Below, one piece after another: positions 1-64,000 of a stretch of DNA of 64,000 nucleotides. Below the pieces are notes generated by a model. That model ran no database searches, was not told the origin of the DNA, and saw only the letters and a list, made by a program, of their open reading frames with translations. This stretch comes from Prorocentrum cordatum (lineage: Eukaryota > Sar > Dinophyceae > Prorocentrales > Prorocentraceae). The position numbers were made by a program, and so were the translations under genes. The stretch is from the NCBI GenBank assembly GCA_963575745.1, contig CAUYUJ010018549.1, positions 1 through 64,000 on the forward strand, read 5' to 3'. How positions within the stretch are numbered: position 1 is the first letter of the stretch; each line of letters starts with the position of its first letter.

Positions 1-1010
1 CTGACGCGCGAGTGCCCGGAACGGTATGGCTTGGCCGTGAAGGAGGCGCGGAAGCGCGAGACGGATGCCGGCGGCGCCCCGCCCGCGCCGACCCCGGCCA
101 TCGCTGCCGCGCGCAAGGCGCGCGTGCCCAGGCTCCAGCCCGAGTATGTGGCCCTCCCGTGTGGCGAGCGCCGTCCTCTGCGGGCATTTAAAGAGGCCCC
201 GGAGGCTCTCCCGCCGTTCCCGTGCCGCCTCTGCGACAAGAACTACGCCACGCATGCCGGCTTCATGACGCACGTGCACGAAAAGCACCACGGGTGGCCG
301 GAGTATAGGAAGCGCTTGTTCTACCTGGCCGAGCAGTGGCCCCAGCAGGACGACGACGTGCGGCCCGTGAGGCCCCAGGAGTGGCGGCAGAGCGTGGAGG
401 CCTTCTCTGAGCACCTCGTCACGGGGTCTCACGACTGGCCGGCCTGCGCAGCGCCCGCCGATTCGGGGGAGGCCGCCGCCGCCGCTGCCGCGCCGGACGC
501 GCCGCGCGCCTGGTGGAAGCCGCCAGGCGCGGACGGGGCCGTGCCGCCCGCGGGCGTGGACAGGCCGCCCGTGGACTTGGACGCGCTGGGCGCTGCGCCG
601 GCGGCGTCGGACGTCGAGGGGCCCGAGCCCGGGCAGAGTCGCCGCGCCGTGCGCTCGAGGGTCGCGTGCTGCGTCTGCGCTCGTCTCCACTGGGCGGACG
701 AGCTGCAGCGCGTGCACTACTGGCAGCAGCCGGACGGCGCCGGGGAGCGTTCGCTGCTCTGCGACCAGGTGCCGAAGCCGCCCGCGCGCGCCGAGCTCGA
801 GGCGGCGAGGGGAGAGGCATCCGAGGCCGCGGGCGCGCAGGCGCAGGCCATGCGCCAGACGCAGCGGCAGCGCGCCCACGCGCTGCTGGACCCGGCACGG
901 TACCACGCTCGGTGGCGCTTCGTGCGCGAGGGCCCCAACGGCGTCGAGCGCCCGGGCGGCATCCCCCTCGAGGAGCTGGAGGCGTCCGCAGTGCGCGACC
1001 CTGGCCAGAC
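1..1010 (+). CDS. Helitron-like Rep-helicase protein, N-terminal segment
   Basis: This stretch is read in frame 1 and is open to the left window edge, so the true start is outside; the first codons in view are Leu-Thr-Arg-Glu-Cys. It contains a C2H2 zinc finger (FPCRLC at 217-234, then paired His about 12 residues on) of the kind seen near the N-terminus of Helitron proteins. A second Cys cluster, CCVC, lies at about 667-680. Convincing protein-like sequence ends near 1000; after that the frame-1 translation becomes low-complexity Arg/Ser/Cys and reaches a stop at 2016, while the family-like sequence continues in frame 3. The most economical reading is one gene broken by a net +2 (or -1) frameshift between about 990 and 1010. 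A short intron or assembly error is possible. Confidence 0.7.
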
Positions 1011-4000
1011 GGGAAGCTGTGGCTCTTGCACAAGAAGTGCTTCAAGATTGACAGGCGCGAGTCAGACGGGGTGCTCGTGGCCGACGCGAAGCAGAAGGTG
1101 CCCATCAGCGCAGGGTGTCACGGCGCGCTCTCCAAGAGGTTGCCCACGATGCCGCCCTGCGCGCTGGCCAACGATCTCTGGATCGGTCGGCTGCCACCGC
1201 CGCTGCGGAGTCTCACGCTGGGCGCGAAGCTTCTGCTGCCCATCGCGCGGGGCATCGTGCGGCGTTTCAACTGCAAGGCCGACTCTGGTGAGTGGGCTCC
1301 GATCGACCAGAAGATCAAGGCGTACGTGGGGAACTTCGTGGCGTTCCCGCAGGCGGACTGCGGCCGGCAGGTGCTGTCGCTGCCGCCGCGGGAGAGCGAC
1401 CTCGTCGAGTTCGTGCAGATTGTCTTCGCGGGGTCCGACCCCGCCACCCTGCAGAAGGAGCTATTGGAGGAGCTCGGCGTGCCCCTCGCCGATTTCAAGC
1501 GCGCTTACGAGTACCTCCGCGACACGAACGAGCAGTGCGCCGCGGTGCGGTGGGACGAAGAGGCCGCGCAAAACTTTGCGGACCCCGAGGGCGACGGCGA
1601 TGGCGACGGCTCCACGCTCCTGGGCCTGCCTCGCTGTCTCGCGGCGTGCGTGGCCGTGGGGGGTAAGGGCGGCGACGCTCGCCAGGAGGGCCCGGCCGAA
1701 GCCGTGCAGCCCGGCGCGGGCTCGGCCCCGCCGAAGCGGACGAGTGCAGGCGCAGCGAGCGCGGAGGGCGAAGCGAACGCGGCGGCTGACGGCGGGGGCG
1801 AGGCAGGGGGCGGGTGCGGGGATCCCACCGGTGAGGACGCGGCTGGCGCTGGCGGGGAGGATTCAGAGGGCGACGAAGGCGAGGCTGGTGAGGGAGAGGG
1901 CGGCGAGGGTGTCGAGGAGGGCGAGTACTGCGCCGCCGTCGCGGACGCCGACATGCTGGCCGATCTGGACAAGCAGTTGCAGACCGTGCACCTCAGCCTC
2001 CAGAAGGCGGAGGTGATTGCGCGCGAGAAGCGGCGTGTGGAGGCACTGACGCGGCAGTTCGACGACATGGAGAATTTCCAGGACCGAGATTCCGACCTGC
2101 GCTTGGCGGAAGCCGCGAAAGAGGCCCACAAGGCTGCGAAGGCGCTCACCAACTGCAACAAGGTGGCGCTCACGAAGAAGCTGGAGCAGACGGAGCAGAA
2201 GATTCAGGCCACGCGGCCTCCTCCGGGAGTCGCCGGGAAGCGCGCGGCCGGTGGCGGCGGCGGCGGCGGCGGCGCGCCGGCCGGGGGCGCTGAGGGCGGG
2301 GGGGCGAGGCGCGCGGTGCGGGTCGTCGTGCCCACTGGAACCGAGCCTGTCAGCATGTTCTCCCCCGGTTTCTGGAGTGCTTTCGACCCCGTCGCGTTTC
2401 CCTACGGCGACGGCGTCTTCGGACTCGACAGGGAGGCGAAGTTGACGTACGACGAGTGGTGCAGGTGCCTCATGGCTCGCGAGGAGCTCGAGTACGAGGT
2501 CCCTGACGACGTCTCGGCGCCCGACGCTGCGCGGGCGCCCGCGCCCGACGCTGCGCGGGCGCCCGCCGCGTCTGAGTCGCCCGTGCCGCGCTGGCGTCGC
2601 CACGCGGACCTGCTCACGGCCCAGTATTGCCTCTGGCGCAGAAAGGCTATCATTCAGTCGGCTAGGTTATTCGTGCGCAAGCAGCGTCTGGGGGAAAGCA
2701 TCGCGGACCTCGCCGCACTGACGCCGGAGGATCTGGCGCAGGTCGTGGCCGTGCTCGGCAGGGGGGCGGGCATCAAGGAGGCCCTGGGCCTCGAGGGCTT
2801 GCCCCGGAACGTCAAGAGCGCGCTGCGCAGCATGCTGCTCAGCAACCGTGATGTCGTCGGGTCCGACGCGCACCGGACCACGCTGCGGCACATCAGTACC
2901 AGCTACACCCGGCTCTTCGGGCCTCCCCTGGTGTTCACGACGCCGAACATCGCGGACACTCGGAACCTGATGGTGTCCCTGATGTACGAGGGCGCCTCCG
3001 AACAGCGATGGCGGCTGCTGGAGGAGACTGCTCCTGTGATGCCCTCAACGCGGGACATGCTGCGGCGGGTGGCCGCTGACCCGGTGTCGCAGGCCATGGT
3101 CACGAACCTCATGCTGGAACTGTTCCTGGAGCATGTCGTCGGCGTCACGCGGCAGCGCGGGGCCACGGGCGTCTCCGACGGCGTGGCCGCCACGGGGGCG
3201 TGTGGAGCGTTCGGGCTCGTCCGCGCGTTCTTCGGACCCGTGGAGTCGCAGGGGCGCGGCGGCATCCATCCGCACATCCACCTGTGGCGCCTGCACCCGA
3301 TGACCGGCGCGTTCCTCGCGAAGCTGCGCGCGGGGGACGTCGAAGGCCTCGAGGAGCGTCTGAGGAGGTGGAGGGAGGCCGTGCTCGCCAGGGTCGGCAG
3401 CGTGCAGTTCGACGCGGCGGAGGAGGTGGGCCGGCAGCTGGGCTTGGACGGGCCGGACCGTCTGCCGCCGCTTCCGCTCGGCCCGCGGGATCGACGTCTC
3501 GCGTTCGCGGACGGGAAGCGAGAGGAGAGCGACCTCCAATTGAAGTACGATACCATCGCTGGCGCCTCGCGTCGTCAGCTCGGGAAGTTGTGCAAGAGGG
3601 CGTACGAAGAGGGCCGCCGCTCCGTCCGTGCTGACAACCAACTGTCCACAGAAGAGCTGCGGAATCAGGTTGCGGCCATGATGAACGTCGATCTCGTGGA
3701 GGAGCGGGCGATGCTGGAGCAGCAGCCCGCAATAGAGGGTCCGCTCCGGCAGCGCCCGTTCGCGCCGCTGGCAGATCCAGAGCCCGATCCCCATGAGCAG
3801 CGGGCACAGTACCCGGCGGTATTTGGAGAGCCTCTCACGGGTGCGCACGTGACGCTGCAGCCGCAGTACCGCCGCAAGCCTGCGTACCGCGTGGTGCGCG
3901 CGGACGGCGCCGCGGCCATGCACTTTGCTGAGTGCCCGGGGGATGAGGCGCGGACCTGGGCGCGCTGCTTCGCGCGGGACGCGCGCAAGTGTATCATCCG

Positions 4001-7000
4001 TGGCCACCTGCACAGGTGCGGTCCCACGTGCTGGAAGCACAAGACGAACGACGATGTGCCTCAGCACTGCAAGGTGTGCCGGCTCGGCTTCTACCACGAG
4101 TACGAGACTGCGGTCTACAGCCACCCGTCCAGGAAGCGTCCTGCCGCCGCCTTCGTCTGGCGGCGCCTGCGCAAGGGGAAGGATTTGGTGCTTCCGGAAG
4201 ATGCGAAGGTTCAGTACGCGTGCGGTCCGTTGGAGGAGGGGGAGTGGAACCCTCCTGGCGAGCGCCTGGATCTGGACGACGTTCCGGCTGAAGGCTACGG
4301 CCCGTGGCCGCACCGCTGCAACCGGTACGGCAGAGCTGGTCGCGTCGACGTGGTGCGGTACCACCCGTACCACGGGAGCACGAACCCTGTGGGCCAGGTG
4401 TGTCTGCGGAGCAACCTGGACGTCCAGTGCCTGGACCGCGTGGTGCTCGACCTGCCGGGCGACGACAGCGTCGGGGGCGCGCCCGCCAGCGACCCTGTTG
4501 TGCCGCCGCCTCCGGAGCCCGGTGCGTTCGCCGAGCCTGTCGGCGAGGCATCGGACGCGCTGGCTGGCGCCGGGACTGGCGGCACCGGTTGCGACGAGGG
4601 CACCGGGCAGAGCGGAGGTTCCACGGGTTCCGGGGCGTCGGCCGCAGCGCAGGGCGGGGGCGGGGCGGCCGAGGGGGCGGCGCGCGCGGCTGCGGCGGGG
4701 GGCGGGCGCGTGCCCGTGGGGCGCCGCCTCGGCCTGCCCAGGGGAGGAGGTTTGCTCGGCGGGGCGCCGACCACGATGGACGATCCGAACGCGGGGGATA
4801 TCTGGGGCTTCAGAGAAGAGGATGACGAGCCGTGGGATTTGGCCGATGCGTATGGCTTGGATCCGCCGCCTCCGCCGACGCCGGAATTCGAGGACATCGC
4901 TGGGTTCAGCGCGGCTTCGTGTTACGACGGCAGCCGGCCCGGGTTCGTGTTCAAGAAGGGGGAGCAGGGCCTGGGCTACTACAGCGACCGGCGCGCGGAG
5001 CGCGAGCTGCCAGAATCAGCCGTCGAGACAGAGCCGAGGTCGCGGGCGCCAGGCCGCGCCGCGTCGCGCGCGGCGGCGTCTGGCAGCCCTGCATCGAGCG
5101 CGCCCGCGTCGCCCGCCGCCGCCGCAGCTGCTGGCGCGAGCGGCAGCGGTCCGCCCGGCAGCCTGCGGGAGCACGTGTTGCACTCGCTGGAGGCCGTGTT
5201 CATGGACGCCATCAATATGGCGCACTACCAGACGGACTACACGACCAAGGCGGGGCCGATCGCGGGAGACCTCGGAGTGCTGCACGCGCAGAGCACCGGG
5301 TTGGAGTGGCTCCGACTCCAGCAGAAGGCGGAGCGGGAGGCGGATGAGGCGGCGGAGGCTGAGGGCGAGGAGGACGTCGACGGGGCCCGGGCCGCTGCTG
5401 CCGCTCGTCGCAGCGGCTGGGGCGGAGTGCTCGACTCTGCCAGGCGAACTGTCATCAAGCTCACGACCAGCTCGCACCGGGCGCTCCTGAAGAAGCTGCC
5501 CGAGATGATGTTCCAGATGCAGTATGGCCACGAGTGCTATTGCTCCCATGACACCTGGACTCTGTATTGCAAGGGGATCGTGGCGCTGGCGTTCCAGGCA
5601 AGCTCCGCCGTTCATCAGAAAAAGGACGACTTCTGGACCGACCCGCGCGCAGACCACATCGAGGTGGACCAGCCGGCCGCGGGAGAAGTGGACGGCGAGG
5701 GGGGCGGCGGTGTCATGGATGCGCTGGACGAGGCGCGCGCAACGCTGCACGCCCGTGTCGTCGACGGCGTTGTCGGGGAGGGCGCGGCTGCCGGTGCTGC
5801 TGGGGGGGGGCAGCCCGAGCAGGAGCAGCAGCAGGGTGTCGAATACAGCGCGCGGCTGGACCACGACATGAAGATGGACTGGCTGCATCGCGGCGACAGG
5901 GAGCCCCTGAAGTCCATGGGCATGTACCATTACGCCATGTACGTGTACACCGCGCAGGCCAACCCGCTCCACTTCGACCCGCAGGACTTCGAGACGTACG
6001 CGTTCGCGGACACGCACCCGGCCGCCGCCTCCCGAGTGCAGAAGCTCCGCGTCGGCGCGCCGTTCAGGGTGCCCAAGTTCTTCGGCTTCACGATGCCTTC
6101 GAAGGAGAAAGACCCAGAGGTGAACGCGCTGTTCAAGTCTGTGATTTTCCGTCCGTTGCAGCCGGCTGAGAAGGGGGCTGCGGCCTGGGCGCCCTACAGG
6201 GCCGGTGTCAACGCGGTCGGGAAGCATCGGCCTGCCTGGGAGGAGTGGTGGGCGAAGCAGGTGGCGTTGTCCAGGCAGTACGAGGAGTGCGAGCGGCGAG
6301 CTGGAAAGTGGTTCACGATCGAGGACATTGATCTGAAACGCGGCTCAGAGGAGGGCCCGGGCCATTTTGCACAGCAACCCAGCGCCGCCGAGTTCATGGC
6401 ACGCTGGACCGTCCAGGTCGCGACGAACCTCGACGTGGAGGCGGAGGCGAAAGGGCGGCCGCGAATCAAGATCCGTCCGGAGGCCAAGGATTTCGAGGAG
6501 TCTGCTGAGCTGCAGGCAGTGGGGAATCGGCCTGCCGGGGAGGCGGACGAGGAGGAGGGGGCGGGCGCCGGCGGCGGAGCGCCTGACGGTTTGGCTCAGG
6601 AGGTGGACGAGGGCGAGGCGGACGAAGCGTGGGCGGCGCACCGACAGATGCCCGCGTTCGCCGTGCCGGATAGCCAGGTGCCCGCGGTGGCCCAGTTGGA
6701 GCAGATTCGTGGGTCGTCGCAAAGCTTGGTCTATAAGAATATCTTCCTTGAGGGCTATGCGAAAGACCATAAGCCTCAGCCTGCTGCCGCGAGTACTGGA
6801 ACGCAGACGGGCTTCTGCGGTCTCGACTTGGGCGACTCTCAGTTCGAGGAGGGCAAAGCACAGCAGAAGGAGGCGTTCCGATACAGGAAAAAGGGAGCTG
6901 AGGGCTTGCCTGGGGATGGCGACGGGCGGAGCGGCCTCGCGGGTTCGGCGCCTGCCGTGCTCGTGCCTGGTCGGCCGCCGCCGCCCGCGGTTGCCGGCGA

Positions 7001-10000
7001 CGCGGAGCCTCCGCGGCGGGCGCGCGACATCGCGGAGGGGCTGTTTAACGAGTGGGCGACCAGGGCGGACAACCCCGTGACGTTCAATAAGGAGCAGAAG
7101 GCGGTGGTCGCCCTGGTCGTGGGCCAGGTGGAGGCCATCGTGGCATACCAGCAAGATGTGGACAGCGGAAAAAGCCCCAAGCCGGTGGAGCAGATGGCTC
7201 TCCTGCTGCACGGGGAGGGCGGGACGGGGAAGACGGAGGTGGTGAAACTGCTGCGACGTCTGCTCAACGAGGTGTTCGGCGCGGGATCGGAGATCGCCGT
7301 GGCCTCGTCGAACAGCGCTGCGCGCGTCATCGGGGGGGAGACGATCCACAGCGGCTTCGGGCTGAGCGGCCAGCAGGCCATGACCATCGCTAGGCTTTCG
7401 GGGCAGAAAGTCGATGACATCGTGGACCGCATGAACGACCTCAAGGCCGTCATCGTGGAGGAGGTGTCCATGGTGCCGCCCCAGCTTCTCGGCGCTGCAT
7501 CGTTTCGCATGTGCAAAGCCCGTAAGGCTAAGTATAATTGCGATGTGAACCTGTACATGGCGCGGGGGCACATGTTCGGGAAGGTTCCGATTGTCATGTT
7601 CCTGGGGGATTTTTATCAGCTGGGGCCGGTGAGCGGCAAGGGCAGAAGGTCTTCCTTGCTGCAGCGTGAGTCGCCCGAGGCGCCGATTCACGTCCGCAAT
7701 GGGCAGTCCATGTTCCTGGACGGTGTCACCCACGCCATGTTTCTGTACGAGACGCACCGCTTCAAGGACCGTCTCGTTACTCCGCACGCGCCCTGCCCCT
7801 TCATGCCCGGGTTCTTGAAGACCATGAGGCAGGGCAAGAAGTTTACGGCCGAGCAGAAAATGGTGGTGCAAGGGTGGGTGGTCCGACCCGGTAAGAACGA
7901 CAAGCGGCTGCAGGACCCCCATGTCAAGGACGGGTTCGAGATGGGCATCGCCTGGGAGGCCGTGCACAGGCAGATGCAGTATCGGGCCGTGCGAGAGGCC
8001 AGGGATAAAGGGCAGATGCTGCTGTACGTGCAGGCCGTGGACCTGCCTCCAAACAGGGACTTCGTTGAGGAGCATTACAAGGCCATGCTGCAGGTGCCGA
8101 ACGTGAACAACACTGGTCACCTCATCGGCATGTGCCCGCTGTACATCGGCATGCGTGTGCGGCTGAACGTGAAGTTGTCGGCGAAGCACCAGATCGTGCA
8201 GGACGCCGTGGGGGTAGTCAAGGACGTGAGGTTCCACCCGCAGGAGTTCGAGACGCCGGACGCGGATTGGCGCGAAAAGAAGCTTCACGACGCCCACCGG
8301 CTCGGTTATTATCGATGCAAGCGTTTGCCGCGCGGTGTCCTCGTCGAGTTTGATGGCCTCAAGAAGGACTTTGGGTTCGGGCAAGGGGTCGTGCAGATCG
8401 CGCCGCACAGGGCGTCCTGGGAGTGGAATCATCACTACGACGACGATGGCGAGCGAAAGCTTCGGAAGGTGAAGGTTACGAGGTACCAGATCCCGTTGCT
8501 GCCAGAGAAAGTTCGCACCGTGCAGACTGCGCAGGGCCTGGGTATGGATGCGGCCACCATGGTGCTCCAGAAGCCCATGAACATGGGCGCCGATGACTGG
8601 TGGCTGCACCTGTACGTCATGCTCAGTCGCGTTCGCGTGGCCCACCGCGTGCTCGTCTACAACCTGCCGCCCTGGGACATCCTGCAGCGGGGCCCGCCGC
8701 AGTACGTCCGCGAAGGGGTCCAACGCTTTGAGAAAAAGATGGGGGAGAGTTTCGAAATCGCGAAGCAATGGGCGCAGGATTACGGCTGGGACGTGGGGGA
8801 TGGGCCCGCCGCACGGGGCGCCCAGGAGTCGAGCTCGGCGCCCGCGCCGCCGCCGGTGCCGCCGCCGTCGCCGCTGGGCCCGTCTCGTGACGCGGGGAGC
8901 TCGGCGGGCGTCGGTGAGGGGGCGGGCGACGACGACGACGACGACGGATCAGCTCCTTCGGACGGGGAGGCGGCCCCTGCGGCGTCTGTGCATACGCCTC
9001 TGCCCTCGCACGCGCTGCGCCCGGGCCAGGCTCTGACGGTGCCGCCGGCATACATTGCGCCGGACGCTGGGCCTGCGGGGCGGGGCAGGGGCCGCGGCCG
9101 CGGCGGCGACGCGACGGGGGCCGGAGATGCGGCGGCGGCATCGTCGACGGGGAGCGCTGTTTCGCGGGGGCGCGGGCGCGCGGGTGGCGGCCGCGGTGCT
9201 GGTAGGGGCGCCGTAGTGCCGAGGGATCTTTGGGGGGACATGTTTCGCACGGCGGCGACTGTTGGCGATGGTGCAGAGCCGCCAGAGCTGCTCCCGCTGG
9301 ACCGGGATCTGTGCATGGCAGCCTACGGCGTGTCCCAGGAGGATGTCACCAGGGAGCTGCAGTGGCACTGCGGCCACGGCTCTGGCGTGGGCATCGCAAA
9401 CCTCGGCAATACTTGCTTCGTGAGCGCAGTCGCGCAGGTGCTGCTGCGCCTGGCTCCCTTCCGTCGGCTTCTCCACGAGCACGGCCAGAATTGCCCTTTG
9501 AACACAGAAACTTGCCCGGTGTGTGCGCTCGGAGCTCAGGCCGCGGCTCTCTCTGTCCAGGGCGTGGGGGTCGACGCCGTCGCGCCGCTCGCTACTGCCG
9601 CGCGCGCGGGGCTTTTCGGTCAGCGAGAATTCACAGAATTCGATCAGCAAGGGAGACCGAAGCAATGCGACGCGTCAGAGTTCTTCCTGGCCGCCCTTCG
9701 TGCTGTCACCGAGGCTGGATATCAGGTACCGACACCGCATCACGGTGCGCGCACTGCGCTCCAGCAGCACGTTTGCGGCATTGCGTTGCGGCAGCGGAGG
9801 CGATGCGACGTGTGCCGGGCAAGTTCGGACACGGGGGTGATTGATTCGCGCTTGAAGCTGGTCCCTTCCGAATTGCTCGGCCCCGACCACCGGGGGGCCT
9901 GCGATCTGGAGGATTTGATCCGACTGGAATTGAGGCATATTGGCGGGCCAGGTCAAGGATGTCCGGCGCACGCACACCTCAGTCGTGCGCAGAGGGAGGC

Positions 10001-11723
10001 GGCCGGGGTCTGTCAAGGCATCAGGGTGTATACGGGCAATCGCTGGGAGCGATCGCCGCCGGTGCTCTTCGTGACCGTGGAGCGGGTGGTCACGCGCGCT
10101 GATCGGAGCGAGTGGTACGACAGACGCCCTGTGCGCTTTCCTCAGATTCTGCGGCCTGTGGATGCCGAGTGCGAGTACGATTTCTCTGGGGTCGTTGTGC
10201 ATCAGGGCGAAAGCGCGAAGAGCGGCCATTATTATGCGTGTGCAGCCGTGGGTGTGAACGAATACGCCAAATTCGACGACGAAGCTGTTCAGCCCAGGAC
10301 TTGGGCGCAGATTGCCAGAGACCACCAGGTGCACGTTGGCGCCTATGTGTTTGCGTATGTGCGCAGGGCGGGTCCGCGGGGCGGAGGCGGCGGGCGCGCG
10401 GCGGCGGGGTCTCCGGGGGGCGCCAGCGGCAGCGGTGGTGCGGGACCCTCTGGGGCGCCGCCGGCTCCGCCGACTGCGCCTCTCGGGCATGCAGGCGGGC
10501 GCGCGGCGGGGTCTGCGGGGAGCGGCGATGGCGGCGGCGGCGCTGCTTCCAGCGCCCCTGCCGCGCCGTCTGCGCCGCCGAGTGCGCCCGCCGGGCAGCA
10601 GGCGTCGGGGGGCGAGCCACCGGGCAAGCGGCGTCGGGCGGGTGGCGGGGATCCTGGCGCTGGCGACGGGGACCCCGGCGCTTCGGGGCAGCCGCAGCAG
10701 CCATTGCGCAGGGGCAAGAAGCGCGGGCTGTCCCCGCCGGCTCTGGGCAGCACGGGCGACGAGGACGACGACGCTGGCAGGGCCGCTGGCGTTCCGTCCG
10801 CGGACCCGGCTCCTGCTGGAGTCCAGCCAGGCGCGGGGGCGTCGCTCGCGGGGGACGAATGGCGTCGCTTTACGCCAGAAAACATTGACACCGCGAAGTG
10901 CATGGCTCGCACCTGGGCGGACGGAGCTGGCGGGCAATGCCGGAGCGCGCCAAAGCAGGGATGCGGGGATCTGTGCGGGCAGCATTTCAAGCAGCAGCAC
11001 AAGGATGGTTGGCATGGGCGTGTGGACGGGCCCATCCCGGAGGGAAAGTTGAAGGTGTTCAAGGAGAAGAACGCAGGCAAGGCCCCGCGTGCGGCGCCCG
11101 CGGCTGAGGCTGGCGCGACTGGCGAGGGCGCGGGGCGGGCCGCGGTCGTCACGCGAGCAGGTGCTGGGTCTGCCAGCGGAAGCGGGCGGGGGGGGGCGGC
11201 GCGTGCAGAGGCGGCTCCGGGGGGAGGGCATGCAGGCAAGGCCCCGCGCGCGGCGCCCGCGGCCGAGGCTGGCGCGAGTGGCGCGCCCGCGGGGGGGCCC
11301 GCGGAGGGGCGATCCGCCAAGGTGCCCGCCAGCGATGGCGTCGCCGCGAGGGCGCCGACAGGGGGCGGCGACGGTGCTGGAGGGGCTGGCGCGCCCAGTG
11401 CGGCTTCGGCCCTGTCGTCGGGCGAAGAGCGCGGGGAGCGTGGCAGCCGCGCGAGCACGCGGGATATCGCTGCCGCTGCTGCGGAGGATCGCGCGCGGCA
11501 GGAGGATCCTGATGAGAGGCGGCAGCGCCTGGCCATCGCCGAGCACAACCAGCGGCAGGACTTGATCGGCGAAGTCGTTGGAGCTTTCGTGGCGCGTCGG
11601 GAGGGCGTGCCCGTCGGAATTGGCAGGTGGACTGAGGAGAGGCTGCGACAGACGTTGCGCCGCCTGCGCGGGGGCGGAGATGACGAGCCAACGATCGTGG
11701 CGGTGTCGGACGCGGCTCTCTGA
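1003..11723 (+). CDS. Helitron-like Rep-helicase-USP polyprotein, main part
   Basis: This is the frame-3 continuation of the preceding segment, about 3,570 residues without an intron, ending at the TGA at 11721-11723. Frame 3 stays open back to 513, but that overlap looks like GC-driven noise. In order: a DUF6570-like region (Cys/His then [12 protein letters not shown], about 1030-1290), an Ala/Gly/Glu-rich linker with a possible coiled coil (2000-2220), Rep motif 1 (VFTTPN, 2931), HUH motif (HPHIH, 3267-3281), a Cys/His cluster (about 4005-4095), Y2 motif (YQTDY, 5226-5240), PIF1-type helicase (about 7020-8680), USP protease (about 9390-10370), and a Cys/His-rich tail (about 10880-11040). 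Low-complexity Gly/Ala/Pro linkers join the domains. The combination indicates replicative rolling-circle transposition: nicking and ligation by Rep, unwinding by the helicase. The role of the protease is unknown. All catalytic motifs look intact, so only the upstream frameshift argues against activity. Confidence 0.85.
2880..5260 (+). other. HUH/Y2 Rep endonuclease domain
   Basis: Motif 1 is VFTTPN at 2931-2948, matching the first Rep motif of Helitrons. The metal-binding HUH motif reads [12 protein letters not shown], with His codons at 3267, 3273 and 3279. A Cys/His cluster ([12 protein letters not shown], then CKVCRLGF) at about 4008-4095 corresponds to the zinc-binding segment Helitrons carry between HUH and the tyrosines. 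A segment with RSNLDVQ (about 4410-4430) matches the usual R-x-N-x-D block. The two catalytic tyrosines are Y-x3-Y at 5226 and 5238, followed by TTK. Long acidic and Ala-rich insertions between these blocks make the domain about twice the usual length. Confidence 0.8.
7020..8690 (+). other. PIF1-type SF1B helicase domain
   Basis: Walker A is GEGGTGKT at 7212-7235. The Walker B-like motif is VIVEEVSM at 7449-7472, with Glu where PIF1 usually has Asp. The GDxxQL motif ([10 protein letters not shown]) is near 7598-7630. Motif V is [11 protein letters not shown] near 8523-8555 and motif VI is YVMLSRV near 8613-8633. The order and spacing fit the helicase half of Helitron RepHel proteins. All core motifs are present without stops. 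Confidence 0.9.
9387..10370 (+). other. USP-type ubiquitin protease domain fused to RepHel
   Basis: The Cys box reads [13 protein letters not shown]; the catalytic Cys codon is at 9414. The His box reads SGHYYAC, with the catalytic His codon at 10227, followed by KFDDEAV, where the Asp codons at 10275 and 10278 supply the third residue. Additional CxxC pairs ([11 protein letters not shown] near 9494-9525 and CDVC near 9808-9820) may form the finger subdomain. This is the signature of ubiquitin-specific proteases (peptidase C19). Some Helitrons are known to carry OTU-type cysteine proteases; this one is of the USP fold. The triad appears intact, so deubiquitinase or ubiquitin-like protease activity is plausible. 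Confidence 0.85.
10880..11050 (+). other. C-terminal Cys/His-rich domain
   Basis: A short compact segment between low-complexity linkers reads [14 protein letters not shown], then CGDLCGQH, then HGRVDGPIP. The spacing of four Cys and several His suggests a small zinc-binding module. I cannot name the family. Beyond it the protein is Gly/Ala-rich with repeated [12 protein letters not shown] segments (about 11083-11110 and 11240-11270) and ends in a charged helical stretch. Confidence 0.5.
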
Positions 11724-12127
11724 GAGCTGCGCCTCGTGTGCAGCGGCGCTCGCCGGCCCTGGGTGTGCCGTTGACAGAGCTCTGCCGTTCAAGCGCACCG
11801 GGCGCTTGGGCTGCCACTGGAGGTTGGCACGGGCGCCCTGTAGGCGCGTCCGTCTTGCATGTGTGTTCTTGTGTGCCTGTGTGCATGAGGATGTTTTGTC
11901 AGTGCGTGAGTGTGTGTGCGCTGGCGTGTGTTTGTGTTTGCCTGTGTGTCTGCTGGCGTGTGTGTGTAAGTGTGTGTGTGTGGGTGTCTTTGTGTCTGTG
12001 TGTTTGTGGCTCTGTTTGTGTGTCTGTCTGTGTGTCTGTCTGTGTGTCCGTGGGTATGTGTGTGTGTGTGTTTGTCTGTGTGTCTGTATGCATCTCTGTT
12101 TGTATCTCTTTTTGTGCGCGTGTCTGT

Positions 12128-12164
<37 letters not shown>

Positions 12165-14305
12165 TGGGCGCGTGTGGATGTGAGTGTGCTCGAGCGTGTG
12201 TGTGTATCTGTGTGTGTGTCAGTGTGTTTGTGTGTGTCTGGTGTGTTTGCGTGTTTGTGTGTGTGTGTGTCCGCGGTGTGTGTGTGTGTGATATGTGTTG
12301 TGTGTTTGTGTTTGCGCGTTTGCGCGTGGGTGTCGACCTTTGCGTGTGGATGTGTGTGTGTGCGTGTGTGTGGAGCATGCTTGCGTACGTGTGCGACACT
12401 GCGCGCTCCCTGAGGAAAAGTGCGTGTGTGCCCGTGTGCGTGCGTGTGTGTGTGTGTGGGCGCATGGCGCTGGCACCCCCGCCCCTTCCTGCCCCCCCTC
12501 TCCCCCTCCACCCCTCTCCCCGGCGCTCCGCGAGGGCGGAGTGGCTGGAGTGGAGGGAGGGCCGGCCCCAAAATGGGGCGGTGCCTCCCCCCTCCGCAGC
12601 GCCGGCGGGGAGGGCGGGGGCGCGTGGGGGGGGCTTGGGGGCGCGGTGGAAGAGTGCGCTGACCAGTCGGGGAATGAGTCTGTCACCACGTTGTCGTCTG
12701 TGCGTGGTTATCCGTGGGTGTTCGCCATTGCGTCTGTGTGTGCGCTTGTGCGTGTGTGTGTATGTGTGTGTGTGGGGGTGGGTGGGTGGGTGGGTGGGGG
12801 GGGGCGCGTGTGTCTCGTATGTGTGTGTGTGTGCCCCTGCGTGTGTCTGGGTGCACATGCGCGTGTGTGTGTGAGTGTGTGTGTGCGTTTGCGTGTGGAC
12901 GTGTGTGTGCTCGTGTGTGTATGTGTGTATGTGTGCGTGTGTGTGGAGCATGCTGGCGTACGTGCGTGCTCTTGTGCATGTATGGATTTGAGTTTGTCCG
13001 TGTGTGTACGCGTGTGCGTGCTTATGCGCGTGTGCTTGCGTGTGTGATTGGTTCTTTGCTATCCTGCGTCTGTGTTCGTCTGCGCATGTGCCGCCGTCCG
13101 CGCGCCCCCTCCTCCCCCCTCGTCCCCCTCGGGCGCTCCGCGAGGGCGGAGTGGTTGGAGTGGAGGAAGGGCGGGCCACAGAATGGGGCGGTGCCTCCCC
13201 CCTCTGGAGCGCCGGCGGGGAGGGCGGGGGCGCTCCGTGCCCCCTGTGTGTGTATGTACTCTTGTGATCCGCGTGCGTGTGCGTGTCCGTGTGTGTGTGT
13301 GTGTGATATGTTGTGTGTTTGTGTGTGCGCGTTTGCGCGTGTGTGTAGACCTTTGCGTGTGGATGTGTGTCTGTGTGCGTGTGTGTGTATTTGTGCGTGT
13401 GTGTGTGGAGCATGCTGGCGTATGTGTGTTCTTGTGTATGTATGTGTGTTTGTGTGTTCGCGTTTGCGCGTGTGTGTGGACGTTCGCGTGTGGATGTGTG
13501 TGTGCGTGTTTGTGTATGTGTGTGTGTATGTGCGCATGTGTGTGGAACATGCTGGCGTACGTGTGTACTCTTGTGTATTAGTCTGTGTGTCTCCGTGTGT
13601 GCGTGCCTATGTGCGTGTGCTTGCTTGTGTGACTGCCTGTTTGCTATCCTGCGTCTGTGTTCGTCTGCGCATGTGCGTGTGCGCGTGCGCGCGCGGTGTG
13701 GTGCCGCCGTCCGCGCGCCCCCCCTCCCCCTCCCCCCTCCCCCCCCCGGCGCTCCGCGAGGGCGGAGTGGTTGGAGCGGAGGGAGGGCCGGCCCCAAAAT
13801 GGGGCGGTGCCTCCCCCCTCCGGAGCGCCGGCGGGGAGGGCGGGGGCGCGTGGGGGCGGCAGGGGGAGCGCGGGGGGGGGGCGCTGAGGTGGCTGCGGTG
13901 CGTGCGTCATCGTGTGGTCGTCAGTGCGTGGGTTTCCCTGGATGCTTGCGTGTGCGTCTGTGTGCGTGGGTTGTGCGTGCGTGTGTGTGTGTGTGCGTGT
14001 GTGCGTGTGAGTGTTTGTGTGTGCCCCCGTGTGTGTATGTGCATGTGTGATTGGTGTGCGTGTGCGCGTCCCTCTGTGTGTGTGTGTGTGAGATGTGCTG
14101 TGTGTTTGTGCGTGCGCGTTTGCGCGTGTGTGTCGACGTTTGCGTGTTGATGTGTTGCGTGTGCGTGTGTGTGTGTGTATGGGTGCGTGTGTGTGTGGAG
14201 CATGCTGGCGTATGTGTGCGTTCTTGTGTATGTATATGTGTTTGTATGTGTGTGTTCGTGTGTGCGTGCTTATGTGCGTATGCTCGTTTATGTAAGTGCC
14301 TCTTT
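11724..14305 (+). repeat. GT-rich tail with three ~612-bp higher-order repeats
   Basis: This stretch has no gene. It is dominated by TG-rich sequence, so frames stay open by chance. Inside are three GC-rich islands at about 12470-12640, 13090-13245 and 13700-13880. The same GGCGCTCCG anchor starts near 12522, 13132 and 13748, giving steps of about 610 and 616 bp. Each island is bounded by inverted copies of GGCGCTCCG and CGGAGCGCC, and has a central CCCC-AAAAT-GGGG hairpin. Between the islands a shared GTGTGGAGCATGCTGGCGTA block recurs near 12948, 13405, 13540 (with one change) and 14195. It lies between the stop codon of the Rep-helicase gene and the element's right terminus. Confidence 0.85.
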
Positions 14306-14333
14306 GCTATCCGGGTTTTGGACGCTACCAAGT
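14306..14333 (+). other. Right terminus of the Rep-helicase element (family C type)
   Basis: GCTATCCGGG is followed directly by TTTTGGACGCTACCAAGT. The first part corresponds to the family C subterminal repeat GCTCTCCGGG; the second holds a short TTGG/CCAA hairpin and ends AGT. The same end occurs at 15972-15999 and, in either orientation, at many family C copies such as 27994, 30216 and 38941 on the minus strand. Confidence 0.7.
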
Positions 14334-15999
14334 TCCCGGCTAGCTCCTTGGAGAGCTGAGGGTTTCAGATAAGAAGCCGGAGGTGGGTGGTGAAGGGGAA
14401 CTGCCCACCTCCGCTGGTTCACGATCCCCGCAGGAACTTGCCGGAACCGGCAGCGGGTCCGGGAGCGTGGCTTCCTAGCGTTTCCCAATACGCGTGGCTC
14501 CAGGGTGCGCGAAGCGCTTCGGCAGAGCTTCGGAAGCGCTTCGGCAGTTCTTCCAGGCTCCTAGGCAGATAACTCGTAGATATTCCCTTAGCTAGGTATA
14601 GCTGGAATCTAAGAGTAATTCCGGCGCGCTGGAGAGCTAGTTGGCTCGAAAAAAGAGAACTGAACTTTTCACAACTTTGGTCGGTTCAAAATTATGTTCT
14701 CGGAATTTGACCATTCGTTAGAGCTGTAGTATTTTTTCCCGTGATATTCTATCTTATCCCCGCTCGCAATCTCGATCTCAGCTCGATCGGGTACCTTTTA
14801 CTGCCAAAAAGCACACTGGCGGGATCGGTCGTTTCGAGTCATCTTGATACGCGTTGTCGGTATTTGGTACTTAAGTCGAGCTGTAGGACAGCTAGAGAGC
14901 TGGTAAGCACACCTATCGCTCTCAGAATCATCAGGCGCGCTCGCCTGTTGAATCCATAGGTCTGAACTCGGGCTGCTAGCCGAGCTAGGTCCGCAAACTT
15001 ATTCGTATTATTCGAGTTAACTTGATACGCGTTGTCGGTATTTTCTATTTAACTCAAGCTGCAGGGCAGCTACAGTGCTGGTACGCACACCTATCGCACT
15101 CAGAACCATAAGGCGCGTTTGTTTCTTGACTCCAGAGGTCTGAACTCGGTCTGCTAGTCGAGCTAGGTCCGCAAACCTATTCGTATTATTCGAGTCATCG
15201 TGACAAACGCCCTCGGTATTTTCTGTACTGAACTCGAGCTGTAGGCAGCTACAGAGCCTACAGTCACAGAACTCGATTGAGAATTATCGGGCGCGTTTGT
15301 CTGTTGTATCGAGAGCTCTGAACTCGGCCTGCTGCCCGAGCTAGGTTCGCGAAACTATTCGTATTGTCCGAATCATCGTGAAAAGTGCTCTCAATTTTCT
15401 GCACTCAACTCGTGCTGGGGAGGGCTACAGTGCTGCGGGTCACAGAAATCGGTTTGCACACATCAGGCGCGTTCGTTGGTCGATTCGAGAGCTCAGAACT
15501 TGGTCTGCTGCTCGAAACAGATCTGCGAAACTATTATATTGTTCGAGTCATCCTGAGAGGTGCTGTCGATTTTCTGCACTTAACTCGGGCTGGGGGTCTG
15601 CAGGGCTGGTAATCACATGAGTCGATTCGCAGACATGTCCGCCTGTCGCATTGAGAGGTCTGAACTCGGTCTGATCAGACGCGTCCGCTTGTCGCATTCA
15701 GCGGTCAAAAAATATTCACTATGAGTCAGAATGTTAGTAGGTGCTCTCGGTTTTCTTAACTTAAGTCGAGCTTGGGAGCTCTACGAGTTCCCCGGCGGTA
15801 ACCAAGGTTGACGGTTTACCGCCGGCGCCCAGTCTTCCTTGCGCACTTTGCAGGGCCCCATGCATCGTAAACGGCGCCCCTGCAAGCGTCTCCTGCGAGG
15901 TTTCCAGCGTCCCGCGCATCGTTTCAGGCGGCCTGGCAGAGGTCCCCGTGCGGCGTTCCGCGCTTCGCTTCGCTATCCGGGTTTTGGACGCTTACAAGT
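14334..15999 (+). mobile_element. Family C element C1, split by family B element
   Basis: The left half is 14334-14570, with a diverged C left end (TCCCGG, then a degenerate AGAAGCCGGA block near 14374). The right half is 15834-15999 and ends GCTATCCGGG plus the TTTTGGACGCTTACAAGT terminus. Family B copy B1 separates the halves. The copy abuts the right end of the Rep-helicase element. Confidence 0.6.
14571..15833 (+). mobile_element. Family B element B1
   Basis: It starts AACTCGTAGA and ends with the type B terminal hairpin (arms CCGGCGGTAA and TTACCGCCGG) and GCGCCCAGT. The interior has the leader segment (CTCGACGG/CTTTTGGTCGG/CCATCTTGATCTCAGCTCG type) and five units of the 178-bp tandem repeat, with the TTCGAGTCATC anchor or close variants at about 14833, 15011, 15189, 15367 and 15542. 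No protein coding is evident. Confidence 0.75.
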
Positions 16000-16398
16000 A
16001 CCTCGTAGAGCTCTTCGGCATCGATGAGCTAGAGGAATTCCGGCGCGGAGCGGAGCTAGTTGGTCGACCCGGCGAGAAAGGACAATGTGGCAACTTTTGG
16101 GTGGTTTTGCAAAAATTCAAAGATATTTGGCCATATATTTTCAAAAAGCAAATTTTTACGCCGAGCATTGGCATATGAACTCCTTTCTGACAGCAGCTCA
16201 GCTGTCTCGATGCATTTTTACATGAGTTGATTTCCGGGAACCGAGCGATTATGAACATCGAAAAACATCAAATTTGAAGATTTTCGAAAAATTTTTATTT
16301 TTTGCATCCTGTGTCGATCCTCTGCATTCTTACTAGTGAGAGGAGCTCTACGAGGTTCCCGGCGATGACCAGGTTGACGGTTCACCGCCGGCGCCAGT
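16000..16398 (+). mobile_element. Family A element A1 (complete, 399 bp)
   Basis: It begins with ACCTCGTAGAGCTC and carries the inverted copy GAGCTCTACGAGGT just before the type A hairpin (arms CCGGCGGTGA and TCACCGCCGG), then ends GCGCCAGT. It is non-coding and abuts the right end of C1. Confidence 0.75.
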
Positions 16399-16676
16399 TT
16401 TTTAAAAGATGTTTGACAATTCATTTTGAGAGAGCAGATCTTTACTCCGAGCATTGACATATAAACTTTGTTCCCTGAGCAGCTCAGCCCTCTAGAGCCA
16501 TGAACAGTGCCAGTTCACTTGGAGGAACCGACTTCATGTTGACTCCAAAAAATCCCAACTTGAAGTTTTTTGTAGAAAAGCTCCCAGAAGCTTTTCATTT
16601 TGATTTCTCACGGATGCAAGGAGCTCTACGAGGTTCCCGGCGGTGACCAGGTTGACGGTTCACCGCCGGCGCCAGT
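16399..16676 (+). mobile_element. Family A element A2, left part missing
   Basis: It holds the family A interior from the T-rich segment onward (GACAATTCATTTTGAG, CAGCTCAGCC) and a complete right end with hairpin and GCGCCAGT at 16676. Confidence 0.65.
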
Positions 16677-16693
16677 CGATGAGCTAGAGGAAT

Positions 16694-17742
16694 AACTCGT
16701 AGAGCTTCCCTTAGCAAGTTATTGCTGGAAGCTTTAGAGTAATTCCGGAGCGCTGGAGAGCTAGTTGGCAAGAAAAATCTCGACGGAACTTTTGGTGACT
16801 TTTGGTCAGTTGAAAATTTTGTTCTCGAAATTTGACCATTCGTTGGAGCTCTAGCATTTTTTCCCGTGATATTCGATCTTATTCCCGCTCGCCATCTTGA
16901 TCTCAGCTCGATCGGGTGAAAATTACTATCGAAAAGCACTGGCGGGAACGGCCGTTTTGAGTCATCTTGATATGCGCTGACGGTTTTCTGAACATAACTC
17001 GAGCTCTAGGGCAGCTACAGAGCTGGTAAGCACAGCTAATGCATGCAGAATGACCAGGCGCGTTCGCCTGTTGAATCCAGAGGTCTGAACTCGGTCTGCT
17101 AGCCGAGCTAGGTCCGCAAACCTGTTCGTATTATTCGAGTCATCTTGACAGAAACTCTCGGTTTTCTGCACTTAACTCGAGCTGTAGGACAGCTACAGAG
17201 CTGATTTTTACAGGCATTAATTCAGAATCATCAGTTGCGTTTGGCTGTCGAATCCATAGCTCTGAACTCGGTCTGCTGCCCGATCTAGAATCGCGAAACT
17301 ATTCGTATCCATCGAGTCGGTTGCGATATGCTGTTGGTTCTCTGCACTTAACTCGGGCTGTAGGGAGGCTGCATGGCTGGTAATCACTGGAATCGATTCG
17401 AAGACATCAGGCGCGCCCGCCTGTCGAATAGAGAGCTCTGAACTCTTTCTGCTGCCCGAACAAGGTCCGCGAAACTATTCCTACTGTTCGAGTTATCCTG
17501 AGAGGTGCTGTCGGTTTTCTGCACTTAACTCGGGCTGTAGGGGGGCTGCAGAACTGGTAATGACAGGAGTCGATTCGCAGACATCAGACGCGTCCGTCTC
17601 TCGCATTCTGAGGTCAAAAACTATTCACTATAAGTCAGATTCTTGGGAAGTGCTGTCTGTTTTCTCAACTCAAGTCGAGTTAGGAAGCTCTACGAGTCTC
17701 CCGGCGGTAACCAAGGTTGACGGTTTACCGCCGGCGCCCAGT
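16694..17742 (+). mobile_element. Family B element B2 (complete, 1049 bp)
   Basis: It starts AACTCGTAGAGCTTCC and ends with GGAAGCTCTACGAGT, the type B hairpin and GCGCCCAGT. It has about four 178-bp units. It sits between GAGGAAT and TCCGGCG of A3, so removing it restores the intact GAATTCC site: a T^T insertion with no duplication. Confidence 0.8.
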
Positions 17743-18064
17743 TCCGGCGCCGGGTGGAGCTAGTTGGCCCACCCGGCTGAGGCGGACAATGCGACAACTT
17801 TTGGCTGGTTTTGCGAAAAGATATTTGACAATTCATTTTGAGAAAGCAGATTTTTACTCCGAGCATTGACATATTGACTTTGTTCCCTGAGCAGCTCAGC
17901 CTTCGTAGAACAATTTTTAGTTCCAGTTCACTTGGAGGAACCGACTTCATGTTAACTCCGAAAAATCTCAACTTCAAGTTTTTGTAGAAAAGCTCCCAGA
18001 AGCTCTCGCTTTGATCCTGAGCTCTCTCACGGATGCAAGGAGCTCTACGAGGTTTCCGGCGGTG

Positions 18065-18073
18065 ACCAGGTTG
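18065..18073 (+). repeat. Target-site duplication of LINE copy 1
   Basis: ACCAGGTTG at 18065-18073 is repeated at 19257-19265 on the other side of the insert. It lies in the loop of the family A hairpin. Confidence 0.8.
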
Positions 18074-19256
18074 GGACTAATGGTGTGGCTTCTGAGAATA
18101 TTGATTCAGGGAGTGGGTCGGCGGCTCTACTGCCCACACTCTCCCTGCCAGGTCATGATATTGATCACTGCAGTCCTGATAACAGAGCTTTCGTTGACAG
18201 CAGAAGGGGATTGCTCATGTACAATGTTGAGTGGACAACGCGCAGGGACATTATGACAGAATGTTGCCGTCTACACAGGAACCGTACTCAGGCATCCACG
18301 ATCAAGAGGTTGAGAGCTGGTCCAGAGAGGGTGGGCCAGCGTAGCTGGCAGTATCCATACATTCTTACATATGGCAGTTGTTGGTGGTCGAGTGTCGAGA
18401 CGAGTTATAGCTCTTTCCTGGAGATGTGGCAGAATCTTTTGTGTACGTACGATAAACCAAAGGTATTCCTGTACTTTGTTCAGAACTGGAAGGGCACAGC
18501 GGCGCACTATACACCTCCCGAGATGGGGGGGGATGCTGAGCGTATACCGAGTGAGAAAGATACACAAAAACTTGCTAAGAGATTGGCGATCATCTGCGAG
18601 AGGCAGACGGTATGGGACATTGTAAGTCCAGGATTCGGGGTAGAAATCAAAGGGGATAGTTTACTTGTGAATAACTGGCTGACGGGACGATGGCGGTGCG
18701 ACAACAAACAATACCAGAGACGGGTGGACCGATGTATTAACGTTCTAGATCGAGCTGCGGGGGATCTGGGTATTCGAAGTTCTGGATTGGGGAAAGACTT
18801 ATATAGGCATGAATTCAGGGAAGATAACACACGGGCTGATGAACTTACACATTTGGCCCGCGAGGGCCACTGCTTCTACAACCAATATGAGTACAAGTTT
18901 AGCTTTGAGGACTTTCTACAACCTATCGCCTGTCGTGGTGGATACGATGGGGGAGTTTGCAGCAAAGGAAGGGGGTGCGGCTTTTGGCTTCAAGTGGGTT
19001 TCATCAATCACAGATATGATTGTAATAAGTGTATCTCGTGTTCTCCTCTCCCCTCCTCCTCCCCCTATTCCGTGTCCTCTAATATGCCTCTCGTTTGGAG
19101 GGATGTGTGCGAAGCCGCGTGGTGCCTGGAGGGTGCTACGATAACCGACGCCGAACTTAGTGCTGCTGAGGCGCTTACTAGCGCTGTTGTGCATTTGGCG
19201 CAACAGATTCTGGCCGCCAGTTGACCCAGCTGGAGCATCGGTCCGAAAACCCAAAA
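18074..19256 (+). mobile_element. LINE copy 1, 5'-truncated
   Basis: Only the 3' part of ORF2 (linker and RNase H) and a 32-bp tail ending in CCCAAAA remain, which is typical of 5' truncation during target-primed reverse transcription. It is flanked by a 9-bp duplication and sits in the hairpin loop of A3. Confidence 0.8.
18085..19224 (+). pseudogene. LINE ORF2 C-terminal fragment with permuted RNase H
   Basis: An open fragment of about 379 residues lacks the APE and reverse transcriptase domains. The RNase H motifs occur in the order KGDSLLVNNWL (about 18649), REDNTRADELTHLAREG (about 18817), GGYDGGVCSKGRGCGFW (about 18934) and TITDAELSAAEAL (about 19141). In normal RNase H the DGG strand and the AEL helix come first, so the order is permuted, as in copies 2 and 3. 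The start at 18085 is just the first Met in the fragment and is not a real gene start. Confidence 0.75.
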
Positions 19257-19287
19257 ACCAGGTTGACGGTTTACCGCCGGCGCCAGT

Positions 19288-19332
19288 TTTGGGCGCTACC
19301 AAGTTTGATGCACGGTGATCGTTGGAGCACAT
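19288..19332 (+). other. Family C end fragment and short unassigned spacer
   Basis: 19288-19304 reads as a C right terminus (TTTGGGCGCTACCAAGT) directly after A3, consistent with A3 having inserted inside a C end between T bases. 19305-19332 matches nothing else I recognise. Confidence 0.5.
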
Positions 19333-19379
19333 GACTCGTAGAGCTTCTCCAAGCTAGTTGCTGGAAGCTTCAGAGTAAT

Positions 19380-20425
19380 GACTCGTAGAGCTTCCCTAAG
19401 CTAGTTGCTGGAAGCTTAAGAGTAATTCTGGCGCGCTGGAGAGCTAGTTGGCAAGAAAAATCTCGACGGAACTTTTGGTGACTTTTGGTCGGTTGAACAT
19501 TTTGTTCTCGAAATTTGACCATTCGTTAGGGCTCTAGTATTTTTTCCCGTGATATTCGATCTTATTCTCGCTCGCCATCTTGATCTCAGCTCGATCGGGT
19601 ACCTTTTATTGTCAAAAAGCACTCTGGCGGGATCGGCCGTTCCGAGTGATCTTGATACGCGCTGTCGGTTTTCTCAAGATAACTCGAGCTTCAGGGCAGC
19701 TACAGAGCTGGTCAGCACAGCTTACGGATTCAGAATGATCAGGCGCGTTCGCCTGTTGAACCCAGAGGTCTGAACTCGGTCTGCTAGCCGAGCTAGGTCT
19801 GCAAACCTATTCGTATTATTCGAGTCATCTTGACGGACGTTCTCGGTTTTATGTACTTAACTCGAGCAATAGGACAGCTACGGAGGTGATACTTGCATAA
19901 ACCGATTCAGAATGATCATTTGCGTTTGTTCGTCGAATCTAGAGCTCTGGACTAGGTTTGCTGTCCGATCTAGAATCGCGAAATTTTTCGTATTGGTCGA
20001 GTCATCTTGGGAAGTGCTCTCGGTGTTCTTCACTGAACTCGCGCTGAGGGGGGCTACAGTGCTTGTTGTCACAGTAATCGATTTGAAGAGATGAGGCACG
20101 TCCGCCTTTCGAATTCAGAGCTCGGAACTCGGTCTGCTGCCCGAACTAGGTCTGCGAAACTATTGTATTGTTCGAGTCATTCTGAGATGTGCTGTCGGTT
20201 TTCTGCACTTAACTCGGGCTGTAGGGGGGCTGCAGGGCTGGTAATGACAGAGTCGATTCGCAGACATCCGACGCGTCCGCCTGTCGCATTCAGAGGTCAA
20301 CAAATATTCACTATGAGTCGGAATGTTGGTAGGTGCAATCGGTTTTCTCAACTTAAGTCGAGCCAGGAAGCTCTACGAGTTCCCCTGCGGTAACCAAGGT
20401 TGACGGTTTACCGCCGGCGCCCAGT
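19380..20425 (+). mobile_element. Family B element B4 (complete, 1046 bp)
   Basis: GACTCGTAGAGCTTCC starts it, and GGAAGCTCTACGAGT, hairpin and GCGCCCAGT end it. It lies between AGAGTAAT and TCCGGCG of B3, again a restored AATTCC site. Confidence 0.75.
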
Positions 20426-20447
20426 TCCGGCGCGCTTGAGAGCTAGT

Positions 20448-20847
20448 ACCTCGTAGAGCTCTTCGGCATCGATGAGCTAGAGGAATTCCGGCGCGAGGTG
20501 GAGCTAGTTGGTCGGCCCGGCCAGAAAGGACAAAGTGATAACTTTTGGGTGGTTTTGCAATTTTTTGAAAGGTATTTGACAATTCATTTTGAGAAAGCAG
20601 ATTTTTCGCACCTGTAAACGACTATGAGGGCTTCTCTCTCTTAGTATGAGCTTTGTAGGCGCACTTTCACTATCAAAACACTTGGCGGAACCATCTTCAT
20701 GTCGACACGAAAAAATTAAATTTTTCTTTTTGTTCGAGAAATGCTTCCAGAAGCTCTCTCTTTCGACTCCGACCACTCTTACGCGTGGAATGAGCTCTAC
20801 GAGGTTCCCGGCGGTGACCAGGTTGACGGTTCACCGCCGGCGCCAGT
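20448..20847 (+). mobile_element. Family A element A4 (complete, 400 bp)
   Basis: It has 14-bp perfect inverted copies ACCTCGTAGAGCTC and GAGCTCTACGAGGT, the type A hairpin, and the GCGCCAGT end. Flanks AGCTAGT and TGGCTCG rejoin into the intact B3 sequence. Confidence 0.8.
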
Positions 20848-22066
20848 TGGCTCGAAAAAAAAGAACTGAACTTTTCACAACTTTTGGTCGGTTGAAAATT
20901 TCTTTCTCGAAATTCAACAATTCGTTTGTGCTCTAGTATTTTTTCCCGTGATATTCGATCTTATTGCCGCTCGCCATCTTGATCTCAGCTCGACCGGGTA
21001 CCTATTACTGCCAAAAAGCACACTGGCGGGATCGGCCGTTTCGAGTCATCTTGATACGCGTTGTCGGTATTTTGTACTTAACTCGAGCTGTAGGGCAGCT
21101 ACAGTGCTGGTAAGCACACCTATCGCACTCATAATCATCAGGCGCGTTCGCCTGTTAAATCCATAGGTCTGAACTCGGCCTGCTAGCCGAGCTAGGCCCG
21201 AAAACCTATTCGTATTATTCGAGTCAACTTGATACGCGTGCTGGGTATTTTCTATTTAATTCGAGCTGCAGGGCAGCTACAGAGCTGGTAAGCACATCCA
21301 TCGGATTCAGAATTATCAGGCGCGTTCGCTTCCGACTCCAGAGGTTTGAAATCGGTCTGCTAGCCGAGCTAGGCCCGCAATCTATTCGTATTATTCGAGT
21401 CATCTTGACAAACGATCTCGGTTTTCTGTACTTAACTCGAGCTGTAGGGCAGCTACAGAGCCTATAGTCACAGAAATCGATTGAGAATTATCGGGCGCGT
21501 TTGTCTGTTGTATCGATAGCTCTGAACTTGGCCTGCTGCCCGAGCTAGGTTCGCGAAACTATTCGTCTTGTCCGAATCAGTGTGAACAGTGCTCTCAATT
21601 TTCTGCACTCAACTCGTGCTGGGGGAGGGCTACAGTGCTGCGGGTCATAGAAATCGATTTTCATACATCAGGCGCGTTCGTTGGTCGATTCGAGAGCTCA
21701 GAACTTGGTCTGCTGCTCGAAACAGGTCCGCGAAACTATTGTATTATTCGAGTCATCCTGAGAGATGCTGTCGGTTTTCCTATTCAACTCGGGCTGTAGG
21801 GGGGCTGTAGGGCTGGTAATCACATGAGTCGATTCGCAGACATCAGACGCATCTGTCTGTCGCATTGAGAGGTCTGAACTCGGTCTGATACTCGAACTAG
21901 GTTGCGAAACTGTTTGTTTTTTGTTAGAGTCATCTTGAGAGGTCTGAAATCGCTTCGGCTGAAAACTAGTCGTTCTCTGGATTTTTCCCTACACTATATA
22001 CTGTCCGGAAGCTCTACGAGTCGCCCGGCGGTAAGAAAGGTTGACGGTTTAGCGCCGGCGCCCAGT

Positions 22067-23162
22067 AACTCGTAGAGCTTCCCTTAGCAAGTTATTGCTG
22101 GAAGCTTAAGAGTAATTCCGGGGCGCTGGAGAGCTAGTTGGCAAGAAAAATCTCGACGGACCTTTTGGTGACTTTTGGTCGGTTAAGAATTTTGTTCTCG
22201 AAATTCAACAATTCGTTTGAGCTCTAGTATTTTTTCCCGTGATATTCGATCTCATTCCCGCTCGCCATCTTGATCTCAGCTCGATCGGGTACCTTTTACT
22301 GCCAAAAAGCAGGCAGGCGGGATCAACCGTTTCGAGTCATCTTGATACCCGTTTCAGTATTTTGTACTTAACTCGAGCTGTAGGGCAGCTAAAGAGCTGG
22401 TGAGCACAGCTAATCGATTCAGAATGATTAGGCGCGTTCGTCTGTTGAGTCCAGAGGTCTCAACTCGGTCTGCTAGCCAAGCTAGGTCCGCAAACCTATT
22501 TGTATTATTCGAGTCATCTTGACAGGCGCTCTCGGTTTTCGCTACTTGAGCTCATAGTCACATAAATCGATTGTAAGTCATCAGGCGCGTTCGTCTGTTG
22601 AATCGAGAGCTCTGAACTCGGCCTGTTGCCCGAGCTAGGTTCGCGAAACTATTCGTATTCTCCGAATCATCTTGAGAAGTGCTCTCAATTTCCTGCACTG
22701 AACTCGTGCTGGGAGAGCGCTACAGTGCTGCTGGTCACAGAGATCGATTCGGACACATCAGGCGCGTCCGTGCGTCGAACCCAAAGCTCGGAACTCGGTC
22801 TGCTTCTCGAACTAGGTCCTCGAAACTATTGTATTATTCGAGTTATCCTGAGAGATGCTGTCGGTTTTCTGCAATTAACTCGGGCTGTAGGGGGGCTGCA
22901 GGGCTGGTAATCACATAACTCGATTCGGAGACATCAGACGCGTCCGCCTGTCGCATCCAGAGGTTTGAACTCGGTTTGATATTCGAACTGTGTTGCGAAA
23001 CTGTTTGTTTTTTTTTGTTAGAGTCATCTTGAGAGGTCCAAAATCGCTTGGGCTGAAAAACTAGTCGTTCTCATGAGTTTTTTCCCACATTATATACTGC
23101 CAGGGAGCTCTACGAGTCCCCCGGCGGTAAGAAAGGTTGACGGTTTACCGCCGGCGCCCAGT
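22067..23162 (+). mobile_element. Family B element B5 (complete)
   Basis: It follows B3 end to end: B3 ends CCCAGT and B5 begins AACTCGTAGAGCTTCC. It has leader, array units, GAGCTCTACGAGT, type B hairpin, and CCCAGT at 23162. Confidence 0.75.
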
Positions 23163-23558
23163 ACCTCGTAGAGCTTTTCGATAAAGAGCTAAGAGGAATT
23201 TGGGCGCAGGGTGGAGCTAGTTGGCCGACCCGACGTTAAGAGAGAATGTGGTAACCTGGGTCGCTGTTTTTCACTTTATACAAAATTTTGAAGTTCGTTT
23301 TTATAACTAAGATTTTCATTCCCTGTAGCAAGATATGGCGCACCTGCTGTTATTTTTTTATGGCTCTAGCGGCAGCAGTACTAACAAAACTCTTGGAGGA
23401 ACGACTGTGAAGAAAAACTGAAAAATCGTGATCTTTCGAGTTTGTGGGCTCTTGCTGTAGAAGCTTCTATGATGTGTTCCGAAGAGCCCTGTGCAAGAAA
23501 AGAGCTCTACGAGGTGCCCGGCGGTAATCTAGTTGACGGTTTACTGCCGGTTCCAAGT
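23163..23558 (+). mobile_element. Family A element A5, diverged subfamily
   Basis: The left end ACCTCGTAGAGCTT abuts B5. The interior differs from A1-A4. The right hairpin has mismatches (TTACTGCCGG) and ends CCAAGT. Confidence 0.6.
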
Positions 23559-24253
23559 GTGGCAACCGTGGGTCGGTTTTTGTCTCTGTATGCAAAATTT
23601 TGAAATTCGTTCCGATAACCATTATGTTTCTCACGTGTAGTGGGTTCTGCCGCGTCTGCCAGTAAAATTCTCAGGTCCGTAGCTGCAGTATTACTATGAA
23701 AAGACTTGAGGGAACTGACTTTGGATGAAAACGAAAAATAGTGTTTTTTTCGAGTTCTTCTGCTCTTGCTTCAGAAGCTTCCAATATGTGTCCAGAGAAG
23801 CGCTGCAAAAGAGCGTTCACAGTTGGCCGACCCGATCTTAAGAGACAATGTGGTAACTTTTGGTTGGTTTTGCAATCTTGGTGCAAAATTTTGAAGTTCG
23901 TTTTCGGAACCGGCATTTTCTTTCCTGTAGTGGGTTGTGCCACGTCTGCCAGTGAAATTCTCAGGTCCGTAGCTGCAATATTATCGAAAGACTTGAGGGA
24001 ACCGTCGGCCGTTTCCCGCATCTTGACACGCGTTGCCGGTTTTCTGTACTTCTCAAGATTTACGAGAGGGACCGAGCTGCTACGACTCCCAGACATCAGA
24101 CGCGCCGCCTGTCGCATTCAGAGGCCAAAAAATATTCACTATAAGTCGGAATGTTGGTAGGTGCTGTCGGTTTTCTCAACTTAAGTCGAGCTAGGAAGCT
24201 CTCCGAGTCTTTCGGCGGTAACCAAGGTTGACGGTTTACCGCCGGCGCCCAGT
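23559..24253 (+). mobile_element. Chimera of diverged family A interior and family B right end
   Basis: 23559-24010 resembles the A5 interior twice over. From about 24020 it becomes family B 178-bp unit sequence, then the B subterminal repeat and hairpin, ending CCCAGT at 24253. No gene is seen. Confidence 0.5.
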
Positions 24254-24565
24254 GAAGAAAGCTTCTGGAACGCGACAAAAAAAACTCGAGAAATTACGTT
24301 TTTTTATTTATCCAACCTCGGTTCCTGCAAGTCTTTTGATAGTAATATTGGAACTACTGACCTGAACATTTTACTGGCAGACGCGGCATAACCCACTACA
24401 CGTGAGAAAAATACCGGTTATCAAAATGAATTTTGAAATATCTTTCGAATATTGACAAATCCGACCCAAAGTCATCACATTGTCTCTTTTGGTCGGATCG
24501 GCCAACTAGCTCCACCCCGCGCCGGAATTCCTCTAGCTCATCGATGCCGAAGAGCTCTACAAGGT
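24254..24565 (-). mobile_element. Family A fragment A6, minus orientation
   Basis: It reads as the reverse complement of the diverged A interior and ends at 24565 with the complement of ACCTTGTAGAGCTC (the left end). The right hairpin is missing. Confidence 0.6.
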
Positions 24566-25480
24566 AAACCTCTAGCTCTCAGAGAGCTCTTCGGGGAAAT
24601 TATTCACTGCGTGGAGCTCCCCATATGTGCATCTACTCGCATGGACCTGTCCGCCGTGAATGTGTAGGCGCAAGAGCTTTCGAATATTAACGAGCTTCAG
24701 TTGTGACGGTCTGGGCATCAATCTAACTGCGAATGAATTGGAGTGTGAATGAGCCTCAGTAGTACGAGCGCGTCTCTGTGCATGAGCCTGGGGCCTCCTC
24801 GGGCATTCTGAAACCTACTGGGGCTTCCTGGGGTCTCCAGGAGCTTCTTGGGACCTCCTGGGACCTCCTAGGAATGTTTCGTGCCCCAGGGGAGGCGCGA
24901 TCTATAGCAACAGACGTACATTAACCATTGCGGATTAGAGCCACAGGAGAAGGGCAGTCTATAGGAACACGCGTAAAACACCAAGGACTCGTGCCCCAGG
25001 GGAGGCCCAATACATAGGAACATTTAGGATTGTGTACACAGGAGAAAGACCATCTATAGACACACACGTAGAAAATCAACGAATCGTGCTGCAGGTGAGG
25101 CCCAATCGATAGGAGCATACGTAAAACACATGGGATTGGAGCCACTCCTGTTGCCTTCTGAGGCCTCCTGTTCCTGGGGCCTCTCGGGGCCTCCTGTTGC
25201 CTTCCGAAGCCTTCTGGCGCTTCCTGTTGTCTCCTGGGGTTTCCTGACGCCTTCTGGAGCTTCTTGGGGCCTCCTGAGCCTCTTGGGACATCCTGTGGCC
25301 TCTTGAGCCTTTCTGTGGCCTCCTGATGCCTCCTGGGACCTCATGTGGTCTCCTGGGGCCTCCTGGAGCCTGTTGGAGCTTCCTGTGGCATCCTGAGAAG
25401 AATCTGCGCCCACGAGCCTGGCCACCAAGACTAGCAAACCGATCGAGACACCCTCAAAATCTGGCCTACCTGGGGGTGAA
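24566..25480. repeat. Family C fragment, then GGCCTCCTGG-rich degenerate repeats
   Basis: 24566-24600 is a minus-strand family C left-end fragment (TCTAGCTCTCAGAGAGCTC). 24601-24780 holds nothing I recognise. About 24780-24880 and 25150-25390 are made of short CCTCCTGGGGCCT-like words. 24880-25140 contains three loose copies (near 24880, 24990 and 25085) of a ~100-bp unit beginning CGTGCCCCAGGGGAGG. No coding region is supported. Confidence 0.5.
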
Positions 25481-26213
25481 AATGAGCGCCTCGCATGAGA
25501 CATCCTCCATATCTGCTCCGAAAGCGAAGGATGTTGGGCACAGAAACAAGCAAACCGCTTGAGAAATCCCCACAAAATGGCCGCGGCTCCCCTCAGGGGT
25601 GCCGAAATGAGCGCCTCGCTCGAGACATCCTCCAAATCTGTTCTGAAAGCGAAGGATGTTGGGCACAGAAACAGGCAAACCGCCTGAGACATCCCCACAA
25701 AATGGCCGCGAACGAGCCCGTGCAACCACCCCTGGCGGCCCCCCTTAGGGGTGCTGAAATGAGCGCCTCGCTCGAGACATCCTCCAAATCTGCTCCGAAA
25801 GCGAAGGATGTTGGGCACAGAAACAGGCAAACCGCCTGAGACGTCCCCACAAAATGGCCGCGAGCGAGCCCGTGCAACCACCCCTGGCGGCTCCCCTTAG
25901 GGGCGCTGAAATGAGCGCCTCGCTCGAGACATCCTCCAAATCTGCTCCGAAAGCGAAGGATGTTGGGCACAGAAACAGGCAAACCGCCTGAGACATCCCC
26001 ACAAAATGGCCGCGAACGAGCCCGTGCAACCACCCCTGGCGGCTCCCCTTAGGGGTGCTGAAATGAGCGCCTCGCTCGAGACATCCTCCAAATCTGCTCC
26101 GAAAGCGAAGGATGTTGGGCACAGAAACAGGCAAACCGCCTGAGACATCCCCACACAATGGCCGCGAACGAGCCCGTGCAACCACCCCTGGCGGCTCCCC
26201 TCAGGGGTGCTGA
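25481..26213 (+). repeat. 152-bp tandem satellite, five copies
   Basis: Units begin AATGAGCGCCTCGC at 25481, 25606, 25758, 25910 and 26062. The first unit is 27 bp short; the rest are exactly 152 bp and almost identical. Because 152 is not a multiple of three, the long overlapping frames on the minus strand are artefacts. Confidence 0.9.
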
Positions 26214-26408
26214 GTATGAGTAAGTCTGTGTATGAGTAAGTCTGTGTATGTGTACGTCTGGGTATGACTAATACTGTGTATGAGTAAGTCTGTGCATGAG
26301 TAAGTCTGTATATGAGTATGTCCGAGTGTGAGTAAGTCTGAGTATGAGTAGGTCTGAGTATGAGTAAGTCTGAGTATGAGTAAGTCTGTGTATGAGCAAG
26401 TCTGAGTA
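26214..26408 (+). repeat. 16-bp minisatellite, about 12 copies
   Basis: The unit is close to TGAGTAAGTCTGTGTA, with variants such as TGAGTAGGTCTGAGTA. It starts directly at the end of the 152-bp satellite. Confidence 0.85.
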
Positions 26409-26824
26409 TGTCCGACAGGAGGGGAGGAGAAGAGGAGGAGGAAGGAGGAGAAGGAGGAGTAGGAGGCGTCCAAGTAATAAGAATAACCCCATCTGAGGAT
26501 ATGGGGAAAAATTCCATTAGGAAGAAAGTAGCAGAGTACGAATTCGTGTTTGGCGTTTGCGTTCACGAAAGACCCAAACCAAGCGTCTAGATGCTTCGCG
26601 TCTCATGATCTCCTTCTATTTTTTCGGCCGAAGAGCTCTCGAGCTGCTCTGCAGCTCGAGTTCAGTTAAGAAGTCACATGATTTTGAGAAAATATGGGTA
26701 TAATACGAATAATTTACAAACCTAGCCCGGGTAGCAGACCGAGTTTAGACCTCTCGATAAAACTTGGTAGCGTCAAAAACCCGAAGAGCAAAGAGACCCC
26801 CGGGGACGGGGCATCTTCCCTAGA
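26409..26824. other. Unassigned spacer with small element fragments
   Basis: 26409-26690 starts with a GGAGGAGAAG-rich patch and then shows nothing recognisable. 26700-26762 resembles part of a 178-bp unit (minus strand). 26763-26790 is a family C right end on the minus strand (ACTTGGTAGCGTCAAAAACC). Confidence 0.4.
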
Positions 26825-28378
26825 ACTGGGCGCCGGCGGTAAACCGTCAACCTTCCTTACCGCCGGGGGACTCGTAGAGCTTCCTGACAATATATAATGT
26901 GGAAAAAATGCAGAGAACGAATAGTTTTTCAGCCCAAGCGTTTTCAGACCTCTCGATGCAACAGGCGAACGCCCCCGATGCTTCTGGATTGTCTTCTTTG
27001 CGAGCTCTGTAGCTCTCCTACAGCCCGGGTTACGTGCGTAAATCGACAGCACCTCTTAAGATGACTCTAACAAAACGAATAGTTTGGCAACCCAGCTCGA
27101 GTATCTAACCGAGATCAGAACTCTGAGTGCGACAGGCGGACGCGTCTGATGTCTGTGAATCGACTCCTGTGAGTACCAGCCGTGCAGCGTCCCTACAGCC
27201 CGAGTTAAGTACAGAAAACCGACAACACCTCTCACGATGACTCGAACAATACAATAGTTTCGCGGACCTAGTTCGGGCAGCAGACCGAGTTCCGAGCTCT
27301 GGATTCGACAGGCGGACGCGTCTGATGTCTTCAAATCGATTCCTGTGACCACCAGCACTGTAGCCCCCCCCCCCCAGCCCGAGTTCAGTGCAGAAAACCG
27401 AGAGCACTTCTCAAGATGACTCGAACAATACAAACAGTTTCGCGATTCTAGATCGGGCAGCAGACCGAGTTCAGAGCTCTGGATTCAACAGACAAATGCG
27501 ACTGATGATTCTGAATCGGTTTCTGTAAGTATCAGCTCTGTAGCTGTCCTATAGCTCGAGTTAAGTACAGAAAACTGAGAGCGTCTGTCAAGATGACTCG
27601 AATAATACAGATAGGTTTGCACACCTAGCTCGGCTAGCAGACCGAGTCCAGACCTTTAGATTCAACAGGCGAACGCGCCTGATCATTCTGAATCGATTAG
27701 CTGTGCTTACCAGCTCTGTAGCTGCCCTGAAGCTCGAGTTATGTTCAGAAAACCGTCATCGCGTGTCAAGATGACTTCAAACGGCCGATCCCGCCTGCCT
27801 GCGTTTTGGCAGTAAAAGATACCGATCGAGCTGAGATCAAGATGGCGAGCGGGAGTAATATCGAATATCATGGGAAGAAATACTAGAGCTCTAACGAATA
27901 GTTGAATTTCGAGAACAAAATTTTCAACCGACCAAAAGTCACCAAAAGTTCAGTCGAGATTTTTCTTGCCAACTAGCTCTCCAGCGCGCCGGAACTTGGT
28001 AGCGTCCAAACCCCGGAGAGCAAAGAGGGCACAAACCAGGAAGCCTTCCTGGCAAGCCCACAGAAGCTCTGGGGAAGCTCTTCTGGGGCTCTGGGGGCTC
28101 CCCTGCAGCGCTTCTGAAGCGCTGCCAGGAACGCTTCCACGCGTGCCTGCACGTGTGCAGGCACGCGTTCACGCTTGCCGGAAGCTCTCCCGGACCCGCT
28201 GCCGGGACGGGCGAGTTGCTGCGAGGATCGTGGACCGGCGAAGATGGGCTGCTGGCGGGCACCACCACCGTCCGGCTTCTAATCTAAAACCCTCTAGCTC
28301 TCAGAGAGCTCTCCAGGAATTGCTCTTAAGCTTCCGGCAATAACTTGCGAAGGGAAGCTCTACGAGTTAAGCTCTGCG
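26825..28378 (-). mobile_element. Family B element B6, minus orientation
   Basis: It reads from its right end (ACTGGGCGCC plus hairpin at 26825) to its left end (GGGAAGCTC/TACGAGTT at 28378). The interior has several 178-bp units. C2 is inserted near its left end. Confidence 0.75.
27994..28319 (-). mobile_element. Family C element C2 (complete, ~326 bp)
   Basis: It starts on the plus strand with ACTTGGTAGCGTCCAAA and CCCGGAGAGC, and ends with GAGAGCTCTCCAGGAA. It carries the GCACGTGTGCAGGCACGCG-type palindrome and paired AGCGCTTC/GAAGCGCT hairpins. Removing it restores GCCGGAATT of B6. Confidence 0.7.
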
Positions 28379-29024
28379 AGGCCCCCCTGCAGCGCTTCGG
28401 AAGCGCTGCCAGGAACGCTTCCACGCGTGCCTGCACGCGTGCAGACACACGTGGACGCGTGTCGGAAGCGCCCCCGAACCCGCTGCCGGCTCGGGCGAGT
28501 TGCTGCGAGGATCGTGGAGCGGCGGAGGTAGGCTGCTGGCGGGCACCACCACCGTCCGGCTTCTAATCTTAAACCCTATAGCTGTCAGAGAGCTCTCCGG
28601 GAACAAACGAACGCACCTGATGCTTCTAGATAAGGTTTCTGTGCGTATTAGCTCTGTAGCTTCTCTACAGCCCGAGTTCAATACAGAAAATAGACAACAC
28701 CTGTCAAGCTGACTCGGAGAGAGCTGCCTTCCCGGCAGCCGGTCCGGGAGAGCTTCCGGCAGGCGTCCACGCGTGCCTGCAAGCGTGCTGGCACGCGTGG
28801 AAGCATTCGTGGCAGCGCTTCGGAAGCGCTGCTGGGGAGCCCCCAGAGCTCCAGAAGCGCGTCACGCGGGCGTCCGCAGAGCTCGCCAGGACAGCTGTCC
28901 GGTGTGTGTTCTCTTTGCTCTCCGGGTTTTGGACCCTACGAAGTGGACGCACCAAGTTCTGGCGCGATGGAGAGGTAGCGGACGGGAAAAATCTCGACGG
29001 ACCTTTTGCTGACTTTTGGTCAGT
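28379..29024. mobile_element. Family C fragments C3 (-) and C4 (+) with B pieces
   Basis: 28379-28604 is family C, minus strand. 28605-28715 is a 178-bp unit fragment, minus strand. 28716-28940 is family C, plus strand, ending GCTCTCCGGG plus TTTTGGACCCTACGAAGT. 28941-29024 is a family B leader fragment. Confidence 0.6.
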
Positions 29025-29417
29025 ACCTCGTATAGCTCTTCGGCATCGATGAGCTCGAGGAATTTTGGCGCGGGGTGGAGCTAGTTGGTCGACCCGAGCA
29101 GAAAGGACAATGTGGCAAATTTTGGTTGCTTTTGCTAGATCTGAAATAGATTTGACCATTTATTTTGAGGAAGCAGATTTGGTGCAGCTGTACACGACTA
29201 TGAGAGCCTCTGCGTCTCAATCTGAGCTCAGTGGGCGCACTTTTACTATGAAAACACATGACGGAACCCACTTTATGTCGAGATGAAAGAAAATGTTCAT
29301 TTGTTCGAGAAATTCCTCGACAAGCTATCTCTTTCGACTCTGAGCACTTTACGCGTGGGAGGAGCTCTACGAGGTTCCCGGCGGTGACCAGGTTGACGGT
29401 TCACCGCCGACGCCAAT
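29025..29417 (+). mobile_element. Family A element A7 (393 bp)
   Basis: The left end is ACCTCGTATAGCTC after TTGGTCAGT. The right end has GAGCTCTACGAGGT, the type A hairpin (one change) and CGCCAAT. The flank resumes with a diverged B leader. Confidence 0.7.
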
Positions 29418-30567
29418 CAAAACTTTGTTCTCGAAATTGAACCATTCGTCAGCGCTCTATTTTTTTCCGTGTTACTCGTCATCTTGACCTCAGCTCGATC
29501 GGGGAGCTTTCGCCGAAAAGCACATGGGCAGGATCGGCTGTTTCGAGTGATCTCCACAGGCGTTGTCGGTATTTTTGTACTGAATTCGAGCTATAGTACA
29601 GAGCTGCTACTCACAGAAACCGATTCACAATCATGAGGCGCGTTTGTCTCGAATATAGAGCTCTGAACTCGATCCACTGCCCGAGCTAGGTTCGCGAAGC
29701 TATTCGTATTGTTCGAGTCATCTTGAGAGGTGCTGTCAGTTTTCTGTTCTTAACTCGGGCTGTAGGTGGGCTACAGGGCTGGTAATCACAGGCATCGATT
29801 TGGAGACATCAGGCACGTCCGTCTGTCGAATCCACAGCTCGGAACTCGGTCTGCTGCCCGAGCTAGGTCCGCGAAGCTATTCCTATTGTCCGAGATATCT
29901 AGAGAGGTGCTGTCGGGTTTCTGCTCTTAACTCGGGCTGTAGAGGGGCTACAGGGCTGGCAATCAAGGAATCGATTTGAAGACATGAGGCGTGTCCGGCT
30001 GTCGCATTCAGAGGTCTCAAATCGGTCTGATACTCGAGCTAGGTTGGCGAAGCTGTTCGTATTGTTCGAGTCACCTCGAGAGGTGCTGTCGATTTTCGCA
30101 CGTAACTCGGGCTGTAGGAGAGCTACAGAGCTGATACGCACAGAAAACAATCCAGAACATCAGGGGCGTTTGCCTGTTGCATCGAGAGATCGCGAATTGC
30201 TTGGGCTGAAAAATTACTTGGTAGCGTCCAAAACCCAGAGAGATCGGAGAGCGAAAGCAACACACAACGCTCTCGTGATGCTTTTCTGGGGCTCTGGGGG
30301 CTCCCCTGCAGCGCTTCTGAAGCGCTGCCAGGAACGCTTCCACGCGTGCCTGCACGCGTGCAGGCACGCGTGGACGCGTGCCCGAAGCGCTCCCGGACCC
30401 GCTGCGAAGTTTTACAAGCCGCTGCGGGGATCCTGGACCGGCGGAGATGGGCTGCTGGCGGCACCACCACTGTCCGGCTTCTAATCTAAAACCCTCTAGC
30501 TCTCAGAGTGCTCTCCGGGAATTTACGGCGGTGAGAAGGGGTTGACGGTTTACCGCCGGCCCCTAGT
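29418..30567 (+). mobile_element. Family B element B7, left end missing, host of C5
   Basis: It has leader, about three 178-bp units, then C5 (30216-30521, minus), then a diverged hairpin (GGCGGTGAGAAGGGG, then TTTACCGCCGG) and CCTAGT at 30567. Confidence 0.6.
30216..30521 (-). mobile_element. Family C element C5
   Basis: It begins ACTTGGTAGCGTCCAAAACC and ends with the GAGTGCTCTCCGGGAA left end. It contains a perfect 34-bp palindrome, CCACGCGTGCCTGCACG followed by its own reverse complement, at about 30340-30373. Confidence 0.7.
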
Positions 30568-31516
30568 AACTTGTAGAGCTTCTCTTAGCTAGTTGCTGGA
30601 AGCTTAAGAGTGGCGCTGGAGAGCTAGTTGGCAATAAAAATCTCGACGGACTTTCTGCTGACTTGGTCGGTTGAAAATTTTGTTCTCGAAATTCAACACT
30701 TCGTTCGACCTCTAATATTTTTTCTGACCATATTCGATCTTATTCCCGCTCGCCATCTTGATCTCAGGTTGATCGGGGAGATATTACCGCCAAAAAGCGT
30801 TGCGGCGGGATCTGCCGTTTCGAGTCATCTTGACAGGCGTTGTCGGTTTTCTGTACTTAACTCGAGCTGTAGGGCAGCTACAGAGCTCATACTTTCAGAA
30901 ACCGATTCAGAATCATCAGGCGCTTTCGTCTGTTGCATCCAGAGGTCTAAACTCGGTCTGCTACTCGAGCTAGGTCCGCGAAGCTATTCGTATTGTTCGA
31001 GTCTTTTCGACAGGTGCTATCGGTTTTGCTGTACTGAACTCGGTCTGTAGGGTGGCTACAGGGCTGGTAATTTCAGAAACTGATTCAGAGACATCAGGCG
31101 CGTCCGCCTGTCGCTTGCAGAGGTCTGAACTCGGTCTGCTACTTGAGCAGGTTCGCGAGAATATTCGTATCGCTCGGGTCATCTTGACAGGGGCTGTCGG
31201 CTTTCTTTACTTAACTCGAGCTCTAGGGCAGCTACAGAGCTAATGCTCACAGAAACCGATGCAGAATAATCAGGCGCGTTCGTCTGTTGCATCCAGAGGT
31301 CTGAAATCGGTCTGCTACTCGAGCTAGCCCCGGGAAACTATTCGTATCGTTCGAGTCATTTCGAGAGGTGCTGTCGGTTTTCGCCATATCTCGGGCTGTA
31401 GGAGAGCTAACGAGCTGATACGCACAGAAAATGATTTGGAATCATCAGGCCAGTTCGTATTTTGCTTTTAGAGGTCTGAACTGGGTCTGCTACTAGGTCC
31501 GCGAAACTATTTGTAT
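30568..31516 (+). mobile_element. Family B element B8, right end missing
   Basis: AACTTGTAGAGCTTC starts it directly after B7. Leader and four or five 178-bp units follow, broken off at the start of family C fragments. Confidence 0.6.
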
Positions 31517-31837
31517 TCCGGGGATCGTGGAGCGGCGGAAATGGGCTGCTGGCGGGCACCACCACCGCCCGGCTTCTAATCTAAAACCCTCTAGCTCTCA
31601 GAGAGCTCCCCGGGAAAAACCCAGAGAGAAAACCCGAGAGCGAAAGCAACGCACACCGGAAAGCTTTCCAGGCGAGCCTTTCGGACGCTCTCGTGAAGCC
31701 CTTCTGGAACTCTGGGGGCTCCCCTGCAACGCTTCTGAAGCGCTGCCAGGAACGCTTCCACTCGTGCCTGCGCGCGTGCAGGCATTCGTGGACGCGCGCC
31801 CGAAGCGCACCCGGACCCGCTGCGAGGTTTTTCTGGG
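31517..31837 (-). mobile_element. Family C fragments C6 and C7
   Basis: 31517-31616 is the left part of a C element and 31617-31837 an interior part of another, both minus strand, with the AGCGCTTC/GAAGCGCT and GCACGCGT-type hairpins. Confidence 0.55.
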
Positions 31838-32233
31838 AACCAGCGGTAAACCGTCAACCAGGTTACCGCCGGGGCCTTTGTAGAGGTCTTTTCTCACACG
31901 GCGCTCCTCGGTAAACATGACGAAAGCGTCTAGAGCAAGACCTGAAAAAAATCGAAAAATCACGTTTTTCTGTTTTTATCCAACGTCGGTTCCCCCAAGT
32001 GTTTTGATAGTAATACGGGAGCTGCGGACTTGAGAATTTCACTGGCAGACGCGGCATAACCCACTACAGGTGCGAAAAATCTGGTTTCTTAAAATACATG
32101 GTAAAATATCTTTCAAATCTTAGCAAAACCGACCCAAAGTTGTCACATTGTCCTTTCTGGCCGGGTCGATCAACTAGCTCCACCCCGCGCCGGAATTCCT
32201 CTAGCTCATCGATGCCGAAGAGCTCTACGAGGT
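31838..32233 (-). mobile_element. Family A element A8, minus orientation
   Basis: The terminal hairpin (GCGGTAAA/TTACCGC, partly changed) is at 31839-31874 and the left end GAGCTCTACGAGGT at 32220-32233. The interior is of the diverged A5/A6 type. Confidence 0.65.
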
Positions 32234-32404
32234 ACAAGCCGCTGCGGGGATCGTGGACCGGCGGAGATGGGCTGCTGGCAGGCACCACCACTGTCCGGCT
32301 TCTAATCTGAAACCCTCTACCTCTCAGAGAGCCCTCCGGGAATTACTCATCAGCTTCCAGCAACGAGGTCAGGGAAGCTCTGCGAGTTAATCCGGAGAGC
32401 AAAA
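32234..32404 (-). mobile_element. Family C left-end and family B left-end fragments
   Basis: 32234-32341 is a C left segment inserted at the AATT of a B left end (32342-32391), followed by CCGGAGAGC, a C right subterminal repeat. Confidence 0.5.
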
Positions 32405-33130
32405 CTGGCCGGTGCTCAAGCGGATTGGAAACACCGCGCCGGTTCTTGTAGCTGGGGGCCCAGCGGGGGCCAACCGGTGACGGGCCGCCCAGGTGGCAAT
32501 GCGACCTAGCGCATCCTCCTCCACTCCTTCGTCTCCTATCCCGTGCCCTCCTCGTCGTGGATGGGGCCGACGAATGGTCTTGCGCTGTCCGTGAGGACGC
32601 ACCTTTTTCTAGTGCAGCCTGTGACCGGGGTGAGTCTTGTTGGTCCACAGGCACTGCCCCGGTCGCGAGCTGCAGCGGCTTTGGGTATTTTCCGGAACCT
32701 CGAGGTTCCGAGCCTGGTGCCACACATAAGTTTACATATAATATATCATACGCGCGTCTTTATTGCGGTTCGCAGCCGTGTTCTGAGATGTGTGTATATG
32801 TGTGAACATGTGCGTATAATACATACATCACGATTGGTGTGAATATTGTTGCTCTAGGGGACCCTTCAGGAAATCCTCTTGGAGCCTTCTTGGGGCGTCT
32901 TGGAGGCCTCTGGAACCGTCTTGAAGCCATGCTGGGCGTTTTGGAATGATCTGGGGCTGTCTGGGGAGCCTCTTGGATTGTCTTCGGGTTGGAAGGAAGA
33001 AACCAAAGGGGCGACATCCTCTCCAACTGGGGGGGGCGCTCCCCCCCCAGGAGCCTTAATATCCCCGGGGCCCGCCTCTGGGATCCCCCTTTTCGAATCA
33101 ACGACGCCAATGTTGGATGCCTTTTGAGCT
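32405..33130 (+). repeat. Left arm of ~5-kb inverted repeat
   Basis: It starts CTGGCCGGTGCTC and pairs with 36768-37493 read in reverse. Recognisable shared blocks are GGAAACACCGCGCCGGTTCTT, the GGAACCTCGAGGTTCC-type palindrome near 32692, TATGTGTATAATACATACATC-like text near 32800-32830, and the GAATCAACGACGCCAATG block near 33096. No gene is evident. Confidence 0.75.
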
Positions 33131-33452
33131 GACGTGCCCGAGGAGGAGAGGCGACCACAGAGGGGAGGGGAAAGAAGGTGAAAACCACGGAAACGCGAAT
33201 CCACGGACACGCGAAGCCGTCTTCCCCTCACGCACGCCGACAGGGTCGGCGGATTTTAACTGCAATTTACTGCTGGTGTCAGGGATCGGTCAGAGTCCTG
33301 CAGGGCGCATTCGTTTCAAGGGGCGCGGGGATGCCGGGGCAGCGCCCTGCAGCTCTCAAGCGCCCACGCTGGCACGCACGCGCGCGCGTCAATGCGCGAA
33401 TGGAATTCCAGACGCACGCGAGCTCAGGAGGGCACTGAAATACAGGAAACAG
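33127..33452 (+). repeat. Inner inverted repeat, left copy
   Basis: GAGCTGACGTGCCCGAGGAGG through to CTGAAATACAGGAAAC; the reverse complement is at 35337-35675. Frames here show nothing protein-like. Confidence 0.7.
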
Positions 33453-34610
33453 AAAACTATAGCCAGAGCGCAGTATCCCCAAACAGCGTTTTCAGAGCCA
33501 GGGTGGATCCTGAGTCTGTTCGCGCGTCCTGCAGTTATCGTCCTCCTGCTCTTGATCGGCACGCCCCGTCCTCATCGTCGTCTACGTGCTCCTCTTGGGA
33601 AATATCATTCTCGCCTCTCCCGCCTGCCTTCCCACTCCACCTCTTTCTCCCTCTTCTAGTCACATTTCTCCTCCTACCCTCCTTTCCTTCCTCCTTATCG
33701 CTATCCTCCTTATATTCCTGATGCCTTGCTTCCGCCTTCTCCCATTCATCCTTGCCCCACTTCGCATTATCCTTATCCTCCTGGTTCTCCTTCTCTTCTG
33801 CCACATCGTCGTCACCGCGGTGTTGCGTTCTGTGCCGCTGTGCGATGCCTTTTTTTTGCGTTGCAATGCTTTGTGATGCAATGCTTCACTACGCAATGCC
33901 ACACCATGCTATGACATGCTAATTACGCTCTGCCGTGCTCCTCTACGCCGTGCTATGCCGTGCTCTACCATGCATCGCGTACCTCCTCCGCCTCCAGGCC
34001 TTGGAAGGCCGAGGCGACGACGACAACGACGACGACAATCGCGCAATCACGCAATCACGACGACGACCACGACAACGGCGACAACGACGACGACGACGAC
34101 GACGAGCAGCAGCAGCGGCAGGTGGACGGGCGGGGAGCCGCCGGGGAGGCGGGTCGCTCAGGCAGGGCCGACGCGCCCCCGACGGAACCCGCGCCCGCGG
34201 AGGGGCGCGCCGCGGGGTGCCCCGTTCAGCACCCCGTTCAGCACCCCGCTGGGCGAGACTAGGGGCGTGTTCACCTCGCGATCGGCAGCTTGGAGCCCGG
34301 AGTTGCGAGGACGTCTCAGGCGAAACGGCCGGACGACCTCTCGCGCGGCAGCTCGGAGCCCAGAGCTTCGAGGATGTATCGGGCGAAACGGGCCAGACCA
34401 CCTCGCGCGGCAGCTCGAAGCTCAGATGCAGGAGGATGTCTCAGGCGAAACGCCTAATCCCGGACAGCTCAGAAACGAGAATTGTGAGGATGTCTCAGGC
34501 GAAACGGCCCGAAACGCCAGATTTTGCTGAGGACGTCTTTGCTTGGAATTCCCTCGGCCGGAGCCAGCTTCTAGCGCAACATCACCCCGTTCAGCAAGCT
34601 GTTTGGGGAA
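33453..34610 (+). repeat. Long direct repeat Q, copy 1
   Basis: It repeats at 35676-36765 in the same orientation. It contains a CGACGACGACAACG-rich patch (34014-34110), GGCGGGGAGCCGCCGG, the doubled CAGCACCCCGTT, and four tandem ~63-bp units with GAGGATGTCTCAGGCGAAAC near 34307, 34370, 34432 and 34486. The many open frames are compositional. Confidence 0.7.
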
Positions 34611-34658
34611 CGAACGGAAGCAGCAGCGGCGGAAAGAGCAGGGGGAAGGGGAGCAGCA

Positions 34659-34692
<34 letters not shown>

Positions 34693-35336
34693 GAGCAGGA
34701 ACAGGTAGAGAGGAGAGTGGATAAGAAGGCTGAGGACGAGGACGATAAGTACAAGTACAAGTACGAGGACGAGGACAAGAGCGAGTACGGAGCGAGGCGA
34801 ATAAGAGTGATAGTGAACAGGAGAGAAACGGAAAGAAAGACAAGGCGGGAGAGGGGGAAGGGAGAAGGAAGGTTCTCCCAGCTGTCCCCGGAGGGGGGGG
34901 AAATCCCCCCCCCCCGGGGGCACTCCGGACCTGTCTGGAGTGTCCTACACTTTGAAAACACGATGATTCGGAATGTCCCACGGAAGCCCCCAGCTCCAAG
35001 GACACCGTCCTCCCCCCACGACGGGCCCCCAAGGACACTCCGGACCTCTCTGGAGTGTCCCCCGGGGGGGGGGATTCCCCCCCCTCGGGGACAGTCAGAG
35101 AAGGCCTCAGAGCGCACCGCCGCAAGCAGTCATAGTATCACATCACCTCCCTTCATCCTCAACTTCCCCTTCCCCTTCCGACTATCCATCCTCGTCTGCC
35201 TCGTGCTCGGACGCATCGTCCTCGTCCTCAGCCTTCTTATCCCCTCCCTGTACCTTTTCCTGCTCCTTCTGCTGCGGCTGCTGCTGCTCCCCCTTCTCCT
35301 GCTCCTTCTGCTGCTGATGCTGCTCCCGTTTTTTTT
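34611..35336. repeat. Spacer with CAG run and G/C-run hairpins
   Basis: 34650-34690 is a run of CAG/AGC triplets. 34880-34945 and 35035-35097 form an inverted pair, each with long G and C runs (GGGGGGGG/CCCCCCCC) and the CACTCCGGACC/GGAGTG stem. 35150-35330 is CTCCTT-rich. No gene is seen. Confidence 0.6.
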
Positions 35337-35675
35337 TTTTGTTTCCTGTAATTCAGTGCCCCCCCCGAGCTCCCAGGCGTCTGGAATTCCATTCGCGCGT
35401 TGATGCGAGCGCGCGTGCCAGTGTGGGCGCATTGATGCGCGCGCGAGCGTGCAGGGCGCTGCCCTGGCATCCCCGCTCCCCTTGAAACGAATGCGCCCTG
35501 CAGGACTCTGACCGATCACTGACACCAACAGTATATTGCTGTTAAAATCCGCCGACCCTGTCGGCGTGCGTGAGAGGAAGACGGCTTCGCGTGTCCGCGG
35601 ATTCGCGTTTCTGCGGCTTGCACCTTCTTCCCCCCCCTCTGTGGTCACCCTTCCTCCTCGGGCACGTCAGCTCAA
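35337..35675 (-). repeat. Inner inverted repeat, right copy
   Basis: Reverse complement of 33127-33452. It ends CTCGGGCACGTCAGCTC. Confidence 0.7.
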
Positions 35676-36178
35676 TTATAGCTAGAGTGCATTATCCCCG
35701 AACGGCGTTTTTAGAGCCAGGGTAGATCCTGAGTCTGTTCGCGCGTCCTGCAGTTATCGCCCTGCTGCTCTTGGTCGGCATGCCCCGTCGTCATCGTCGT
35801 CGTCGTCATCGTCATCGTCATCGCCTCTCCCGCCTGCCTTCCCACTCCACCTCTTTCCCCCTCTCCTAGTCACATTTCTCCTCCTACCCTATTTTCCTCC
35901 TCATCGCTATCCTCCTTATATTCCTGATGCCCTGCCTCCGCCTCCTTCTATACATCCTTGCCCCACTTCGCATTATCCTCTTGAATGCTTTGTGATGCAA
36001 TGCTTCACTACGCAATGCCACGCCATGCCATGACATGCTAATTGCGCTTTGCCGTGCTCCTCTACGCCGTGCTATGCCGCGCTCTACCATGCATCGCGAA
36101 CCTCCTCCGCCTCCAGGCCTTGGAAGGCCGAGGCGACGACGACGACAACGACGACGACAATCACGCAATCACGCAATC

Positions 36179-36222
<44 letters not shown>

Positions 36223-36241
36223 AAAGACGACGACGAAGACA

Positions 36242-36273
<32 letters not shown>

Positions 36274-36765
36274 CAGCAGCAGAAGGAGGAGGACGGGCGG
36301 GGAGCCGCCGGGGAGCCGGGTCGTTCAGGCAGGGCCCACGCGCCCCCGATGGAGGCCGTGGGGCGCGCCGCGGGGCGCCCCGTTCAGCACCCCGTTCAGC
36401 ACCCTGCTGGGCGAGACTGGGGGCCGGCTCACCTCGCGATCGGCTGCTCGGAGTTTGGAGTTGCGAGGACGTCTCAAGCGAAACGGCCTGGACGAACTTT
36501 CGCGCGGCAGCCCGGAACCCAGAGTGTCGAGGATGTCTCAGGCGAAACGGGCCGGACCACCTCGCGCGCGGCAGCTCGGAGCTCAGATTCGGGAGGGTGT
36601 CTCAGGCGAAACGCCCAAACCCGGACAACTCAGAAACGAGAATTGTGAGGATGTCTCAGGCGAGACGGCCCGAACCACCAGATTTTGTTGAGGGCGCCTC
36701 TGCTTTGAATTCCCTCGGCCGGAGTTAGCTTCTACCACAACAGCACCTCGTTCAGCAAACTGTTT
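35676..36765 (+). repeat. Long direct repeat Q, copy 2
   Basis: Same order as copy 1, but the GAC triplet run is expanded (36178-36270) and the CTTCC/CTCCTT part is shortened. It ends at CTGTTTGGGGA, as does copy 1. Confidence 0.7.
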
Positions 36766-36767
36766 GG

Positions 36768-37493
36768 GGAGAAAGCATCCAGCACTGGCGTCGTTGATTC
36801 GAAATGGGGGGTCCCAGGGAAGGGCCCCGGGGGGGGGTTAGGGGGGGCCCCCAGCGGGGCTGGGAGAAGCTCTCGTCCATTTGACTTCTTCCTTCCAGCC
36901 CCAAGACAAGAGGCCCCCCAGACAGCCTCAAATCGTTCCAAAACGCTCAATGTGGCTTCAAGACGGTTCCAGGCTTCCAGGACGCCCAAAATAGGATCCA
37001 AGAGGACTTCCCAGAGGGTCCCCTACAGCAGCAATCTTCAAAATCCTGCGTGAAATTTGCGCGCGCCAATCGTGATGTATGTATACGCATGTTTACACAT
37101 ATACGCACATTTCAGAACACAACTGCGGCCCGCAGTAAGGACGCGCGTGTGATATGTCATATGTAAGATTATGTGCGTCGCCAGGCATGGAACCTCGAAG
37201 TTCCGAACAAGGGGCCCAGCGCCGTTGCAGCCTGCGGGTGCGGTAGTTCTTGGGGGCCAACAAGAATTTCCCCGGCCGCAGGCTGCACTAGAAACGAATG
37301 CTTCCTCACAAACAGCGCAAGACCACTCGCCGGGCCCATCCACAACGAGACGGGCACGGGATGGGAGAAGGAGGAGCGGAGGAGGATGCGCCAGGTCGCG
37401 TTGCCACTTGGGCCCCGACACGGCCTGGCTCCCGCCGGGCCCCCAGCTGCAAGAACCGGCGCGGTGTTTCCAATCCGCCTGAGCACCGGCCAG
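36768..37493 (-). repeat. Right arm of ~5-kb inverted repeat
   Basis: It has the same 726-bp length as the left arm and ends GAGCACCGGCCAG. Beyond it, on the minus strand, family C sequence runs into the arm without the usual C right terminus. Confidence 0.75.
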
Positions 37494-37980
37494 AAAAAGA
37501 ACACACGCCGGACAGCTGTCCTGGCGAGCATTCCGACTCTCCCGTGAGACGCTTTTGGGGCTCTGGGGGGCTCCCGTGCAGCGCCTCTGAAGCGCTGCCA
37601 CGAACGCTTCCACGCGTGCCTGCACGCGTGCAGTCACGCGTGGACGCTTGCCGGAAGCTCTCCCGGACCCGCTGCCGGGACGGGCGAGGCGCTGCGGGGA
37701 TCGTGGGGCGGCGGAGATAAGCTGCTGGCGGGCACCACCACCGTCTGGCTTCCAATCTAAAACCCTCTAGCTCTCAGAGAGCTCTCCGGGAATATCTTTC
37801 AAATCTTGGCCAAACCAACCGAAAGTCACCACTTTGTCCGCCCGGGTCGGGTCGATCAATTAGCTCCGCCCCGCGCCGGAATTCTTCTAGCTCATCGATG
37901 CCGAAGAGCTCTACGAGGTACTAGCTCCACCCGGCGCCGGAATCCCTCTAGCCCGTCGATGCCGGAGAGCTCTACAAGGT
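37494..37980 (-). mobile_element. Family C fragment C9 and two family A left-end fragments
   Basis: 37494-37792 is a minus-strand C element with left end GAGAGCTCTCCGGGAAT but no terminal hairpin. 37793-37919 and 37920-37980 are A left ends stacked one in the other (GAGCTCTACGAGGT then GAGCTCTACAAGGT). Confidence 0.6.
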
Positions 37981-38760
37981 ATTAGAAGTTGGACGGTGGT
38001 GGTGCTCGCCAGCGGCCCATCTCCGCCGCTCCACGATCATTGCAGCGACTCGACCGTCCCGGCAGCGGGTCCAGGAGCGGTTCCGGCACGCGTCCACGCG
38101 AGCCTGCCGCCGTGCAGGCACGCGTGGAAGCGTTCCTGGCAGCGCTTTCGAAGCGCTTCAGGGGAGCACCCCAAAGCTGTCCAGGAAAGATTCCCGGAGA
38201 GCTCTCTGAGAGCTAGAGGGTTTTAGATTAGAAGCCAGACGGTGGTGGTGCCCGCCAGCAGCCAGTCTCCGCTGCTCCACGAACCTCGCAGCAACTCGCC
38301 CGTCCCGGCAGCCCGTCCGGGAGCGCTTCTGGCAAGCGCCCACGCGTGCCTGCACGTGTGCAGGCACGCGTGCAACCGTTCCTGGCAGCGCTTCAGAAGC
38401 GCTTCAGGGGGGCCTCCCAGAGCCCCAGAAGCGCTTCAGGAGAGCGTCCGAGAGCTCGCCAGGAAACCTTTATTCCGGTTCCCGGAGAGCTCTCTGAGAG
38501 CTAGAAGGCTTAAGTTTAGAAGCCGGACGGTGGTGGTGCCTGCCAGCAGCTCCACGGCGCTCCACGTTCCCCGCAGTGAGTTGCCCTACCCGGCAGCTGC
38601 TCCGGGAGCGTGTCCGGCAAGGGGCCACGCGTGCGTGTACACGTGCAGGCACGCGTGGAAGCGTTCCTGGCAGCGCTTCAGAAGCGCTGCAGGGGGGCCC
38701 CCCAGAGCCGCAGAAGCGCGTCACGAGAGCGTTCGAAACTCGCCAGGAGAGCTTTCCGGT
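37981..38760 (+). mobile_element. Three family C copies in a row
   Basis: Copies begin at about 37981 (left end missing), 38188 and 38476 (GGAGAGCTCTCTGAGAGCT left ends). Each has GGACGGTGGTGGTGC, the 34-bp-type GCACGCGT palindrome and the paired AGCGCTTC hairpin. Right ends are truncated by the next copy. Confidence 0.65.
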
Positions 38761-39615
38761 ATACCTTGTAAAAATCTTCGGCATCGAGCGCGGGGCGGGG
38801 CTAGTAACTCATAGAGCTTCCCTGAGCAAGTAAAAACTGGAAGCGTAAGAGTAATACCTCGTAGAGCTCTTCGTTGCCAATGAGCTAGAGGAATTCCGGC
38901 GCGGGGTGGAGCTAGTACCTCGTAGAGCTCTTCGGCATCGACTTGGTAGCGTCCAAAACCCGGAGAGCAAAGGGCAACCACACCAGAAAGCTTTCCTGGC
39001 GGGCCCTCCAACGCTCTCGTCAAGCTCTTCTGGCGCTCCGGGAAGCTCCCCTGCAGCGCTGCTGAAGCGCTGCCAGAAACGCTTCCACGCGGGCCTGCGC
39101 GCGTGCAGACACGCGTGGAAGCTTGCCGGAAGCTCTCCCGGACCCCTCGCCAGGTCAGGCGAGGCGCCGCGGGGAACGTGGACCGCCGCGGAGAAGCTCC
39201 TGGCGGGCACAAAGACTTGAGGGAACAGATTTGGATGAAAACCGAGAAATCGTGTTTTTCCCGGAGAGCTCGCTGAGAGCTAAAGCGTTTAAGATTAGAA
39301 GCCGGACGGTGGTGGTGCCTGCCAGGAGCTCCTCCACGGCGGTCCACAGGCCTCGCAGAAACTCCGGCGGCCCGGCAGCGCGTCCGGGAGAGCTTCCGGC
39401 AAGCTTCCACGCGTGCCTGCATGCGTGCAGGCACGCATGGAAGCGTTTCTGGCAGCGCTTCCGCAGCGCCCCAGGGGGGCCCCCCAGAGCTCTCCAGGAA
39501 AGAGTTCGCCTAACTCGTAGAGCTTTCTTAGCTAGTTGCTGGAAGCTTAAGAGTACCTCGTAGAGCTCTTCGTCATCGATGAGCTAGAGGAATTCCGGCG
39601 CGGGGTGCAGCTAGT
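38761..39615. mobile_element. Mosaic of short A, B and C fragments
   Basis: 38761-38938 stacks A and B left ends (starts near 38815, 38854 and 38913). 38941-39219 is family C, minus strand, starting ACTTGGTAGCGTCC. 39258-39505 is family C, plus strand. 39510-39615 again stacks B and A left ends. Confidence 0.6.
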
Positions 39616-40621
39616 GACTCGTAGAGCTTCCCTAAGCTAGCAGCTGGAAGCTTAAGAGTAATTCGGACGCACTGGCGGGCTGGTTGGCTCGAAAAATCTC
39701 GACGGAACTTTTGCTGACTTTTGGTCGGTTGAAAATTTTGTTCTCGAAATTCAACAATTCGTTCGAGCTCTAGTATTTTTTCCCGTGATATTCGATCTTA
39801 CTCCCGCTCGCCATCTTGATCTCAGCTCGATCGGGTGAATATTACTATCGAAAAGCACTGTGGCGGGATCGGCCGTTCTGAGTCATCTTGATACGCGCTG
39901 TCGGTTTTCTGAACATAACTCGAGCTTTAGGACAGCTACAGAGCTGGTGAGCACAGCTAATCGATGTAGAATGATTAGGCGCGTTCGCTTGTTGAATCGA
40001 GAGGTCTGAACTCGGTCTGTTAGCCGAGCCAGGTCCGGAAACCTGTTCGTATTGTTCGAGTCATCTTGACAGGAACTCTCGGTTTTCTGTACTTAACTCG
40101 AGCTGTAGGACAGCTACAGAGCTGCAGTTTACAGAAACTGATTCAGAATTATCACTGGCCGTTGTCTGTTGAATCCAGAGCTCTGAACTCGGTCTGCTGC
40201 CCGATCTAGAATCGCGAAACTATTCGTATTGTTCGAGTCATCTTGAGAAGTGCTCTCGGTCTTCTTCACTCAACTCGCGCTGAGGGGGGCTACAGTGCCG
40301 GTGGTCATAGGAATCGATTTGAAGACATCAAGCGCGTCCGCCTGTCGAATCCAGAGCTCGGAACTCGGTCTGCTGCCTGAATTAGGTCTGCGAAACTACT
40401 GTATTGTTCGAGTCATCCTGAGAGGTGCTGTCGGTTTTCTGCACTTAACTCGGGCTGTAGGGGGGCTGCAGGGCTGGTAATGACAAGAGTCGATTCGCAG
40501 ACATCAGACGCGTCCGCCTGTCGCATTCAGAGGTCAAAAAATGTGCTCTATGAGTCGGAATGTTGGCAGGTGCTGTCGGTTTTCTCAACTTAAGTCGAGC
40601 TAGGAAGCTCTACGAGTCTCC

Positions 40622-40630
40622 TGGCTCAAG
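40622..40630 (+). other. Possible spliced-leader relict at LINE 5' end
   Basis: The insert starts exactly with TGGCTCAAG, the last nine bases of the dinoflagellate spliced leader as I remember it. A 15-bp tandem duplication (GCTCAAGGCGTGGTT) follows at once. Nine bases is short, so this is suggestive only. Confidence 0.4.
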
Positions 40631-40937
40631 GCGTGGTTGCTCAAGGCGTGGTTGCTCTGCGCATCCGACAGGGGTTTTAAACTCTGCCTGGACCTCGCCT
40701 CCAGTTTAGAGCCCCTACGCCAGCAAAGTTGTGTTTCGCTTACGTTACGAGGGCATGCACGCATCAAGCCCCTTGGGTAGTGGGCTTCATAGCTTCCCTC
40801 TTGCCAGTTTTCAATCAGCTGAATCTTGTTGTGCACTCAGGACGCGTTACAGATAGCAGATTCAACTTGGTTGTGGCAATTTCTTCAGTTGCACTTGTAC
40901 CTTGTCTCCTTGCCTCGTTCTCTTTCACATTGCAGTT

Positions 40938-42110
40938 ATGGAGGAAATGACAAGAGAAGAGGAGTTGGACATCGAAGGTATGGGAGGGAATGATCTTCAA
41001 AGCAAGATCCGTGGGGGTATACCGCCAGGTCTCTTGGATGCAGCAGCGGGAGCAGCAGGTGGACTTTTGGAGGAAGAAAAGGATGCTAAACGTCGTCGTC
41101 AGAGTGAGTTGGCACGGCAGCAGCGTGAGCAGGCATTGATTCAACAACAACAACAGCAGCTGAATCCTCAGTTGGCGGCACTCTCGCAGCTGCTCGGTTC
41201 GAAGTTTGCCACACAAAAGGAGAATTTTCAGTCTATCATGCAAGGTGAAGTTGCGCCGATCAAACTGAAGTTGGAAGAACACAGTACCGAATTGCAACGC
41301 CTCAATGCACAGGTGCAGTCACAGCAGAGACAGTTAGAAGCCCTCCAAAGTAAAACGAATGCCGATGCCCCAACAGTTGCTTCATCACGTGGGACTGGGT
41401 CGGGGAATCCTGGCTTCCAGTTCCAGGGTACTCGTGGGGAGTTTGGCTTCAAGGGTCCGAGGCCAACCTTCCAACCAACGATGATAACTATAAAATGATG
41501 GGCACGCACAGCGTCAGAAGAGCTTCATAAAAGATCCAAGGCTTTACTCCCTGGAGCGGTGGCCCAGCGCCTCCTTGCGACTCTGTTTCAAAAAGCGAAT
41601 TGCTTGGCGCACGTGGATGAGACAAAAACGAATGATGAGAACAGTAAGAACCCCATGGGATGTTATCAGCTCAAGATATGCTTCAAAGCCACGGCGACGA
41701 AGGATATGATGTGGGATTTTCGCAAAGCGTTCATTCAATGTTTCGAGCAGAAAGCCATCTGTGAGGATCCACACGACGCGACCACGTATAACCACATCTG
41801 TGATGAAAGGATCACGGTTACGGTGGAGGCCTCTCCGTGGCAAGAACCGCACATCAAAGCTGCTTGCAAATTCAAGGCCCTATTTTATAAACATCGTTCG
41901 TGTGCCAGCGCCTTTGTAAAGGTGGAAAAATATGGACCCCCAGCCACGTTTCTATGGGCTTACCCGTCCGAGCAGCAGCTGCAAAAGGGACAGTGTGTTG
42001 CCTCATGGAAGCCTGATCGTGCAGTGGGTTGGAAGATTGATGAGGATATGATCGAGGAAGTCGATCCAAACTTCAAACTGGGGGACTTCAAAGCTGATCT
42101 CATGAGTTGA
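40938..42110 (+). pseudogene. LINE copy 2 ORF1, one internal stop
   Basis: The first in-frame ATG is 40938 (MEEMTREEELDIEG). A Gln-rich coiled coil spans about 41080-41350. An in-frame TGA at 41496-41498 interrupts the frame, after which the same frame continues (WARTASEELHKRS) to the terminal TGA at 42108-42110. The C-terminal part has VTVEASPWQEPHIKAA, which matches VHVEAPPWKKPHLDAA of copy 4, and probably forms an RNA-binding domain as in L1 ORF1p. Expected role: nucleic acid-binding chaperone of the retrotransposon RNP. The internal stop looks like a mutation rather than a designed break, because copies 3 and 4 lack it. Confidence 0.7.
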
Positions 42111-45100
42111 CGGTGCCCTGGCAAGTGGCACGAACAATTGGCTGAGGTTGATCGCTCAATTTTCAGCTGGAACGTTCGATTGCTAGGGATTGCACAATGC
42201 CACGAGATTTTCGCCCAGGTCTTCAATTCAAGCAATGTGATTCTCCTTCAAGAGTGCCAGTTTGTCTCCGATCGTGTTGCTGAGGAACACGGTTGGAATC
42301 TTTGGCGCTCCTCTTGTGAGCGGGCTTGCGTGGGCCTCCGAGGTGTTTGGAAGGATGATGTCCAACACGAGGCCAGAGGCGACCGTTGGTATGCCGTTGT
42401 TTGCTTTAGTGCCATCTTTCTCTCTCTTTACTTGTCCCATAAGTATTTGCGTGGAAAGTCTCGTGAGCAGTTTTTGCGTACGCTTAGTGTATACCAAGAA
42501 GTGCTGAGGGATGCAGCGCTCAATGTTGCCAGATTGAAAAAGCAGTTTCGAATTCAGGATGTTGTTTTAGGAACTGATGCTAATGTAGAGGTCGAGCCTC
42601 AGGTTTTCCACATGTCTCAGGCTGTCTTTGGGTCCTAGTGTTGTAGGTGTGCCTATTGTCCCTCGTACGAGGGATGGCGGATTTCAGAGGCGATCTAAGG
42701 AGTTTGCTTTGGAACTCAGTGCGGCTCTTACTTTCACTATTGGCACCCTGGGCCTCCAGTTGGCCAACACCTTCAACCCTACGAGGCTCCCTACCTGGCG
42801 CTCTGCTAAATGGGCTCACTACAGGCACCTACCTCAAGAACAGCAGTACTCTCACGTCTACGACTACATAGGTGTACCTTCGTCTTGGGGAGCTCCTGAG
42901 GTCTCCGTCTTGTGGCCACAGCCGGGGGCAGCACATATGTCTGGGAGTTCGGCCTCGAGCTTTTGGAGTGATCATGGTCTGTTACACTTGCGTATCCCTG
43001 CTCGTGTCTTGCCTCGTCGAGTTGTGCGTCCCAATCCTGTCCGCAACACACGTTGGCACGTTCAGTCTCATCGTGTACCTCTTTTGCGCTATGCGGTTGA
43101 TGCAGCCCTGGTGTCTGGCAACAGCCAGACAGAACAGACCGATTGGAGTGGACATACGGGTCTCTCGCCCACGGAGCTAGGTGACAAGATTCGACAGCCT
43201 TGTGAGGAAATCGGCGAGGTCCCCACCAAAGCCGACCTCACCCCGAAAGTTTCTGAGCAGTATGTTGCCGCTCGGGAGGCTGCACTTGAGATGAGGAGGA
43301 AGAGAAATAAGGGTGAATGCACGGAGGAGGAGTTCAAGAAGGCGAGGAGGAGGTACATATATGAGAGGAGGAAGCGTGGGAGGAATATATTGGAGTATGA
43401 GTTCCGTCCAGGTCTACAGCACCGAACATACCTTAAGACGCTCAAAGTTGAGGGAGTGCACACTTGGGACAAGTCTAAGTGGGAGAAGGCCCTCAGAGCG
43501 CACGGCTTGGCCATGTACACTGATGAACATGAGCGTGCACGCACAAACAGTAAGCTTGAGGAGATGAGGAAGAGGTTGCAGGAGGTGAATATGCAGGAGT
43601 ACCAGCCTATCGATATCGGCCTGCTCATGCGTGCTAGGTCTCGTCTTCGTTCAGGAAAGGCCGTAGGTAAGGACAACATCAGCGTCTCCATGCTTAAGCA
43701 CATCCCTTGGTCAGGTTGCCTTCAAGTCTTGCGGTGCTTTCAGCAGCTGTTTATGCGCGAGTATTGCACACCCACATCATGGCGCCATATATGTATACAG
43801 CTGATGCCGAAGTCTGTGAAGACTTGCGAATTCAATGACACACGAGCTTTATCATTATTATCTTGCCTGTCAACATGGTATATGTCATGTCTCACCTTGT
43901 TGGCCGTGGACCATCTCAAACGGAGTGTTGCCCCCGAGGTCATGCTCTTCGGGTTTGTTGCTGGAAGACGGACACACGAGATTACAGGTGGTTTGAAGAG
44001 AGTTGCGCAGCACGCGACGGAATGGGGGAAGTCATATTGTATGCACACGGCGAGCTTAGACGTGTATCGTGCTTTTGATAACGTACAGGTGGCCGACGTT
44101 ACTGACTGCCTGGAGGAGTTGAGGTTTCCACCTGAACTTAGTTATGCGCTCATGGAGGGCCTAGCTGAGAACAGGGCCGATTTATCCTTCCAGCAGGTGG
44201 ACGTCTCGGACATAGCTTGGGATAGTTGTATCCGCACAGGTAGTGTTGAGGCTCCGCTCTTTTGGCTGTGTGAGAGTGTGCTCATGTTCCGTTCTGTGGT
44301 CTTGAGTTGGCAGGAGCGGGGGATGGGAGTGCAGTTGACGCAGCAGGCAGGGACTCGTCATCCTACACATGCGATTTGGGCCGACAGTGTTCTGTTGTGT
44401 GCCAGAGATCAGAGCGAGTTGACGACCATGATTGCGGAGATCAGTGTCCCACTTTATCACAGAAAGTACAGATGGAAACCGAGTAGCTTGCAGTTTATTC
44501 GCTTTGGCTATGATGAGCCTGGGACTGAGAGTTTGGATGTCTCTCTTGCGTTGCCGAATTCCCAGGACAAGCGTCAGAGAGTGACTATAACGTTGCAGCA
44601 GACAGATCGTTTGGAAATACTTGGCACGATTCTTGAAAACAGCATGCGACAACATGAGGACTTGAATCATCGGATTTCTCTCGCTCAAAAGGCGTTTTGG
44701 CAAGATAAGAAGTATTACATGTGCCAGGGTATTAAGTTGAAGAAAAGATTGCTGCGATACGACTCACGTGTAAGAAGCCGATTATTGTTTGCAGTGGAAG
44801 GGATGTCAGCTGACAAAAATGCTATTGAATCGATTCATGCGTTTGAAGGCCGCTTACTTTCGAAGATGGTATGGAGACGGAAACGTGACACCGAGAGTTG
44901 GCCACAGTTTTTTTTTTTCAGAGCGTGTACTTGACGGGGCGGAAAGCACTCAGGACAGCTCAGATGCCGAGTGCGGTTCAGCTCTTTCTTTTCAAACAGT
45001 GGAGTTGGGCAAAGGATGTGGCGACGACAACTGCTCAGAACGGGATCCGCCAAGTTGATGACGCCCAGCCTACAATTGATCCAATGGAAATGGGTGGTGC

Positions 45101-46487
45101 AGTGTCTCTTGATATGGATGGGATGTCTCAGAATGCGTTTGCTACTGTACCGATTACCACGGACTTGATGTCTCAGAATGCGGGCGCGGTCGTACCGATT
45201 ACCACGGGTTCGACGTCTTTGAATGCGGGTGCTGCTGTACCGATTACCAGAGATCTGAAACGACGGAGGGTGACTGTTATTGTGGCCCCTGTCCTTACTG
45301 CCCGAGGGGACCTCACCGTTGCTCTGCCAGAGGGTCAGGAGAACAGCGCCACGAGTCAGAACCGACGACGGCTTATCTCTCAGGCGTCCCGTTCTGCTGC
45401 CAAAAGGAGCAAGACTGCTCCCACATCATCGACGCCATCATCATCATCAGCCCCTACACCAGCGCCAGCAGCCATGCGAAGAAGGTTTCGAAGTGATATG
45501 GTGGGGGCGAGTGCGGATGACCCTTTCTTGCAGGCTCGTTACACGATGATGCATGCCGCCAGCCCGTGGACACAGCAGATGGATGCCGTTATTCGCACCT
45601 ATAACTCGCAGGAAGCACGATCCTTTACACGTCGAAGGGAAGGTGGAAAAACGGTGGGACTTCGTCCGTGGGGCTTGCCATTTGAAACGGTGGGTGGAGA
45701 TGCTTGGTATGATACTCTGGAGTGGACTCAGGCAGGGTGGAGATGTTTTATCCGTACGTTGCTTTCGGAATGGGACCTACAACATGTTTTAGAATATGCT
45801 CACCTGCCTGAACCAAAACCCTGGAGGCCGAAAAACGACGAGGAGGAGGTGGAGGGGACGGAGGAGAGAAATAATGAGATTTCAAAGCGGCTCGCCTTTA
45901 ACTTCGAGAATGCCAGCGTCTGGAACTACGAGGCTGAAGGGATTCCCGTCGAGCTCTGTGGGGACTCCCAGGTGGTAGTGAACTGGCTGGTGGGACAATA
46001 TGTATGTACGACGGAAGTGTATTGTGAGACCATTGCACACATTCAAAGTATATTATACAGATTACACTTGAACTACCGCGTGAATCTGAGGCCGCCGTCT
46101 TGGGGTTTAGATCCTTGGAAGTGGTTTTATCGTGAGGGAAACGAGCGTGCTGATGCTGAAACTTGGAAGGCCCGCACGGGCCAGAACCATCGTACTTTCG
46201 ACCCGTGCATTCATACTCTCAGAAGGGAACAAATAACGGGGATTCGCGGCTACTTCGATGGTGGTCGTTCCTCCCACGGTGTTGGCATTGGTTGGGTTAT
46301 TGACTTATTCGTGCTCCCCCTCCCTGCTCTTCAACACTCTCAAGGCTCTTGGCTATTCAACATAGCCTCCGAGGCTGCCGCCATCCCGCCGACCTGCACG
46401 GTTAGTCAAGCTGAGCTCTTGGCCAGCAAGCGCCTCGCTGAAGGTGTCGAGCACCTGCTGCTCCTCTGCTGCGGACCTGAATCCTGA
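42111..46487 (+). pseudogene. LINE copy 2 ORF2: APE, reverse transcriptase, RNase H; two frameshifts
   Basis: It continues in the ORF1 frame after TGA with RCPGKWHEQL and the APE motif SWNVRLLG. APE motifs LLQECQF and GTDANVE follow. A frameshift near 42628 moves to frame 1 (QAVFG to PSVVG). In that frame APE ends with SFWSDHGLLHL, then the reverse transcriptase: palm motif A LDVYRAFDNV (44055-44092), RTGSVEAPLFW, and motif C WADS (Asp codon 44383, Ser 44386). A second frameshift falls at the T11 run 44908-44918. The rest (to 46487) is a Ser/Thr-rich linker and an RNase H-like domain with motifs in permuted order: GDSQVVVNWL, YREGNERADAE, GYFDGGRSS, VSQAELLAS. Only 43 bp separate the stop from the insertion end. 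Confidence 0.8.
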
Positions 46488-46564
46488 GCGGGGGCTCCTT
46501 TGTCCCTGTGGGCTCCGAGCAAAGCAAAAAAACCAAGGTTGACGGTTTACCGCCGGCGCCCAGT

Positions 46565-47435
46565 TGGTCGAACCGGCGAGAAAGGACAAAGTGGTAACTT
46601 TTGGGTGGTTTCGCGAGTATTCCCGGAGAGCTCGCTGAGAGCTAAAGGATTCAAGATTAGAAGCCGGACGGTGGGGTGCCCGCCAGGAGCTCCTCCACGG
46701 CGGTCCACGATCCCCGCAGCGGCTTTTTTGAGCCGGCAACTGGTCCGGGGGAGCGTCCGGCAAGCTTCCACGCATGCCTGCATGCGTGCAGGCACGCATG
46801 GAGACGTTTCTGCCAGCGCTTCGGCAGCTCTGCAGGATTTCCCGTCCCCAAAGGGTCTCTTCGCTCTCCGGGTTTTGGGCGCTACCATTCCCGGAGAGCT
46901 CGCTGGGAGCTAAAGAGTTTAAGATTAGAAGCTGGACAGTGGTGGTGCCCGCCAGGAGCTCTTCCACGGCGCTCCACAGGCCTCGCAAAACCTCCGGTGA
47001 GCTGGCAACGGGTCCGGGAGAGCTTCCGGCAAGCTTCCAAGCGTGCCTGCACGCGTGCAGGCACGCATGGAAGCGTTCCTGGCAGCGCTTCAGCAGCGCT
47101 GCAGGGGGGCCCCCCAGGGCTCTCCAGAAAAGATTTCCCGTCCCCCAGGGTGTCTTCGCTCTCCGGGCTCTTCCCGGAGAGCTCGCTGAGAGCTAAAGGG
47201 TTTAAGATTAGAAGCCGGACGGTGGTGGTGCCCGCCAGGAGCTCTTCCACGGCGGTCCACAGGCCTCGCAGCGCCTCCGGTGAGCCGGCAACGGTTCCGG
47301 GAGAGCTTCCGGCAAGCTTCCAAGCGTGCCTGCACGCGTGCAGGCATGCATGGAAGCGTTCCTGGCAGCGCTCCAGCAGCGCTGCAGGGGGGCCCCCCGG
47401 GGCTCTCCAGGAAAGATACCCGTCCCCGAGTGTGT
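46565..47435 (+). mobile_element. Family A fragment and three family C copies
   Basis: 46565-46617 is family A interior. C copies start at about 46618, 46886 and 47171, each with the CGGAGAGCTCGCTGAGAGC left end, GGTGGTGCCCGCCAGGAGC and the GCATGCGTGCAGGC-type palindrome. The first keeps the GCTCTCCGGGTTTTGGGCGC right end to 46885. Confidence 0.65.
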
Positions 47436-47985
47436 ACCTCGTAAAGCTCTTCGTTATCGATGAGCTAGAGGAATTCCGGCGTTGAGCTAGATGGCCCACC
47501 CGGCCAGAAAGGACAATGTGACAACTTACCTCGTAGAGCTCTTCGGCAACGATGAGCTAGAGGAATTCCGGCGCAAGGTGGAGCTAGTGACTCGTAGAGC
47601 TTCCCTAAGCTAGCAGCTGGAAGATTAAGAGTAATACCTCGTAGAGCTCTTCGCCATCGATGAGCTAGAGGAATTCCAGCGCGGGGTGGAGCTAGTATCT
47701 CGTAGAGCTTCCCTTAGAAGGTACTGCTGGAAGCTCAAGTGTAATTCCGGGGCGCTGCAGAGCTAGTGACTCGTAGAGCTTCCCCTAGGAAGTTATTGCT
47801 GGAAGCTTCAGAGTAATACCTCGTACAGCTCTTCATCATCGATGAGCTAGAGGAATTCCGGCGCGGGGCGGAGCTAGTAACTCGTAGAGCTTCCCTTAGC
47901 AAGTTATTGCTGGAAGCTTAAGAGTAATTCCGGGGAGCTGGACAGCTAGTTGGCAAGAAAAATCTCGACGGACCTTTTGCTGACT
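47436..47985 (+). mobile_element. Stack of nested family A and B left ends
   Basis: Successive left ends occur at 47436 (A), 47528 (A), 47589 (B), 47636 (A), 47697 (B), 47768 (B), 47818 (A) and 47879 (B). Each begins right after a T in a site that is T^T in the interrupted element (ACAACTT, GAGCTAGT or GTAAT). Confidence 0.75.
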
Positions 47986-49094
47986 TAACTCGTAGAGCTT
48001 CCCTTAGCAAGTTATTGCTGGAAGCTTAAGAGTAATTCCGGGGAGCTGGAGAGCTAGTTGGCAAGAAAAATCTCGACGGACCTTTTGCTGACTTTTGGTC
48101 GGTTGAAAATTTTGTTCTCAAAATTTGACCATTCGTTAGAGCTCTAGTATTTTTTCCCATGATATTCGATCTTATTCCCGCTCGCCATCTTGATCTCAGC
48201 TCGATCGGGTAACTTTGAAAGCCAAAAAGCAGGCAGGCGGGAACGGCCGTTTCGAGTCATCTTGATACGCGCTGTCGGTTTTCTCAAGATAACTCGAGCT
48301 TCAGGACAACTACAGAGCTGGTCAGCACAGCTAATGCATTCAGAATGATCAGGCGCGTTCGCCTGTTGAATCCAGAGGTCTGAACTCGGTCTGCTAGCCG
48401 AGCTAGGGTCGCAAACCTATTCGTATTATTCGAGTCATTGTAGCAGACGCTCTCGGTTTTTCGTACTTAACTCGATCTGTAGGGCAGCCACAGAGCTGAT
48501 AATCACAGAAATCGATTGAGAATTATCAGGCGCGTTCGTCTGTTGAATCAAGAGCTCTGAACTCGGCCTGCTCCCCGAGCTAGGTTCGCGAACCTATTGG
48601 TATTGTTCGAGTCATCTTGAGAAGTGCTCTCGGTTTTCTGTACTTAAATCGTGCTGGGGGAGGGCTACAGTGCTGCTGGTCACAGGAAATCGATTTCGAG
48701 ACATCAGGCGCGTCCGTTCGTCGAACCGAGAGCTCGGAACTCGGTCTGCTGCTCGAACGAGATCCGCGAAACTGTTGTATTATTCGAGTCATCCTGAGAG
48801 GTACTCTCGGTTTTCTGCACTTAACTCAGGCTGTATGGGGGGCTGCAGAGCTGGTAATCACAGGAATCGATCCGCAGACATCAGACGCGTCCGCCTGTCG
48901 CATTCAGAGGTCTGAACTCGGTTTCATACTCGAGCTCGATTGGAAAACTGTTCGTTTGTTTTGTTAGAGTCATCTTGAGAGGTCTATGATCGCTTGGGCT
49001 GAAAAACTAGTCGTTCTCTGAAATTCTTTTCCACATTATATTTTGTCAGGAAGCTCTACGAGTCCCCCTGCGGTTGAAAGGTTGACGGTTTACC
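47879..49094 (+). mobile_element. Family B element B10 with 107-bp tandem duplication
   Basis: AACTCGTAGAGCTTCC through CTGACTT is present twice, at 47879-47985 and 47986-48092. Leader, about four 178-bp units and a damaged hairpin (CTGCGGTTGAAAGG, TTTACC) follow. It is almost identical to B11 from about 48105 to 49060. Confidence 0.7.
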
Positions 49095-49913
49095 CCGGCC
49101 AGAAAGGACAAAGTGTTAACTTTTGGTCGGTTTTGCAATTTTTTGAAAGATATTTGTCAATTCATTTTGAGAAAGCAGATTTTTACTCCGAGCATTGAGA
49201 TATAAACTTCGTTCCCTGAGCAGCTCAGCCCTCTAAAGCCATTTTCAGTACCAGTTCACTTGGAGCAACCGACTTCATGTTGACTCCGAAAAATCTCAAC
49301 TTGAAGTCTTTGTAGAAAAGCTCCCAGAAGCTCTCCCTTTAATCCTGAGCTTTCTCACGGATACAAGGAGCTCTACGAGGTTCCCGGCGGTGACCAGGTT
49401 GCTGCTGTCCCTCCTCGGGGATCTCAGCGGTGGCCTGGCCCGTCGGGGGCCTCCTCAAGCCTGTCTCCTCAGGCTGCCCCCTGGGCGGCCGTGGGCGCGC
49501 GTGGGTGCGCGCTGGCCCATAAGTTCGTGTACTTCGTCGGCTGCAACCTCCTGGACGTGCTGCGCATAGGTCGCTGCATTTGTACTCTGCTCGTGTTAGC
49601 GGGTGAGCCCACACGTGCCGCTGGAGGCGCAAGGCCGCTACCTGTTGCACTTGTATCTTTGCTGTTTGCTTGTGATACTCTTGGGAGCCCAGCACTTACC
49701 AGTTTTGCTCTGGCAGTTGAGAAGGACACTTTGACCGTTTTTGTTGCAGCAGATTTCATCACGTACCGACTTTCACCTTCACGGGGTTGGGATAAGTTTC
49801 TTGAAGAACTCGAGGACGAACACTATCGTGATCTGGAGGCTAGTAGGTGCCCTACTTGTCGAGCTTATCGGTATTCTACTTCCAGTTGTGGGCAGTGTGA
49901 TCTTAAGAGGAAG

Positions 49914-51026
49914 ATGGTTCCGACTTCTGATGATGATATGGGAACTGAGGGCAACGGAGAGAAGCGACAGAGGAAGCTCCTGGAAGATAGACGTCTTCTT
50001 GGTGATGCCGAGGGTGGTGGAGGTGGGGCAGTTAGTGGGAATGGAAGTGGTAGTAGTGGAGGAGGAGGAGGTGATGCTGGAGATCTGGCCACTATGCTCC
50101 GTGCACAGTTCGATGCCATGCGTGAAGATATGCAGAGGATGCTTATGCAGAACTCTGTTGACATCAAAGAGCAGATTCAAACGAGGGTATCAGAGCAGGT
50201 TGCCCCTATTGCTTCGTCGGTGCAGGAGATTCGTTCAGCTCAGGAGGCCCAGGCGAAAGAGATCAAAGCACTTCAGTCTCAGATGAACTCTAGAGATCCC
50301 TGGGCAGATTCATCATCTCTGGGAGGTGCGTCTACTCGTGATTCTCGTACTGCTGACTTCCAGAGACCCTTTGTACCACATGTTCCGACTTGGATCCAGG
50401 TGAGCGGCTTCGCGCAAGAGGACCCCCGAAAGGTTGAAACTCGAGATAAGGCCAAGATCCAGGTCACCACGGTTAGGAACATGATAGGTAAGTTGTACAC
50501 ACTATCGCAAGCACGGGAGAGTGACGTTACTAAGATCTTCGACAGAGGTAGGACGGACGGGGATATCGCTTCCAATCGATTTGGTGTGACCAAGTTTCGC
50601 ATATACTTCATGCCAGGGACTTCGAAAGAGACGGTCTGGGAAGTACGCAACGAGTGGGCCTCAGCCTGGTCCAATTCGTGCCCTGATCTGGTCGGTTGTC
50701 AGAATAGTTTTGGACCATGCAAAGATCGACACCTCGGTTGGTTTGTCCAACCGGCACCACAGGACCGACGTAGAGTGGGGGAGACTCGCAAGGCGACTGC
50801 GATCTTTCATAAGCTCAAGACTGTTGCCACTGCTCTCATCACTTTTGAGCCTGAAGGGCCTGCAAAGGCTTGGGCATACCTGCAGAAGGATAGTCAGAGT
50901 GATAAAGTGTGTGTAGGTACGTGGACGGATACCGTGGGATGGAAGTTCGTGTCCGAGCGGGTCCAGCACATCGATCCAGATCTGGACTGCAAGACTTGGG
51001 AGAGGCAGGTGAATAGCAGCTCGTGA
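49914..51026 (+). CDS. LINE copy 3 ORF1 (coiled-coil RNA-binding protein)
   Basis: The start is the first in-frame ATG (MVPTSDDDMG), giving about 370 residues. The frame is open upstream to at least 49491 and includes a possible zinc knuckle, CPTC then CGQC at about 49848-49898, so a longer N-terminus is possible if translation starts at a non-ATG codon. A Gly/Ser-rich stretch (about 50010-50080) leads to a coiled coil (about 50090-50290, MREDMQRMLMQNSVD then VQEIRSAQEAQAKEIKAL). The C-terminal half contains RFGVTKFRIYFMPG, matching the RARLYFQNG block of copy 4, and is probably an RRM-like domain. It ends at TGA 51024-51026, directly followed in the same frame by ORF2. The role as RNP-forming chaperone is inferred from L1 ORF1p-like layout. 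Confidence 0.7.
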   Translation: MVPTSDDDMGTEGNGEKRQRKLLEDRRLLGDAEGGGGGAVSGNGSGSSGGGGGDAGDLATMLRAQFDAMREDMQRMLMQNSVDIKEQIQTRVSEQVAPIASSVQEIRSAQEAQAKEIKALQSQMNSRDPWADSSSLGGASTRDSRTADFQRPFVPHVPTWIQVSGFAQEDPRKVETRDKAKIQVTTVRNMIGKLYTLSQARESDVTKIFDRGRTDGDIASNRFGVTKFRIYFMPGTSKETVWEVRNEWASAWSNSCPDLVGCQNSFGPCKDRHLGWFVQPAPQDRRRVGETRKATAIFHKLKTVATALITFEPEGPAKAWAYLQKDSQSDKVCVGTWTDTVGWKFVSERVQHIDPDLDCKTWERQVNSSS

Positions 51027-51036
51027 CGGTGCCCAG
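51021..51036 (+). promoter_or_regulatory. Candidate stop-codon readthrough site, LINE copy 3
   Basis: TGA CGG TGC C joins ORF1 and ORF2 in one frame. The same ten bases occur in copy 2 at 42108-42117; copy 4 has TAG AGG TGC C at 62971-62980. UGA followed by CGG is a known readthrough context in some plant RNA viruses. Function here is inferred. Confidence 0.5.
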
Positions 51037-54000
51037 CTTCTGTTGGAGGTTGGAACGTTCGGAGGTTGGGAAGATACACCTCCGAGTGCATGAATCACAT
51101 TGCCGAATTAAAGATTTCCATCGTCGGGGTCCAAGAGAGCCAGTTCTTACACGACTTGGATCTTGCAGATGCGGGTTGGGATATACATCGCTCGGCAGAT
51201 GAAGGGGAGAACGTGGGGAGACGGGCTGCCATCTTGTGCCGAGGTGTATGGAGACATCTGCTTATCGATGTTGTGTGTGGTCGCCGCTGGGTCATTGCAA
51301 TCTTTCGCAAGCTCATCTTCGTTTCTGTCTATCTCCCTCATAAGGAGTCTGAGCGGGGTGCACAGGGTGAAGCACGCCGTTCTCCTGAAGGGTTTCTTGC
51401 TAGTTTCAAGCTCTATACGGACGTGTTATCGGATCTTGTTGCACATGTCTCTGCGGCCAAAAAGCGATTTCACATTGAGGAGGTTGTTACCTCGGCTGAC
51501 GCCAACGTGGAGGTTTTCCCGCACCACAGGATCAATGGGGTGGAGGTTACGGGGGAGGCGGTGAATGGGCCTATACGTAAGAGGGGGAGGTCTAGTGGAG
51601 GTGACGAAAGTAGAGCCAACAGGATGAGGGAGATGTACTCGGGGGCCTTTCTGAAGACCATGGAGGCCCTCAAGTTGCAGCTAGCCAACACTTTTGGGAC
51701 TCGTCAGCCTACTTGGAGACACAATTCGAGCACATACGAGCACGTCTATGACTATCTTGCGGTCCCAGCTTCTTGGATGACTCCAGAGGTGACTTGTTCT
51801 TGGGTTGTGCCGTCCCAGGTCCCACGGTCGGAGGCGACGGAAAGGACGTTTAGCGATCACAAGCTCTTGTGTGCCGATATGCCCGCCCAGCATGCTCAGT
51901 TGAGGTATCGACGTCGGCCTCAGCTCAAGACCTGGAAGCTTCAGCCAGGGTTCGAGCTCCAGCAGACAGCCGGCTTGGAGAGAGCGATTTGCCAGCCCGA
52001 GCTCGTGAATCAGATCCACACGGATGTAGGTTTTGAGGTCATGACACAGAGTATACTTGAGGGTGCCAGTGAGACTTTGGATATCTCCCGTTCCCGTGGT
52101 CAGCCTGTTTCAGACTATCCCAGATATTCGGAGGAGGATTTACTGATAAAGGAGGAGTTCTTTAAGGTCAGGAAGAGGTGGAGGGTGGCACGATATGGCG
52201 GGGCTAACGTGGGACAGGAGGAGTACGAGAGAGTCCAGGAGGAGTACAAGGGGACAGCAAGGAGGTGGCGTCGAGTACGTAAGCGTCATGATCGTGCATG
52301 TGAGCTTTACCGTATTCGTGATGGTGTCCGTCGTAGGCCTGTTATTACGCACATGTATGTTGACGGGGTCCTCACGCGTGACCAGGAGAAGTGGATTGAG
52401 GGCCTTCGGCGGCATGGGCTCCTGAGGTACTCCAGCGATCCCCACCGACAGGACACCAACGCGTGCTTGGATGAGCTTAAGAACCAGTGTAAGGCCCTGC
52501 GAGACTCTGGAGAGCCCCACCGCAACCCGATCAACATGGGTCTCTTGCTGGAGGCACGGTCTAGACTCAGGGAAGGACGGGCAACAGGTGCAGACGGGGT
52601 GACGTCGTCGGTGCTCAAAGCATTGCCATGGGAAGCCCTCCGACACATACTTACCTTATTCCGTTTGCTGTACGATCAGAAACATGTTTCACCGAAGTCC
52701 TGGAGAGAGATCTTGGTATGCTTGATGCCTAAGAATCCCAAGGCTCGTGATTTTGAAGAAACGCGGGCCCTCTCACTTCTTTCTCATTTTGGTAAGTGGT
52801 ATAGCAGTTGTCTATGTGTACTTCTAGAGCACCGCGTTCGGCAGGCTGCACCGCCAGGTTGCAACTTATATGGCTTTATTGCGGGGCACAAATGTTATGA
52901 GGTCACGGCCCCCCTCAAACGTCTTGCTCAACACGGCGTTGTGTGGGGGAAGGAGGAGAGTCTTTATCTTGCAAGTGCTGACATTGAAAAGGCGTTTGAT
53001 AATTTCACGGTGAGATGTGCAGCAGAGGCGCTTTTATTCCATCATGTCCATCCTGCCCTTGTGTATGCTGTCTTTGAGAGTTATGCTTGTAATACGGCAG
53101 AGATCAGCTTCCAACAGTGTTCTACGACCATCTCGTGGGATACTTGCATACGTACAGGCTCCTTGGAGGCGCCTTTGCTGTTTGTTGCCCAGACACTTCG
53201 TATGCTTGCACCAGTGACGGCAGGTTGGAGGCAGTCTGGATACGGCGTCAGGCTCACTGATGAGGCATCCAATCTCTTGGTCAACCACTGGCTGTGGGCA
53301 GACAATATTTTGCTGGCAGCAGCTTCCAGGCGAGAACTGACTCATATGCTCGAGGACTTGACTGGGGTCCTCCACCGCTTCGGTTTCAACTGGAAAGCAT
53401 CTTCGATGGAGTTCTTGGCTTGTGGCGTTCAAGGTCCATTGCAGGATATCCGCCTGCCTGTACCGGGGCTCCTGCCTGCTGAGATGGGTAGGAAGCGTTC
53501 TCGTGGGGCTTCCCAGAGCGCCGCAGGCCCTTCGGAGGAGATGATAGTGAGGCAGGTGGAGAGGATGGAGGTTCTCGGCACGCTATTGGATGTACGATTT
53601 CAGGATCATGACGACATTAAGCACCGACCGGAGAAGGCACGGAGGGTCTTCATGAGTGAGAATTCTTTTTACTCGTCGCCCGTGGTTCCGCTTCGTTGTA
53701 AGTTTCAGCGTTATGATAGCAGGGTCAGAAGTTGCTTTCTGTACGGCTTGGAGGGTACGACTCTGGATTCGAGTAGTCTCCAACAGATACATGCAGCTGA
53801 AGGCAACTTCTTGTCCACCATGAGACGTCTCAAAAAGAAGATCACGGAGTCCTGGGGAGAGTACTGGGGCAGGAGGATTAAGGGTGGCCGTCGCTTATTG
53901 AAGTGGGCCCGTAAGCCTTCGATGGTCCAGCTCGCCCTTCATCGCCAGTGGCTCTTCGCCAAACATGTTGTGAGCACAATCCATGAGGAACATAGTCGGG

Positions 54001-55295
54001 TGGATGAGGACGCACTCAGTCAGGGCATTCTTTATCATGAGCCACGAGATCCTGATATTTTTGGTGGTTCGCAGCGTTTCTTGGAGTTATCGGTTCCCTC
54101 GCCTACCCCGAATGCCAGACAGCTCAACAGTTCGTGTAGGAGAAAGGCACAGAGCGCATCTTCCTTGGAAAGTAGATCAGTTCGCAGACGTATATCGGAG
54201 AACACGGCATATGAGCATCACGATTCACAACATGTACATGAGCCTGTTCGTAAGCGGGTACGCCATACCTATGCACGGGAGGAGGAAGGAGGATTGCCCA
54301 CTGCCAGTATGCAGAGCGCCTTGACGATGATGCACGCGTCGGGGGAGTGGACTGAGCAGCGTGACGTACATGTTAGAGCTCTCCCTGGGGGCCGAAGGTT
54401 TACTAGAGCCTGTCGTCATCGAGTCTTGACGGGACTCAGGCCTTGGTTCGAGGTCTTCGAGCACACGCGCGGGGTTCATTGGGATCGCACGATGGTCTGG
54501 AATGAAACTGGCTGGCGTTCTTTCCTGGTGGGTACCCTGGCCGCCCTGGACTTGGATGATCTTCTCGAGTTCTGCCTTCTTCGGGATCCCTTCACGGGTG
54601 AGTTCAAGCAGGAGGAGGAGGGGGAGGAGAAGTCTGAGGAGCAGCAACGACGGGAAAATGAACGGGTGGCGAAACGACTGGCCGCGATAAATGATGATGA
54701 AACCACTTGGCGTGGGGAAGGGGGTGGATATGGCTTGGAGCTCCGTGGGGATAGCCAGTGTGTTGTGCGCTGGCTTAATGGAAGATATCGCTGTCATAAT
54801 GAAGTATACCGCCGCACGATCAAGGGTATGCAGAACCGCCTCCACAGAATGAGTGAGGACCATCATCTTGTCACGGCTGAAGTGGGAAGGGATATGTGGA
54901 AATGGGTGTATAGGGAGGGCAACGATGAGGCGGACTATGAGACACATCTTGCACGTGAGGGTAAAGTAACTTCTGATGTTCGTTGGAATCATAACACTCT
55001 TTATCATATTAGATCGGGTCATTATATTGTTCGTGCACTTAGAGGAGCTTTTGACGGTGGGCGGTGTGAGCGTGGCACCTCGTGTGGCTGGGTTATTGAT
55101 GTTTATCTTGTTCCCTCTCTTCCTCCTCACCAGCTTCCCCCTGGACTTGTGCAGGGTGGATGGCACCCTGGAGTTGGCCGCAGAGGTTTCATGATCCCTA
55201 GCCATTGCACGATCACACAGGCTGAGTTGGCAGCTGCACATTCTCTTCTCAATGGCATTGCCGAGATGTGTATACACGTACAACTTGGCAGGTGA
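51027..55295 (+). CDS. LINE copy 3 ORF2: APE endonuclease, reverse transcriptase, permuted RNase H
   Basis: The frame continues from ORF1 past one TGA with no further stop for 1,422 codons; it has no ATG before the APE motif GGWNVRRLG at 51045-51071, which argues for readthrough or a non-ATG start. APE: VGVQES (about 51126), VYLPH (about 51330), SADANVE (about 51494), VYDYLAV (about 51745), FSDHKLL (about 51850). Reverse transcriptase: RATGADGV (about 52577), motif A ADIEKAFDNF (52977-53009), RTGSLEAPLL (about 53152), motif C WADN (Asp codon 53301, Asn 53304). RNase H-like end: GDSQCVVRWL (Asp 54750), YREGNDEADYE (Asp 54933), AFDGGRCERG (Asp 55053), TQAELAAAHSLL (Glu 55224), in permuted order. 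It makes cDNA by target-primed reverse transcription at the nicked hairpin. Confidence 0.85.
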   Translation, partial: RCPASVGGWNVRRLGRYTSECMNHIAELKISIVGVQESQFLHDLDLADAGWDIHRSADEGENVGRRAAILCRGVWRHLLIDVVCGRRWVIAIFRKLIFVSVYLPHKESERGAQGEARRSPEGFLASFKLYTDVLSDLVAHVSAAKKRFHIEEVVTSADANVEVFPHHRINGVEVTGEAVNGPIRKRGRSSGGDESRANRMREMYSGAFLKTMEALKLQLANTFGTRQPTWRHNSSTYEHVYDYLAVPASWMTPEVTCSWVVPSQVPRSEATERTFSDHKLLCADMPAQHAQLRYRRRPQLKTWKLQPGFELQQTAGLERAICQPELVNQIHTDVGFEVMTQSILEGASETLDISRSRGQPVSDYPRYSEEDLLIKEEFFKVRKRWRVARYGGANVGQEEYERVQEEYKGTARRWRRVRKRHDRACELYRIRDGVRRRPVITHMYVDGVLTRDQEKWIEGLRRHGLLRYSSDPHRQDTNACLDELKNQCKALRDSGEPHRNPINMGLLLEARSRLREGRATGADGVTSSVLKALPWEALRHILTLFRLLYDQKHVSPKSWREILVCLMPKNPKARDFEETRALSLLSHFGKWYSSCLCVLLEHRVRQAAPPGCNLYGFIAGHKCYEVTAPLKRLAQHGVVWGKEESLYLASADIEKAFDNFTVRCAAEALLFHHVHPALVYAVFESYACNTAEISFQQCSTTISWDTCIRTGSLEAPLLFVAQTLRMLAPVTAGWRQSGYGVRLTDEASNLLVNHWLWADNILLAAASRRELTHMLEDLTGVLHRFGFNWKASSMEFLACGVQGPLQDIRLPVPGLLPAEMGRKRSRGASQSAAGPSEEMIVRQVERMEVLGTLLDVRFQDHDDIKHRPEKARRVFMSENSFYSSPVVPLRCKFQRYDSRVRSCFLYGLEGTTLDSSSLQQIHAAEGNFLSTMRRLKKKITESWGEYWGRRIKGGRRLLKWARKPSMVQLALHRQWLFAKHVVSTIHEEHSRVDEDALSQGILYHEPRDPDIFGGSQRFLELSVPSPTPNARQLNSSCRRKAQSASSLESRSVRRRISENTAYEHHDSQHVHEPVRKRVRHTYAREEEGGLPTASMQSALTMMHASGEWTEQRDVHVRALPGGRRFTRACRHRVLTGLRPWFEVFEHTRGVHWDRTMVWNETGWRSFLVGTLAALDLDDLLEFCLLRDPFTGEFKQEEEGEEKSEEQQRRENERVAKRLAAINDDETTWRGEGGGYGLELRGDSQCVVRWLNGRYRCHNEVYRRTIKGMQNRLHRMSEDHHLVTAEVGRDMWKWVYREGNDEADYETHLAREGKVTSDVRWNHNTLYHIRSGHYIVRALRGAFDGGRCERGTSCGWVIDVYLVPSLPPHQLPPGLVQGGWHPGVGRRGFMIPSHCTITQAELAAAHSLLNGIAEMCIHVQLGR

Positions 55296-55557
55296 CTGTT
55301 TGTGTATAATATCTGCATAGCTCCGCTGTTGTAAGATACATGCTTAGCCCCACTGTTTCTTGATGTGTGTATATTCCTGTGCAGCTACGCTGTTGTATCA
55401 TATATGCACAGCTACGCTGACTTGTATATCGCACAGCTCCGCTGTTAGTGCTTAGGTTGCCTGTAGGTAATCCTACCGCTGGCCCTGCCCCCTAAGGGGG
55501 CTCGAATCGGGCCCCGCAGACCGCAGACCAGGTTGACGGTTCACCGCCGGCGCCAGT

Positions 55558-56570
55558 TTGGTCGGTGGAAAATTTTGTTCTCAAAATTTGACCATTCGTT
55601 AGAGCTCTAGTGTTTTTTCCCATGATATTCGATCTTATTCCCGCTCGCCATCTTGATCTCAGCTCGATCGGGTAACTTTGAAGGCCAAAAAGCAGGCAGG
55701 CGGGAACGGCCGTTTCGAGTCATCTTGATACGCGCTGTCGGTTTTCTCAAGATAACTCGAGCTTCAGGACAACTACAGAGCTGGTCAGCACAGCTAATGC
55801 ATTCAGAATGATCAGGCGCGTTCGCCTGTTGAATCCAGAGGTCTGAACTCGGTCTGCTAGCCGAGCTAGGGTCGCAAACCTATTCGTATTATTCGAGTCA
55901 TTGTAGCAGACGCTCTCGGTTTTTCGTACCTAACTCGATCTGTAGGGCAGCCACAGAGCTGATAATCACAGAAATCGATTGAGAATTATCAGGCGCGTTC
56001 GTCTGTTGAATCAAGAGCTCTGAACTCGGCTTGCTCCCCGAGCTAGGTTCGCGAACCTATTGGTATTGTTCGAGTCATCTTGAGAAGTGCTCTCGGTTTT
56101 CTGTACTTAAATCGTGCTGGGGGAGGGCTACAGTGCTGCTGGTCACAGGAATCGATTTCGAGACATCAGGCGCGTCCGTTCGTCGAACCGAGAGCTCGGA
56201 ACTCGGTCTGCTGCTCGAACGAGATCCGCGAAACTGTTGTATTATTCGAGTCATCCTGAGAGGTACTCTCGGTTTTCTGCACTTAACTCAGGCTGTATGG
56301 GGGGCTGCAGAGCTGGTAATCACAGGAATCGATCCGCAGACATCAGACGCGTCCGCCTGTCGCATTCAGAGGTCTGAACTCGGTTTCATACTCGAGCTCG
56401 ATTGGAAAACTGTTCGTTTGTTTTGTTAGAGTCATCTTGAGAGGTCTATAATCGCTTGGGCTGAAAAACTAGTCGTTCTCTGAAACTCTTTTCCACATTA
56501 TATATTGTCAGGAAGCTCTACGAGTCCCCCGGCGGTAAGAAAGGTTGACGGTTTACCGCCGGCGCCCAGT
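55558..56570 (+). mobile_element. Family B element B11, left end missing
   Basis: Leader from TGGTCGGTGGAAAA, four or five 178-bp units, GGAAGCTCTACGAGT, an intact type B hairpin, and CCCAGT at 56570. Nearly identical to 48105-49060. Confidence 0.7.
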
Positions 56571-57189
56571 TGGTCGACCCGACCAGAAAAGAAGATTCCC
56601 GGAGAGTTCGCTGAGAGCTAAAGGGTTTAAGATTTGAAGCCGGACGGTGGTGGTGGCCGCCAGGAGCTCCTCCACGGCGGTCGACGGGCCCCACCGGGTT
56701 TTTTTTCCCGGAGAGCTCCCTGAGATCTAAAGGGTTAAAGATTGGAAGCTGGACGGTGGTGGTGCCCGCCAGCAGCCCATCTCCGCCGCTCCACGATCCC
56801 CGCAGCGGCTTTTTCGACCCGGCAGCTGGTCCGGGGGAGCTTCCGGCAAGCTTCCACGCGTGCCTGCACGCGTGGAGGCACACGTGGAAGAGTGTCTGGC
56901 AGCGCTTCGGCAGCGCTGCAGGAGAGCTTCCCAGAGCTCTCCAGGAAAGATTTCCTGTCCCGAAAGAGTCTCTACGCTGTTCGCTCTCCAGGTTTTACAC
57001 GCTACCAAGTGACCCGGCAACGTGTCCGGGAGAGCTGCTGGCAAGCTTCGACGCGTGCCTGCGCGCGTTAAAGCACGCATGGAAGCGTTTCTGGTAGCGC
57101 TTCAGCAGCGCTGCAGGGAAGCTTCCCTGAGCTCTCCAGGAAGATTTCGCGTTCCAAAGAATCTCTTCGCTCTCCGGGTTTCGGGCTCG
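56571..57189 (+). mobile_element. Family A fragment and three family C pieces
   Basis: 56571-56594 is an A fragment. C left ends are at about 56595 and 56707 (CCGGAGAG). C right-end remnants occur near 56990 (GGTTTTACACGCTACCAAGT) and 57168 (GCTCTCCGGGTTTCGGGC). Confidence 0.6.
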
Positions 57190-57396
57190 TACAGAAGACA
57201 ATCTAGAAGCATCGGGGGCGTTGGGCTGTTCCATCCGAGAGGTCTCAAATTGCCTGGGCTGAAAAACTATTTTTTTTCTGTGTAATTTCAATATGTTGTC
57301 AGGAAGCTCTACGAGTCTCCCGGCGGTAAGAAAGGTTGACGGTTTACCGCCGGCGCCCAGTTTCGGATGCTACCAGATGTTGTAACGTTTGGTTGG
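57190..57396 (+). mobile_element. Family B right-end fragment, then small C and A pieces
   Basis: The B end has GGAAGCTCTACGAGT, hairpin and CCCAGT at 57361. 57362-57375 resembles a C terminus (TTCGGATGCTACCAG). 57376-57396 is family A interior. Confidence 0.55.
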
Positions 57397-58982
57397 TAAC
57401 TCGTAGAGCTTCGCTTACCATGTTATTGCTGGAAGCTTGAAAGTAATACCTCGTAGAGCTCTTCGTCGTCGATGAGCCAGAGGAATTCCGGCGCGGGGTG
57501 GAGCTAGTTGGCCCAGCCGGCCGAGGCGGACAATGTGGCAACTTCTCGATAGTTTTCCAAATATTTGAAAGATATTTGACAATTCATTTTGACAAAGCAG
57601 ATTTTTCGCACCTGTAGACAACTTTGAGGGCCTCTGGGTCTAATATGAGCGCTGAAGGCGCACTTTTACTATCAAAACACTTGGTGGAACCAACTTTCTA
57701 TCGACATGAAAAAATTGAAGATTCAATTTTTCGAGAAATGCCTCGAGAAGCTCTCTTCTTCGGCTCTTAGCACTCTCACGCGTGAAAAGAGCTCTACGAG
57801 GTTCCCGGCGGAGACAGTTCACTGCCGGTGCCAGTTCTGGGGCGCTGGAGAGCGGCAAGGAAAATCTCGACGGACATTTTGATGACTTTTGTTCGGTTGA
57901 AAATTTTGTTCTCGAAATTCAACAGTTCGTTCGAGCTCTAATATTTTTTCCCGTGATATTCGATTTTATTCCCGCTCGCCATCTTGATCTCAGCTCGATC
58001 GGGTACTTTTTACTGCTAAAAAGCACTACGGCGGGATCGCCCGTTTCCAGGCATCTTGTGACGCGATGACGGTTTTTTCAAGATAACTCGAGCTTCAGGA
58101 CAGCTACAGAGCTGACAAGCACAACTAATCGATCCAGAATGATCAGGCGCGTTCGTCTGTTGAACCCAGAGGTATGAACTCGGTCTGCTAGCCGAGCAAG
58201 GTCTGCAAACCTACTCGTATTATTCGAGTCATCTTGACAGACGCTCTCGGTTTTCTGTATTTAATTCGAGCTGAAGGACAGCTACAGAGCTGATACGTAC
58301 AGAATATGATTAAGAATCATCAGTGGTCGTTGTCTGTTGAATCCAGAGCCTGAACTGCTGCCCGATCTAGAATCACGAAGTTGTTTCTATTGTTTGAGTC
58401 ATCTTGAGAGATGATGTCAGTTCTCTCTTAACTCGGGCTGTAGGGCGGCTGCATGGATGACAATCACTGGAATCGATTCGGAGACATCAGGCGCGTTCGC
58501 CTTTTGAATGCAGAGCTCCGAACTCTGTCTGCTGCCCGAACTAGGTCCGCGAAACTATTCGTATTGTTCGAGTTGTCCTGAGAGGTGCTGTCGGTTTTCT
58601 GCACTTAACTCGGGCTGTGGGGGGGGGGGGCTGCAGAGCTGATAATAGGAATCGATTCAGAGACATCAGACGCGTCCGCCTGTCGCATGCAGAGGTCTGA
58701 ATTCGGTCTGATACTCTAGCTAGGTTTGCCAAACTATTCGTATTGTTCGAATCATCTTCTGCTGTCGATTTACGCGCGTAACTCGGGCTGTAGGAGAGCT
58801 ACTAGAGCTCGTGCAGAAGAGAAGCATTGGGGGCGTTCGGCTGTTGCATCCGAGAGGTTTGAAATTGCTTGGGCTGAAAAACTATTTTATCGGTGTATTC
58901 TTTTTCGACATTATAGTTCTCAGGAAGCTCTACGAGTCCCCCGGCGGTACGAAAGGTTGACGGTTTACTGCCGGCGCCCAGT
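57397..58982 (+). mobile_element. Family B element B12, host of A10
   Basis: The left end AACTCGTAGAGCTTC follows TTGGTTGGT. It is interrupted after AAAGTAAT (57447) and resumes at 57836 with TCTGGGGCGCTGG. The array has about four or five units. The right hairpin has one mismatch and ends CCCAGT at 58982. Confidence 0.75.
57448..57835 (+). mobile_element. Family A element A10 with deleted hairpin loop
   Basis: ACCTCGTAGAGCTC starts it; GAGCTCTACGAGGT precedes a shortened hairpin (CCGGCGG, AGACAG, TTCACTGCCGG) from which the CCAGGTTGACGG loop is missing. It ends TGCCAGT. It therefore lacks the LINE target. Confidence 0.75.
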
Positions 58983-59251
58983 TTTGGTAAGATTTGAAAG
59001 ATATTTGACAATTTATTTTGAGGAAGCAGATTTTTACTTTTTCCGCGAGCAGCTCAGCTCTTTCGAGACAGTGTTACTATCCAAACATTTGGGGGAACCG
59101 ACGTGATATTGACACCGAGAAATGCAAGTATGATGTTTTTCTACAAATGCTCTGAGAAGCGGTCTGCTTTGAATCTGAGAATTCTTACGCGTGCAAGGAG
59201 CTACGAGGTTCCCGGCGGTGACCAGGTCGCCGGTTCACCGCCGACGCCAGT
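58983..59251 (+). mobile_element. Family A element A11, left part missing
   Basis: Interior from GATTTGAAAGATATTTGAC to the hairpin with loop variant CCAGGTCGCCGG and ACGCCAGT end. Confidence 0.65.
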
Positions 59252-60054
59252 TCCGGGGCGCTGGAGAGCTAGTTGGCAAGAAAAATCTCGACAGACCTTT
59301 TGGTGACTTTTGGTCGTTGTTCTCGAAATTCAACAATTCGTTTGAGCTCTAGTATTTTTCCCGTGATATTCGACCTTATTCCCGCTCGCCATCTTGATCT
59401 CAGCTCGATCGGGTACCTTTTACTGCCAAAAAGCACTCCGGCGGAATCGGCCGTTTCGAGTCATCTGATGCGCAGTGACGGTTTTCTCAAGATAACTCGA
59501 GTTCGAGGAGAGCTACAGAGCTGGTAAGCACAGCTAATCGATTCAGAATGATCAGGCGCGTTCGCCTGTTGAACCCAGAGGTCTGAACTCGGTCTGCAAG
59601 CCGAGCTAGGTCTGCAAATCATTTGTATTATTCGAGTTATCTTGACAGAAGCTCTCGCTTTTCTGTACTGAACTCGAGCTACAGGACAGCTACAGAGCTG
59701 ATACGTCAGAATATGATTAAGAATCATCAGTGGCCGTTGTCTGTTGAATCCAGAGCTCTGAACTCGGTCTGCTGCCCGATCTAGAATCGCGAAACTATTC
59801 GTATTGTTCGAGTCATCTTGAGAGATGCTGTCAGTTCTCTGCACTTAACTCGGGCTGTAGGGTGCTGCATGGCTGGTATTCACTGGACTCGATTCGAGAC
59901 ATCAGGCGCGTCCGCCTCTCGAATCCAGAGCTCCGAACTCTGTTTGCTGCACTTGGGCTGTAGGAGAGCTACAGAGCTCGTGCAGAAGACAATCCAGAAG
60001 CATCGAGGGCGTTCTGCTGTTGCATCCGAGAGGTCTGAAATTGCTTGGGCTGAA

Positions 60055-60091
<37 letters not shown>

Positions 60092-60176
60092 TATTTTTCC
60101 AACATTATATGTTGTCAGGAAGCTCTACGAGTCCCCCGGCGGTAACAAAGGTTGACGGTTTACCGCCGGCGCCCAG
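59252..60176 (+). mobile_element. Family B element B13, left end missing
   Basis: It starts TCCGGGGCGCTGGAGAG, as if A11 had inserted at its AATTCC site. Leader and about three array units, a run of 32 T at 60059-60090, then GGAAGCTCTACGAGT, hairpin and CCCAGT. Confidence 0.7.
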
Positions 60177-61421
60177 TTCGCAAGAAAAATCTCGACGGAC
60201 CTTTTTTCTGACTTTTGGTCGGTAACTCGTAGAGCTTCCCTTAGCTAGTTGCTGGAAGCTTAAGAGTAATTCCGGCGCGCTGGAGAGCTAGTTGGCAAGA
60301 AAAATCTCGACGGACCTTTTGCTGACTTTTGGCCGGTTGAAAATTTTGTTCTCGAAATTCAACAATTCGTTTGTGCTCTAGTATTTTTTCTGACCACATT
60401 CGATCTTATTCCCGCTCGCCATCTTAATCTCAGCTCGATCGGGTAAATATTTCTGCAAAAAAGCATCGCGGCGGGATCGGCTGTTTCGAGTCATCTTGAT
60501 ACGCGTTGTCGGTATTTTGTACTTAACTCGAGCTGTAGGGCAGCTACAGAGCTTATTCTCACAGCAATCGATTGCGAATCATGAGGCGCGTTCGTCTATC
60601 CCATCTAGAAGTCTGAACTCGGTCTGCTGTTCGAGCTAGTTCCGCGAAATTATTCGTGTTGTTCGAGTCATTTTGAGAGGTGCTGACAGTTTTCTGCACT
60701 TAACTCGGGCTGTAGGGGGGCTACAGGGCTCGTACTCACAGGAATCGATTCGGAGACATGAGGCGCGTCCGCCTGCCGAATCCAGAGCTCGGAAATCGGT
60801 GTGCTGCCCGAGCTAGGTTCGCAAAACTATTCGTATTCGTCGAGTCGTCTTGAGAGGTACTGTCCGTTTTCTGCACTTAACTCAAGCTGTAAGGTGGCTG
60901 CAGGGTTGGTAATCACTTGAATCGATTCCGAGACATCAGTCGCGTCCATCTGTCGCATTCAGAGCCCTGAACTGGGCCTGCTGCCCGAGCTAGGTTCGCG
61001 AAACTATTCGTATTGTTCGAGTCATCTTCAGAGGTGCTGTCAATTTTCTGCACGTAACTCGGGCTGTAAGGGGGCTGCAGGGCTGGTAATCACAGGGATC
61101 GATCCAGAGACATCAGGCGCGTCCGCCTGTTGCATTCAGATGTCTGAACTCGGTCTGATACTCGAGCTAGATTCGCGAAACTATTTGGATTGTTCGAGTG
61201 ATCTTGAGAGGTGCCGTCGATTTTCGCACGTAACTCGGGCTGTAGGAGAGCTACGGAGCGCGTGCGCAGAGAAAACGATCCAGAAGCGTCGGGGCGTTCG
61301 GTTGTTGCATCGAGAGGTCTGAAATCGTTTAGGATGAAAAATTATTCGTTCTCTGCAATTTTTTTCGACATTATATATGCTCAAGGAAGCTCTACGAGTC
61401 CCCCGGCGGTAACAAAGGTTG
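60177..61421 (+). mobile_element. Family B leader fragment and element B15, host of LINE copy 4
   Basis: 60177-60223 is a B leader piece. B15 starts AACTCGTAGAGCTTCC at 60224 after TTGGTCGGT. It has five 178-bp units (anchors near 60487, 60663, 60838, 61017 and 61193) and the 5' hairpin arm at 61403-61412. Its right end is displaced by LINE copy 4 beyond the window. Confidence 0.7.
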
Positions 61422-61926
61422 AGGAAGCGGAGATTACCTCCCGCTCTCCCTCGGCCTTGGCCCGTCGGGGGCTCCTCGAGCTGCATCGTGCAGTCAGGTA
61501 GCCTGCCCCTGGCCCGCCGCGCGGGGGCGCGTGGCGATCGGGCCACTTCGGCGACTTCGGCGAGTCCGAGGTAAGCAGGCCGCCTGCCTTTGTTTGTATT
61601 TGGTTGTGTGCATTGTTGCGGCATTTTGCCGCGTCGAGCTGGACGGGACGAGCCAGAGTCAATCGATCGATCTGGACCGCTGGGGAGCCAACTTCGGACA
61701 CTGGGAGTGGGAGTATCTTGCCAGACAGGTTGGTAACGCTTGTCACGACGATAAAGATTCTCTAGTTGACATACCATCTGGACCACCTGATCTCTCTCCC
61801 ACTTTACCTCACAAACCTTGTACCCCATATAACTTTCATCAGTTAAGTGCGCATCTCAAACGTACTCGAGAAGATCGATCGTTCTGTGCGAAGTGGAATA
61901 TCCCTTGTAACATCTCAGACGGCAAG

Positions 61927-62973
61927 ATGGCTGCCTCATCAGCTGCTGCGGTCCCCGAGGTTTTCGCCATGGACGCCACTGATATGCCCGTTCCAGGAGC
62001 CAAGGAGGAGGAGGTCCCAGAGGGAAAACGTGTCAAAGTTCAGACGGTTGAAGGCCTCGAGGAGGCCATGACTACGGGGATGGACAAGATCACGACGCTT
62101 GTTGCATCTCTGGGAGGTAAGATGACTGAGGGCTTCCAATCAACTCATCGGATCATCACGGACCTAGGCACCCAACTCAATGCTCGTGTTGATTCGGTGG
62201 AGAAAAATGTACAGCAGGCGATGACGGACCTTGATGTTATCACTAAGAAGGTGGAGGATCAGAGGCTCCAGATTATTCAGCTCCAGCAGACTCCGGCAGG
62301 TGGGGCCCCCAGAGCAGGCACTTCTACGACAGCGTCCTCGGGGGAAACTCGGCAGTCCATGCAGAACTTCACTCCATCATTTGTCGAGCTCAAGGGATGG
62401 GTGACGGACTGGCGGGATGCAGAAAAGCGTCAGGAGGAGATGTTATCACAGCAGGCGTTGAACTCACTACTGAATGAGGTCCTGGCTGGAGAATGGTTCA
62501 GCGGTGTGAAGGAGCTTCTGGACCTGAACCAATCCAAGAGGTTCAACACAGGTCGAGAGGCATGGGGTTATTCGCGTGCTCGGCTCTATTTCCAGAATGG
62601 GGTTACCAGTGACCAGCTGTGGGATCTCCGTCGTCGGCTCGTCGCCGCGATCGCCGACAACAAACTCCAGCACGCTCCCAGGGTCCTCAAGGTCCACGTG
62701 GAGGCCCCCCCCTGGAAGAAGCCCCATCTGGATGCCGCTGGGATCTTTCAGGCAAAGTTCAAGAGTTTCAAGAAGCATCATTCAAATCTCAGGGCTGAGA
62801 CGGGACCACCGATTACGTTCATGTGGGGTTCCAGTGACCACTTACCACCTCCAGGGAATATTGTGGCCAAGTTCTCTCTGCAGAATGGCTGGGGGATTAC
62901 TCGTGCAATGAATCAGCTTGAGCCAGGGATCAACATTCATGAGTTGCGAGCGAGGATTTCCAGTACGAACTAG
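61927..62973 (+). CDS. LINE copy 4 ORF1 (coiled-coil RNA-binding protein)
   Basis: The first in-frame ATG gives MAASSAAAVPEVF and about 348 residues; the frame is open upstream to at least 61531, so a longer product is possible. A long coiled coil (about 62045-62290, EEAMTTGMDKITTLVAS then VDSVEKNVQQAMTDL) is followed by a probable RRM-like block with ARLYFQNGVTSDQLWDLRR (about 62578-62634) and VHVEAPPWKKPHLDAAG. The layout matches ORF1 of copies 2 and 3 despite low sequence identity. It ends at TAG 62971-62973, with ORF2 following in the same frame. Confidence 0.75.
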   Translation: MAASSAAAVPEVFAMDATDMPVPGAKEEEVPEGKRVKVQTVEGLEEAMTTGMDKITTLVASLGGKMTEGFQSTHRIITDLGTQLNARVDSVEKNVQQAMTDLDVITKKVEDQRLQIIQLQQTPAGGAPRAGTSTTASSGETRQSMQNFTPSFVELKGWVTDWRDAEKRQEEMLSQQALNSLLNEVLAGEWFSGVKELLDLNQSKRFNTGREAWGYSRARLYFQNGVTSDQLWDLRRRLVAAIADNKLQHAPRVLKVHVEAPPWKKPHLDAAGIFQAKFKSFKKHHSNLRAETGPPITFMWGSSDHLPPPGNIVAKFSLQNGWGITRAMNQLEPGINIHELRARISSTN

Positions 62974-64000
62974 AGGTGCCACGACACCATTGCGTCATGG
63001 AATGTGCGTCGGGCAGGTGCAGAGAACGGCCATGACATAATTAATTCACTACGTCGCTTAGATGTGGGACTCGCGGGGTTGTGCGAGTGTCAGTTCCTTT
63101 CAGTTCGTGATCTCAGCATGCGAGGTTACACAATTTTTCGCAGTACTTGTCGGAAGGCTGCGGTGATCATGTCCAAGTCTTGGAGAGACTCGCTCAGAGC
63201 CACATATCGTGGCACAGGTTTTGTCATTTGTAATTATTTTTGTGTTACGGTTATTTTTGCATATATGCCACATGAGAGTATCAGTACCCTTACGGAAGAA
63301 CAGTATGAGCATGATGTGTATGAGCAGATATTGTTTGATATATCCCAAGTGCTTCGCACACATAGGTCTACGTTCCCGAAGCAGCCGCAGGACCTGGTCT
63401 TCTTGACAGATGCTAACGTCGAACTCGAGCCAGATTCGGAGGTCGACGGCTTCAGAGTTACTGGATCAGGGCTTCTGGAGGCGTCTGGGATTGCTGGGGA
63501 TTCTACGGAGATTGATACTGGGATGGAGGAAGGAGCGGATGACGGCAACCCGTATATGACTCAAACAAAACGTTGTGCACGTAAAATAAGACCTCATAGG
63601 GTTGTCTCGGGCTTCGAAATTCGACGGGCGTCTAGGCTGCAATCTATGAGGAGGGCCCTACTGGACTTCTGCGGGCTCTGGGGCATCAGGATGGAGAACA
63701 CATTTGGGCAGAGGAGGGTTACTTTCAAATCAAGTGCGGGGGTGGAGAAGGTACTCGACTATGTTGGTGTCAGCCGTCGTTTACACAGGCAGGAGATCAC
63801 TGTAGGCTGGATGCTGCCTGCGGAAATCGGCCACGCCTGGACGGAGCACCCATGCAGCAGATACGAGCGTGCGCTGTCTGACCACGCTTGCATAGTTGTT
63901 CGCCTGTCTTGTGCACCGTCTGCGAAGAGACGGACCCAGCCTGCTCGGAAATTCATCCACTTGCAGCCGGTGTCGCAGCGTGAGTTTGCGAAGAACATGG
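62974..64000 (+). CDS. LINE copy 4 ORF2, APE endonuclease part, cut by window edge
   Basis: The frame continues from ORF1 past TAG without any stop to the last base, 342 codons. It starts RCHDTIASWNVRRAG, so the APE motif WNVRR (62998-63012) lies only eight codons after the stop and before any ATG. Further APE motifs are GLCECQF (about 63076), VIFAYMPHE (about 63253), LTDANVELE (about 63403), VLDYVGV (about 63751) and ALSDHAC (about 63871). The Glu of the usual QES is kept in CECQF. The reverse transcriptase lies beyond the window. Product role: nicking of the target hairpin to prime reverse transcription. Confidence 0.8.

Follow-up and report, generated by a model that had tools for sequence, protein, structure and literature searches.

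The window, meaning the whole stretch of 64,000 nucleotides that was analysed, contains short repeats, families A and B among them, into which four LINEs are inserted. All four LINEs lie on the plus strand, within plus-strand hosts, and each occupies the hairpin found near the 3' end of its host. The hosts carry 11-bp asymmetric inverted repeats (ATIRs; CTCGTAGAGCT / AGCTCTACGAG). The inserts, the host termini that they interrupt and two uninterrupted termini (empty-site paralogues) are located as follows.

18074-19256, plus strand: LINE copy 1, a 5'-truncated insert reduced to the RNase H tail (within ORF 17956-19224)
40626-46531, plus strand: LINE copy 2, near full length with broken ORFs (ORF1 at 40857-41498 and 41499-42110; ORF2 pieces at 42111-42638, 42589-44934 and 44889-46487)
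49402-55525, plus strand: LINE copy 3, with an open ORF1 (frame 49305-51026, entered from the host) and ORF2 at 51027-55295 (1422 aa)
54735-55292, plus strand: apparent circularly permuted RNase H of copy 3, GDSQ..NDEAD ahead of FDGG..AEL
61422-64000, plus strand: LINE copy 4, with ORF1 at 61423-62973 and the APE part of ORF2 from 62974 onward; it leaves the window
18041-18073, plus strand: family A host at copy 1, 3' ATIR with 5' arm and loop of the terminal hairpin; other arm at 19257-19287
40606-40625, plus strand: family B host at copy 2, 3' ATIR with remnant of the 5' arm; loop and 3' arm at 46532-46564
49369-49401, plus strand: family A host at copy 3, 3' ATIR with 5' arm and loop; other arm at 55526-55557
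61388-61421, plus strand: family B host at copy 4, 3' ATIR with 5' arm and loop
16622-16676, plus strand: uninterrupted family A terminus, with ATIR, hairpin and CCAGT end
20369-20425, plus strand: uninterrupted family B terminus, paralogue of the copy 2 host (91% over 346 bp)

Junctions and target-site duplications

At base level, the host of copy 1 reads ...GGTGACCAGGTTG up to 18073 and returns as ACCAGGTTGACGG from 19257, with a 9-bp target-site duplication (ACCAGGTTG, at 18065-18073 and 19257-19265), the first A of which is ambiguous because the insert terminates in A's. Copy 3, the other insert with two clean junctions, is preceded by ...GGTGACCAGGTTG up to 49401 and followed by GACCAGGTTGACGG from 55526, with a duplication of 10 bp (GACCAGGTTG, at 49392-49401 and 55526-55535). 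The host of copy 4 reads ...GGTAACAAAGGTTG up to 61421, and the 3' end of this insert lies past the window. The 5' side of copy 2 is rearranged: host-like DNA extends to ...CTCCTGGC (40625) and is followed by a 15-bp tandem repeat (TCAAGGCGTGGTTGC), while on the 3' side the host is found again from 46532 (ACCAAGGTTGACGG / ACCAAGGTTG). Since GGCTCAAG stands at 40623, a dinoflagellate spliced-leader relic was considered for the 5' end of copy 2; the match was attributed to chance, and no such relic was found there.

An exact GGTTG 5' junction is displayed by three of the four inserts (copies 1, 3 and 4), and at each of the three 3' junctions inside the window the host continues with (G)ACC. The original prediction, made from the letters alone, had placed four LINEs, all oriented alike, in the terminal hairpin of another mobile element, with the target broken right after GGTTG in copies 1, 3 and 4, duplications of 9 and 10 bp in copies 1 and 3, and host sequence resuming on the 3' side of copy 2, and the junctions agree with it on each of these points. 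Its assignment of copies 1 and 3 to family A and of copies 2 and 4 to family B likewise stands on the left flanks, which are 88% identical over 297 bp between copies 1 and 3, the longest match of the copy 2 flank being copy 4 (78% over 232 bp). When the two host flanks of an insert were joined, they aligned through the join to uninterrupted paralogues in all three cases tested, namely copy 1 (75% to 16404-16831), copy 2 (91% to 20082-20426 and 87% to 17397-17743) and copy 3 (90% to 16395-16676 and 75% to 20523-21111).

Host termini and the recognised target

Judged by their termini, the hosts appear to have a mostly Helitron2-like anatomy, with ATIRs, a 3' hairpin and flanking T's. In both families the 3' ATIR is located ~43-45 bp from the 3' end, compared with about 20-30 bp in Helitron2, and the hosts are therefore called Helitron2-like, not Helitron2. 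The repeat has 46 exact matches, 25 of which were taken as 5' copies and 21 set aside as 3' inverted copies; a T stands three bases ahead of the repeat in all 25 exact 5' copies, one near-match (28370, minus strand) is without this T, and AGT is found at 21 of the 22 host 3' ends. A RepHel ORF is present at 411-11723, with no matching termini beside it.

The 3' hairpin has a 10-bp stem in which 94.6% of cells are paired, a value equalled in 1 of 500 shuffles and falling to 23-62% when the stem is slid. The stem displays an A-U/G-C class difference that preserves pairing; two stem pairs are altered on both sides, which 79 of 500 shuffles also reach, so that this count is not above shuffles. A host copy whose stem is decayed lies at 49052-49105. 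Folding is seen on both strands (eight folds from four copies, two of them sequence-identical, z -2.2 to -3.45). Of four ends folded for a 5' hairpin involving the 5' ATIR, one gave z -3.69, and the remaining three gave -0.62 to -1.35.

The endonuclease probably reads a linear sequence (about ACCARGGTTGACGG), and the hairpin would be incidental, being just the best-conserved stretch of a high-copy repeat. For known site-specific LINEs, the available portions of PMC3706591 and PMC8869645 describe direct recognition of the target DNA sequence. AGGTTGACGG is strongly conserved among the host elements, whereas the loop is variable in its 5' half. On the other hand, the loops CCAG, CCAAG and CAAAG are all tolerated ahead of GGTTG at the insertions, so that part of the site is loose. 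Recognition of the hairpin itself, as a cruciform or as a single-stranded loop that may become accessible while the host replicates by rolling circle, is a doubtful alternative: the cuts fall at the stem-loop edge and within the loop, the stem is retained and its pairing preserved through the class difference, both strands fold, and in the site-specific R2 LINE second-strand cleavage depends critically on DNA structure (available part of PMC6895275), but R2 has another type of endonuclease (RLE), and sequence and structure co-occur in 4/4 targets. Because both are present together in all four, the insertions do not separate linear from hairpin recognition. It is rather unlikely that a whole LINE clade is specialised on the rolling-circle 3' terminator hairpin and reads its extruded or single-stranded form, and that loaded Helitron ends thereby lose their terminator function and capture adjacent DNA more readily by read-through.

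LINE proteins, specificity and divergence

The LINEs encode an APE endonuclease, an RT and an RNase H that is apparently circularly permuted. With motif patterns set after inspection of the alignment, the APE motifs WN, QE, DAN, YDY and SDH were found in all three copies holding the domain (2, 3 and 4), copy 4 having CE and LDY as variants and copy 2 having its motifs split over two frames; Pfam Exo_endo_phos gave a weak match in copy 2 only (E 0.14) and no report for copies 3 and 4. RVT_1 was matched above the cut-off in copy 3 (E 1.3e-7) and below it in copy 2 (E 2.4e-4); RT motif A (..AFD) is present, and motif C reads WADN/WADS.

Seven protein relatives (P0001-P0007) are located on contigs no longer than 6,253 bases; each of the searches that yielded them scored the 8,000 candidates with the most words in common. 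P0006 and P0007 start within ORF1, and their starts are without host sequence. An alignment-based search added two weak matches, P0008 and P0009. No related loci were found in IMG/VR (viral) or GTDB (bacterial and archaeal) contigs and no relatives in phage or plasmid records, and the Rfam and tRNA scans returned nothing. When the halves of the RNase H domain were swapped, Pfam RVT_3 matched three of five domains with 17.4-19.4 bits, all under the 21.6 cut-off, across the join in copy 1 and P0004 and inside one half in copy 3, versus two of five unswapped controls (14.9 and 13.0 bits), those for P0001 and P0004 being full-length proteins; copy 2 and P0001 were unmatched in either order. The five-sequence profile reached PDB RNase H structures with lower E-values when swapped than when unswapped (3u3g, 0.002 vs 0.28; 4e19, 0.0068 vs 0.032; 3aly, 0.0071 vs 0.018).

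A tblastn search of the window with LINE proteins, the ORF2 portion of copy 4 and P0006-P0009 among the queries, found nothing better than E 0.15 beyond the four intervals, excepting matches to host sequence carried at the starts of stop-to-stop ORFs, in line with the prediction of no further LINE in the 64 kb. One of these, a match of the copy 1 ORF to 57711-57904 (E 0.026), had a linked segment that extended into LINE residues 41-76; it was gone when the LINE part alone was used. Given a 3-bp tolerance, 23 hairpins in a hand list and 48,204 non-LINE bases, the chance of hitting the site is p ~0.0014 per insertion, and ~3e-9 that three more insertions would all fall where the first one did, with copy 2 counted by its 3' junction; the site was picked post hoc from the data, and the margin is very large. 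It is very improbable that LINEs insert widely and survive only in Helitron-like arrays through selection instead of targeting: insertions may be tolerated in a repeat-rich context, but this leaves the single-nucleotide precision unexplained, and the remainder of the window, 48 kb of non-LINE DNA, is without a LINE.

Comparison of the inserts by blastn revealed no DNA similarity in any of the six pairs, the pair of copies 1 and 4 being uninformative as it has no common region. Protein identity amounts to 36% for ORF2 (copies 2 and 3), 30-42% for RNase H (copies 1-3), 25-35% for APE (copies 2-4) and 18-21% for ORF1 (copy 3 against copies 4 and 2). By this measure the inserts stem from at least three very divergent LINE families, the count being held at this lower bound because copies 1 and 4 have no part in common, and target choice looks like a trait of the clade. 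Descent from one insertion spread by segmental duplication or by transposition of a loaded host, an alternative raised with the original prediction, is refuted because flank and insert divergence disagree: duplication does occur here (host segments around copy 3, 98.7% over 1,008 bp), but the overlapping insert parts share 18-42% protein identity and no DNA similarity between flanks that are 78-88% identical, and the non-overlapping copies 1 and 4 have hosts of different families.

Proposed mechanism and comparison with known systems

Based on four insertions in a single 64-kb window, a clade of APE LINEs very probably inserts site-specifically in the 3'-terminal hairpin loop of non-autonomous Helitron2-like elements. 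From the predicted site-specific APE LINE, the APE motifs, the precise single site and the terminal hairpin of a mobile element are retained, whereas the single family is replaced by at least three divergent ones. The shared insertion spot suggests retrotransposons living off another mobile element. We infer that a first nick, made by the ORF2 endonuclease, falls in the bottom strand where the loop begins on its 5' side (top strand GGTRA^CC or GGTR^ACC). The 3' end released in that strand would serve as primer for copying the LINE RNA into DNA, with reverse transcription starting in an A-rich tail or in a tail with a GACC end. The top strand would be cut 8-10 nt downstream, past GGTTG, giving the 9-10 bp duplication. 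The preference is probably older than the split between the LINE families, and targeting would let LINEs build up in an abundant and dispensable target. If the rule holds genome-wide, it would define a group of APE LINEs with the end of a rolling-circle transposon as its niche, in which at least three divergent families share one target. It would then provide a natural system for how a LINE endonuclease reads sequence versus DNA shape and for the stability of target choice during protein divergence, and for the fate of Helitron-type transposition once the terminator hairpin is split; in Helraiser, deletion of the hairpin raises read-through, according to the portion of PMC4778049 available.

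LINEs on other transposons are known, Tx1L sitting inside Tx1D; for a Helitron-like terminal hairpin as target, we did not find a precedent in a literature search of limited depth. Non-LTR elements targeting "other TEs" are already mentioned in the available part of PMC8869645. The Tx1- and R1-clade site-specific APE LINEs (for example Tx1L, R1 and SART1) resemble the LINEs of the window in their combination of APE and RT (PMC4640811, in the portion available) and in having one fixed insertion site. Unlike these clades, the window LINEs have a Helitron2-like 3' hairpin as target, WADN/WADS as motif C and an apparently permuted C-terminal RNase H. The nearest solved protein by profile is human L1 ORF2p (8c8j, E 8.7e-8), which has a similar APE-RT layout, and R2 proteins come next (E 0.01). 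L1 has only a loose target preference, and human L1 is not known to have an RNase H.

Among dinoflagellate elements, SymbioLINE-Dnmt and other LINEs are likewise APE-RT LINEs, found in an alga, but they differ in carrying a DNMT ORF1; the term "site-specific" is absent from the available portion of the text that describes them (PMC5890265). Helitron2, as described for the Chlamydomonas CRe elements in the accessible part of PMC3627910, has ATIRs of 8-15 bp, a 3' ATIR just upstream of the 3' hairpin and a 5' T. The hosts are alike in their ATIRs, in the order of 3' ATIR and hairpin and apparently in the 5' T, and differ in the greater distance of the 3' ATIR from the end and in that the RepHel ORF of the window is unlinked to host termini. 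REP-targeting IS elements and group IIC introns likewise insert in the loop of a palindrome or terminator, but they are bacterial and their enzymes are unrelated to those of the window LINEs.

LINE insertions and their junctions

The original prediction placed four LINE inserts, all in a single orientation, in the window, and inspection of the DNA confirms them:

18074 to 19256, plus strand: copy 1, a 5'-truncated RNase H tail, in a family A host
40626 to 46531, plus strand: copy 2, near full length with broken ORFs, in a family B host
49402 to 55525, plus strand: copy 3, with open ORFs, in a family A host
61422 to 64000, plus strand: copy 4, ORF1 and the APE part of ORF2, in a family B host, continuing past the window end

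As had also been claimed, the host is interrupted directly after GGTTG of the hairpin loop in copies 1, 3 and 4, which holds at base level, and the 3' side of copies 1, 2 and 3 restarts at loop (G)ACC. The proposed lengths of the target site duplications (TSDs) stand, with ACCAGGTTG (9 bp) for copy 1 and GACCAGGTTG (10 bp) for copy 3; both are clean, although the former has an ambiguous first base, as the copy 1 insert, like that of copy 2, ends in A. The target deletion suggested for copy 2 was likewise recovered, its 5' side being rearranged, with a few host bases missing and a 15-bp tandem repeat present. This repeat (40626-40655, TCAAGGCGTGGTTGC) holds GGTTG followed by CT, like the copy 3 junction, and is possibly a scrambled GGTTG junction. 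No additional LINE-like coding sequence was detected in the window, in agreement with the earlier claim of no further LINE.

With the insert removed and the host flanks joined, the sequence aligns across the join with uninterrupted paralogues elsewhere in the window in all three copies tested (copies 1-3, the flanks of copy 4 not being joinable), two of the joins showing small imperfections. The chance of hitting such a site to within 3 bp is approximately 0.0014 per insertion (23 sites in 48,204 non-LINE bases).

A single duplicated event is ruled out, since the flanks are conserved while the insert DNA is unrelated. Pairwise blastn found no match at E 1e-3 among the four inserts (6/6 pairs), including the near-full-length copies 2 and 3; pair 1/4 is uninformative, copy 1 being confined to the 3' end and copy 4 to the 5' part. 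Protein identity is 36% for ORF2 (copies 2 and 3), 30-42% for the RNase H block (copies 1-3), 25-35% for the APE block (copies 2-4) and 18-21% for ORF1. The flanking host DNA, in contrast, is 78-88% identical. Judged from these comparisons, the copies are separate insertions at one site by three or more LINE families, old and diverged. Copies 1 and 4 could belong to one common family, and independence does not depend on whether the families number at least three rather than four. Host segments on either side of copy 3 (48094-49099 and 55557-56563) share 98.7% identity across 1,008 aligned bp, a recent duplication of the host and not of the LINE.

Host elements and other repeats

Hosts of families A and B both carry two 11-bp repeats: CTCGTAGAGCT lies close to the 5' end and AGCTCTACGAG immediately upstream of a 3' hairpin with a 10-bp stem and the loop CCARGGTTGACGG or variants; the terminus is CC(C)AG, then T. 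Exact copies of the 5' repeat have a T three bases ahead in 25/25 cases, and AGT is found at 21 of 22 host 3' ends. The hairpin alignment comprises 19 uninterrupted copies, one strongly decayed and one loop-deleted, two partial copies (near 30540, and at 31836 on the minus strand) being excluded, and 94.6% of its stem cells are paired. An A-U to G-C double change separates the families and may be a single event; the count of stem pairs altered on both sides is not above that of shuffles.

This anatomy is largely like that of Helitron2 as described in PMC3627910, where the 3' repeat lies about 20-30 bp from the end, whereas in the hosts it lies 43-45 bp from the end. Because of this greater distance and of a 5' hairpin that is uncertain in folding, we label the hosts Helitron2-like rather than Helitron2. 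Helitron2-like 5' ends of approximately 50-70 bp also occur in head-to-tail runs (47530-48060 and 39514-39690), each after T and several ending in GAGCTAGT. Two further features were recorded:

411 to 11723: RepHel frame of 3770 codons, with DUF6570, Helitron_like_N, PIF1 helicase and a C-terminal UCH ubiquitin hydrolase domain
25583 to 26338: 152-bp tandem repeat with three further copies, two of them 96-97% alike across 300 nt and the last one 65%

The former, a predicted RepHel with a deubiquitinase-like domain attached, shows that Helitron-type elements are present in the window, and is unlinked to the A and B termini.

LINE proteins

In copy 3 both ORF1 and ORF2 are open, and the 1422-aa ORF2 carries the APE motifs WN, QE, DAN, YDY and SDH, which upholds the assignment to APE-type LINEs, a reverse transcriptase (RT; RVT_1, E 1.3e-7) and a C-terminal RNase H-like domain. 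By profile comparison the nearest protein is human L1 ORF2p (8c8j, E 8.7e-8). RT motif C, which in LINEs usually ends in DD, reads WADN in copy 3 (53295-53306) and in five protein relatives from sequence searches (P0001-P0005), and WADS in copy 2 (44377-44388); its second Asp is substituted in a clade with at least one open-ORF copy. In copies 2, 3 and 4, ORF1 and ORF2 share one frame with a single stop between them (42108-42110, 51024-51026 and 62971-62973), in the context TGA CGG TGC C twice and TAG AGG TGC C once, a candidate for stop readthrough or reinitiation.

The RNase H domain lies at 54735-55292 (copy 3), 45924-46484 (copy 2) and 18616-19221 (copy 1). GDSQ/GDSL and NxxAD precede FDGG/YDGG and its following AEL in 7/7 domain-bearing sequences (copies 1, 2 and 3, and P0001-P0004), counting P0002, nearly the same as P0001, and ignoring AEL words in other parts of copy 3 and P0003. 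The usual RNase H order is the reverse. With the halves swapped, a profile of the domain matches PDB RNase H 3u3g across the join with E 0.002, whereas the native order gives E 0.28; swapped single sequences match better in 3/5 cases and give no match in 2/5. This supports, but does not prove, a circular permutation. A full-text literature search, with poor coverage of subscription papers and thus weak evidence, found no report of permuted RNase H in LINEs.

Target recognition and comparison with known systems

The simplest account is target-primed reverse transcription at a fixed site. The first nick would fall on the bottom strand at the 5' edge of the loop, an order of nicking that we infer, priming would occur on an RNA tail that is A-rich or ends in GACC, and a second cut after GGTTG, 8-10 nt away, would produce the short TSD; LINE TSDs are generally 10-20 bp (PMC6895275). 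The 3' end of copy 3 is CCGCAGACCGCA, followed by target GACC; in SART1, a short match between RNA and target reportedly helps the element to start accurately (PMC7265360). Either the hairpin or the sequence may be what is recognised, both being present in all four hosts.

Full-text literature searches, which covered few subscription papers and are weak evidence, found no report of LINEs targeting Helitron-type terminal hairpins among the papers listed. Tx1L inserts in Tx1D. Site specificity is known among APE LINEs, as is the targeting of other transposons by LINEs (PMC4640811, PMC8869645); the target in the window is the terminal hairpin of a Helitron2-like element.
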